Part shown: one piece after another, positions 1 to 64,000 of the stretch | Numbering within the stretch: the first letter of the stretch is position 1 | Layout of the letters: every line of letters starts with the position of its first letter | NCBI GenBank assembly: GCA_026874595.1 | Contig: CM049311.1 | Location: 33,933,676-33,997,675, forward strand | DNA length: 64,000 nucleotides | Direction of reading: 5' to 3' | From: Sipunculus nudus | Lineage: Eukaryota > Annelida > Sipuncula > Golfingiida > Sipunculidae | The notes under the pieces: generated by a model | Told to the model about the DNA's origin: nothing | The model's database searches: none | What the model saw: the letters and a program-made list of their open reading frames with translations, nothing else | Program-made: the position numbers and the translations under genes

Positions 1-655
1 CCTTAATTTTTGCTGAATACAACTTTTATTATCATATTCCTGAAATTCCCAGAACCGATCCTGGAGACGAATCAGAAGTGACCAAAATGACCTGTATAAT
101 CTGGTGTTCTGCATGGATAATCGGTAGGTTTGCATGCGGGCAGTCGCCACCGCCGAGACCTAAGATTTTTCCGGTCGCTTAAAAACAAAAGGCCGGCAAA
201 ATAAATCCGTTGATGGGAGACCGGTTTTAATTTTACAATAATTTGCATTATTTTAATGTACAAATTTTTTTTAGATTTCTAAAATTCTACAAAGATTTTC
301 GTAAAAGTGAATCATTCTTGGTGACATATATAAAACTCCTTATCCTCTCCTTATCAAGGCATAGCACGCAATAAAAAATCTAGGTCTTGCTTCACTCGTG
401 ACTTCACGTATGTCTCCTCCAAGCTCCATGCAGGGGCCTCGTCAAGGCCAGAAACACAATGACAAGTTGCCATAAATAAGTATCGTCATTATCAGTTCAC
501 CAATATTTTTTTCATTAATACTGTAAAGGAACTGCGGACTTTGAGTTTTACGTAAAGATTGATGGGTAAAAAGATTGTGTTTACGAGACTGGTGTAATAA
601 TTAGTGGACCTGCTTACCTTTGCTCATTGCACTATTTTTTTTAGCGCAGCTCACT

Positions 656-660
<5 letters not shown>

Positions 661-722
<62 letters not shown>
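661..722. repeat. (TA)n microsatellites; first of many tracts
   Basis: Further (TA)n tracts: 1152-1214, 4020-4059, 11944-11985, 12156-12198, 36713-36813 (interrupted), 48291-48358, 50247-50325, 50603-50625, 50783-50850, 63109-63160, 63717-63782. Short frames rich in alternating Tyr-Ile come from these and are not genes. Confidence 0.95.
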
Positions 723-727
<5 letters not shown>

Positions 728-1148
728 TGTCGGTTAGTTAACATAGAATAAAGCAGCCATAACTTCCTGAAATTCCAACTTCTCATCCTGATAGGTCCTT
801 TCTGGAAACTGATAATCATAAAACTCAGGAAGTTCACATTTCAGATGCTGAGTGTTCCAGATAAAGGTTCTCTGTGGAAACTGAGGAGTATATGACACTA
901 TAAAGGTTTTATCGAGCGAAAACCTCAGAAGCTCAGATTCAGTGAAAATACATACAAAAGGATGGATTGCTCTAGAACGGCGCTGGCAAAGATTGTCATG
1001 AAATTAGGAATTCTAATTACTCTCTAAGAATTTTAACTATTGCAGCGCTATTTGGAATCTTTTTTTAACAGCGGCGTCAATTTATCTTCAGGGATGGGGG
1101 ATGACCCCGCATGGAAGGGCAATCAAAGTTCGGACAACTTTTATAAAC

Positions 1149-1218
<70 letters not shown>

Positions 1219-1293
1219 AGTTCAAGACTTTAACCTACATGCGTTTAACAACGTTGTTTCGTAAGGGCCGTAGGTCCTCACTCTTCGGAAACC

Positions 1294-1359
1294 CATCATG
1301 AAGTGGGCCAGGTATTAAGACTTTTTCTTAAGTCTTAATACCTGGCCCACTTCATGATG
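1294..1359. repeat. Perfect hairpin, 30-bp arms and 6-nt loop
   Basis: The left arm starts catcatgaagtgggccagg (1294-1323), the loop is tttctt, and the right arm (1330-1359) is its exact reverse complement. No coding frame or domain goes with it. Confidence 0.9.
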
Positions 1360-4014
1360 TGCATGAAATGCATGTATAATGCATGTTATACAAGTAATTA
1401 TTAGTGGTGAGCCAACTAATCGATAAAATCGATGATTGGCCGTTTTCTTTCATAAATGATTGAATTTATTTAATTTTATCACGGAACCTAATGTCAACAG
1501 ATCATGTTTCGTGGTAAACATAAATTTTGTAATGGAAAAAAAATTCAGATTCTGTAACACTAGGCAGCGTGAATTGTCTAGGGGAATGAATAAAGAAGTC
1601 AGTGTTTTTTGTGAACAAATTACTATAATTTATTCTTAAAACAACCCTAACATTAAAATATACTAAATCATTACAATTACACAGTATAACAGTAGTATAA
1701 CAGCAAATCAACTCAATCACACAGTTAAAAGTGCACAGTACCTGGATACCACCACTGTCACAGCGATAGGTCCTTTAAAATGTATAAACCGGAAGAACAG
1801 TTACACAAATCTTCTCAGAGAATAACAGACCAATGTAAAGCTCTTGTAACAATCCCGAAAGTAAACTTGAGACAAGCAGCACTAAATTGTATAGACTTAG
1901 TAATAGTAGAATCCCTGAAATTACTGGATAATCGGATAGGTTCCGCAAACTGACTTACACGCTTCTGTGTCCCCTGGAATATTCTCTCTCGGCTCTTAAA
2001 ACACAGCCCCTATTTATAATCTTTCATCCGAAAACTCTTGAAAATTCCCTTTCACGAACAATCGAAAAGAATAATACATAATACACAGTACACATGCTAC
2101 AGGAAACACCTTGTCAGGGTTCACGCGTGGGCCAGCCCGGCCCGGCCAGGCGATGCTGCCACGGCAACGAGCTACGCGTGCTACACGAACCAAATGCCAA
2201 CAACACATGGTACATCCGTGTTCAAAATAAAACAATCATCTGTAAGACCGCTGCACACAATAAAAGGGGCACCTGTAACAATTTGTTCATAATCGATCAC
2301 AAACGATTATCTATGCACATCCAATAGAATCACGTTTTCTCGATAAAATATTCTTTTTCTGTCAGAGATATAAGAAAGACGGGGCACAAAATCTTAACCT
2401 CTGGCAACGAATAAGTGTCAGAACCGGGTCATTTTCTTAACTTTTCAGCGTGATGTACAAGTAAGACTGAATTTATACTCGGTCAGTGTTGTATGTATAT
2501 ACATGTTCATTGAAATAAAAATGGTATATAAAATAATCGATTAATAATCGATCATCGATCATTTTCTCTGTTTCAATCATCGATTATAATTTTACAACCG
2601 CTATTCCTACCACGAGTTATTATATGTTATGATTGTTTAGCTCGTCGTATATATAATGAATAATGAATAATGAATCGGGGTTTATCTTAGATACCTGTGT
2701 TTACTTTAATTACCAGAATCTGGCTTGTGTCTTTGGATATTCGAATGTTTTTGTGTTGTTTCCTGCTTTCTATATCTTTCATTTTGCTTTGTTTAGACAA
2801 GCACTTATATTAACTAATAAGACTAGCTAGTCTGTCATTATGTGAAACTAAATGCATTATATGCCTGTCCTAAAACAGGTGCTAATACATAAATACTAGC
2901 CTACATGTTTACAGATAAGATAATAAATGAACACAAAATTATTAATATAATTTGTTTGTCTATAGGACGAGGCCGAAGATCACAACACTAGGCTAAGTCC
3001 CCCAAACCCATATATATAGCATGTACTTATGTTACAATTGTATTTAACGGTTGTGTTTTTTTCCTCACTACCTCATACTAAATAGCTAAGACTAAAGCTG
3101 GCTCACCATTTGTAAACCCCTATTATCCGGCTACATGATTCAAAGCAGGACAATACGAGATCTGTCCAATAGGAAGTGATAAAATAGATAACAAGGTAAA
3201 AGAAACCGTGTCAAAGAGATATCAGAGATATCAGGAGTTCATCAAACCTTGTTTACACCACGTAATAAATCTACCGAACAATTAATTATATCACGCACTT
3301 CTCATGAGGCAAAGGATGTAGTTTAGTTCAGACGGGCCAAGGTTGATAAGAACAATTCTTACATGTTAATCAAAAGGAAAGGATCCCGCGTAGGAGGAAA
3401 GGTTGAAAACATGACAATGCATTACAGGTCTTGCAGGGGAACGAGGCCAATTAGGCGACCCTGGGAAAAAATCCAGGGCACTCAGCAGAACTTTGGCCTG
3501 CATGCCTTCTTGTATATTTCAGATTACGTGTACGTCAGCGACTGTGTATACTGTACGTGTCACTGAATGTCGCGAACAGCAGGGCCCTAGCCATGCAGGC
3601 GGCCGCAGTGGGCCACGCCCCCTCCCACACTATGCATGCAATATTGCTGAAAATTTTTTTTCTGATTCCCAACTATGCTAACTGAGGGTGAAAATTTGAG
3701 TAATTAAGGGAATTTTGAAACATTAAAAATAGGCCACGCACTTCAATCATTAGTCTATTCTTTCATTTGCAACACATTAGAAAAAGATCTGTCCCCAAGA
3801 CATCACTCCTTAATTTAACATGAGTTAACAGAGACATTTAGTTGAATTGTTTGCTATAATTTAAACTCATTTTCACCCGTTCTCAATTTTCATGATTTTT
3901 TGTTGTTGTTTGAATCCGAAATATGTTACAAGAGTATGGAAGTTCTAGGCTGAATATTGGCTTAATTAACAATTTTCTTTGATTTCTATGTTGAATACCA
4001 ATATGTTACACAAA

Positions 4015-4065
<51 letters not shown>

Positions 4066-4439
4066 TACTTGTCCAGCATACAAATTGCCCAGCGGCTGCC
4101 AAAAAAAAATCAGTCCCCCCCCCCCTTCTCTAAATCCTGTCCCTTCGCCCATGAACAATGTCCGCTTCTTGTGAAGGAAGGACCGTTTTTGCAATAGATC
4201 TAAAGGAGGCCAAAGCTTTGCAAATTTATCGCGGAAGAGGCCCCCTCCAACAAACTGAACTCATCAGCAAAAATAAATTTATAAAGTTTAAGTAATGTGG
4301 ACTCACATGTTAACGTTGTTCAGTCAAATTATTTCATATCCAAAGTACACCATGTGTGTTTGATTTTTAAAAAATGTCTTTAATTGGATGCGGTAACTTG
4401 ATTGCCAGTTAACCTCGGCAAATTGGGCAATCAGTATAT

Positions 4440-5570
4440 ACCTTGAATATGGACAGTCGCCAGGCGACTATAGATATCCGCAAAATCCGCAGAGGCATTG
4501 ATAAAGTGAGGCATCGAATCTCTCCTAACGTTACGGCACTCCAAATTTGTGTCATCAGAGATGCCCAAATATCCTAAAACGCACGGATTCCGATTGGTGA
4601 AACTAAAGATTATATTGGTGGCAGCACCAGTCATGTGTACATGATAATGCCATCCTAGATTTATGGGCATGCAAAATTTTAGGCCGATTCGGCAAACCAC
4701 TCCTGAGATAAATGGTCAAATGCATTTTAACATGGATGGACATTCAAAATTTTAGGTAGATACATCAAACCAATCCTGAAATAAATGCCTGAATGTATTC
4801 TACAAATACGTGATTGTAGTTGGCGCCACAAGTCATGTGTTCGACGAATCTACCCAAGATGGATTTACATGCACAATTTTAGGCCGACACATCAAATAAC
4901 TCCTGAGATGTGTGTGATTTTCATTAAAAATAGGCTAAAGATGGACGCCAGATGAAATTTATTATAGGTTGGGCCACCAGCCTTGTATACTGGATAAACC
5001 ATTCCAAGATCTATGGACATGCAAATTTTCAGGCAGATAGATCAAACTACTCCTGAGATAAATGAATGAATGTATTCTTCATAAACGTGATTGTAGGTGG
5101 CACCACTAGTCTCATGCATGAGAAAGCTACCCAAGACAGATGAACATGCACAATTCCAGGCTGATACGCCATACGTCTCCTTAGGAAAGGACATCAATGA
5201 AAACGGAACGGTTGATGACGCCACCTGTTTGGTCTACGACAAAAGCTACCAAAGACAGATAAACGTGCAAACTGTTATGCTGATACATCCTTCCACTTCT
5301 GAGGTATGTGCAATTTTCACCAAAACAGATATATACCGATGGACTTAACGTGATGACGATTGAAATTGGCACCACCCAGCTTGTATAGGAGATTAAGGTA
5401 TCAAAGATCTATGGACATGCAAAATATCAGACCGATATGGCAAACCAGTCCTGAGAAAAGGGCATCAATGTTTTCTAGGAAAACATGGAGGTAGGTGGAG
5501 CCACCTGTCATGTAAACAAGAAAGCTACCAAGATGGACAGGCTAAATTTCCGAAAATCAGTCTTGGGATA
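4440..5570. repeat. Degenerate tandem repeat, 120-180-bp units
   Basis: Repeated phrases are catgcaaaattttaggccga, cactcctgagataaatg and gattgtaggtggcaccac, at about 4,669, 4,741, 4,867, 5,021, 5,148 and 5,400. The short frames over it have no domain. A reverse-strand relative lies at 10,430-10,850. Confidence 0.7.
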
Positions 5571-7344
5571 AGGTTCGTTTAAAAGCTTGTATCAAACCTA
5601 TACATTATACATCTATATGGTCAAACCTACGCCTTTTAATGCTAAGTAAGCAGCTTATATACACTTAAGGAATACAAGCAGGCCAAATTTGCAAATTTTT
5701 TACTCTAAGTCCCTGAGGGCGTGGCACCGTCGGAATCTGGAGTGTTCAGGTCAAGGAGTATCTCATTACAAATAGAAGGACGAACCAGAATTGCCAAAGC
5801 CACATAATGGATCCAGGATCCTACCCTTTATCGGGACCTTTACACATATAAACTGGATCTTTCTTGGCCCAAGCCTTGCCATATAATCCTGCAAGCAACC
5901 CAGGCGTGACAACCCGACTCGGATATTTTGGCTGGTAAACCTACTCGAGTCGTGACACAAGTAATATCGAGGAATGTATCGCAGTGGTCTTGTATCAACT
6001 TGCATTCATATTGTGGTAAACGGCCCGTTATCACAATATTATGCTACGAATGATGAATTTCTACAATAATAAACATGTGATCTCACAACCCAAACTGAAA
6101 CACCGTCTCCATGGACACGGGTCATTTCCTGTATCGCCTGCAAGCTGCCTGCGTCCTGTATGTAACCCGTGCGGGCCATGCTTGTGTTCATGCGGCATAT
6201 TTTCAATAAACATGCCGAGGTGTTTACCAAACACCTTGGTGAAAACGGAACTTTTCTCGCTCATGTTTTGTATTATTAGAAAGTACACAAAAATGCTAAC
6301 GATTGGTCTGGTTTATGTTGATTGATAGGGTACCTGTAGGCCATAAGCGTTGTCAGAAATGACGGAAATATTTGCATCTCCATAAGGCCTTATAATGCGT
6401 TCCTCTGACTTAGATGTGAAGACTTCTGGTGCCAGTAATCTGGTCGTAATGCCAGAGAGTCGATATGACGCTAGCAAACAGCCTAGCTGATTAAAATTAT
6501 GTAAACCATTTATATTAGACTGAAGTGCGAGCATACCGTATTATAACCCGAAGCGGCTTTGATAGAGGATAGTAATAAGAAAATGCATCTAATTATATCG
6601 AGATTGTAATCATGATGACAATTCACCATGGATTTCTTCTCTTCGATGACATGCACCGTATGTAGTAGCTGCAACCAGTGTGCAACGATGCAATTTTTCT
6701 TTCTTTGCAATTTATTTGGTATCTCTTATTTGCGAACTTTGACCTTTAACTTATAGAAACGCTTACGTTTTGTAGGTCTTTGGTAGCACTATATCTCTTT
6801 GTTCGCGGGTGCGTTATAGACTTTGAAGAATTAGCTTAAAGACCAGGCACTGATTACAACGTACCGTAAAGGAGGTATGTTCAAGGGGCCTATTCCGATA
6901 TATGAGAGCTATTAACTAAAGATAATTCCTAGAACCCACCGCACACAGTATGTCCGTTTTGTTTATATCCACGTGTTCATAACAGTCTGGGATGCAGGGT
7001 CCAAAATAATCCAAACACATTGAAAAAGGACATCTGGCAAGAAGGCAAACGAACTAGAGTTTTTTTGCAAAGGGCATCTTGGAGGGCATCTTCCACACAT
7101 ATGACACATATGAAACCAAGCAACCTTAGATTACGTGGGTTTTCTGCTTGTCAATACATGCGCGTGTACCGTGTTTACTAACAGCTTGTATATAAACAAG
7201 TTCATGCATCTGTCACAGAGTCACAGAGGATGTACCTGGAGTTCATTAAAATTTACAAAGAGCAAGCCACAAATCACATAAATTGTACAGCAAATATAAG
7301 TGAATGGCTGGCTGTAAGCTCAAAATTACAATGATGCCAGGCGA

Positions 7345-7450
7345 TGAAACGAGCATCAGTTAAATTAGTTTCTACTTCAGTCAGTAGTTAGCGCACATGC
7401 GGCGTTAGCATTTGTCTTTTTAAAGTTAAGTCTATTTAACGATATGGATA
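7345..7450. repeat. Dispersed repeat, copy 1 (second copy 8,326-8,425)
   Basis: Both stretches share tcagtcagtagt and atgcggcgttagcatttgtc, with flanking similarity over about 100 nt in the same orientation, 980 nt apart. The family was not identified. Confidence 0.7.
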
Positions 7451-9326
7451 TAGAGCGCTTACGCTCTAAACACAGCGCGTGACCTCCCGGCCCGGTGATC
7501 TTCCGCTCACACGCTGTGAGAAATAGCAGAATTCTTCAGGTTTGGCAAGGTTCCAAACACCCAGTCAGTTTGCGCTGGATAAAGTAAAATCTGATAGGCT
7601 CTGCGTTAAAACAAATCTGCAGAATTGGCAGAAGAAATCTAATTGGGCTAGCGTGTAAACAAACAAACGGGCGAGCACGGCAATACAGGAAATATGCATA
7701 CAGTGGGGATAACTGACCTCAGGCTACACAAACAAGTCAGTATAGAGACTGTGTTGAAAGTCTACGATTGCATCGTGTTTATTCCAATGGGGATGGAAAA
7801 ATTCTGTGCTACCAAGCGCTTTCCACCGCAGTGCAAAGCATGTGAACGGTTCACCGAAGAACATGCGATTGTGCTGGTAATACCTGCAATGTGATTGGTT
7901 AAATATTACGCTTGGGGGAATTCCATAGGGATAGTACCGCCTGGTGGCCAAACCTGAACGGCAACCGCGGTTTAATGCAGCGGAAAGTGTAGCGAATAGT
8001 TGAGCATAGCGTAACCGCTGATTATGGAGCGTATAAAGCGCTGTAAGCCAAAAACAATTACACTGATGTCAAAATAGTGAGTTTCCAACCCTTACGCTTG
8101 GCCATACACACACTATATGCATTTAATTGTAAACAGTGAACTAAAGTTTTGTCTTCATTAGATTACTACCGATAGTGAATAGTTTTCTCATTCCTTCTTC
8201 ACTGCAGTCGTCATTTTGTGTTCTGTCCTGAAGAAGTGTTATTGTTCTTTTAAATCTGTGGTATTACTAATATAACTCAGGATAGAAAACTAGATTGGAT
8301 CATCCAGCTCAATGAGACAGGCCATGAAACTAGTATAAGTTAAATTAATTTCTATTTCAGTCAGTAGTATTCACCATATGCGGCGTTAGCATTTGTCTTC
8401 TTAAAGTAAACTCTATTTAGAGCTCTATATAGGGCGTGCAGCATGCAGATGTTCATTTCCTTGCTATATTTGTTTTTCTATTGCATGTTGAACCGTTTTA
8501 TACGTTTGAATGAGGTAATAACAATTACTTGAATTATAACCTGAGTACTGTATTTTTACTCTATTTTTACCATGGGACAGATTATTACCATGAAGAAAAC
8601 TGATGATTACCATGAAAATGACTGTATTATTAGATGTTATATTCCACTTACCATGACCCAAGGAATCCGTTTCAGATATTGTTATTAGTAGCACAAGGGG
8701 CGGATCCAGGACTAAGGAAAGATGGAAGGTTCCACTCAGGAGGACTAATGATTAAACCTGTAAACAAGTCCGAGGTCCGGTAAAGGGGGGGGGCGGTCTA
8801 GGCGACAAAAAATGGACTGAATCCCTAACAAAAAGGTTGCAAAAGCTATAAAGGGGTCCCCCGCCTCTCAGCACCTATTTGCTAAACTGTGTTCTTTGTT
8901 TGATTCAGTTGCTTACACAGACTACAAAGTCTGCAACTAGAAGTACGTATGCGCCATCTAGTGGCAGGCCCTGGCTCTAGGTGGATGGCATTGTAGGCCA
9001 CCATTTTTTTAGGTCTAATCTGTCAAGCGACCAAATGTACAAAGTACCCTTCGTCCCGTTCACTTTTTTTGGAGAAAAACGCAATTTTAAATTTTGCGAT
9101 AATGCTTGATACTTGAAAATTTAAATGAGGGGCTTAACACTCTAGCACGGTAAACAAGTGTCCCTGGGGAGTGCTACAGTAGACTTAAAACATATCTCTC
9201 ATGCAGAAGGATAGGGAGAAAAAGGCAATATACGTAAAATCCGGTGCTGCTTTTCGGTATTACGCGTATATTTATTATATTCATCAGGATTGTTTCAACC
9301 GAAAAGGATGGGACCTGGCCCCCCTA

Positions 9327-9347
9327 CCCCCCCCCCCCCCCCCCCCC
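9327..9347. repeat. Poly-C tract
   Basis: A run of about 21 C. Similar C runs occur at 11,511-11,521 and 11,591-11,610. Confidence 0.9.
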
Positions 9348-10429
9348 GTAAAGTCATTTTAGAGTTTGGTCATATTTTCCACATAATGCCCCCAAGGAGA
9401 GCTTCTGTCGGTACTCTTTTTAATTGAAAACATAATACCGGCCACCTGGCGGAGATACAACAATAAAGCTTGAGGTTAAAGTACAGGACACTCTGGAGTC
9501 CAATCAATGAGAATGGTCTAATCTGTTTCGTACATTTTAATGTTAATTGATAGGGCTTCCATTGCATTGCAGTATAAGTACGTTTCAGGGTCTTCGGAAG
9601 TCAGTTTGTTACGAGATCGGTCACATATACCAACCTGGGTATGTAAGATTTCCACTTTGTCATCCGGATTGTCCAATCAAGTCCACATTTTTCTTCCTTT
9701 TCAGCCAAGTATTACTAGGTTCATTGCATTTGCAGCCCTGATGCCGTATAGGCAAATGATGTGCGAATCCGTGCGAGCGAAATAAGAATCCTTGCGCTCG
9801 GGTAACAAATAGGTCTGCCTATATCAGTAGATGTCTGCCATCTTGGATAGCTTCGGTTGAGTAATTCGTGCGCACGGATTACTAACATTTCAACCAGGAC
9901 GTCTCCCAAGCTCCGTAGCTCTGTTTATGTAAACGAGAGAGTGATTGTCGGGGAGGGAGCGTAGGCCTATATGTACAAGTGTGAATCACGTGGTTTTGCA
10001 TGTTGTGGGGTGCGTATCCTTGTCATAACTTTGACATGTACTGAGTGCGACAGGCATGTAACAAAAACAAAAGCTGCGTCATTACAATTATTTAGCATGG
10101 ACTTTTAGTATACTGAGGACATAAGGAACATATATCACAGTGGCAGCATACAGCACTTCACATGTAACGGAAGTCGTTGACCTTTTGCCATATGCATCAT
10201 TTGGATGTGATAGACAATTATACTAGTGTCTGCCTCTTTTTGCGCTGATCAAAAGATCAGCTCATGTTTTTACCACTCACCTTTATACCACATTTTTAGT
10301 GTGTCTAATGACTTTATATTCACTTTGGATATGAATTCGTGATAATTCGTGAAATGTTACCACACGAAAATTGTACCCTACTTTTTGTGTAAGCTGGCTC
10401 CGGTGTAATTTTATTTGAAGAAACTAGAA

Positions 10430-10850
10430 TTTCGTGGACAGTATGTGTCCGTCGTGCCCCGCCGCCTGTGAAACAGCAAGACGAAATTATTCAAAAGTTG
10501 GCGCCATTTAAGGGTCACATGTGACCTGGTGCCTAACTGATAAATGTGACCTTTGACCTTTTGCATTTGCGTGATGTCCATGCATGAGTCTATTTGTGAA
10601 GAAATTTGCAATTTTTGCAAAAGTGATTTGCATTCTAAGTGATCTTGGGTAGTTTTGTCGCAAACACAAGGCTTGTGGCGCCACCTGTAATCGTGTTTGT
10701 TTGATCCATCCGTGGGTGTGTTTTGTGTGAAAAGCGTTTCGGGAGTGATTTGTTGTATCGGCCTGAAATTTTGCATGTCCACCCACCTTGATAGCTTTCT
10801 CATTCTCAAGACTGGCGGTGCCACCTACAAGTGTGTTTCGTAGAGTACAC
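10430..10850. repeat. Inverted relative of the 4.4-5.6 kb repeat
   Basis: It reads, in reverse, the same phrases (cggcctgaaattttgcatg, ggcggtgccacctacaa, tggcgccacctgtaatcgtg). The 137-residue minus-strand frame across it is a by-product of the repeat. Confidence 0.65.
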
Positions 10851-11883
10851 TCATATACACATCATATTTCTCTGTGATTCGGCGGATACACGAAGTTTAA
10901 CGTTCATATTTTAGTTACTCCTAGAGCCTACGTTTAATGATCTCACCAAGTAGTATAATGGTGCCTTTTGAAAACTTTAACTTTAAAACTTTTAAACTTT
11001 ATATAAACTGCAAACGTAGGCGATTGTATCGAAAAGTTCCACAGCCAATCCCTAATCTACATGACCCTGTCTTTTCAGGTAACTGACTTGGTGGTATTTT
11101 TTATATTCAAAACATAATTTAGTCATGTCTTATGTGTAATGTCTCTTGATTTGATAACACATTTTCTTAATCACCGAGTCACATGGTGCCCACAACATTA
11201 ATGTTCACGAGAAAAAGTAAACAATGATAATGATAATCAATGATAATGATGCCGCATGTACCCCTTTTTCATAAAGGGTAGAATAATCTACAAGCGAGCG
11301 CTAACATATGACCGTATTCGGTAAATAAAACCGAACTTGATTAGTACGTACAATTTATGTATGTAAAAACCTATCCTTTGATTTGGCCACTTCAATGCAG
11401 TGACACTCGTTCATCATTACCCAAGGTACCCATCCTTTGAAACAGTTGCGTGGTACAGTATATTCTAATAATGTTTACACATGTACTTTGAAAAGTGGAT
11501 CCAGAATGGATCCCCCCCCCCACCACCAAGACCAACCAATTGAGGGGTATGATCATCTTGGGTTTTCAAACCAAATTGTCCGGCTGCCCGCCCCCCCCCC
11601 CCCCCCCCCCATCAAATATGCGGACCTGAGTACTTGGTAAGTTTTTTTTATTTGTCTTCTTTAATTTGCAGAACCCCATCCTCATACAAAATCCTTGATC
11701 CGCCCCTGATTGCAATCCATTTGATTTACGAGATCTTATCAGACCTCATGTTTCATATTTTTTCCCGCCATAACTCGTTTTTTTTGTCAGCTTCCTGCCA
11801 AACATTGTCCAAATGCTTCCGCAATAGCGGCGTCTCCGGCACTGCGTTTCCCGTGAGTCTGGTAAGGGTTGTTACGTCTCATC

Positions 11884-11935
11884 ATGGCGTGCTTCTTGAA
11901 GGTTGTGTTCTGGTACAGCATTTTCACCATTTTTG
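11884..11935 (+). CDS. Exon 1: start codon and signal peptide
   Basis: The sequence tcATGG gives a good start context. It encodes Met followed by a hydrophobic run (CFLKVVFWYSIFTIF) and ends in TTTTTG|GTAAGA, a strong donor in phase 1. The next exon starts in phase 1, so the joined residue is Val, followed by an Arg-Gly-Asp at residues 21-23 just after the predicted cleavage region. An acceptor at 12,261, also phase 1, would add seven residues and lengthen the hydrophobic core. I chose 12,282 because it makes exon 2 exactly 119 nt, as in the two paralogous modules. Any 5' untranslated exon is not visible. Confidence 0.7.
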
Positions 11936-12148
11936 GTAAGAATTATATATATATATATATATATATAAATATATATATATATATTAAAAAATAAGGGCAT
12001 ATGTATTTACTATACCACGTAGTTTCGTACAACTAGCTGTTGTACACATCAGGTATAACTTAACTAGATTAGTGCAACAAATAGTTGTACGAAACAACAT
12101 GGTAATAGAGTAGTAAATAAGGCTATCCAAAGTTGTTGATTCATATGC

Positions 12149-12200
<52 letters not shown>

Positions 12201-15200
12201 TATCTTTCGACTAGTTATTTTATTCATTCGGTCTTACGAAACATAATGTAACATTTGTAGCTCTTTTCGCGAATGTGATAGTCGGTGTACGGGGAGATGG
12301 CCAGAGATACGCGGTCGCCTTTCCGTCGCTGATCAATGGGTCACTAGAGGGCGTCGCTGAATTGTACTTTACTACTGCTGCCGTCCACACGACAGTCCGG
12401 GTTTGTTTTACACACATACACGCACGCATTCATAATATATATTTATTAATCAAGCCTCACCCCTTAGGGTTTGATGGCTAATATGGTTTTGTGAGTATAT
12501 TTCTGTATCTTTATTTTGGGGAGGGATCTTATTTAAATCAATTTAAATCACAATCATACATATTTTAAGGATATCTACGCCAGTTACACGTGGAGAAAAC
12601 TACCTTAGCCCTACAGTGGCCGTTAAGTTAGAAACGCGCTAAACGTATTCGTACCCGTAGCCGTGTCCTGACGGAATAAACGGAAACACCGTTTACGTAT
12701 TTATTAATGTTCTTTAATCCGAAGAACCAATTTCCCCGATCATGTTCATGTTACTGGAATTGTACGGATAAACGACGCACTATAACTTTGAGAAGATAAA
12801 GACGTATTTGAAAGTGTGTAACAACCTTAGTCAAGGAAACCAATTTTAAATTGTGGTATATATTTCCAAAAATTATATTATATATATATTATTATATTAG
12901 ATTATCGCCCTTCGGCCGCCGGAATAAAAGTGCTATATGATTTCGAATTCATTTGCCTGTGGTTGTTATTTTCTACAGATAAAATCAATTTCCCACAATC
13001 AAACTGTTGAGGTAACGCGGGACAGAGTAAGCAAGGTAAGTCTGGATCCCAAAGAACACCGGCTGAACAGCGACAATTTAAGAGAAAGCAAGGGAATCCT
13101 GATCGAATCCAACACCACCATCAGCGTGCAGGTTTACTACTCTGATAACGTCACTTCCGGTGGCTACCTCGCCATCCCTCTCAAGAATGGTGTCTCCACT
13201 GAATTTGTTGTTGCATCCGTTGGTCCACCTTCTCACTCACAATTCACCATTGTGGCGGCAGAGGACGCCACAGAGCTGACGATCAGGACCCAAAATCATT
13301 CAAATATAACACATATTTCTCTAGACGCTTTCGGAACGTTTACCTTTACATCAAATGGTTCAGATATCACTGGTTACTTTGTTTCATCCACCAAACCCGT
13401 GAGCCTTTACTCAGGAATCGGCTGTAGGGTGACGATGGCAACAGATCACTGCGGACGGATGATGGTAGCTTTGCCACCAATAGAATGCCTAGGAAGGAGG
13501 CATGCTTATATTCCAATGCCTATTCCAGAAAGTGCTCGGTTAAGAGTTATAGCAGCCTTTGATACCTATGTACACATATATATGAATGACACGGATAAAT
13601 ATTATCTAGATTATTTGACAAACGGAAAATATATTGACACTGAAGTTTCGGTTATTGAGTGTTCCTCTGATTGTTTGGTGGTCATGTATCGAAACTTATC
13701 TTCTTCCAATTTTAAGCCGTTTATGGTGGTTCTCACTCCTGATGAATTGTTCTTTAACCATTTAATTTGGTATACCGCACCTTCGGTGGACACTTCAAAT
13801 AACGTCACCATAATAATCCCACAAGATCATGACGTGGATGGGGTACGTCTTGATGGACAAGCAGTAAAAAGATGGATGGCCAAGGGAACTATGTACTATT
13901 ACGCAGTGGTTCCACTGGCTGTCGGCGTCCACAGTAATTATCACCTGAACCCATCACAGCGTGTCACAGCGTACACTTACAGCGCACAATTTGGAAATAC
14001 ACTACCATTTGTTCACCAGGCTGGCTATGCAGGCAAGTCGCAAAATAAGTAAACTTGAAGATATTGATTATGTAACTGTTAGTGAACAGCTACCGTTACG
14101 TTTGCGTTGAACTTATCTTATACATTGGTGATTTAGAACTAAATCAGGAGGGCGAATCTGCAAGTATAAGAATTCACAGAAAAATATAACATTCATAACA
14201 TTTAAATTAAACTATTCTAATCTCTTAATACCGTGCAGATATTTGGTAAACAGGTCATTAAACTATGACAAATAATCTCATTCAGACCCGTGTCTGCAAG
14301 AAGCAGTTTGCAACAACAGAGGAAGCTGCGTCACGTTTGATATACAGAGGTTTTCCTGTGCCTGTCATGAATTCTATTTTGGCTTACGGTGCGAAGAAGG
14401 TAACGTTATATTGCTTAAAATAGCTTTTTGATGTAAATCTTCTCACGCAACTAAGTTTGTTACATATATTTTGGTTTACACAGAAACTATGAATCCAGTT
14501 GACGTATGACAAGTAAACTCACGCCGTTGTGCTTCAGTGTTCCATCTTTTACTCGTCCATTTTACCCATAAAAAAAGATGCAAGGCCGTCGGGAATTTTG
14601 TTATTGGCAAAGGTTTTATTAAAGATAATACACTCATGAAGAAGCATACATTGTTTTTCTCGGAATACAAGAGCTATGTATCATTCCTCTCAGGACCATA
14701 CACAGAGGGACGAAGATATCCTTTGGCGTTTACCGGTGCAGGTTCACACCTCGCGCCTATTTACTGTGGCCTTCTGTTGTATCCACAGCTTATCAGACCT
14801 ACACGAGTATGGGTAAGGTTAAAAATCATCAAATTTCCTGTTAACAACTAATACGGAGACTTGATATAAATTCTTTCCTATTTTCCAATCGTCTTGCCAG
14901 AGCTGTATTATGTTATCACAACATTTGTAAACAGACGATGTTAGGGCTGGACCATCATAATGTAAATACCAAATGATCAGCAGCCGTTTTCCCCGTCATC
15001 TTGGATTAAACGATCGCATGAACACTCGGGCGATGGTGTAATTGATTTCCTGCATTGTCCATGATGGTAGTAGATACCTAAAGTACAACTCTATACAAAA
15101 TAGTAACTATTTTCTTTTTCAGATAAAGACAGCAAAAAAGCAGCTTGCCTTCATCCTGAGCCGTGAACTAACTCATAGCTTTGACAGTTCCTACAACCCC

Positions 15201-18200
15201 GTATGTAGCAGCTGGAACAGTAATGTGTTTGGCAGATTGGGTGTAATCGTTGAGTCGTCAGTCCCCATAACTGTTTTCGGGGTATTTGCGCACAGTCAAG
15301 GAACCGACCGATTTCCAGTGAGACCGATGACAGCGAGTGATACGGAATTTATCGTGGCATCTCACAGCCCAGCACGTGGTTACGATTCTTTGCTCGTATT
15401 TTTTGCCACTAGACCAAACACGTTTGTTACCCTTCATGTCAATTACGACTGGCATTTTGATTTAAACATTTACGAGGCAAGCTTAATCAAAGATCGGAAT
15501 ATAGATCTTACAGGGTCTTATATCACTTCCAATTACCCGATCGGCGTATACTCCGGGCATGAATGTCTGTATCTCCCTCAAAATGCCAGTTATTGTGATT
15601 ATGCAGTCATGTCCGTACCTCCTGTTGAGTCACTGGGTAAAGAGTTCATAGTTCCTCCGATAGGTGGCAACAGTGACGATGAGGGATCACTTGTACGGAT
15701 CATAGCTACACATGACAATACATCAGTGAGAATATCTGATGATTCATTGGCTGATTACACAATAAACAGAAGATCATACATCGATTATTCTTCGGAAATT
15801 GGAAATGCAACGTATCCATTGTCTTGTTCCAAAGACTGCTTAGTTGTTCAGTACATGAGACAGTTTAATGGAAGATTCATGATGGAAGTCGTACCACGTA
15901 AACGATATGGGCCCTGGTTTCACGTTGTGAGTGATTATAGGTTACATGTAAGCGTTATTTTGCCAAGTAATGCAACTGAAGGAATGATCACTGGATTAGA
16001 CTATGGTGTTAATTGGATTCAAGTGAAGGACACTGGTTTCTCCGCGGCAAACTTGTCTGTCAATTATAAAACCAACATTCATCACAGAGATCCTGCGGCA
16101 AGCATATCTGTATATTTCACTGGTGCTTATGTAAATTATGGATCCTTTTTTTATGGAGCACAGGGATATCCAGTAGGTGAGTAGGAGAATTACCTAGCTC
16201 TACTCAGTTATCAGATTTATATGGTCAGCATGGTGCATGGTATGTTATGACAAGTGGTCTGTTAATGAATGTTCTAAAATACACATCTAAAGACACCTTT
16301 TAGCAGTAGAGAACAATAGAAATGCAATCTGGAATATATAAATGAAAGACAGCGATTGTTCCATTTAGAAAATCTGAAACTATATTAAAATGAATATGTA
16401 AAATTGAATTGATCAATCCACACAAAAACATATATAAATATGGTATCGTTATATTTTTAGCCTGGCACAGATGTTTTAAACGGATAAAGAGCGCCCAGCC
16501 CAAGCGAAATGACGTTATGTCTAGGTCCATATCGTTGCCGGTTAATACGGCTTCTATCAGGCTCAGTGAGCCATTGCCGCGAAAATGTGATGTTATAGTG
16601 CTCCGCAATGAAACTAACAATTTACTAGACCCCTGGTAAAGCCTCGGACACAACCCGCTACGGCAACCGCACACCGTAGATCACCGTTCGGTTTTTGAAA
16701 CCGCAGGAATACTTATGCGGCCGACGTGCGGGAACGGCACGGTTTTTTCCTCATTCTCACGGCCTTCGAACGGTCAAGTAAGCTAACCCTGCGGACGCCA
16801 CAAGCTAACCTTGCGGAATCCGTAAAGACCCCTTACGAGAGCCGCAGGTATGCCGTACGTCTCTCGAGTAGCCGAGTAGGCGTTTAAAATCGCACGGTTA
16901 TCCTACGACAGCCGTACGTCTACTGTACGGCGACCCTACGGAGCCCGTAGGTGGCTGCCTGACGCACGGCCGCCGCATCAACTTAAGCGCTTGCGGCCTT
17001 CAAAAAACGCACGGTTGCCGTGCGTCTACCGCACGTTATAGCCCAAAACACTCACCGTACGGCGACCGTATCCCGGTTGTGACCGAGGCTTAAGGAGGCG
17101 TCGGCGGGACTCCATTCCTGTGAGAAAAGAGAGTCACTCCACACGGTTCACTCAGATAATAAGCGTGATCGTTATGAACATGAGTGTTGGTATTACCTTC
17201 TTTACTGGCCTCGGGCAGATGCACTGGTTTCACTCCACACAAAGGCAATACCAAGCACGCCGGTTATTAATATGTAAATATTGTTTACGATGTTACCTTC
17301 ATACCTGAACACTTTCAACTCTGTTGCAGAGATAGGAAATTTATGCCTTAACAACTCCTGCCAGAACGGAGCCACCTGTTTCCTTGACCCTTCAACAGGT
17401 TGTATCTGTTGGTGCCCTCCCGGGTACGGAGGTTCCTTCTGTGAAGCAGGTGATTGCTTGAAAAATCACACGAGCAGAATCCATACATATTCAAATACAA
17501 AAATAATAGAATTGGTTAGTATTTAGTATATCTTTTTCCTTCCGGTGTAAAAAATCTACATTAAAATAACCTTCTTTTACTTTTAACAAAATGAAGACAC
17601 GGTCTCCCTACTTTTGTCACCACACGTGTCAACACTTACGCACATACACGCACACGCGTGACATATGAAGGGTTTGAGAAGATGTATATCGCGTATTTTT
17701 ATTCGAAGGTCCTGTCAGTGTTGGGGGACAGATGTATGCTATCGCATATATGAACATACGGTGTCAAACATGCAGTCGTGTTATAGGGTTCACAGTCTCT
17801 GCAAAATCAAACATGGCGGTAGTACAGGTAAACATGAGTTGATTTGTCAAATTCAAAGACGCACCTGAATTCTCCCTGTAGTACCATTATAATTATCTAC
17901 GATAAATATTATAGATCGATTTGAACAATGTAAGATATAGATTTAAACATGTAACAGAATCCACAAACGCTCTTCAGGCATGTTGTAAACTGCAGTCCTC
18001 CCAGGTCTCCTGAGTTACACCACCATGGTCACCACAGAGCAAAGAATTGTAGCCAGACTAGTAAGGGCGTGGTTTAGCCTTGTGGCCTAATAACACAGAG
18101 AACCCCGCTTTTTTCCAGATCCTTGGTCTTGTGCCAGAACCGGTGAAATCAAACAAACGAGAGTGGGTGTCGCATGTTTAAAATTCGAAGTTTGTTGCCC

Positions 18201-21200
18201 AAAGCGATAGCACGTTCTCATGTGTCTGATTGCAATTGCTTTGCTCTGTGGTGGTGTAACCCAAAGAACCTTGCTATAGAAAGCAGCGGTTATAAGCAAA
18301 AGGAGAAATGGAACCACTGCAGTGTATAACAGCTGCGTGAGGGGATTCCAGATTGTTTTAATTTTCAGACCAAGTCGAAATATGAACAAACAACCAATTA
18401 CTTGGATGGATCTGCTGGGTCAATAATATATTTACCTGGCTTTAGATACTGGACTACAAAAGGTAATAAAACAATCACCAAAGAAACCAAAGGAATAATA
18501 GTTGAAGCCAGCCATCGGGTGAATTTACACGCTTTCTTTTCAACATTTAGAGACTGGACTGGGTTCCTTTCTCGACCTTTAAGTAATGTTTCTGTGGAGT
18601 ATTTGATAGCTTCATATCCGCCACAGCGTGGAATGTCAAGCAGATTTGTAATAACCGTGACGGAACTGGAAACCACAGTTAACATTTCCATTCGGTGGCC
18701 TGACGGTACGTTTGTGCGGTATCCGTCTGTACTCTTGGACAGGTATGACACGCTAACCTATCAGTCATTTGACCACGACTTGACCGGCTCGTTCGTGACG
18801 TCAGATAAACCGGTCGGTGTTATATCGGGGCATGAGTGCGCTTTCATACCAGAAAATTCCTCCAGTTGCGGATACCTGGCAATCAACCTGCCTGACGTCT
18901 TTACAATGGGAAATGTTTTCGTAGTTCCTCCGATAGCTGGTCCAAGGATTGGTGCGGGTTACAAGCTCCGTATTATAGCCGCCCACAATGAAACAAGTGT
19001 CAGAGTTTTAGGATACAAAGATGAGACAATTCACCGGGGAGAATTCCTGGAGAAGATGGTTATTAACCGAAATGAAAGTCTCCATGTTATATGCTCCAAA
19101 GGGTGTCTCGTGGTACAGTATGCGGAAGCTTTTAGAATTAATACCACCGCATTCATGATGGAAGTAGTACCGGTTGAGCAGTACGAACGCAAATACACGT
19201 GGGTGAGCTATCCCGTCATGCATCATTGGCTCTCTATTATCGCCCCTACTGATGACGTAGATAAAGTACGCCTTAACGGCACAGGTCTTTCCGGGGTGAG
19301 ATGGCAGCGCGTTCCAGGTACAAATTACAGCACTGGAACGTTGTACGTTGGGACAGGCGAGTTTCAGACAGAGCTGACAGTAGATACCGTTGTGAAGATA
19401 GGAGCATTCGCCTTCGGATATTACGATTTTTACGAACCTATGACATATGGCCAATCCTTGGGCGCTGCAGGTAAATGCCTTTACCAGATAATATTTGTGT
19501 TCATAAATGATATGGTACGTGTTATCCAAACCAGCAAGTGTTAGCCCTTTTATATTCCAAAAAGTGAAATACTATTTTACTGAAATGGATGAAATCTTTA
19601 TGAAAAATTATCATTTTTTTATAATGTTTGCACCTACACTTGAATCCAGCATTACGTCCCTAAATTATGTATTAAATTATTTTCTAAGAAATCATTTTTC
19701 GATGGGCAAAATTTAATTGGGACAAAAGCGTATATATAATCGTATTCTTGTTTTCAAACGTTCTTTAGACTTCAACTTCAATATCAACATGGAAGTTGTA
19801 ATAATGATATTTCAATGTATTCTCCCCATGTCTGCAGTCAAATCGACAGGATGTATATTCAAAATAATTTTGACAGGACAATCCATTATTATCCTCTGCT
19901 CCAGATACCCCACGCCGATGTTTCGTCAATCCGTGCATGAACGGTGGAACTTGCGTTCCTGTTTCAGGCTTGGTGTACAACTGCTCCTGTCCACCACTAT
20001 TTTCCGGTCGACACTGTGAAAATGGTAAAACCCTGAACCGTGATTAGATAAATTTTCATTACGCTATAGACTTACATAATTAATTCTACTAAGTGCAACG
20101 TAAATTCCATTGGCATTTATTTTCTGTAAAGATAGAATAATCTCAAAATAATATAAGTGTGACAGTCTACGAAATCAGGTCACCGATACATGCATCGTAA
20201 TTCACTACAGCTGTAGTGGATGAGATATATACTTGCTTTATAAACAAGTCTTGGCAATTAAGTTTACCTTACCTTAACCGCTCGAGACGAGCATTTTGTA
20301 TTTGGGTATAAGTGTATGAAGTCGTTAAACCTTTAAACCTTTAAGATAACCGTCAACAATTTATGAAAATTAAAATAAAAAAAAACATATATGTAAGAGA
20401 AAGGGTGAAGAATCACCTTTATAGGTGGCTTTAGATGCTATATGTATAAAGCCTCCCTAGGAATTTATATATCAATAAATATCATGAATTTATATATCCA
20501 TCTTTGTGTAAACTTTTGATGGTGGGCCTACTTAACCCCCCCCCCCCGAGCAAAACCATAGATTTCAATAGTTTTCCAATTTTTCTCTTTCTTCTGTCTA
20601 GACACTTCTAGTTTACACACATTTTAGTTTATATATATATTAAAATGTATATTTATTATTGTAAGGATTCCTTTTTTATAATTATCTTTTGTATATGATT
20701 TTAATAAATTTATATATTTTCTTCTTTTCATGCATTCTTTCACAACAAGCAGTCAAGACATATACCATTGCAGGTAACACTTTTAATGCGTATATATAGC
20801 AAATAAATTATCTTATCTTATCTTTAATAGACCTAAAGACCGTCTCGGTAGAGTCTACGGGTACTCCGTTTGAAGGTAAACAAAAGATGTTTACCTGTTC
20901 TTTCAATGAGGACGGCCCCGTGGTGCAGCAGACGACCTTCCGCTGGTATCATAAAGGTGTCCTACTGACCGATATGGGAGAAGGCGGAAGGTTTGCCATC
21001 AACCAGGGTCAGTGCAGGGGTCAGGTCTGTTCTAACATGACAATCAAACAACTTCGGTGGGATGACACAGGTAACAATATTTTTTATTCCGATAACATAC
21101 ATTACGCATTTGGTAACATCAGCATTGCCAGTCTCAACCTAACACATAAATAACCCAATATAGAATCCACATGACACATACGCAACTCATGATATATCGA

Positions 21201-22484
21201 CAAGAAACAGAAATAAGTATGAATGCCATCCTAAAATCCTAATTTTTCTTCTTTCTTGTCATCGACCATAAAATTCTGCATGTTATTCTTTAATTTTGCC
21301 AATATTGCTCTATTTTCAAATCTGCATTTACTTTTAATATAAATGAATCTTGATTAGGTAATATCTCATTACATTTCATACGGTAAATATATATTGGCTA
21401 AGAAAATGATGGTTTTCTCCACAAACATATCTTTCTTATTAAATTTTCCAAATATAATTTTTATGAAAGAAAATGTGTTTCTCTGCTGCGTTGTCTTATT
21501 CAACCGTGTTTTTTAGATCCTAAAGAATAACAAATATAATGGCGATTAAACTTTAGGTGTTGAACAGATTTTGTAACAGTTTGAGACGTGGCATTATTGA
21601 AAACTAAAAAAATTGAGTTCCTAAGAATGGGATATTATCGGTTATCTGAAAGTGTAGTGCCATTATCTGCAGGTCTGTTTGTTTAGTAAATTACGTCTAG
21701 AATGTATTCATGAAAAAACATCTCATGAAAAAATACCAACTCGCACTTTTTTTTCGTTGTTGATTTTGACATCCAAAGTAAGTACACATTAATATTTTAG
21801 AACTTGAAACGCATATATGTAAATAGCCGAGAACCATATGACTTCGCGTCAGGTGTTGGGAGTAATCGAGAACTCGCATAATGACTTTTCTCTCATGGGA
21901 CATTTCATAGGATGCGGTTGTCGTTAAGGGTTATGAATATAGTCCTTAAGGTAGAGTTCTAAGGAATCACTATATATTATGAGTACATTTTCTTTAATTA
22001 CAGGTCTCCATGAAAGCAAAAGAGTTTTTAACCAGAATGACTTGTTCAAATTAAGAGTTCACATTTCCGTGTATAGTACAATCTTATTGAATTCCTGCCG
22101 CTGCACTGACTGATATTCTCCACATAAAATAATTCTTTTCAATCTATAGGACTATTTTTCCTTTTTCCTTTTTTTATTCAAGGGTCTGTATCTTGCGAAG
22201 CAGTTACAAACGGCCGAACACGCAGGAGCACCATGAACTTGACCGTAACAGCTAAACCAGTGATCCAAGTATCACCAAACTCCCAAACTGTTGACAAAGG
22301 AAAGCATGCCAGCTTCCTATGCAATGCTTCACTACCGGTTAAACAAAAAATTGGCGGATTGTCCAACGTCACAGTAATATGGATGTCAGGCAGTAGGGAA
22401 CTGGTTAACCAATCAGGTTTGAGGATGGATTTATGTTTTATTCGTACTTTTTTTAAAAACCCGCGAATATTTTTTTAAAGAATA

Positions 22485-22526
<42 letters not shown>

Positions 22527-25500
22527 GGAGGTACCTTTTGTGTTTCTACAGGACTCTTTATTTTTGAAAACCGAGGTGATGTAGCTGTAGAGAGTCGGCT
22601 CACTTTGCTGGAAGTTAACGATGATGTCACGTTCACTTGTATTGCCAGAAATCTCGCGGGATCAAGAAATGGCAGCTGCCACCTGGTGGTCGTCAAACAG
22701 TCGTCTCCTGGGGGTACTGTAATGTTTCCATATAAATAGGAGTATAGCCTACAATAGGAGTATAGACTTGTAATAAATGAAATACAGTTCTTGAGAAAAG
22801 ATAATTTTTCAAACATAGACATCTTTAGCTGGATCATCGGATATCTTTCATAATCACAATTGCTAAAATACAGCCACATTATAAAACACCTTATCATAGT
22901 GCCTGGGTAACTTTCTTTTTATTGTTGCACAAAACGAAAATAATATTATTTTACAATAACTAGAGCCAAAGCAGACCTGTGACAGGGAGGCAGATTTTAA
23001 TGGAGTCACGTGGCCAAGAACAATGAGAGGAACAGTGGCAGAAGCACCATGTCCACGTGGCCAAGTTGGTAAGGCATAAGTAAAAACAGAGCAAAATCAG
23101 TAAGCAAAATATTACATGGATAACCAATAGGTGACATTGCTAGAACTGCCCATGAATTCTATAGTGCATATAAACCACCCACTCACCTTTACCTATTTGT
23201 AATGCGTGTATCAGTATCTTAGGCCCAAAAAATATAAGGTATGGTTCTCAGGCACCGCCCGCGTCAATTTTAAACCCCTCATCAAACATTTTTATTTTTA
23301 TTTTCATCTTTCAAGAAGATAAAATAAAACAATTTTGATTCGATTTCCTTTGTTATGTAGTGCTTTTACCTGTTTAGCAAAAACACCCTGTTATTTTCAC
23401 GCTTTTCCATGGTCAGTGATTTCTGAAAAAAAAGTGCCTGAGAACCATACCTTTTTATTTTTTAGGCCTTATTTTTTTACGTATGTATGGCATCGTGTCA
23501 TCTTCATACTGACCGGTCTGTTGCAGCTAGCTTTCACAGGCCTTTGTTCAGCGAGCAGTTCATGAAAATGAACAAACCTGCAACGGTGAAATTTGCAACT
23601 GCCAACCAAAACCAACGAACAAATGTATATAATACACTTTTCATACTCCGTCCAAACAAGAACACTACCAGAAACGGCAAAGGCTTACTTGACTGGTTAG
23701 ATTCTAAGTAGCATCGGGCAATGAAAAAACGGTTGCTCGAAACATTGCACCGTCCGCGATCATTCATTATGGATGTCTAGTTAAACCATGCATGGTCTTA
23801 GAAAGCGCGGCTATCTGCCACAGACCTGCTAGTATGCAGATCCATCATATATGCATAATAAACCAGCCGTTCATCTATATTTTCTTAATAATGGTATCAT
23901 CAGCATCATTATGGAAATGCAGGTACTGCGATGAGAGAATGCCGGGACGTCCCACAAAGAGATGCAGAGTGGGCTGCTCCTTCCTACATCAACTGTCGAG
24001 ACCGGTCCTTCCAAGAGGTCGTGGAAGAAGTAAATAACTTAAAAAATGACACTTTATGTCTAAGAAGAACATTTATACGCACAATAACCTACAGATATAT
24101 AATTATTTGCACAGTTATTCTTATCGTTTTCTTCCTTTAAATCAAATAACAACAAAAAACGCGCAAGAGTAACATTATGTATTATAAATAATAACTAGAT
24201 CCATTGATGTAACCTTACGGCGAGAATGGCATGTTGTTACTGAGCGTGTTATTAAGACAGAGGGAGTCTTTTAGTTTTTTTTCCAGATCTCTCCTATATA
24301 CCTCTTGGTCTCTGGCAGGATTTGAATTTGCGCCGTCTGCACCGCACTCCAACGCTGTAACCACTAGGCTTTATATAAAGATTCGTTCTCCCTTTTTTTA
24401 AATTTACGTTTTTCTTCGTTTAAAAATGAATATTTAAAAAATTCTTCCAGGCTGATCGCATTCTTGAAGGAGGTGGAGCAAATGACACCGGTAAAGTTGA
24501 GGCTGTGACAGAACGTATAGTTAACATCACGAGGAATGACGCTGAGGGGGCTAACGGGATGCAGCCCGGCAATCTGGTGGCGGCGTCAGAGGCGCTGAGA
24601 ACTATAGCAGTGGCCAGAGAGAGTGTTGACGCCACGGTCAGCGACAGTGAAACACAGGCACGTAACGATACACGTGTTGTTTTTTCTGCAGATTTTACAC
24701 ATTTGCAGTACCGGAAGGTTGCACACTCTTTAGGAATCCTTTTGTACGCTAACTACGATATTCACATTTTACCTAATTAAATTGTCCTAACTAGATAATT
24801 TCATACACAGTGTATGCATGGACAATAAATACAAACATACTATGAAGAAAACATCGAGTGAAATATAGGAAACATTTGTAAAAATTCATGTTACAATATT
24901 ACTTACAAAATTGTAACAAATAAACGTTATTTCTTCTATACTGTCCTTCTATATTTTTGTCCTAACTAGATAATTTCATACACAGTGTATGCATAGACAA
25001 TAAATACATACATACTATGAAGAAAACATCGAGTGAAATATAGGAAAAAAAAATTGTAAAAATTTATGTTACAATATTACTTACAATATTGTAACAAATA
25101 AACGTTATTTCTTCTATACCCTAACTTTACTAAAATATTGAAACAGCTCGTCAAAATGATTGAGATTGTTGTAACCTGGCGTGAAGCATTGGGACAAGGG
25201 ATCAATGTGCGAGCCTCACTTGCAGTGCGGGAGACGTAGTGTGCCTGATTATAGATGTATTAGTATATTTAAGTTGCAATGTATATATAACTTCATTTAA
25301 ATCAGGTTGAAGGTGATCTTCGGCCCTTTGCCTTCCCGTGTATGAGACTTTATTCTATGGATGTCACAGGCGCACGGAAATCAATTTAGTACAATGCTTA
25401 CAAGGGAGTAAATACGGACACATGGGGTAAATGGAGTGTAACTTAAACAAATGGAGTCCTATAAATTGGGTTTAAATTCTTTTCCGGGAGTAGTACAGTA

Positions 25501-28500
25501 AATGATATTTACCAAAAAGAAACCTTCTTATATTACGACCAAAAAAAAACTTTTCAGGATTAAGACATAAACATGTAATATACCTCATTCCTTCGTTTTA
25601 GGCTGTAGCCGAGTCCGTTGGAACTATGCTTGATAAAAGAAACCAAAACGCCTGGCATGAAATCAAAGAGGTATTTTTTTGTTAATACTAGGTTTCATCT
25701 AAATATCTCACATTCATTAACCGGCTACGCATGTTATCAACCGGATAGAGAGTCCCCGGCATACGCAATACGCTTTTCACCAATGTCCGGTGAATTCGGG
25801 TTATACACTAATGTTACTCATTGAACTCATTGACGCAAGGCCCCTGGACGAAGTCGACAAGAATTAGGATTTATGTGGCGTCAATGTTCTCTGTAACTTA
25901 TATCGGCCCGGAATGAAATCAACATGTATCACGTGCACAGTGATGTCACTGTGCTCTTTGACGAACCACTCCTGAAAGATTGGCATCAATAGGACCCTGT
26001 ATGCGTAAGGCTGCCGGCGCATGTGCGCAGTTAAAATATTTCGCTTGAGTACTTCGTGAAAATAGATTAATTGTTAAAGGTGGTTGTATTGATAACATTC
26101 GTGGCCATTCATGAGAATTAATATGAACATGCTTGTTGGGTGTTGATTTGGTATTGGATTTTGGGCAGCCATATTTTCCCTTGGCCTGTATTTTTCCTCA
26201 GGCCGATATTGCCACCCGCAGACCAATCAGGCCTGTTGAAGACATAAGTATTTTTTTTCGAGGTAATTGTATTACAATTAATTAATTAACAATTGACAAG
26301 TACAGGTAATTACTTACATATGTGTGTGCCTTTGTTTTTTTTTCAGGTTGACACTCGCCGTGGTGTACAGGTTGTACAGACAGCTGAGCTTTACGGCACA
26401 ATGTACGCCAGAAGCGTGAAGACAGGGGAAAACAGGTCCATAGAAGCACCGAATCTAAGTAAATATTTCTATGTACTTTGCAAAAATCAAACCATACCAT
26501 GAACAATCATAATAAAGCGTAACTATTTCGTCCTTTCATTTATCCTTATAGGAAGGATTTGATTACAAAAAAGTTTAAATGATATATTATCCCCTCTACG
26601 CAAACTATGCAATTTTCCCGGCAGAAAATGGCGCTGCTGCTTGCACCAATGCTGTGCGCAAAATGCTTACAATACTAATCATGTGACGCTGGTCACGAGG
26701 GTCAAATCTCCCTGCGTGAGCTACCACTAGCACGCTGCCGCCCCCCGGTGTCCCTTTAAATACCTTTATAATATAAAAGGTACTTAAAAGAACCACACCA
26801 GGACGGGCTTCAATTATTTATTACGAAAGTACATAGAACATCTAAACCCATCATAGACATTAAACCGATATCACACATAAGTATGAACACGATACTCGAG
26901 ACTACACAATGATTATAAAATACATACAAATTCATACAATCATATCTAAGATCCCAACCCAACATGCAGTTACTGTTATCACACATAAGTATGAACACGA
27001 TACTCGAGACTACACAATGATTATAAAATACATACAAATTCATACAATCATATCTAAGATCCCAACCCAATATGCAGTTACTGTTAGATGTTAAAACTAA
27101 GTCTATCTGTGGCAGATTTCATCATTGAGAATTTTATATCATTGGTGGGTTTGATGTATTGATACACGGCATCACTTTTCCAATCTCCCATTGTCTTTAC
27201 CATTGCCAAGGGGATGCCCATAGACATGAGCCAGGTGGCTCCCCCTCTACGCAAACTATGTGTATTATAGTTTGTTGATGACAGACCAATATCAACTAAA
27301 GCTTTCAGTAAGCGTATGCCAAATGTGACCTGAGTCAACCCCATAGGGTTCCCTGTTGAATCCCCAATAGCAAAAAGAGGGGCAGTGGACTCATTAAATT
27401 GTACTCTGGAAAGCTGGATAAACTTGACAATGGCAGATACTGGACAGAGTGGACTACCTGGAATATATGGCAGTGTGACCTCATGTACCTTAGCTTTGAA
27501 CTGATTTGATTTCGACTTTGGCACACGCAAAATAGCACCTTTTGCTGTAATAGAAAAGTTTTCTCGTAGTACTGACATGCCGGGATCGGAAAGGGAGCGG
27601 CTGGTGACATTACTGATCCTCAGAAGGCCAAAAAAAGCTGTCAGGCAAACAGCCCATAATTGAAGGTCCCTGATTTCCTGAAGGTTCAAATATGAATGTA
27701 GCTTAAACAAGTGACTAGGAAGGATTGGTGCTTTCTGATTAGGGGGGTCACCTTTGTGTCGCTTAATACCTCCCAGTACAGATTTGATTTCCCATGAAGA
27801 AAGAGGATTCTCAAGGCCAAAATCCAGATGAAGGATTCTAATAATGTTCATATACTGTCTAATTGATGAAATCGCACATCTCCGCGCAAGAAAAGCTGCA
27901 TATCTACAAATGTTTTTGGTGGACACCGGGACTGGCTCACAATCAATTGCTCTACAGAATTTTATATATGACCGAAGGTGCGATCTATATGCAGACTTGG
28001 TTGAAGCAGCGAATAGTTGTGCTCTCCAGTATGAAACTTCATTATCCAGTTCCTCCCGTAACTGTGTTGTCGCGAGGCTTACTGGAAATGTAAAACAATG
28101 ATTGTTTAGTCATATGATCGGCAAAGTTATAAATTGGTGGCAACAAATTCTGACCCACATAAAGACCCTGTATTGCCATAAGAAACTTCTCAATATTATT
28201 ACCATCATGTAAGCGACTTATAAGGTCTGCAATATAGTTATCCATTCCCCGAATGTGGGTACACCTAATAGAAAAGTTAAACCTCAATGATAAAAAGCAG
28301 AGTTCTTTAAGTAAGTTGTTACATACATTTACAGGTGATGCACCCTTATTAATGATAGACATGGCGATTTCACTATCTGTATGCACAATTATCTGTTGAT
28401 TGAGCCACTTGTCACCCCATCGGCGCGCTGCCAACACAATTGATGCAAGCTCTTTAATGTTAATATGCTCTTGACTAAGCTGGGTAATATCAGCCTGCCA

Positions 28501-31500
28501 ATCGACATAGAACCAGTCACCATTGCAGAATGTCCGCCGGCTTGGGTGCTGGCATCTGTGAAAATATGACAAGTTGGCCGAGTGTCCCAAATTAACCGAG
28601 TGTTATTACCTGCAGCTAACCACTTGAACCACCATGCTAGTTCTGAGATTAGACTGTCAAGTCTACATTTATGGTGGGGCATCTTTAGATCTTTAATGAC
28701 ATTAAAACTAGGTCTCAGGTGGGTCCTTCCCCAGGGGATAACATTTGAGGCCCAAGATAATTTTCCTGCCAGTGACTCCAGCTGACGTTTAGAAGCTCTG
28801 GTGCGTTTACTATAATTTTTTAGTAAATTCCTAAGTTGGTTTACCTTTCCAGTCTCAAGAGAAAGAGTACCCCTCGCGGAGTCAATTACCGTCCCCAGGA
28901 AAGTTATCCTAGTTGTGGGGTCACACGCTTTTTTCCAATTTATGTGAAAACCCAACCTACGCAATAATGTCAACAAACAGTTATACCCACACAAGCAATT
29001 ATTTAATGAGTCTCCTATTATCAGGAAATCATCAAGATATACCACCAGTTTGAAGCCTCGTCTCTCCATCATCCGTTTAACAGCCTGTGTTATACGGTGA
29101 AATATTTCTGGACTTTTACGAGCCCCGAAGGGTAATTTTGTATCAACCAATGTAACAGGGACTTCGTTATCATGAAAAGTCCACTGGAGACCTGTAAGGG
29201 GGAAAATTTGTAGGGTGTATCGGCACGCACCTATAAGCCGATTGCAGGTCAACCTTTGCCATATAGCTCCCCTGCTGAATAATTTCTAATGCATTTTGTA
29301 CAGAGTCATATTGAAAAGGACACTTTTCCACAAAATCATTTACTGCTCTACCATGGGGGCGACTAAAATCATGTACAAGTCGTATTCCACCGTCCGACTT
29401 CGGTACGGCAGAGAGTGCACTAATTATCAAAGGGTCTAGTGCAGGGCAAATGTAATTGCCATTCTCAATTTCAGATACTATTTGCCTTTCTACTTTCATT
29501 TTATTTGCTTGACAAATTGCTGATTTACTATTGGTTGTCTTAACTCTTTGAATATTTTTTACAGTTGGACTATCAATAATGTTAAAGCCCTCAGCGAGGC
29601 CTGCAAGTATAAAGTCTCTATCTTTATCATACAAAAGTTCATCTGACCACACTCCAATCCGTTCTGTCAAGGTTGAGTACACCTGGCACTGGGGCAGTCA
29701 GTAGGGTCTTGGTACTTGGTGCATAGGGGTTGGCTGAACCGACTGTGGTTGAGTGTTCTGTCTAGGATCACTATTCATTGTTGTCTTGTTCTGCGCAGGT
29801 TGCTTATGAAAATAGTCCCCATGCGTCTGAGAAAAACATGTCAGACAGACATGTGCATATCGACACTGCCTTAATGCGCAACCATTTCTCCCGTTAAATC
29901 TCTCACACACAATGCGGCCAGAGGCAGGGTCGTATTTATTATGTCTCGACCTTAGACCACCAGCGGATCCATTGCTTGGCGCTATTTTGTTTTTGTCTCC
30001 TGATTGTCTAATTAGGAGTTGCATTAGAAAAGGGCTGTCCGCTCCCCAAGTAAACCCCATCGCAGCCTGGGATTTTCTATATTGTGCATCGTATTAAAGT
30101 ACAGACGGCCAGGAGAAGGACTGTCCTATACAGGCAATCTTTGTAAGATAAGCGATGTAATTCATTACGTACACTAAGTCAGCTCCATCTTTTGCCACCA
30201 TCTCTTTTAAGATCTTTAAACTCCCCTAAAAAAATTGAAGGGGGCTAAGCCTGTCCATTGGTACCCTTTTTTCCGATAAGGACAATTCGAAGTCCCCTAC
30301 CTTGATGGGCTGGTGATTGGCATCACGCACCGTGTATTGTTGGCCGAACATAACATAGTCCCTCACGTCTCTGTGTTTAACTTTACTGCAGGGGTCAGCG
30401 CTGAGCGAAAATGGGTCGAAATAGCTCTTACCTCCGTTTCCGCTCGGAATATTATCACGCGGGCCGGTCTTATGGTCTGTCATCTCCAAGAGTTGGCAGA
30501 GCTTCGAGTAGTCCAGCTCGCCACTACCTGTGTGGTGATTTTCAAGCGAAAAGGTATTCTGTTGGGGCTGCTGGATGGGCGCTGCCATGTCAGTTGCACC
30601 GTCGTCAGCGAATTCACCAAAAGGCTGCGGTGCCCCGAGATTTCCCGGGGATGGGTCGTTGGTTTTGAGGTGTGCTTTGCAGTCCCGGTCTTTTGTATCC
30701 TGGTCTGTTTTTTGCTTAGAAGACAAGTTCTCTTGCAGCGACGCGACAGCTTCCTGTAAAAGCAATATTTGTCCAAGCGACAACGCTTTGCCGAAATGCT
30801 TTTGAACGAGAGCTTCTGTTAGCATTTTACAACTCCTAAGTGAGGTGAACCCCGCCTCACTTAAAATGGTTACACAGTCCTCCGATAGTTCGTTATCCTC
30901 AATCCATTTACTAAAAGTCGACATTTTTACAGAGGACGCGAGTTAACACTATAATGACCAGTTTGACACTGTCTGAAAACTTAGTAAAAGCAAATTTTCC
31001 CGGCAGAAAATGGCGCTGCTGCTTGCACCAATGCTGTGCGCAAAATGCTTACAATACTAATCATGTGACGCTGGTCACGAGGGTCAAATCTCCCTGCGTG
31101 AGCTACCACTAGCACGCTGCCGCCCCCCGGTGTCCCTTTAAATACCTTTATAATATAAAAGGTACTTAAAAGAACCACACCAGGACGGGCTTCAATTATT
31201 TATTACGAAAGTACATAGAACATCTAAACCCATCATAGACATTAAACTTTATAATATAAAAGGTACATATTTTAATATGTATAATTGAATATGGTTCATC
31301 ATAATTTAATGTTATTTAAGCCTTCAAATTCCTGGCATTCACTACTTTGATAAATAAATAATTGTCATTCCATGCTGCAGGGAATACTTCTTGTGTCGGA
31401 TAGAGAAGATGCATTCTTATCCCGTATTATTTTATTTCATTACTTTCATTACCGTATTATATTTTCGTTGTAAGATCACTATATTTTCATCATTCCAGTG

Positions 31501-34500
31501 ATGCAAGTTAAATCTTCAAATGTAAGCCAGGAGCTGAGCGACATCTGTTTCCCTCTCCCTGGGTCTCAGGTTCCTGATTGGGTGAAAGCTGGCGGTATCG
31601 TACGAGTAAATCTGATCAAAGAGATAGCAGGTATTTAGACGTACAATACATTGTGTCAATGGTCAGGAGATACCATAGTAGATTCATTTATTTTTTACGT
31701 AAGAAGAAGATAAGATTATGATTATCAGTACAATAAAAAGTACAACTTAAAATACAAAGAAACTGATAAAGAAACTATACATCCGATAATTGCGATAAAG
31801 GTAAGCACAATATGATTAATATACTGAACGCAAAAATTAAAAGAATACGTTCTCAGACGAGCTTCCTTGTGAAATAACAATGCTACAATCATATTGATTT
31901 ATTCGCTGATCTTTTTCTTGTCCGTTCTTTTAACAAAACGCAAATCTTGATGGGGATCATAAAAAATTATGATCAGAGTAAAACATTTTTATTTATCAGG
32001 GGATTTTTTATAGCTTCAATGCTCCTTTATATCAGGTTTTCACGAAATAAAATGTAATTAATGTCTCACACATATATTTCCTGCAGAGAATTCTGGGAGC
32101 AGCAAAGTTTCTGTAGCCAGCAACATGTACAGGACGGCAAACACAGTATTCCCATTGGACGTGTATGCTAATTCATTATTTTTCCTTAACTGTTATTTGA
32201 TCAAAATGTGTACCAATACTTTTGGAGCATATACCTGTAATGAATGCTCCAAGTATGACGTCTGAAAATATAATGTTAAACCAGAAAACTGCATTCTATT
32301 GAACGCAAGCCAAATGATATCTAGTAATGCCATGAATTGTACATGGTCAGCGTACCCATACATTTAAATTATAGTGGGGACACAAGTTTTGTTTCATGCA
32401 CAGTTTGAGGGATCATTGGATATTTTGCATGATCTCCCTGTCAGAGGGGGAGGGGGCGAGTCCCGTCAGCTTTCTGCACATATTCTGCCCATATTGCCAG
32501 GTTCATTCGTGCATAACTGATATGTGACTATTCCTTGATGTCTTTCCTGGATCCGGATGATGTACCGGACTCACACCAAAATCTAATTGATTCTTTATTG
32601 GCCCATTTCCAAAATGTCTTGAAAATGTCATGAGATTCCGATGATGATTGCATGAGTTTTGTTGTGAACAAACACACAAACAAACACACCCTCACACACC
32701 GACGAGGATGAAGGTATACCCTGCTATCCAAGGCAATGAGTAATTTCTTCCTGGAAAAGCTCTTTTATTGGTTCTAAATTTACTTTGAACCTCAGTGGTT
32801 GTTTTTCATTATCCGTGCCTCGCACTTAGAGATAGTGATATACATGCTTTCACAATGCAAGTAATGGCAGCATTAGTATGTAAGGTTTGGAATATAAGTA
32901 TGTTTTATTACGATTCTCACATGTATAATAACCTCTCTTACTCATGCATTACTTTGCCTACAAAGGATACTTAATAATTTCCAATATATTACAGCGTATA
33001 CCCGGGAGTAACCATATCTGGAGTGAGGCCTGTAATGTCGGTGTCATTCGCGGAGCTAAATTTCTCGTCAGAGTTCGAAACTCCTCTGCTCCTATCGTTT
33101 TATGATACCAGTTCCCAGGTAGATTATGTTTTGCGTACTGGCCTAAAATAATATAAAAGTTTTAACTTCCTTAAAATAGTTTATAATTTAGTTCAATGGT
33201 GAACATTTTTTTTTGCAATTTTTGTTAATTGTAACATCGTCAGAAAGACAATTTCCAAGAAAACCAAAATATAAAAAAATGCTTCTATATCAATAAAGAG
33301 ATTTTTATTTTGTTACCTGAAAAGACGATTTTTTATTATATTCACAAGGACATTCAGACTCGTTCAAGAACTACATCTTGTGGCTTTTGGCAAGCTGATT
33401 TCAATGAGTAAGTGAAATTTTTAAGTATTATTTTTAATTTGCTCCTCGACACGCGAGTTGCGTTTACAAAAACATGCAATTCATAAATAGCCGCATGATG
33501 GCAGAGTTCCTCAGCAGAACTATGTATCTTAAGTTTCATTCATTTAATGCAACCATTCAAATATATCACCTGTATCATTTTTATTTAAAAATCAAAAGGT
33601 TTTAAGCTTGTTATATAGTTTGTATGAGTTGGTTTGTTTAGAGATACCCGGGAATAATAAATGAAGTAAAACAATGTTAACAAAAAGACAGTTTTATCTG
33701 AGTTGGAGTTATAACCGGTATATTATATTATATTATATTATATTATATCTACATTATTCTTCAGGTCCGGTGCGTGGTCAGACTACGGCTGCAGTAGACT
33801 AATAAAAGACAGATACATAGAATGTCGTTGTAATCATACAACTAACTTTGCAATTCTTATAGAACCAGACTCGGGGCTGGTAAGTTGCATTATATAAAGT
33901 CATCGTAAAATATACTTGTATTCAAGGCTTACTCTCAATGAATAGATTTATAGTAATGCTTAAGTAGTGAAAATGAGTTTGGTGTTTACACAGAACACCG
34001 ACGTTTTCAAGCGATTGTTGTGTGGTACAGTGGGTGGTTCTGTAACAATATAAATGTTTTAAACCAAAAACGGACTTTCGTATTTGTTTTTATTTTATTG
34101 AAACGGGCTTAAATCTTAATGGTTGAAGTCGAAATCTCTAATTTTCGAACTTATAAGTCAGTTTATTGAAACCCTCCCTGTTATCATTGAAAGAGTAACA
34201 TATTGTTGCTATCACTTCCATAAGAATAACTATGCTAAGGTAACATCTAAATACGTTAACGACAGTTAACCCCTCCAATAAATACGGTATAACATAAGAA
34301 ACATTATGTTCACATTTGTATCTTGTTTTAAAAATCAAACATCTAAACCATTGCTTCCCCAGTTGTGCGTATGACATATTTAATAGAGAGCAACCCACAC
34401 TTTCAGACAAATCATGCCTTGAACTTGGTGAGTCTTGTTGGACTGACTTTGTCCGTCGTTGGGCTCGGTATAACCATTCTGATTCACCTGCTCCTATGGA

Positions 34501-35725
34501 AGTGAGTTTAGGGAATCTAATGCTTTGCTACATCCGGAAAATGCCACTGTAGATCATATAAGATGTGAATTGCGTGAGAAAAAAACCTAAGGGTGTACTA
34601 TGTGAGCAGATTAACTGGGTCAGCTGTTTGACATGTAAACTCGTACTACATCGTACTAATACGTTTTTCCCTTATACTTTCGTTGTTTTAAGGTCATACA
34701 TTCCCACTACAGGTGAACCATTGAATAAAAATTCATTCTTATTTGTGGAATATTTAATTTAGATAGTATATGAAGCTTATTTAAATTTTCAGCTTAAAGT
34801 TCAAAATGGTAAAACCTACCTTCAGTATCAAATTACATGTACGTCATGTGTAATGATCAGCACTTATTTCAGGAACCTCGGCTCCCACGCGGCAGTGGTT
34901 CTGTTGAATTTATGTTTGTCGCTATTGACTGCAAATTTACTATTCATGTTTGGCGTCCGGCAGGTTACACCTCGGGTAAGGAATCAGTTTATTATGTGCA
35001 ATTATGCAATGGACAAAAAGATGGAGTATAATTTACATATGCATTTGTTATTTTATCCATATCTCTAATGAATCAGTGCTTTATCAAACTGAGGGTGCAT
35101 GTAAGAACGCTATATTTTTAGGACTAGGGTATTATTATTTGGCTAATCTTTGGGGCTTTCGTGATGCATCCGGGCCATTAAGATTGTTGATGGCTCTGAC
35201 AGGGATAATCTTCAGAAACAATTTAGTTCTTCCTTCCAAATACTTGGTATACAGTGCCTTAAAGAAATAAGAAATTTGGAACATCTGAATTATTCTATTC
35301 AAATTAATTCAGTTAAAACTTGTCACAATTATACAGGCTTAAGGATAATAATAATAATAATGATAATAATTATTATTATTATTATTATTAATATTATTAT
35401 AAGTATTATTAGTATTGTTATTGTTATTGTTATCATTATTATTATTATTACACAAAAAATCATAATAGTAATAATAATAGAAGAGTAATAATAATACTTA
35501 AAAGGTATAATAGTAACAATAATAATAATAATCATAATCATAATAATGATAATTATTATATTTATTATTATTATGTTTTTATTATAAGTATCATTTAAAT
35601 TAATATTATTATCATTATTGCTGTCATCGCCATTCTTCTTCTTCTTCTTTCTCTTATTCTTATTATTATTACTGCTACAACTACTACTACTGCTTCTACT
35701 CTACAACTACTGTTAATACATACTA

Positions 35726-35774
<49 letters not shown>

Positions 35775-38700
35775 TATAATCATAATAATAATGTTAATAT
35801 AAACATTAACAGGAATCCTTTGCATGCATACCGAGTCAAATGTAAAAATAAATATGAAAACTGACGAGACCATTTCTAATGATACCAAGTCATAGCAATC
35901 TGTACATTCAAGTTTTTTGTTTTCAGTTACATTATTCCAGATGTAGAGACATAACAGTATCGATCAGCATTTTACACATATACACAAGTAAGCAAGCAAG
36001 TTAATATGATATTTGTAAATAAATCAACAAGATTATAAATATGACACATCATTTGCACATTTCAGATTGGCTGTCAGATCATAGCGCTCGCCCTGCATCT
36101 GTTCTTTATGGCTTCGTTCTGCTTGATGCTGGCAGAGGGCGTGTACTGTTTGATCATTGTGGTCGCTGTGTTCCACGAGTGGCGACGCCGGGAGACTGTA
36201 GGGCTGGTTGCCGCGGCCTGGGGTAGCTTTGTCAATTAAACAGTTATAAAATATTCTTTGCAATATAAATACGTGCATGTAGTATTTATACCATATAAAG
36301 TATGCTTTATCAGGTTTAAACTTTAATATAAAATATATATTAACATGGAATATACCGTAATTTAGCAAATTGCCGCGTCCTTAATACAGAGCGCCACGCT
36401 CAGTGTTATACAATGATATAATCCATTAATAATTAATCATAAAGGCAGACGAGTTATGGGATGATTTATTAAAAGATTTAGCTGAAAAAAAAATAAAAAT
36501 TTTCAGGATTGGCCATTATTACCGTGTTAATCACGGTCCTTTCCACTGGAGGTCAAGGATACGGTGGCCAGCAACAGTAAGTCTCATAAAAGCCGGGTTT
36601 GTTCATTTAGTCTACAATGCACACCGTGTTGTATTATTATGCGTCAATGGATAGTTCTTATTTGTAAAGAATTCTAACATTCATGGTCTGTGTCTTTCTA
36701 ATCTAATAATAATCATATATATATATATATGAATATATATATATGAGTTATATATATATATATATATATAATATATAATACATATATATATATATAATAT
36801 ATATATATATGATACTCTATCAACAACCTCTCCTCAGGGATATAGTAAACGCTGAATTCAAACCCCGTTTCTATAACCATGAGGGAGTAACATGTTAATG
36901 ATTACAGTGCTTAATTAGACACGGCGAAATTTTCACTTTTAATGTGTTTATAACACTGACATATTGTACATCCAGATAGAAATATTCATGTTTAAAAGTA
37001 CATATAACTATATTGCACATAAATTAAAAATGAAATTCTGAATTAATCCATATACTTCTAACTTTGCAGCTGTTGGCTCCAGGCAGGCAGTAATGCTCTG
37101 TTCGGTTTCATAATACCTCTGGCTATCATAATTCTGGTAAATATTAAGACTGTAGACATTATATATTTTAGCGATAATTCAAGGGAACAATTAAAGTATA
37201 TTGTTATAACAAAATACACTGTAGTGCTTAAGGCTGAGCTTAAAATCCATACCGGAACATGAGTGAGGCTAATGTCCTAATTACGTTAATGACTGTTATC
37301 ATCACAGTGAAAACTCGAAATTACGACCACTACGGAACCTCGATAAAGTGGTTTCATTTCCTGGGTGGTCGTCTAAACGAGGTCGAATATAAAAAGCAAA
37401 AAAATGGACCGTGGAAATGTGGTATTTACATTTTGCTGACCACCAGAATGTTTAAGATTTTCTCTGCATATTTCTTTGGAGGTATTCATATGGTTTTAAT
37501 AATTCTCACTTTATTAATTGAAGGTTAACCTCATCACTTTGGTGGTTGTATTGTGCAAAGCTATGAATATTCGTGTAAACAACACGAGACGGAAGAAAGC
37601 AAGGTTTGTATCTCCTTTATTTTTTGCTAGTATGCTTTATAAGTGTGTCTTTGGCCTTATAGCTGGACATTTTATATTTCTTATTTTGTTGCTCACCACA
37701 TTGGGAAAGCAAGTGTTTGTTTTTGAAATAAGCAAAGAACAGTCTGTATAAGTATCTCACCTGTGATTCTAGTAGTAAGGAAGCAGGTAGCCAATCTATA
37801 TATGAATCTGCTTACACCTACCAGCTACATCTATGGATCTATAAACACACGTCAGCCGTTGTTAAAAGTTTTAAACAATAAGCAGTATGGACGTTTGATA
37901 GACAGACCCTTGTTTAATTTAAACAAAATTTAAATTATATTTTTGAAATTAATTACGAATAGATTCTATAAGCAGATTGAACCAGCATTCATCAGACTGC
38001 ATGTGTTATCAAACAGAATGATAACACAATATCTTATAAAACAACAGTGCACATCCCCAGTTCAGCGTTCACCAACGTTCAACTTTTTTTCAGTGTGTGT
38101 TACTTTTATCATAGATCCAAATTATAGATATATAACCAAAATGTACCAGGAAAAATAGCAAACATTGTTGTCAGGTATCGTTTAATAATATAAATGACAT
38201 TATATCTTTGAACGAAGAGATCAGCTGCATATATAATGTCAAAACTTAATCGGTGTTTGTCTTTACGTCCGTTACAAAGGTCAGTTGTATGGAACCTCAT
38301 GGTCTTGTTGCCGTTACTCGGAGTCACGTGGATCTTCGGGTTCCTGACCATCTCTGTAACCCTTAGAACGAGGCTGGTCTTCCAGTGGATTTTCAGCATA
38401 GCTAACTCTCTTCAGGTAAAACATTGGTTTGTATATACAGTAAATGTAGACATATCATTATTGAATTAAGTATGAAAAACGTCTGTTCTGTGTCCTGTTA
38501 AAACTGTGTATGTCAAATAGAAAAGTATCCTTGTCATCTAGTTTTAATTTGTCGAATTGTTTATGTTGCTCAGTACATATATCTGTTCTCCTTTTTTTCA
38601 CAGGGGGTGTTCATATTCATAACGAATTGCGTCATCAACCCCAAGGTAAGTCCGAAGGGAAACTCGCATACCTTAACCTAAGAATGTAAACCGATTGAAT

Positions 38701-40228
38701 AAGGCACTGATTGTAAAACACGCAAGAGTAAATGCGTATTTTCCAGTTCGATAGAAAATGAAATGAAAAATAAAATGAAAGACTGATGAAGGGGCAGGTC
38801 CAATATCTTTGAATGCTTAGAAGGTGATCTTGAACTGTTGGCAGTTGACCTGTATATTGCCTCTGTGATATTTTGTAACGACAGTGTATATTGAATCACT
38901 TCCCTTCCAAACTCTGCTATCCATGAATAAAAGCACAACATTCAATATAATATAACCATAAAAGGCATTAAAAGCTGCATAAAACCCTCATTCCAACTTA
39001 TTTGCTCAAAGATTAATTTATACCCAAAAAAATCACATGTAGACGTGCACCCTTCAGCATATACCTCTAAATTCAATCAAGCCAATGAAACCATTCTTCA
39101 GATGACTTGTGCATTCACATTCAAGCATCGGCCAAAAAATAATATAACCCCGAGGATGATTAGGAAGTTTTCCCAATCTAGCTTTACTATGAAACTGACC
39201 TTTTTCAGGCGAGAGAGGCTTTCCGACAGAAGATGTATTCTCTGAGTGCGTCCACCAGGGAGCGCGTGCTGTCAGACAATCAAGGGGTAAGAACGCTGGA
39301 AATCATTATAGCCTGTTCTATCAGTGGATGCCCGTTAAACTTTGACGGATATTTTCTCTATCTCTAATAATATCACACAGTTTTACACAATCTGAGATGT
39401 AAAAAAATGACTGAAATTAAGGAATTACTAAAATCTTTTGCAAGGTATGGTTTTGGTTTCATTCTAGTTAATTAGGCTTATGCCTTACTTCTCCATTCCA
39501 GCTCAGTTTTAGGAACTGATCTGTCAATTTAAGAAAAGATTTAAAAAAATTAATGAGCGGACCACTGGGGAACGGAGTTAAGTAAAGCAACTGTTGTCCA
39601 CTATAGCAAGACATTAAAAGGTCTCACATAAGCCACAAGTTAATACCTTTTCCAGTTCTTCCAGTAAAGAAATGCGTGATTCTTAAATTTACCGTTGAAA
39701 GTATTAACTCAAATATAAATATGCCAGATTGTTGACTCAACCAACGTTTGAAAGAAAAATAAAGACACTTTTGCCATTCGTAATATAGTACTTTATGATA
39801 TACATTTTTTAAGTTATGACTACTTTATCTACATATACATATACTTATTTTGGTACTCTTAGCACAACAGACACTCGCAGAGTGAGAAGTCACATGACTT
39901 GGCAGGGGACGATTCCATTGGTTCCCGCGCATTAATAATTCCTAACAAACAGGAGGAACCAGGAGCTAACGACGGGCACAGAAACGCTGGGGCCGCCCTG
40001 GAACTTACTGAGTCAAGAAGCAGCGCCCGACCACGTCACACGTGTCGATGTACGTCAGGAGCCACGGCGTTCATTTTCCTTCCAGCTCCTACCTCAAAAA
40101 CACCGGAGGAGAAAAAAACTGAACATCCGTGGAATGAAGGGATAGGTCACGTGCTTTGGGACAATAACCACGTGATTCTTGACGGGCGCTTTACACCAAG
40201 CAACTCTCGTGCAAAGGATTTTAAATAA
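11884..40228 (+). CDS. Adhesion G-protein-coupled receptor with three IgGFc-binding/EGF modules (whole gene, 32 exons)
   Basis: Exons read from splice signals and phase: 11884-11935, 12282-12400, 12979-14032, 14286-14399, 14694-14812, 15123-16176, 17330-17449, 17709-17827, 18369-19470, 19905-20024, 20831-21070, 22183-22416, 22552-22713, 23923-24029, 24451-24657, 25602-25670, 26347-26458, 31499-31630, 32087-32162, 32995-33118, 33349-33407, 33765-33879, 34407-34501, 34873-34975, 36066-36222, 36507-36576, 37070-37136, 37524-37603, 38280-38415, 38604-38645, 39209-39286, 39863-40228. The sum is 6,804 nt (2,267 aa) with no frame conflict. Order of domains: signal peptide (1-17), IgGFc1 (18-408), EGF1 (409-446), IgGFc2 (447-837), EGF2 (838-877), IgGFc3 (878-1284), EGF3 (1285-1324), Ig1 and Ig2 (1325-1536), HRM-like (1537-1572), GAIN (1573-1815), GPS (about 1818-1862), 7TM (1871-2120), tail. 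A receptor at the cell surface with an adhesive or pathogen-sensing ectodomain is inferred. Ligand and G protein are unknown. Confidence 0.85.
12004..12119. repeat. 116-bp foldback element in GPCR intron 1
   Basis: The left arm atttactataccacg...gtttcgtacaacta (12,005-12,034) is matched by the right arm tagttgtacgaaac...tagtaaat (from 12,082) with a few mismatches. (TA)n tracts flank it on both sides (11,944-11,985 and 12,156-12,198). It looks like a small MITE inserted in a TA microsatellite. Confidence 0.6.
12282..14032 (+). CDS. Exons 2-3: IgGFc-binding-type domain 1
   Basis: Exon 2 (12282-12400, 119 nt) carries GQRYAVAF and a strand pattern ending TTVRV. It joins in phase 0 to exon 3 (12979-14032, 1,054 nt). 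Exon 3 has the hallmarks of the FCGBP N-terminal (IgGFc_binding) family: GYFVSSTKPVSLYSG, a conserved Cys pair in GC..TDHCG, then LPPIECLGRRHAYIP. There are many N-x-S/T sites. Exon 3 ends at CAG|GCAAGT, which must be a GC-AG intron, since no nearby GT keeps phase 1. The joined codon is Asp, leading into the EGF. The closest known relatives are secreted mucin-associated FCGBP proteins; here the domain is part of a receptor. Confidence 0.85.
14286..14399 (+). CDS. Exon 4: EGF-like domain 1
   Basis: The exon is 114 nt, phase 1 at both ends, and follows ctcattcag. It reads DPCLQEAVCNNRGSC, then SCACHEFYFGLRCEE, which gives the six cysteines of an EGF-like domain. The donor is GAAG|GTAACG. Symmetric phase 1-1 EGF exons are the standard shuffling unit of animal extracellular proteins. 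Confidence 0.88.
14694..16176 (+). CDS. Exons 5-6: IgGFc-binding-type domain 2
   Basis: Exon 5 (14694-14812) follows cctctcag and is 119 nt. It reads GPYTEGRRYPLAF and ends TGG|GTAAGG in phase 0. Exon 6 (15123-16176) follows tttttcag and is 1,054 nt, the same length as exon 3. It contains DLTGSYITSNYPIGVYSG, HECLYLPQNASYC and VPPVESLGKEFIVPP, the diagnostic core of the family, and ends GTAG|GTGAGT in phase 1. The equal exon lengths and boundaries show that modules 1 and 2 are direct duplicates. Confidence 0.87.
16640..17090. mobile_element. 451-bp GC-rich MITE with inverted ends and TAA duplication
   Basis: The left end AGCCTCGGACACAACCCG pairs with the right end, whose reverse complement reads AGCCTCGGTCACAACCGG, and the match continues to ctacgg/atacgg. 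TAA flanks both sides (16,637-16,639 and 17,091-17,093), as expected for PIF/Harbinger-type target duplication. The inside is packed with CCGTACG and CGCACGG motifs and is far richer in GC than its surroundings. It lies in the intron between exons 6 and 7 of the GPCR. Confidence 0.7.
17330..17449 (+). CDS. Exon 7: EGF-like domain 2
   Basis: This 120-nt, phase 1-1 exon lies after ctctgttgcag. It reads IGNLCLNNSCQNGATC, then CICWCPPGYGGSFCEAG, and the donor is GCAG|GTGATT. It has the six EGF cysteines plus one extra Cys in CICWC, an unusual spacing. No calcium-binding D/N-x-D/N-E signature is evident. Confidence 0.88.
17709..19470 (+). CDS. Exons 8-9: IgGFc-binding-type domain 3
   Basis: Exon 8 (17709-17827) follows ttcgaag, is again exactly 119 nt, and reads GPVSVGGQMYAIAY to AVVQ in phase 0. 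It is divergent, and I found it by aligning its length and its G-x-x-Y-A-x-A pattern with exons 2 and 5. Exon 9 (18369-19470) follows attttcag, is 1,102 nt (48 nt longer than exons 3 and 6), and contains DLTGSFVTSDKPVGVISG, HECAFIPENSSSC and GNVFVVPPIAG. The donor GCAG|GTAAAT is phase 1. The long exon is very secure; the small one is less so. Confidence 0.82.
19905..20024 (+). CDS. Exon 10: EGF-like domain 3
   Basis: This 120-nt, phase 1-1 exon lies between ctgctccag and ATG|GTAAAA. It reads RRCFVNPCMNGGTC, then YNCSCPPLFSGRHCENG, a complete six-cysteine EGF-like domain. It closes the third module. The next secure exon is the Ig exon at 20,831, with a possible 21-nt microexon between them. 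Confidence 0.88.
20753..20773 (+). CDS. Possible 21-nt microexon (linker)
   Basis: A T-rich tract and acaagcag precede 21 nt that end in GCAG|GTAACA. The stretch is phase 1 at both ends, so inclusion would add seven residues (VKTYTIA) between EGF3 and Ig1 without changing frame. It has no domain and could be chance. Confidence 0.35.
20831..22713 (+). CDS. Exons 11-13: two Ig-like domains
   Basis: Exon 11 (20831-21070) carries the first half of Ig1, with FTCSF, FRWYHKG and RWDDTG. Exon 12 (22183-22416) completes it (SVSCEAV) and starts Ig2 (ASFLCNAS, VTVIWMSG). Exon 13 (22552-22713) completes Ig2 with FTCIARNLAGS. All junctions are phase 1. Each domain has its intron just before the second cysteine, in the loop after the D-x-G motif, so the two domains share one interior exon. 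A (CT)n tract of about 33 nt lies directly before exon 13. Ig-like domains next to HRM and GAIN are common in adhesion GPCRs of several subfamilies. Confidence 0.82.
22487..22523. repeat. (CT)n tract before Ig exon 13
   Basis: A pure CT run 29 nt upstream of the acceptor of exon 13. It may act as a long polypyrimidine tract, and its length is likely variable. Confidence 0.9.
23923..24029 (+). CDS. Exon 14: hormone-receptor-motif-like segment
   Basis: The 107-nt exon lies between ggaaatgcag and GAAGAA|GTAAAT. It reads TAMRECRDVPQRDAEWAAP, then SYINCRDRSF. This fits the C-terminal half of the HRM/HormR domain found N-terminal to GAIN in adhesion GPCRs (R-x-C, W-x-x-P, N-C). Only the second half of the usual domain is seen, so it may be a reduced HRM. 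Phase 1 in, phase 0 out. Confidence 0.7.
24451..33879 (+). CDS. Exons 15-22: GAIN domain and GPS motif
   Basis: Exons 15-17 encode the helical subdomain A (for example NGMQPGNLVAASEALRTIAV and AESVGTMLDKRNQNAWHEI). Exons 18-22 encode the beta-rich subdomain B and the GPS: CGFWQADFNESGAWSDYGC, then ECRCNHTTNFAIL. The four GPS cysteines and the Phe-Trp are present. The residue before the expected cut is Thr, not the usual Leu, while the tethered-agonist-like start TNFAILI is kept. The end of exon 15 is ambiguous: ACG|GTCAGC (24,636) or a GC donor CAG|GCACGT (24,657) would both keep phase 0. The intron between exons 17 and 18 is 5.0 kb because a DIRS-like element lies in it. Confidence 0.8.
24780..25122. 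repeat. Tandem duplication of about 177 bp in a GPCR intron
   Basis: Copies at 24,780-24,945 and 24,957-25,122 both contain cctaactagataatttcata and end acgttatttcttctata. They differ by a few substitutions and a run of extra A. They lie between exons 15 and 16. Confidence 0.88.
26611..26865. repeat. DIRS 255-bp direct repeat, 3' copy
   Basis: It starts aattttcccggcag and ends agacattaaac. It matches 30993-31247 over 255 nt with no difference found by eye. The direct, not inverted, orientation is like that of Ngaro/PAT-type split direct repeats rather than DIRS1-type inverted repeats. Confidence 0.9.
26869..27084. repeat. Two tandem 108-bp copies at the 3' side of the DIRS element
   Basis: Units start at 26,869 and 26,977 (tatcacacataagtatg) and end atgcagttactgt. 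One or two mismatches are visible (aacatgcag versus aatatgcag). They fill the space between the YR stop codon and the 255-bp repeat. Confidence 0.9.
27084..27926 (-). CDS. DIRS tyrosine recombinase (YR)
   Basis: A 280-residue open frame. The catalytic box pattern of the phage-integrase fold is visible: Arg in FFGLLRISN, the H-x-x-R box in NTHSLRRGGATWL, Gly-Asp-Trp in MGDWKSD, and the Tyr nucleophile in VYQYIKP. It would integrate a circular DNA intermediate by strand exchange. The stop codon lies at the border of the 108-bp tandem repeat. The N-terminus may be incomplete: full DIRS recombinases usually have a longer N-terminal SAM-like part, and the sequence just upstream (27,927-28,041) has no matching long frame. 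Confidence 0.85.
   Translation of the reverse strand: MSTKNICRYAAFLARRCAISSIRQYMNIIRILHLDFGLENPLSSWEIKSVLGGIKRHKGDPPNQKAPILPSHLFKLHSYLNLQEIRDLQLWAVCLTAFFGLLRISNVTSRSLSDPGMSVLRENFSITAKGAILRVPKSKSNQFKAKVHEVTLPYIPGSPLCPVSAIVKFIQLSRVQFNESTAPLFAIGDSTGNPMGLTQVTFGIRLLKALVDIGLSSTNYNTHSLRRGGATWLMSMGIPLAMVKTMGDWKSDAVYQYIKPTNDIKFSMMKSATDRLSFNI
28042..28590 (-). CDS. DIRS RNase H segment
   Basis: The frame contains INIKELASIVLAARRWG, HTDSEIAMSIINKG and RGMDNYIADLISR, matching the Glu, Asp and final Asp regions of the RNase H domain that follows RT in DIRS elements. It overlaps the end of the RT frame in another reading frame, so a frameshift near 28,520 separates them. Confidence 0.75.
   Translation of the reverse strand: MGHSANLSYFHRCQHPSRRTFCNGDWFYVDWQADITQLSQEHINIKELASIVLAARRWGDKWLNQQIIVHTDSEIAMSIINKGASPVNVCNNLLKELCFLSLRFNFSIRCTHIRGMDNYIADLISRLHDGNNIEKFLMAIQGLYVGQNLLPPIYNFADHMTKQSLFYISSKPRDNTVTGGTG
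28389..29682 (-). pseudogene. DIRS reverse transcriptase, frameshifted
   Basis: Two overlapping frames cover the domain. Frame 29170-29682 has SALSAVPKSDGGIRLVHDFS and MAKVDLQSAYRCVPIHP. Frame 28389-29252 has LPFGARKSPEIFHRITQAV, the YLDD catalytic box in LVVYLDDFLIIG, and the thumb region FLGTVIDS. The shift is near 29,190-29,200, within the fingers/palm. The end of the second frame shows TDASTQAGG, the start of RNase H, before a second shift. This copy would not make a full polyprotein without frame changes. Confidence 0.8.
29698..30924 (-). pseudogene. DIRS gag-like ORF, broken
   Basis: The frame from 30924 to 30226 (232 aa) begins with ATG after the left repeat and encodes an acidic, Gln/Asp-rich protein with an N-terminal helix-rich region (FGKALSLGQILLLQEAV). 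A second frame (30060-29698) holds a zinc-binding cluster, CERFNGRNGCALRQCRYAHVC, of CCCH type. The 165 nt between them keeps no shared frame, so the original gag is probably interrupted. A role in RNA packaging is inferred from position and the zinc cluster. Confidence 0.6.
30993..31247. repeat. DIRS 255-bp direct repeat, 5' copy
   Basis: Same orientation and length as the copy at 26,611. On the minus strand it precedes the gag start at 30,924 and probably holds the promoter; it contains a TATA-like tataatataaa stretch. Confidence 0.9.
34407..38645 (+). CDS. Exons 23-30: seven-transmembrane region
   Basis: Exon 23 holds TM1 (HALNLVSLVGLTLSVVGLGI); exon 24 TM2 (VVLLNLCLSLLTANLLFMFG); exon 25 TM3 (FFMASFCLMLAEGVYCLIIV); exon 26 TM4 (AIITVLITVLSTG); exon 27 the HCWL of the second extracellular loop and the start of TM5; exon 28 the end of TM5 and a basic third intracellular loop; exon 29 TM6 (LLPLLGVTWIFGFL) and the start of TM7 (FQWIFSIANSLQ); exon 30 the rest of TM7 (GVFIFITNCVINPK). 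These are class B2 (adhesion) signatures. The conserved Cys pair (TM3 and loop 2) is present. Intron phases vary here (0, 1 and 2), unlike the uniformly phase 1 ectodomain. Confidence 0.9.
35346..35800. repeat. Compound trinucleotide tract (AAT/ATT, CTT, CTA)
   Basis: A 450-nt low-complexity stretch in the intron between exons 24 and 25. It gives poly-Ile frames on both strands, which are artefacts. Confidence 0.95.
39209..40228 (+). CDS. Exons 31-32: cytoplasmic tail
   Basis: Exon 31 (39209-39286) reads AREAFRQKMYSLSASTRERV, which matches helix 8 and the proximal tail of adhesion GPCRs. Exon 32 (39863-40228) encodes 121 residues, mostly polar, rich in Ser, Glu, Arg and Asn, and ends at a TAA at 40,226. 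It has no recognisable domain or C-terminal PDZ ligand (the last residues are KDFK). A polyadenylation signal candidate AATAAA lies at 40,426. Confidence 0.82.
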
Positions 40229-40425
40229 GATTTTATTATTATTATAAAGCAGAGTATTTGACATATTGGCCTTATTTTTCACTGAATGTACAGTGGACAG
40301 TACTTGAGACATAATGAACATTTCTTTCAAAGTAATGATTGTAAGTCCGTGAAGAGAAGAGAATTCTTCTATCACGTGTCTGTTAATACTCTCTTTTGAT
40401 AAAAGAAGAATATATGGTTACTAGA

Positions 40426-40431
40426 AATAAA
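40426..40431 (+). terminator. Candidate polyadenylation signal of the GPCR gene
   Basis: AATAAA lies 198 nt after the stop codon and is the first exact match downstream. A second lies near 40,914. Which one is used cannot be told from sequence. Confidence 0.35.
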
Positions 40432-43400
40432 TTAATGTGTTCATTGATGTATGAAGCGCCGGTGACCATGAGGGTTTCTTAAAGGTTCAAATATTCATTT
40501 GCAAAATATGTATTATAGCTCTTGTTTTCTGAATACAAAAGTTCCCCCCCCCCCAAAAAAAAAAAAAAAAAACAACACCGGTTTAATATCTTCATTTCAC
40601 CTGTTTTATGGTTCTGTTATGGTTCTCTGTGTGGGTAAATACAGTCCATGTATGTCTGTCTACCATAACATGTGAGGAACAACAAACAAGGAGAAGAACA
40701 TGAAAAAAGAAACACCGGTTTGAAGCTTGAACCATTTTTTATTTGTGAAAAGCGCGGTACGGCCGCCACGTAACATTCGCGCTATGTTTATGTTTTGTGC
40801 CACTTATCACGCCCGGTGGAAGCTATTTTCTACTTATGTACCGGAGTAAGCAAGCGAAATATTGACAGAAACCTTATTTTTTAAGGAGAAAACACTATAT
40901 TTCCTGTACATTTAATAAAACCTTGTATGTGAATAGGTTCCGTTATACCAATAACTAGTATGTCACTGGTGTTACGGAAATGATGTAGTGTTTTGTTTTA
41001 ATTAAATTAGTTGAATGTCCAAATAAAAGTAGGTGAAGGTCTTGTCCCATAGATGCCATAGGTACCCAAGGTAAAATATATGCCCGTGTAAATAAAAAAT
41101 GAAAACAAGAAGTGTTGTTAAATATTCAAGCTAATTTCACAGCACTGGCCTTAATTGCTACATTACAGTCGCTCACTATAAATCGCATTATCTCAGGAAT
41201 GGGTTTTTAGGTTGTTAAAATGGTATAAAACAAATTTGTGATTTTTTAGTCGGCTAGTTTATAACGAAATGATTAAAAGGTTTCCCTGTATAAACCATAC
41301 TCCATTCACTTGTGGTTATTTCATGTCCCCTGTCCAGTTATATCATGTCCTCACCACCGGATCACACTCTAATTTAAATATCACAATCAGTCAAAAAAAG
41401 TAACAGAAGTTGAATAATGAATGTCAGATGAACAGAAATTTATCTGACCCTTTTAAGGTTAAAATCTAGGTCATATAAACTTTTTTACTTTTTGTAACCT
41501 ATTTCTTTTTCTGGCTGTGGAATGTTAAATGTCAGAATATGGTTCTGGAGATCGTCAAGAGGTTTTTACGAAACCGCACTGTCCACTAAATATCGACAAA
41601 TATTTTCCTGTAATCGTAATTTACCAAGATGTAACATTGCTACGACACTGATACAATCGTGCATCACTTTGCTGAATCTGATATTGTTAAAATATTCTGA
41701 AACTCAGTTCAGTCTTGGTGGAGAAGAATATCTGCCTGTTACTTTCAATAAAAAGGGTTCTTGAGGTGAGAGTGGGTTCATAGGTTTGCACATAGAATTG
41801 CAGATGTACGGTGATGGACTAGATTTACTTAATTTAACAGGGTTTTAGTTTGGTGTCCTTGCACTCGATCGGGACCTTGCATATATATTTGTGTTTATTT
41901 GCTTCCGCTTAAATAAAATCTGATTTGTGTAAGCCTTGTAAAAATAGAGAGGTCATTTGCACAATGTGTTGAGGTCTAAGTTTGCACAGGTGCAAGGCAT
42001 TTTTTTTTTTCGTTTATTCAAAGGTTTATTTATTCATAGCAGCAAATGTAATCAAGTAGATACACAGTGAAATTTGTTTGCTTGATCAGGCCAAACTCTA
42101 CTCTTGTGCTTGACACACAGCATAGATACAGCAGAGGGCGCAGCAGACGCACAGTTCGAGGTGGCACAGCCGGCCTCTTTCTCGACCTAAATAAAATTTG
42201 TGAAATAGAATAATATACGCTTAATACCGTAAAGCATCGCCGGGTTTTGCCTCCCTCGCCATTTTCTTCCCTGACATTGCATAGGAGAGCTATGTATTAC
42301 GTCTGCTATAGCATTCCCTGGCCCTGCCGAGGCTTAAGTATATACGTTTGCTATTAAAATGCCTTAAATAAAACGTGTTTCCATGTACCGATAAAGGTAA
42401 CTCAATGCCAGTTCATATCACTAAATAATCGGCCAAAGAGCCGTTATTTATTTATATAATTTTCCGCGAGGTACAAGTACCTGTTTTAAGCGTTGCAAGA
42501 GTAAGTTTAATGGCTCTGATAGTGGGAGGAATTATGTTTTAACGATTGCATCGTCTGGACCAGTCTAAGCATTTCCCCGCACTTCTGTTAACTGGGACAG
42601 GGTTTAAAAGAATGGCTTCAATTATGTTGAACAAAGACATCTTAAACGAGAGAGAGAGAAATACAAACAATTCAACATGATTCGGTGCTGCAGACTTTTG
42701 TAAGGAAATATTGTATTAGGCCGGCCTCTCACATATACAGACTTTTATGCCTATATTTTAACAACAACCAATATTGCGTGCAGATCACCAGGTCGGACCG
42801 GTCATTTTGGTCACTTCTGGTTTTGTCTCCAGGTTTTATGTTGTCGTCATGAATAATAAACAAATGACCCATGGGTCATGACGCTCAGCTGACTGGGAAG
42901 AGATTTGCAAAAGGAAATTTATCATCTGAATGGTAGTATATAACCATTGAACTGAAGCATCAAACAGATTAACCAACAGGCTGAGATTGTGTCTGTATTA
43001 ATATATCTCAAGAATAGAGGAAAAAATGCGTAAACTTTAAAAAAATACAGGTGGCTCCACCAGTCTGCAGAAACTAATAAAACACTTAATGGTCAATATC
43101 CATGCAAAGAAGCATGGTGGTCTCTGGGTTATTTGTTCAGATACTTCAGCTTTTGTATCAGATTTTCCATTATTCTGAGGGATACTTTGGAGTTCTTTAG
43201 CTGAAGGATATGGGTAACAGAGACCTAATTTCTGGTTTCCATGGAGACTTTTCATAGGTCTCTCAGAATGTCAAGAATGAAGATTCTAGGTCGAGTCTTA
43301 ACGATTTGTGCCCTGTTAACAGATGTCGACATTTTTAAAGATCTCAAAAATAGAGAAAACAATTCGTAAAAAAACGAAAAATACAGGTGGCGCCACCAGT

Positions 43401-45922
43401 CTGCAGAAACTGATGAAACCTCATGATTAATATGTATGCCAAAAATCATGACCATCAGTGATGTAGTATATGAAATATTGAAGTTTTTGTATGAAATGTT
43501 TCACTATTCTGGGGGGTAATTTGGGGCCCCATAGCTCAAAGAATATGGGTAACAGAGACCTAATTTCTGGTTTCCATGGAGACTTTTCATAGGTCTCTCA
43601 GAATGTCAAGAATGAAGATTCTAGGTCCAGTCTTTACGATTTGTGCCCTGTTAACAGATGTTCACATGTTTAAAGGTCTCAAAAATAGAGAAAACAATTC
43701 GTAAAAAAAAATAAAAAAATAGAGGTGGCGCACCCAGGCTACAGAAACTGATGACACACTCCATGATCAATATCCATGCAAACAATTATGGTGATCTCTG
43801 CATTAGTTGTTCAGATACTTCAGCTTTTGTATCAAATTTTCCATTATTCTGAGCTGTACTTTGGAGTGCCACAGCTCAAAGGATATGAGTAACAGAGACC
43901 TAATTTCATGTTTCCATGGAGAACTTTTATAGGTCTCCCTGTGTGTCAAGAATAAAGATTCTAGGTCCAGTCGTTACAATTTGAACCCTGTTGACAGATA
44001 ACTACATCCTTAAAGGTCTCATAAATAGAGAAAAAAATTGTAAAAATTTGAAAAATACAGGTGGCGCCACCAGTCTGCAGAAACTGATGAAACATCTCAT
44101 GATCAATATGTATGCCAAAAATCATGACCAGCAGTGATGTAGTTATTGAGATATTGAAGTTTTTGTATGAAATTTTTGACTATTCTGGGGGGGGGGGGGT
44201 ACTTTGGGGCCACATAGCTCAAAGAATATGAGTAACAGAGACCTAATTTCTGGTTTCCATGGAGACTTTTTATAGGTCTCTCAGAAATTCAAGAATGAAG
44301 ATTCTAGGTCGAGTCTTAACGATTTGTGCCCTGCTAACATATGTCGACATTTTTAAAGATCTCAAAAATAGAGAAAACAATTCGTAAAAAAACGAAAAAT
44401 ACAGGTGGCGCCACCAGTCTGCAGAAACTGATGAAACATCTCATGATTAATATGTAAGCCAAAAATCATGACCATCAGTGATGTAGTAAATGAAATATTG
44501 AAGTTTTTGTATGAAATGTTTCACTATTCTGGGGGGTAATTTGGGGCCCCATAGCTCAAAGAATATGGGTAACAGAGACCTAATTTCTGGTTTCCATGGA
44601 GACTTTTCATAGGTCTCTCAGAATGTCAAGAATGAAGATTCTAGGTCCAGTCTTTACGATTTGTGCCCTGTTAACAGATGTTCCCATGTTTAAAGATCTC
44701 AAAAATAGAAGAAAACAATTCGTAAAAAAAAAATAAAAAAAATAGAGATGGCGCACCCAGGCTGCAGAAACTGATGACACACTCCATGATCAATATCCAT
44801 GCAAACAATTATGGTGATCTCTGCATTAGTTGTTCAGATACATCAGCTTTTGTATCAAATTTTCCATTATTCTGAGCTGTACTTTGGAGTGCCACAGCTC
44901 AAAGGATATGAGTAACAGAGACCTAATTTCATGTTTCCATGGAGAACTTTCATAGGTCTCCCTGTGTGTTAAGAATAAAGATTCTAGGTCCAGTCGTTAC
45001 AATTTGAACCCTGTTGACAGATAACTACATCCTTAAAGGTCTCATAAATAGAGACAAAAATTGTAAAAATTTGAAAAATACAGGTGGCGCCACCAGTCTG
45101 CAGAAACTGATGAATCTCATGATTAATATGTATGCCAAAAATCATGACCATCAGTGATGTAGTTAATGAGATATTGAAGTTTTTGTATGAAATTTTTCAC
45201 TATTCAGGGGGGTATTTGGGGCCCCATAGCTCAAAGGATATAGGTAACAGAGACCTATTTTTTTAGTTTCCATGGAGATTTTTTACGGACCTCTCTGGAT
45301 GTAAAGTAAAAAGATTCCAGTTCCAGCGGTTACGATTTGTGCCCTGTTAACGGACAGACGCCCGGACGGCCGGACGGATGACGGACAAAAGGTGATCCCT
45401 GTAGCTCAGATGACTTACAGTCAGCTGAGCTAAAAATGGAAAGGTAGGATGAAACATAGGTAGGGTAGTTTTTTTTTCCGATTCCCTCATCACATCAAAA
45501 TTTTCCGGCAGAATAAAAACCGAAAAACCTTTGACATTGCCAGAATTTTTGCGGCTGGTTTGTTTGTAGTCGTTTTTTTTTTTATTTAAACGGGCAAACA
45601 GCCCTCTCACAGCACCTGATCCTTACAACTTTTCAAACTTGCAAAGAATCAGATGTAAAAAATCGGTTTATGGAAGGCCGGCTTTATACGGACATATGAC
45701 CTGGTAATATATACATATCAATGATCGTCTCCCTGTTGTTACAGGTCGTTAACCAGAGTAAGTAAAAGTTCTAAATCAGTGCCACTTATCGAAACTTAGT
45801 GTTGCGTTTTATGTGGTATGCTTCAGTGGAAAATACAATCATATATGGTCTATCAGGTCTGTTATATGCCATGCCATATCAGCCAAAATATTTCTTCCTG
45901 CATAACACAGTTACAGTTTGGC
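40432..45922. other. Intergenic region between the two host genes
   Basis: No exon-like frame with a domain was found. It contains the possible end of the GPCR 3' UTR, non-repetitive AT-rich sequence to about 43.0 kb, and the tandem array. The start of the TSP1 transcript is probably between 45.4 and 45.9 kb. Confidence 0.6.
43050..45360. repeat. Tandem array of about 340-bp units with a three-unit higher-order period
   Basis: Seven units begin at a GGTGGCGCCACC-type box: 43,050, 43,386, 43,724, 44,060, 44,404, 44,747 and 45,083. Units 2-3-4 match units 5-6-7 better than their neighbours, with a period of 1,018-1,023 bp. Units 3 and 6 share an altered box (GGTGGCGCACCC and GATGGCGCACCC). The array ends in a short GGACGG-rich stretch (45,350-45,385). 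No gene is seen in it. Confidence 0.85.
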
Positions 45923-48289
45923 ATGTCAGCTAACAGACTGTCGTGTGTTCTGCTGGTGATACTGACTGCCTGCCCTGCCGGCGGTTGGCTGTGGGGCTGT
46001 GCTGTTGTTCATTGCCTATGGAGTGACTGGGGAAGTTGGGGACGATGCTCGCAAGACTGTGGACATGCAGGCGTTGCTTACAGACATCGTCACGTGATCA
46101 GAGCAGCCAGCTGTGGCGGACGACTATGTTCCGGCAGTCATACTGACGCAAAGTGAGTAAAATTGTTAAAAGTGAAATAAGTTACAAAGCATAGATTTTA
46201 AATAACATAGAATTATTCAAATGCAAACGTTGGTTGAATGATGGTAGTACTTGTTACCAAAACTATGATTACAGATGTCGATCCTCTGCTAAGTAATGCC
46301 ATTATGCAGCGGGACGTCAGTTAGAAGAGACAACAGAGTACAAAATAAGATTCTGTGTGTCATTCACTATTATTATGTTAGTATGAAGGTTTTAATTATT
46401 TGATTTCCTTCATAACATAGACAGTCAGTAGCTCATGTGCGTGGCTGACAATGTCCCAAGATGTGCATGGTAATAAGAAGTCTTTATTGAATATATACAG
46501 TCTCTGCTAATCCCAAGGCGGCCCGTCTCACCTCGAAAAGCGCACAACATAAAGTTGTTGGCACTGCGCAGAATATGACTCGTAAGAGTACGAATCTACT
46601 GTTTAGGGATTGTGGGCGTCACGATCTGACCCCCACAATGCACTGCGGCTCCTACATACACAGATGACGTTGATATAAATATTAATTGCATTGAAGTTGT
46701 TAATGAAGTCCTTTTAAGTACGTTGGATAAGACCTGTTTCCAGGGATATTACATAAACACGGTTTTTTTTTGTGGTAAGGCCGGAACAAGATATATTATG
46801 CAAGCATACGCAAGCATGTGGACAGAAGGTATTTCCTTGAAATATAACAAATATTTATTTCAAAGTTTGAAAATTGAGATAAATAGTCCCGGCCGTTCCT
46901 CTGTATCTATCAGGAAGAGATTTGTTGGAGTGGAAACGACCTCTGGCGAAAGAGGAAAGCTTTGTTCAACATACATGACATATATTCATTAAAGGTCCAA
47001 AAAAATCATTAAATGATTTCACAATTTCGTTGCAATGAGTATTTCTGATGAGGTGACAGAAATATTGTACCTCTAAATTTAGAGCCTGTTATAACTATCT
47101 AAATGACGTCACATAATCTAAATGGTAAGGTTTTGCGAAAGCAAATTAATTTGGCTTCCATTCCATTTTGGGAAATAAAACAGTGTTTACATATTCATGG
47201 ACTATCGTGAATTATCGTATCCTTCAATTATCTTAACAAAGAAAACATATATTACCGTGACATTATTTCCGTGTACACAGAATAATGATAGGTGATACCA
47301 AATGATTAGGTATTAATGCTTTATCTTGTAGGCCGCAATATTCTGCTGATTAAATTTCGAATATCAAATGACCAATTCAGATAATATGTCTACTGAGTGT
47401 GAATCGATTCCTCTTTCTATTTCCAGTACACATCTTAAATATTTAAATTTCGTTCATAAGAGACAATATTGTTTGGCCTAGCCGGATAACTATATATTTT
47501 CTTACTGTTCGTTAATAGTAAAATAATGAACAGAAATATCCGTATTTTATAATTATCGGCCAGAAGCGAGGGGTGAGAAGACGGGAGCAGGTTCATATAT
47601 TGATCTAAATATTTATTCTACGTTGTATTGATAATGTTTTCTTCATGCAAGCAGTGGGCCGTGGGAAGGGTTTACCATAGGAACACCATTAAAACATGCA
47701 GAACTAAAAAACTTAATGTAGCGCAATATATGTCCCATGGTCCTTAGTGAAGCGCAATGTATATCCAAAGACCATATTTAATGTTTATTTATGCTGTTTG
47801 CACGCAGTTCACTTGCCCGTATCCAGACTGATCTGTCTCAGGTCTCTACATAGCGCCACCTATATGCCCTTACTGAATCAAATAGGCCCCTGCCTTTGTT
47901 TATACCAACAAACAAATCAATATTTTATTTTTGGCCTTGTATAGTTTAAATATTTTAAGTAGTAATAGCAGATTTCTTTTACTAATATCGGGTAATAATA
48001 GTGTCTAGGTAGTTAATATTTCATTATACATATCAAAACACTGTTTTTTTTTTTAAGTCTATTAATGCAGACTGAAGCACAAAGACTTATTTCTTTTATT
48101 TTTTATTAATTCATAGTCCAAATATGTGACATGTTTCACCATAGATGCTAAGTGTTCCTATTTTTCCTTGAATTAAAAAAAAAATATGCCGATGTTTTTT
48201 ATATATGGATTGGAAACATACATATACTTATATATAGTCTACTCCCGTTTATTCGCCGATTAACATATAAATTTTATACTTCTTAATAT

Positions 48290-48331
<42 letters not shown>

Positions 48332-50259
48332 TATATATATATATATAGATATATATATAATAATTTATCCTGTGTAATAAGACCACCCAAGGGACTGGAC
48401 AAAAATGGTCTTTATTCACACGTAGTTTTATTAGATAGGTCAGTTATAACCCATGTGAATGCTGTTGGTCAACTCAAGGCCGGTCTTAATAGACAGGTCA
48501 TATTTAAGCATTATTAGATAGGTGGTGTTTCAGACATGTTCCACTGTATAAATACAGGGCTTGCAGCCGCGTGTGTCACAACGGCGGTACATTAACAGCA
48601 AGCGGTTGCAGTTGTCCGTCCCCTTACCATGGTGCTTGCTGCCAGGACTGTCACAAGCAGGACTGCACGTGGGGGTCCTGGGGTCGTTGGGGACAGTGCA
48701 GCCAGCCGTGTGGATCAGGCGGAACCCGGACCAGAACCAGACAGGTGGTGACGAAACGACAGTGCGGGGGAGCCGCGTGTCACCATGGAGACCGGGAACA
48801 CAAGGGGTGCAACGACTTCTGTGATAATGGCGGCACGCCTCTGTACTACGGCTGTCGGTGTCGGCCGGGCTTCTACGGAATATGCTGTACTTACTCTAAT
48901 GCTCTCACAGGTAAACCATTTGAATATATATTTGGTACCGGTATATCCATTTTTGGTGGTGATCTCTTTTATGGAGCACCTCAATATATGAACGCATGAA
49001 CATGAGCTGAATAAAATCATATAAATTTTAGTGATCAGTTACACAATATATCTGCATAAAATTAGAAGGTTGTATGAGGTCAGAACCCAGGGACAAAAAC
49101 CTGCCATCCTCTTCCATAGTGATTCATGTTGGGTCACTAATAACTGCATATACGCGGCGTTTATGTATCCAGGATCGCACAGCGTAGCACAGGGCGAGAG
49201 CACGGGAGCTAGGGCTATAGCAAAGTCAGTTTCTAATTTTGGGGGGGAAATTTGATATCAACATTTTGCAAGATTTTTACTACAAAGCGCCAATTAGTTT
49301 CATCCGCTAAACTGTAACTAATCCAAGTAATAAATGTATATAAATAGTCCTAGATAAACTTAGCTAAGGTAAACTTATTCTAGACGTAACCTTTTTAGAG
49401 ACCATTTCAGCGAAGCTAACGGATGAAAAATCACCTGCCCATACGTGCACAACCTGTGCAAATGGTGGCACCCGCCGCGTCCATGGATGTCAGTGTACCC
49501 CGGATTACTATGGAAACTGCTGTGATCACCCGGTGTTTGGCGGTTAGTGTATGTTTTCTATAATTAGTAAATTAAAATATGCGACTTTCATTTCATAGGA
49601 GAAATAACCATGTTAATTTAAATTATACAATGAAAATGTACAATATAATTCTAATAATATTGCCTTCTTTCGCTGATCGTCCACTTATAGCTTTCATAAT
49701 CCATTACCAAACTTATCTCACTCGCATTTACCTGTACTTGGGAGAATATAGAACGTTTCACCTGTCAATCATGGAAATTAGATTTTCAAGTCTGTTGAGC
49801 GCGCGATGTTATATGCTTAACGTGATGAAAGTATCAGCCATGCGTGATGTAAATTTTACGGTTGAATGTTTTCGAATGGGCGGAAAACAATCGCTGCATG
49901 TGAATTAGCAATTCCAAATAAATTTATGAACACAACAATCTAGCCTAGTCGGTAAGTTTTTGGTGTAGCTGTATGCCAATATTTAGGACAGGTAGAGCCA
50001 TCTCGCGGCAAGGTTTACAACCAATTAATAAATATGAAACAATTTAACAGTACTCACATGCAAAGTATTTGAAAGCAGAACTTTACAACCAATTATTGTG
50101 CCGTCATATTCTTCCAGCTTTTGGTATGACTATGAGCCATCGCAAAGTTCCTGACTCAGTTATGTATACTCAGGCATTGAATTACTTTTTTTTATCTTTA
50201 CATGTCAGAGTGGCATACATTATTAAAATGGCCTCCTAGGTCTATAATTATATATATAT

Positions 50260-50328
<69 letters not shown>

Positions 50329-50583
50329 TCTACTCAGAGAGAATGCTTTCACTTTGCTCGCATACATCGTTTGCTACAGCTACTGCTGGCCTCTGTCCGA
50401 CTCGAAGAAGAAGTCATAATATAAAAGATTATAGGTTTTGTCCATTATACATCAATATTTTATAACGAAACATCCCTTATACGGGATGTTTCGTTTTTTT
50501 TTTTTTTTTTTTTGTTTTTTTTTTGCAGTTGGGCTGTGACATATCCATCTTTGATGTGTGTGTATATATAATTATATATATAT

Positions 50584-50631
<48 letters not shown>

Positions 50632-50781
50632 CATATTAAGTGAATCTTGTGTCATAACACCATCCAAGGGAACGGCCAAAAGTGATATTAATTCTCGGTG
50701 GTCTTATTAGACAGGTCAGCTATACCCAGTGTGAATGCTTTCGGTTCACTCTAGGGTGGTCATTCAGACAGGTTGCACTAT

Positions 50782-50831
<50 letters not shown>

Positions 50832-51175
50832 ATATATATATATATATATATCTGTGTGTGTTTATTTGATTATTTATTACAGGGGAAAGTGGCAGACCGA
50901 CGACTGTTGCGAATCCAGGTTTGTTTATTGGAGGTTCCTTTCTGATGTTGGGTTTTGTGGCTGGACTTTCTGCTTTGGGCTGCTATTGTTCAAACCGAGT
51001 TGCGAAGAGTTCAAGGGTTTCCTTGGAAATGACCGAAGACAGATCGCGTCGTTACGAAACGAGATTTCCTCAGATCAATGAAACACAAGACATATGGTCC
51101 ATGGATCGTAAAATGCCATTACCGAGCTCCAACTTTGGCCAAGGATCGCTTAACGCCTCCGTCAGCCACTTTTAA
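45923..51175 (+). CDS. TSP1/EGF-like single-pass membrane protein (four exons)
   Basis: Exons: 45923-46152, 48558-48910, 49411-49542, 50883-51175, with junction phases 2, 1 and 1. The total is 1,008 nt (335 aa). Exon 1 has a signal peptide (RLSCVLLVILTACPAGG) and TSP1-1 (WSDWGSWGRCSQDCG). Exon 2 has a short EGF-like motif (CHNGGT, then YHGACC), TSP1-2 (WGSWGRWGQCSQPCGSGGTR) and a second such motif. Exon 3 has a third motif (CANGGT, then YYGNCC). Exon 4 has a TM helix (residues 251-274, FIGGSFLMLGFVAGLSALGC) and a 61-residue tail with SRRYETRFPQ. TSP1 domains bind glycans or matrix; adhesion or recognition at the cell surface is inferred. An in-frame ATG at 45,818 would add 35 residues; I prefer 45,923 because the signal peptide follows it directly. 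Confidence 0.82.
48360..48550. repeat. Dispersed repeat before exon 2 of the TSP1 gene (second copy 50,630-50,785)
   Basis: Both copies share the ccaaggga phrase, ttattagayaggtcag and gtgaatgct, and both come just after a (TA)n tract. One ends directly before exon 2, the other precedes the TA tract before exon 4. The motif agacaggt recurs inside each. Confidence 0.65.
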
Positions 51176-54100
51176 TAGTAACCGGATGCTGAACTGATGC
51201 TCACAAAGCGTACACATCCATATGTATATAATGCGGATAGACCTGCCTGGTCATTAGTAATTATATTTGTTATTTAAATACTTCATATTCGCGAGGCTGA
51301 AATTTCGCGATTTCTTCATTTTTTTAAGATTTGCGAGGGTTTCATTTTCGCGATGGCACCAGAATCTATGAAATCGAAGTACATTTCCGTTGTAGTCATG
51401 TCTTATGACCTGTATCCTGTTTTGACAATTTTTATTACGTGTTTGTATGAGAAAGTTGCTATACCATCCACAGATTATGTTGTTGATAAACAAATCATCT
51501 TTTCAGAGGTATGATAACTTATCAATTTGTGCATATGCATCATACCCTATTGTTCATCGTCGATAAAAGGGCTGCTTATTCCCAAGGGTTTCATATTCGC
51601 GATTATATCCCATTCGCGAATATATCGAAAAGAAAACCCTTGGTAGAGGTAACCGACACAATAACATAAAGATTTGCCGCCAGATGGCAGAACCTACGTT
51701 CATTTCAAACGTATTTTACCATAAAGTGACTGTAAAACGCGCAAACTGGGTTAGTTTACAATTTGATGAACAGTAAATATTTTTGTTTTGGAAGTGATAC
51801 ATAGCACTGATTCGATATTTGTATCCATTTCCTCAAAATAAATACATAAGAACACTGTTCATTATTTGTTCACATCATACTCATGCTTACATGTTTATTG
51901 ATCTGTTCCTCTAATCCAACTCTAAAAGTATGTTACTTTTTCTCCAATTTTGTGCGTAAGTTGTACTTATCCGCTAATGATTCTTGTTCTATTTCTTGAC
52001 TTACTATACATGACCACCAGTATTCTGGTGATGTTTCCATATTTAGTGAATATTTTCTATCTTTTCAATGACTTGGTGAAGATAACCGTCAATTTAAAAG
52101 CTAGCTTAACTAAGTGCAAGAATTTCATTCCGGTTTCGGACAACGTGACAAGGCAGAGACAGGTTCGATCTACCGTTCCTGCGCTCTACCCCTGGACGCA
52201 GAAGCTGGTACATGAAATTAGGTTTGTCATAGAATAGATATGAGCTTACTAAGGTCACACAGCAAAAAAAAATTAATATGCGGACTCTAGGAACAAGTTC
52301 ACAGACCAAGCGGGAGAGACAAATCTGTGAGAAGCATTTAAAGTATTCCCAAATTGATTAAAATAGTACGTATAAATTAGACAAATTTAAATGACCAATA
52401 AATAAAAACTTTATTTGGTACAGACTGAGAGACTTTAATTATTGAGCAATAACTTAAGTTAAACCATGACACATAATTAGGTACCAACATGACCCTAAAA
52501 GAAACAAAAATACACGAAGACAAAATAACTGCCAGTAACAGAGTTTATAAGAACATCTTATTAAGTATGCACGTATTATATTATGAATTTCTCTGCTTGA
52601 ACTTTCTCTTTATGACCATGTTATCTTGCCTTAAGAGGAATGAGAATAACCACATTCAAAACCAAACACAATGGAACTATAATACATATTTATGACATAC
52701 CGATCCCTAAAGGTGTTGGAGTGGAGGCGAGCTTCCATCATAACACCACAAATTGCCAATTGGGGATGCAAGAATCGGCTGCAAGTATCTCATTAGATCA
52801 AAATCGTGGTGATCGTGCCATGCAAAAATTTTAAACCTCCTTAATCATTTGCCACGTTCATGCCTGTTTTTAAGGCATCGTTAGAGCGTACTAGTTAGGT
52901 GAAGTAGAACCATGGCAGAGTAACAGAGCGTGTTGAGAGTATGGAAGAACGTGAAAGAGTATGAGAGAACCAAATGGAGTGTTGCGGGCTAATCGTAATA
53001 CAGCGTAGTAAAATATCTCTGTTTCCTCTGTGGAGTGACTGTACAAACTGATGAAATGCAAAGTCTACTTCCTTTTTATACCGATCTTGTCTCAATCGTG
53101 CTTAATCGCCCTCCGATAGCTGAACAGAAAACAACAAAAGGTAATAGAACTTCCCGAACGTAAGGGAACGTAAGCAAGTGTAATAGATCGTAGATCCATT
53201 TCATGATGATCGTAAAAGATCGCAACGGATCGTCATAGAATCGTAACAGATTTTCATAGAATGGGAAGGGATCGGTTATCCAATCGTGGTCGATCTTGTC
53301 CAGGATTCTAAGAAGATGTGTTATATCGTATTAAAGACTGGAAAAATTTAAACACTAAGTTCCACGATCATGAAGATCTACAACGATCCTTGGTTCACAT
53401 GGGATCAACATATTCGTGGCCTAGTGTAAACGCAGCTGAAAGAATGGTTACAACGATATCGATGCAATACAGTGATAGCCGTTGCAGTGTATTTGCCCGT
53501 ATTACTTGTGTCACCACTCAGCAGACCTCCACCTACAATTAACATGCCTACTGACCGATGTATTCACGGCAGTATATAATTGATTGTACCAAAATCTTTG
53601 AGTTTAAAACAATGAAGGTTCAAAACTATGTTAAAATTCAATATTGACTTAGGAATTATATTTGTGTTATAAATCCTATGTTTAAGGCAAAGATGGCTTC
53701 ACTGGTTTATATACACATTAATCTGCCACAATAGCTATTGGTCAATTTGAATAAAATGGACAATTGCATGCAATGAATTCATATTATATAATTTATGATA
53801 TAAAATAATATTAAAAGTTGGAATCATTTAATATTCAAACTTTGTCCACTGCCATCCATGAGCCCAACATTAATTCTTCCAATGTATAGTAACGAGGGGT
53901 GAGGCCATAACTGTAGTGATTGTGATTGTTTACGTGTGCATAATCCAAGGCCAACTGGCAAACTAAAATACGTTCGAACGCCTTGGTCGCTTCTGCCACC
54001 TACCAGTTATCATGAGAACTAACAAAGATAGCCGATTGCGGGCCCACTCGAAAATTCGAAATTGGTTTCGGTTCCGGGACACCTTTCACTTTATAATTGC

Positions 54101-55689
54101 GAAACCAACTCTGGCTTTGCAGAAATTGTAAATCTATCACCTTTTATTTTCTGCGAGACAAAGGTTTTGAAAAAAATAAGGTATTAGTCTTCAGTAAAGG
54201 TTAATTTTAAACCAGGTTTAGATATTTAATTATTCCTAATTTTATCAGAAATAGAACCAATGTCTATAAATATAATTATTTATATATTTCATTTCCAATA
54301 TATACATTACATTTCTTTGAATATCAGGGGGATGATTACATTGAACATCCCCCTTGCATGTATATATCCCCAATCCACCTGTATTGACGTCCCGGCCACG
54401 AATCGGCTGGTATCAATCAGTAAAGGCGGGAGGTCGAGGTAAATGCTTGAGTCGTTATAAGTTATTTACTATTCCGATGAAAGAGACATAATCAGGAACA
54501 ATATAATGCCTATTCGTTCACACTATCAGTTTAGTTTTGCTTTATATAAACGTTTAACAGCAAAACCATCCCGGCACACTGTCTCAGTACTTCCGATACG
54601 GCCAGCGCTGTTTTAGTGTTTTACACTTTGTTATGGTCGTGCGTTGTGAGTAAACACAATTCTCCAGTTTAAAGTTTACCATTACAAGGCCGCGCATCAG
54701 ATCCCATACAAGTATTATTTAAACTAGTCAATACATATACGTGGACCACCATGTCCTCTGATATATCTCTGCTTAATGGACATTATGGTCCATAGGCCGA
54801 ATGTAAAATTATTGAACTTGTCGCAAATGATGTGTACGATGGGTCTATTGGCCATAGCTGAAATAACACGAACGGAGCAATCCCGTGTATCCGGTCCAGA
54901 AAAAAAGCAAGACGCGCGCTGTTTAGCCGAGAACGTGTATTACATGGTATTGGCCAAGTCAGGGCATCTCCTGTTTGACAGGTTTTGTGGCTCGTGTTGT
55001 GCCTGGGCCATACACAGTAATTACACACAGTCCAACACGCTTGTGATCGCGCCCGGTCCACTGTTTTTAACACTCTTGTCAGGAGTAAGCCTACGGACGG
55101 TTTTAGGGCAATATTTTTGGTACCAATTTATTTCAAAGACCCATTTCTCGTGTTAATTCAACATGCTTAATAGGTGATTGTGCTCCTTTAAGGAATTTGT
55201 TTTAATAAACAAGATCTCCTTCCAAAGGTAAAGAATCCTTTTGAAAATGTACACTCATGTTGCCAGTGCACGGTATTTTCCGGTGTTAAACATATAATTT
55301 TCCTTTACCTAGTTTTGATCCGTCCTAAGGGTAGGTTTCAGCGTCAACGGCACGTTCAGTATGTTACCAGGACCTATCTTAAGCTGTGCCTTTTGTAAGC
55401 CAGGCATGAAATTTAGCAGTGAATCCATCAGAATTGCCTTAAATCTTATAAAATACAAAATACTAAGCAATTGATCACCAATGCAATACTGCTACTCTTA
55501 CCGTATAAAAAGGAAGAAAACTTTAAGGGGGTCTATAAAAACAGCCTCTGCTGCTTATTAACTTCCATTTTATTTATAGCTAGAGCTCTTGATTCCCCAG
55601 GTGAACGTCTTATTTAGGCGACGTAACGGTACCATATCGATTTAATAAATGATTTCATGCTAAGTATAAGTTATTCTATTTATTCCATT
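51176..55689. other. Region between the TSP1 gene and the SINE/LINE: no supported gene
   Basis: It contains the 3' UTR, cgcga-rich phrases (51,290-51,620) that look like a dispersed repeat, and a stretch with many gatcgta words (53,160-53,300). The longest frame (54,776-55,156, 126 codons) resembles nothing I know. Confidence 0.55.
51837..51842 (+). terminator. Candidate polyadenylation signal of the TSP1 gene
   Basis: AATAAA is found 660 nt after the stop codon. Its use is a guess. Confidence 0.25.
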
Positions 55690-55780
55690 TTAATCAGATT
55701 GAGCTTGGAAAGTCGGGGGGTAAAACGCTCGGCTCTCTCCTCTGGCGACCCGGGTTCGATCCCCGGCGTGGCTATGAGGG
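55690..55780 (+). repeat. tRNA-derived SINE head
   Basis: The stretch has a T-arm with box B (CCCGGGTTCGATCCCCGG) and a degraded D-arm region (gggggtaaaacgctcgg). It lacks a matching acceptor stem, so it is not a working tRNA. It probably is the 5' part of a SINE, with the LINE starting right after it. Confidence 0.6.
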
Positions 55781-56111
55781 TGGGTTGTAATTGGTTTAAA
55801 CAATATTTTTATTGCAAAACAAAGCAATGAGGATTGGAAAACAGGGCACAGCCCTATATCAATTCCTCTCCTCCATCAATATGTTATTAAATAATCCTCT
55901 GTATGAAACACATTTACATTGTTACATTATGCTGTTGATACATGGATTACGTAATATGGCATACAACTGACATAAATATGTTAATCTATATTTACACCTG
56001 AGCAATACAAGCAAAGACTAAACAAGATAAAATAAATTATTTACAATTGGAGAACAATACCTTATATAATTTATATAATTTACTAACCTCTAATATTTCC
56101 CAAATTCAAAT

Positions 56112-59100
56112 TTACTTAAAACGTTTAGTTGCCACTATAAACCGCTGTATATTATCAAAAAGTTCACAATTCTCTGTTACAGACAGATTATTGCTTCCAT
56201 GTAGTAAGATATATTCACTTCTGTACTGCATTGATACCTTCGTAAAGAGTTCTTCTCTCATATTCACATAAAGGGGGCAATACAAAAAATAGTGCTCAGG
56301 GGTCTCTACCGCGAGACCACAAGAGCAAAGCGGATTTTCTAAACAATGGTTTTTAAATAAATGCCCATTCAGGGAGCTGTGACCAAGACGCATTCTTGTA
56401 TGATGTATTTGTGCCTGTCGGTTACCCATGTACTGACTGTAATATTTGGGGGGCTTCTGCAAATTTCTTTCTAAATTTTTCCTGAAAATTGAGACGGATG
56501 GGCTGTTTCTTGTAATTGGATCTAACGTATTCCACAAACAAGTCGTTGATAAAAGGAAACTGTTTTGCCGTAAAGACGTACGAGCTGCTGGCGGACGCAG
56601 ATTATACTTGTTACGCAATTCATATCCATTGCTTCCAACCTCATCAGGTAATAAGTCGCACATATATGGTGGTGCCAACCCATTTACCATTTTATAGAAC
56701 AAAATAAGCTTTTTAATACTCCGTCTCTCACTTAGTAGTTGCCATCCTGTTTCTTTGTAAATTAAATTGTGACTGGTGCCCTTTATTGCACCAGTCACTA
56801 TTCTCGCGGCACTCAGTTGAACTGATTCAATTTGACGTACTAGAGCCTCATTGCACCCATCCCACAGTTCACAAGCATATTCTAAGACAGGCCTAATAAA
56901 AGAGAGATACAAAATTTCCAAAGCATTCCTATCTAGTCTATACATAAGTGATCTCATGACATCTATTCGCCTACTGGCTTTTTCGCAAATATAATTTATG
57001 TGATCTTTCCACGTGCAACGTTCGTTTAAAATAACACCCAAATGTTTATGATTCGACACCGATAGAAGCGGCTGTCCTAGCATTGATACAGGCGGTATTG
57101 TTACAGTTCTCCTGGTGAAAGTTAACATTTCTGTTTTTCGAGGATTAAATGTGACGAACCATTTCTCAGCCCATTTCTCAATAGATAACAAATCATTGGT
57201 TAGGCTCTTAGACATACTTTCCATGTTTCTCCCTACATTAAATATTGAAGCGTCATCCGCATACAGTCGGATGTTGGTGTTTACACATTCTACCATATCA
57301 TTGAAATATACTAAGAACAGCAGCGGGCCCAGTATTGAGCCCTGTGGGACGCCAGCTGGAACATGCATGCAGGATGAGGAATGACCATTTATCACTACTC
57401 TTTGCATTCTGTTATACAAATAATCAGAAAACCATTTAAGTAAATTACCTTGAACACCCATTTTACTTAGTTTAAATATAAGGCCCTCGTGCCATACCCT
57501 GTCGAATGCATTTGATGCGTCCAAAGATATAAATATAGTTTCATTTTCCGAATCAACGGCTCTGGTTATAATGTCATAAATCTCACATAGTTGATAAGTA
57601 CAAGAATCGCCCGGCCTGTATGCTGACTGGACTGATGTTAATCTGTTATTCCTTTGCATAAAGTTGAACACATACTTAAACACACATCGCTCAAATACTT
57701 TGCTTACACAATTAATTAATGAAACTGGTCTATAGTTACTCATATCCTGTTTACAACCCTTTTTATAAAGTGGTATAACATTGGAAAGTTTCCATTTACT
57801 TGGAAAGTTTGCGCTTTGGAGAGACCAATTGAATATTCGTGTTAAATTCTTAGTTATAGAACTTGCAGTCATCTTGAGCATGCGCTGTGTGATGCCGTCT
57901 GGTCCACAGGCCTTATTTACATCAAGACACATTAAAATATCAGAGACATCTTGTTCTGTAATGGTAATATTACATAACATTTCATCAGCATCATGGCTTT
58001 GTGATGAAAAAAGGCTTGTCGTCGGGTCAAGAGTTGATTTCTCAACAAAATATTGATTAAAGCATTCAGCTTTTTCAATGTCGTCAGCGACCACAACGTC
58101 ACCAACAACAAGTGGTGGTATTGTATTCAGAGTTGACGCCTGCCTTAAATGAGATTTTATCAGTTTCCACCAAACTTTTGAAGGAACAGAACCGGGAGAG
58201 TTAATTTTACCATCTAGATTACGATAATAATTATATTTCGCTAACCTTACTTGCTCAATGACCATATTGCGTGTTTGTCTAAACAGGGCCCAATGTTCTG
58301 ATTTATTTGTCCTTTTTGCCCTTGCGTGTAATCTATTTCTCTTTCTGATGTAGCGTCTCAGATTACTTGTGAACCATGGTTTGTCAGACGGTCTAATTGT
58401 TACATTTTTATTTGGAATGTTCCTACTGACAGCGTTTATAAAGTTATTTGTCCAGCTGTCTACTGCAATATTTATATCTTGCGTTTCGTCCACATTATAA
58501 TCAGCTAGTTCTGTGTTAAGGCCGTGTATGTCAGCATTGTCATACTTATAAATTTTCCTTACATAACTTCTGTCTTTTTTTATCTTTACGTTAAGTTTCA
58601 TACGTACAGGATGATGGTCACTGCAAAAAGGAGGAGACGTGCCTGCTTCAATCACCAGATCGGGGCACGTGGTTGCTATCATGTCTATACACGTAGCAGT
58701 ATATTCTGTTATCCTGGTGGGTTCCTTTATTAAATTAGTAAAACCGAATGCTGACAATATGCGTTTAAGAGGAACACTATAACTGGTATTTAACAAATCA
58801 ACATTAAAATCTCCTAAAATGATGATGCCCCCAATATTAGTCTCTTTAGCTAATTCAAGAGACGACTCTAGCCGATTCCAATAGTCAACCCTTTCATTTG
58901 GCGGCCTATAAAATACCCCTATTAAAAAATGTGCAGCACAGTGCAGTTCAACCCACACACATTCAACCCCGTTAACTTCTAGGTCTTGTCTTCGTTTTAT
59001 TGGCACCTAACAAGCCGCATAAATTGCCACACCACCTCCCCTGCTAGTTTCGCGATCGCATCGTAGCGGTTCTTGGAACCCATTCATTACTATTTGAGAG

Positions 59101-59501
59101 TTTGTTATGTTGCTGTTAAGCCAGGTTTCCGTCAGCGCAATTATGTCATAGTCACCTAATTCCACGGAAACATGGTCAACTTTGGATAAAAGGCTTCTTA
59201 CATTCACGTGAACCATTGACAGCGAACTCAGTGCACTGACCGTCCCAGTCGGTCCTGGATTGGGATGAATATCCCCTGCATTACACAATCTTACCCAAGA
59301 ATAATCATACAGACAATAAAAATGTACCTTGTGAACCTGTAAACTGGATACAGTGGTTATATAAGAGGTTACGTAAGCGCACAGGTTTAAGTTACTATGA
59401 ACACTATTTCTCTTGTGGGTTCGTTTGTTACCAGTTACGTTAATCTCTATTACGTGGAAAGTTGTATTCAGGTGTACAAGATACGTGAACCCACATAACA
59501 T
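56112..59501 (-). pseudogene. LINE ORF2: endonuclease and reverse transcriptase, one in-frame stop
   Basis: From the N-terminus: a 2A-like AGDIHPNPGP (59,250-59,276), the endonuclease start (SMVHVNVRSLLSKV, IIALTETWLN), an in-frame TAG at 59,007-59,009, then 964 open codons. Those hold the rest of the endonuclease (ILGDFNVDLLN, CSDHHPVRMKL), the RT domain (FISLDASNAFDRVWHEGL, PAGVPQGSILGPLLF, RLYADDASIF) and a C-terminal Cys/His segment (CSCGLAVETPEHYFLYCPLY). All catalytic motifs are present; only the stop within the endonuclease part breaks the frame. The two halves are in the same frame, so this is a point change, not an indel. Confidence 0.85.
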
Positions 59502-59898
59502 TATAATGACACCCGATAGACCCCGTGACTACTTGAAAGTTACATTGTATTTGACGAGTATTTTGTTCTCCATAAGGAATAGATACCTGAAAAGACATAA
59601 TCAAAATAATTGAAATCGAACTGAACAGTGTGTACAATAAAGATACTGAATAAGAAACAAAATGCAGTGCAAAGAATATATAAAGCTCATTTAGTGTTAT
59701 TTTCAACATGATAAGATTCATGTTTCAATAACGGACAAAACAAGCGGAAGCTGCGTGGGTCATATTTGTGCTTTCTCCAACTGATTTTATAAGTAATGCT
59801 TTGTATTTAAACAACAGTGTTTCCTGTCAATTGTAAAAAAATAGTGAAACTCAGCCATATAATATATGTCTATAATATACTTGAGGCATCAAAGTGTT

Positions 59899-60825
59899 CT
59901 ATCGCTCTGAGTCTATGTTTCCCAGCGTCCATATCTGTTTTTCATTATGAACTCTGATCACCTTCTGTGTATTGCCCCTCGTTATCCTCACAAATACGTT
60001 TCCGTCAAATGTCCAGGTGTCTGTAACTTGTTTTCTGCGCTTAAGTTCACGGCATTGGTAGGCCAGAGTCGCTCTATACTTCGTTAAATCTTCTGCCAGA
60101 TATATGTTTGTCCCCTTCAATTTAGCCTTTGCATGGAAAAACCGGGACCGGATACGATAGGTCGAAAAACGAACGATGATGGGTCGAGGCTTTCCATTTT
60201 GTGCGGGTTTACCCGACCGATGAGACCTCTGGATGTGAGAGAGAGTGATATCATCTATACCAAGCTTATTGTTACAAATGTCCAACACAATACTGTCTGT
60301 GTCTTCCTTCTCACTTTCTGGCACTCCAAAAACCCTTACGTTTATTCGTCTTGTGTATTGTTCTAGTGCATCTACCTCCAACTGTAATTCCTCGTTTTTT
60401 TGTTTCAATGTCACAATTTCTTGTGTTTGACTGTTGATTGTTTCTTTTTGTTTTGTTATTTCGTCGCCTTGATCAGAAACCTTAGCGGCTAAGGTGTTCA
60501 TGGCTGAAGATATGGTTTTTGCTATTTTTGTTTCGAGGATAGGCCAAAGCATGTCTGAAAGGGCCGTTATGACTCGGGTATCAGTCAGTGCGGCGGGGAG
60601 TGCTTGAGCAAGGGCATCGGCCAAATCTGAGTGTGGTATCTCATGGGGGGCTAAAGCACTATGCTCACCTGTCATTTCCCTTTTTCTCTTAGAGTCCGGC
60701 TTTTTACTTGCACTGTCACTGATGTTTGCAGTTTGTGATGTGAACTGACTTTCCATGATTGGCTGTGAATCCTCATACACAGTCTGTAATGAGTCCCGAA
60801 TAGTTTCACCGAGTGTCCCCTCCAT
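59899..60825 (-). CDS. LINE ORF1: coiled-coil RNA-binding protein
   Basis: An intact 308-residue frame. The order is a polar N-terminus, a heptad-rich coiled coil (about 125-165: ITKQKETINSQTQEIVTLKQ), the L1-ORF1-type linker LEQYTRRINVRVFGVPE, an RRM-like middle, and a C-terminal domain (RPIIVRFSTYRIRSRFF, LKGTNIYLAEDLT). This is the Transposase_22-like fold used by many LINE groups to trimerise and bind RNA. It ends about 400 nt before ORF2. Confidence 0.82.
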   Translation of the reverse strand: MEGTLGETIRDSLQTVYEDSQPIMESQFTSQTANISDSASKKPDSKRKREMTGEHSALAPHEIPHSDLADALAQALPAALTDTRVITALSDMLWPILETKIAKTISSAMNTLAAKVSDQGDEITKQKETINSQTQEIVTLKQKNEELQLEVDALEQYTRRINVRVFGVPESEKEDTDSIVLDICNNKLGIDDITLSHIQRSHRSGKPAQNGKPRPIIVRFSTYRIRSRFFHAKAKLKGTNIYLAEDLTKYRATLAYQCRELKRRKQVTDTWTFDGNVFVRITRGNTQKVIRVHNEKQIWTLGNIDSER

Positions 60826-61050
60826 ATGTTACCATGAGCAGTCTAGTTTATATTGTTGGTAAAATATCTCCAAATTCCTGTCAATACACAGATATATTCC
60901 GTCTACTGCATTGAGTCTAATACTGGTTAATCCATTTAGGTGTTGTTTGAGATATCTTTCACTTTACTCGCTCTCTGGACCCCACAAACAGCGCTGCCAC
61001 TTTAAGTGCCGCCTGGCTCGTCCGCCATCTTAATTTATAATTGTAATTGC

Positions 61051-63103
61051 CCGTCCAAGGCCGGTGGTTTTCTCCAGTTTCCTCCAACTGTCTACCGAAC
61101 GCCATTATCTGAGCCATGGAGAGTGCCGCGATTAGTTATAATAATTATTTGTACAATCCTTGTAAAATAAATAAGTTTAAATTTTAGCTCAAAGCTCTAT
61201 TAAAAATTAGCGAATAGTGCCTATGTATACGTGAGATCGCTCCGTTGAGTTCAGGTCAGTGGCCGAGTTTTGCAGAGTTTCAGGTAAGCAGCATTGGCGT
61301 GACTTATTTTTAATGGGAATCAACATAATCAACCAATACCCGGAGTTCTACAGTCATCGAGCTGTCGGAAGCCTCCCCCGTTGCCCAGAAGCGAACGATA
61401 AGGGGATAGGTTCGGAGGACTTTGGAAATTAGCTCATGGTCAACTCTACCCAATAGCCAGTTTAGGGAAATCATTATATCTGGAGATCTACTCGGACAGA
61501 AGAAAAAAATATCTCCAATTTCTTTACACTAAAATATCTCAATCAGCAATATCTAGTGATATTTTTCAAAATTTTTAGCATATCGCCAGATTCTAGTTTG
61601 CACATACAATTACTTGATGAGAAAGAAAAAAAATGTCAAAACAGTTTCTGTAAAGTTAGACTGAAGGTTATAAACACAATATTTGATGCTGTGAGTGATA
61701 ATTCAGAAAGGCAAATGAATTGATAAATTAATATATCAACAGATAATGCGAGTTTCTGATGGCAAGTTGATTGATTAAATAAAAGGACTAGGAAGGGAAC
61801 TGTAAATTGACAGACTGACTTTGGTAAATATGATCGCTAATTGATTAAAAGCTGAGTTAACGAGTTCTTCCTGCCAGCCTCTGGAAAAGATTGACCCCCA
61901 GAAATTGTATCGATAAATGTAAAAAAAAAACACATAATGATGAATAAGACAAAGATTTGGAGTTAAGGTGATAAGTTTGCAGGATATTTCATAGGCACGA
62001 CAGGCAGATGAGAATATACTCTTTCACAGGTACAGCCTGTGGAAGCATATACGCATATAATCCCAATTCTTTCCTGTTGGCTGCTACCCTTCCGCCCGAA
62101 GCAGTGTGGGACGGCAGGGACTACTTGCCTAAACTGTCAAATGTATACGTATACAAAATTTCACTTATTCCTCAAAAGTCCTAATCACCAAAGCACCCAT
62201 ATTTATGTAATTTACCTCGACATTTTCTTATCCAACATATATGAACTTTATTACCCTCTTCACTACACTAAATGTGTATGTTTAAGGCAAAACAGGTCGA
62301 ATTCAGGCGTTAAAGTTGACCCCGCCCCCCCGAATAGTATTTTTTCAGCAGAAATTTACCTAACTTGAGCTTCATCTGCTCGGACATTTCTTTCAAGAAA
62401 ACAAAATTGATAAAATAATCAAATTTCCACGAAATAATGTGCTTTTATCAGTTAAGCAACCCGATGATAAAATTATCCCGCACCCCACACTGATTTCTGG
62501 AAAGATGAGCCCAGAAGAGTCTGGGCTTAAAAAGGCTATATACATCATATTTACAAAGTAACCTTAAAGGAGACAAAGGCAAACCATCCAGGGATTTTGT
62601 CTCTGTATCTTTCCCTCAAAGAGAATAAAAAATTGCATGATTATCTCAAATGTCCTTTTTAAATTTCTTTTAATAAGACGATTTGTATCGGACTCGGACT
62701 TGGACTCGAGTTCGAAATGACTCGGACTCGAAGAAGGTAGACGTGGACTCCAACCTCAGGGACTCGGACTTGGACTCGAGTGGAATGGACTCGGACTTGC
62801 ACTCGGTTGGTGTGGACTCGACTACATCACTGATGAATATACAAATGGTTATGGATAGTAGATGATTATCAAGTCTTGAATCGCAATAACCGAATCATAA
62901 CCAATCTGTCATTGCCATATTTCTATTTCTTGTCCAATTTCACGAAATGAATCAAAGAGAATTGCTTGATTATTTCTAAACGTCTCTGAAGGGCAGAACA
63001 CGTATACATTTAGAAGTAAAGATGGAAGCAGCTGTTTGCTTAAATACTATAACATATTCTATAATGGGAAATATGGTATCACCACTTTAAACGAAAGAGC
63101 ACA

Positions 63104-63161
<58 letters not shown>

Positions 63162-63713
63162 CAGTCAAGCCTGACATCATGTTTCATTTATCAGGGTCAA
63201 AACTAAAAAAAATGACTCTCTTAACTTTAATAAATTAAGTTAACTACTTATTTAACATATTCAATGGTGTAAAAAGTAGAGGGTTCAAAATAAAATGGTA
63301 AAATTCTTACATATTTATTTTTTTCTGCCCGGCGTAATGTGATCATTTCTGATTGTTTAGGAATATTATGTAGGACAGGTTCGCATGGCCCCTCAGATTC
63401 GCTATGTTACCTGCCTGACATGGCCCCTCAGTCGGAGAATATGGCTGAATAGGGAGAAAGCTAGTCCTTGGAGTCGGTTGCAACTTTCATGAAAAGGTTC
63501 CTACTTTGAGGTCATACAGACACATTTACACCTAATATTTAACATTTTTTTAATCAATATTTATATCTAATTTACAAAAGGCGAATGACATTTAGGATGT
63601 TTGAGTCCAAACTCAAGCTGATATGGCATCTTGTATCTTCTGTTTATTTTTCCTTTTAAAAGTGATTTGAACTAATCTTTTTCCCTTGAACACAGAATCC
63701 ATGCACATAAATA

Positions 63714-63782
<69 letters not shown>

Positions 63783-64000
63783 TCTTATAATCTCATCAAG
63801 AAAAAATAGACAATGTATACTGACGCATGTCATGTAGAGGGGAGGCCCTCGTTAAATTTATCACATTACCTTTAAGATTTTTTTTTTACTTGAACATGGA
63901 ATTGTTTACTCTCGATACTTCTTTCTGGTAGGCAGTATCTATAATGTCTACTGTCATATACTGTTCACGGCCAAAGTGCTAAAATCTGTATTGATTATTA
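61051..64000. other. Right end of the window: no supported gene
   Basis: AT-rich sequence with the GACTCG minisatellite, two long (TA)n tracts and a twice-used phrase catggcccctcag (63,388 and 63,421). I see no exon. Confidence 0.55.
62686..62825. repeat. Minisatellite of GACTCG-type units
   Basis: About a dozen imperfect units around ggactcggacttggactcga. One frame reads as Asp-Ser-Asp-Leu repeats, but the frame is only 60 codons long and unsupported by anything nearby. Confidence 0.8.

Follow-up and report, generated by a model that had tools for sequence, protein, structure and literature searches.

Latrophilins (ADGRL) carry galactose-binding lectin and olfactomedin domains; FCGBP is a secreted mucus protein with VWD/C8/TIL repeats; in polycystin-1-like proteins, a PLAT and a polycystin domain follow the GPS. 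The gene described here lies in a 64,000-nucleotide stretch of the Sipunculus nudus genome (C6:33933676-33997675, the window in what follows) and can be compared with each of these. It is collinear with ADGRL3 (latrophilin) over 610 residues spanning HRM, GAIN, GPS and 7TM (E 6.9e-48). In that alignment CNHLTNFAVLM of ADGRL3 stands at CNHTTNFAILI of the window gene, which pairs the agonist TNFAVLM with TNFAILI; the cleavage site of ADGRL3 is HLT, whereas that of the window gene reads HTT. A lectin or olfactomedin domain is not matched by Pfam in the window protein, which has Ig, EGF and IgGFc domains instead. What it has in common with FCGBP is the IgGFc_binding domain (PF17517), present in three copies, but FCGBP is a secreted gel protein and the product of the window gene a predicted membrane receptor; VWD, C8 and TIL are not among the eight Pfam families that it matches.

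The 2193-residue protein Bbelb_117090 of the amphioxus Branchiostoma belcheri comprises an N-terminal IgGFc_binding domain (PF17517), EGFs and a GPS (PF01825) in one chain. Its membrane part consists of PF01477 and PF20519 (which we take to be the PLAT and polycystin domains, respectively) in place of the 7tm_2 of the window protein, in which Pfam matches neither PLAT nor polycystin domain and 7tm_2 follows the GPS. Bbelb_117090 is a second case of an IgGFc_binding domain in a GPS protein, and is polycystin-like. For the GPS-7TM part, the best match is LOC123538400 of Mercenaria mercenaria (33% identity), which is listed with PF00059 (presumably a C-type lectin domain) and without IgGFc.

The earlier note on this DNA had proposed that IgGFc-binding domains are new to adhesion GPCRs. 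Protein database searches found no orthologue with the same architecture, and none of the 3, 6 and 19 matches at E<=1e-3 combines PF17517 with PF00002; among these matches, the amphioxus IgGFc-EGF-GPS protein comes nearest to the combination presented by the window gene. (Such a search reaches only relatives that share exact five-residue words and are of similar length, and animal matches were few; because of these limits and the uncertain coverage of animals, absence from the protein database is weak evidence.) Literature searches found no adhesion GPCR with IgGFc, and neither "IgGFc" nor "FCGBP" occurs in the text available of PMC12716839 and PMC4302439 or in the searched part of PMC13197933. 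On the other hand, the available text of a paper on sponges (PMC8242945) names IgGFc-binding among the "other domains" of a figure on pattern recognition receptors that include GPCRs. A sponge precedent is possible, since that text leaves the protein carrying the domain unnamed. A paper on limpet adhesive mucus (PMC7333891) is among those in which "IgGFc-binding protein" occurs together with mollusc terms. As far as these searches extend, the architecture of the ectodomain appears to be new; the proposal of novelty survives them, with the sponge figure as a reservation.

The gene and its exons

A splice model was assembled by hand from the sequence of the window's + strand. It consists of 33 exons (Table 1) in one open frame of 2302 codons, without internal stop or frameshift and with a single stop codon, at its end. 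Thirty-one of the introns, which range from 135 to 5040 nt, are GT-AG and one (after exon 3) is GC-AG; all phases are compatible. The start, end and domain order given by the earlier note are those of the present model, but its count of 32 exons and 2267 aa fell one exon and 35 aa short. The exon lacking there is probably exon 14, which encodes the first half of the HRM-like domain (CDREADFNGVTWPRTMRGTVAEAPCPRGQ), because its length of 105 nt accounts exactly for the 35 aa.

Table 1. Exons of the window gene, with the domain assigned to each and the nature of the assignment (positions are those of the window)
Feature	Position	Strand	Assignment
Exon 1	11884..11935	+	Contains the start codon and the larger part of a putative signal peptide, MACFLKVVFWYSIFTIF; phase 1 at its end
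Exons 2 (12261-12400), 3 (12979-14032)	12261..14032	+	IgGFc_binding unit 1; GC donor at exon 3; Pfam
Exon 4	14286..14399	+	EGF-like 1, phase 1-1; six-cysteine pattern, no Pfam match
Exons 5 (14694-14812), 6 (15123-16176)	14694..16176	+	IgGFc_binding unit 2; Pfam
Exon 7	17330..17449	+	EGF-like 2, phase 1-1; Pfam 16.5 bits (cut-off 21.5)
Exons 8 (17709-17827), 9 (18369-19470)	17709..19470	+	IgGFc_binding unit 3; Pfam
Exon 10	19905..20024	+	EGF-like 3, phase 1-1; Pfam; homologue precedes Ig in paralogue B
Exons 11 (20831-21070), 12 (22183-22416), 13 (22552-22713)	20831..22713	+	Two Ig-like domains; first without Pfam match
Exons 14 (22964-23068), 15 (23923-24029)	22964..24029	+	HRM-like domain
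Exons 16-19	24451-24636, 25602-25670, 26347-26458, 31499-31630	+	GAIN; Pfam, paralogues
Exons 20-22	32087-32162, 32995-33118, 33349-33407	+	GAIN (whole domain 24451..33407); Pfam, paralogues
Exon 23	33765..33879	+	GPS, CNHT/TNFAILIEP (predicted cleavage at the stroke) and predicted tethered agonist
Exons 24-28	34407-34501, 34873-34975, 36066-36222, 36507-36576, 37070-37136	+	7TM; Pfam, paralogues
Exons 29-32	37524-37603, 38280-38415, 38604-38645, 39209-39286	+	7TM and start of tail (exons 24-32, 34407..39286); Pfam, paralogues
Exon 33	39863..40228	+	C-terminal cytoplasmic tail and stop codon; from the splice model

An automatically generated exon chain was dropped: it missed many of the small exons and included 30281-30669, which lies within a retroelement in intron 18. 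A candidate exon at 26202 (ADIATRRPIRP...) was likewise omitted, as exons 17 and 18 join in frame without it; homologues of both these exons are present in all four of the paralogues (A, B, D and E) compared below.

The retroelement of intron 18 occupies 26611-31247 on the minus strand and contains reverse transcriptase and tyrosine-recombinase (phage-integrase-type) frames, presumably of the DIRS/Ngaro kind. The 255-nt direct repeats on either side of it show 100% identity, which implies recent insertion. Elsewhere in the window, the minus strand of 56115-60828 holds an endonuclease and reverse transcriptase frame of 964 aa, inferred to belong to a LINE-type element, and upstream of it a frame of 309 aa with weak coiled-coil-like matches only. 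Two frames at 45800-48996 on the + strand, which may belong to the gene that follows, have thrombospondin type 1 (spondin-like) matches, one of them above the TSP_1 cut-off. Rfam, at its gathering thresholds, has no match over the window.

Domain architecture of the predicted protein

Much of the domain order can be discerned ahead of splicing. When the + strand between 11.8 and 40.5 kb was translated in three frames (stops read as X) and searched with Pfam, IgGFc_binding (three stretches, in two frames), EGF (in one frame) and GPS scored above cut-off; a second EGF, Ig_3 and HRM scored below it, at positions that fit the order claimed. In the spliced protein, three stretches match IgGFc_binding (whole-protein E 3e-108); the corresponding matches of the genome profile search score 109-152 bits against a cut-off of 25.6. 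The profile of 7tm_2 is matched from position 3 to 250 of its 250 (E 4.5e-36). Directly ahead of the 7TM are GAIN (E 2.9e-7; 30.5 bits, cut-off 26.5) and GPS (E 5.6e-11; 43.2 bits, cut-off 22.5). The Pfam matches of EGF (E 1.3e-11) and of Ig_3/I-set (Ig_3 E 2.7e-9) are confined to one stretch each, the third EGF and the second Ig, respectively. HRM stays below its cut-off (E 3.5e-4; 21.3 bits against 26.2), with a residue pattern and an exon conservation that fit this domain. The N-terminus is hydrophobic, as judged by eye, and constitutes a putative signal peptide.

Of the domains listed by the earlier note, Pfam confirms IgGFc_binding three times over, the third EGF, the second Ig, GAIN, GPS and 7tm_2, the last of these in one predicted chain with IgGFc_binding; HRM is a sub-threshold match and the second EGF, before splicing, a weak one; the first two EGFs and the first Ig are recognized by their cysteine and tryptophan patterns (and the Ig also by its paralogues). 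Judged by these profiles, the architecture as a whole is far beyond chance and should be real.

Adhesion GPCRs are cleaved at an H-x-T/S consensus, at which the -1 residue is usually Leu. The GPS of the window gene presents a predicted cleavage site of this type followed by a hydrophobic tethered agonist; Thr instead of the usual Leu at -1 is a point that counts against it. Its 7TM segment keeps the Cys-Trp of ECL2, LLPLLGVTWIFG in TM6 and NSLQGVFIF in TM7, and motifs at these three places are important in the 7TM of adhesion GPCRs. By the sequence features tested, the gene product is an adhesion GPCR (class B2). The domain searches uphold the central proposal of the earlier note, namely that the ectodomain of an adhesion GPCR here bears three IgGFc_binding domains, and so does the comparison of the receptor part with its paralogues, which shows homology exon by exon.

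Relatives sharing the receptor core

The source assembly (1.43 Gb in 153 contigs) was searched for relatives. (Molluscan haemocyanin, PF14830, sought as an indication of the phylum in a search that had no positive control, gave no match and carries no weight on that point.) Matches of the Ig-HRM-GAIN part at E<=0.1 number 35 and are all on C6: the window gene accounts for 8 of them, and the remaining 27 are spread over seven further loci. In the five at C6:12.35-12.67 Mb (12.35, 12.53, 12.56, 12.62 and 12.67 Mb), both Ig parts and GAIN are matched, and GPS and 7TM matches are present in every one. The locus at 81.3 Mb matches HRM and GAIN, again with GPS and 7TM matches; that at 5.9 Mb matches only GAIN of this part and has 7TM matches without a GPS match.

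Loci A, B, D and E, which are among the seven, were compared with the window gene exon by exon over exons 10-32 (23 per locus), scoring matches at E<0.05 and splice dinucleotides in frame within 6 nt. Locus A yielded 22 of the 23 exons, with AG at 22 and GT at 22; the corresponding figures are 19, 18 and 17 for B, 19, 18 and 18 for D, and 15, 15 and 15 for E. (Shifted controls, summed, gave AG at 102 of 450 and GT at 126 of 450.) The four loci are collinear with the window gene, with splice sites mostly at the homologous place and in the homologous frame. Exon 14 is among the conserved exons (identity 53% in A, 64% in D, 51% in E and 42% in B). The more distantly related loci F (C10) and G (C4), which align over 73 and 60 codons, were excluded from this boundary test.

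Identity to the window gene is 54.0% of 531 codons for A, 49.1% of 552 for B, 50.4% of 609 for D, 51.2% of 285 for E, and 53.4% and 43.3% for F and G, values that are biased upward, being taken from matches at E<=1e-3 only, from residue 1332 on. The predicted cleavage motif is HT/TNFA(I/V)L in A, B and E, HT/TNYAVI in D (the stroke marks the site) and HLT in F and G. Third codon positions are the most diverged between the window gene and its paralogues. This excess, together with 2302 codons free of stops and frameshifts and GPS and 7TM motifs that look intact, makes it highly improbable that the window gene is a decaying or non-expressed copy, a reading to which the recent insertion into intron 18, with its identical repeats, might otherwise lend itself.

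Ahead of the core, the relatives apparently differ. IgGFc is not matched in A, B, D or E by the genome profile search. In B, at least three fn3 stretches lie on the same strand about 3-6 kb upstream of the EGF exon and are candidate parts of its gene; upstream of D, again on its own strand, EGF exons form an array; for A, the scanned 20 kb of that strand contain one EGF and no other Pfam match. Locus E, which is HRM-GAIN-GPS-7TM, has no Ig match, and a scan of the 10 kb upstream of it recognized nothing but a retroelement, with reverse transcriptase and endonuclease. The core is common to these C6 loci, and the heads apparently vary.

In the genome as a whole PF17517 has 59 matches; the 3 on C6 all come from the window gene. 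The 20 GPS matches outside the window gene are not near IgGFc (the closest pair, on C2, is about 470 kb apart), and none of the 130 7tm_2 matches listed (150 of 192 candidates were scored) is within about 3.8 Mb of it. Within the limits of this search, in which 7tm_2 was sought exon by exon and the window gene's own 7TM exons were missed, the combination of IgGFc with GPS/7TM is unique to the window gene. Many of the 7tm_2 matches listed cover the profile from end to end within one open frame, commonly about 700-900 aa long, and form tandem clusters (C17:20.25-20.45 Mb, C14, C1, C2 and others), several of the C17 copies being nearly identical in score and length. These loci represent an expanded, apparently intron-poor family of secretin/adhesion-like receptors.

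Intron 10 and the unity of the locus

The junction between the third EGF and the first Ig bears on whether head and receptor belong together. Paralogue B has an EGF exon of the exon 10 type (CEN) with an Ig exon 258 nt further on, and the junction (CEN/D) is in phase 1, as it is in the window gene; it uses a GC donor, no phase-keeping GT being present within the 60 nt looked at, which weakens the link somewhat. EGF and Ig are very probably in one gene in B, and therefore exons 10 and 11 of the window likewise.

Intron 10 itself contains features that could be construed as the end of one gene and the beginning of another: reading through the exon 10 donor reaches a stop after 7 residues; AATAAA occurs four times (20374, 20474, 20703 and 20802); and an ATG frame at 20695-20773, MILINLYIFFFSCILSQQAVKTYTIA, is hydrophobic, resembles a signal peptide and ends in a phase-1 donor (CAG/GTAACA), the sole frame of this kind found in introns 1-16. 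On this view, the gene of a secreted [IgGFc-EGF]x3 protein would end within intron 10, and a second gene, for an Ig-Ig-HRM-GAIN-7TM receptor, would begin at 20695. Such an arrangement is decidedly improbable: as a first exon, the ATG frame would require an intron of only 57 nt before the Ig exons, and comparable frames arise by chance, being present in 28 of 198 equally long noncoding stretches; exon 10 encodes an EGF and has a donor that fits; and the 258 nt between the homologous EGF and Ig exons of B, joined in the same phase, leave little room for the end of one gene and the start of another. An alternative promoter is possible; two wholly distinct genes are less likely. One locus might also, by an alternative promoter or retention of intron 10, yield a soluble IgGFc-EGF protein, a head-less receptor or both beside the full-length product. 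The same features of intron 10 speak for this, as does the resemblance of the receptor core by itself to the core common to the paralogues, but features of this sort also arise by chance, and two products, which would be compatible with a single gene, seem rather unlikely. The locus is very probably a single gene.

Construction and relatives of the IgGFc-EGF head

Each IgGFc unit is encoded by a short exon that enters in phase 1 and ends in phase 0 and a long exon that ends in phase 1, and is followed by a 1-1 EGF exon. Every module of the head has phase 1 at both its ends, and for this reason the head was probably joined to the core by exon shuffling. The three IgGFc units are 26-33% identical to one another. 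Unit 3 is 33-38% identical (167-184 bits) to seven IgGFc exons at C9:33.77-33.83 Mb and scores lower against its fellow units, with 150 bits (36%) for unit 2 and 98 bits (31%) for unit 1. Three of the C9 copies were read: in two, an in-frame stop follows the domain immediately, and the third ends in a phase-1 donor like the units of the window gene. The copies that stop directly after the IgGFc domain resemble short secreted proteins. IgGFc_binding exons form dense clusters at this place and at C10:27.35-27.40 Mb. Compared by sequence with solved structures, IgGFc unit 3 has no match at E<=1.

Proposed mode of action

The reading that we prefer, and consider probable, is that one gene specifies a class B2 adhesion GPCR with 3 x (IgGFc_binding + EGF), two Ig-like domains, an HRM-like domain, GAIN/GPS and 7TM, of which the head was probably shuffled on and which would be activated by a tethered agonist. 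Cleavage and tethered-agonist activation are described for adhesion GPCRs as a class in the available text of PMC12716839. The IgGFc-EGF head would have been added to the common core by exon shuffling. As is expected of the class, the protein would reach the cell surface, its GAIN domain would cleave itself at HT/T, and the IgGFc head would hold an extracellular partner, which might be a mucus component, a glycan, a microbe or a neighbouring cell. A pull on the N-terminal fragment, or its release, would free the tethered agonist TNFAILI, which in turn would activate a G protein. Given the GPS sequence, its counterparts in the paralogues and the 7TM motifs that are kept, cleavage followed by action of the tethered agonist would be the best-supported mechanism. 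That the receptor senses mucus, glycans or microbes, as the earlier note suggested, is plausible.

Implications

A broader reading can be offered tentatively, and with considerable doubt: the eight C6 loci may constitute a receptor repertoire in which a fixed adhesion GPCR core is furnished by phase-1 exon shuffling with exchangeable heads (IgGFc, fn3, EGF arrays), the IgGFc head being a mucus-type module that sets off G-protein signalling at mucosal surfaces or at those of microbes.

To our knowledge, what IgGFc_binding binds in animals without IgG is an open question; a literature search on this point found no paper combining its two terms. Three IgGFc domains wired to a 7TM would provide a direct assay, in that whatever triggers signalling would reveal the ligand of the domain. 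The C6 loci, alike in their core and apparently different in their heads, would be a compact case of adhesion GPCRs gaining ligands by exon shuffling.
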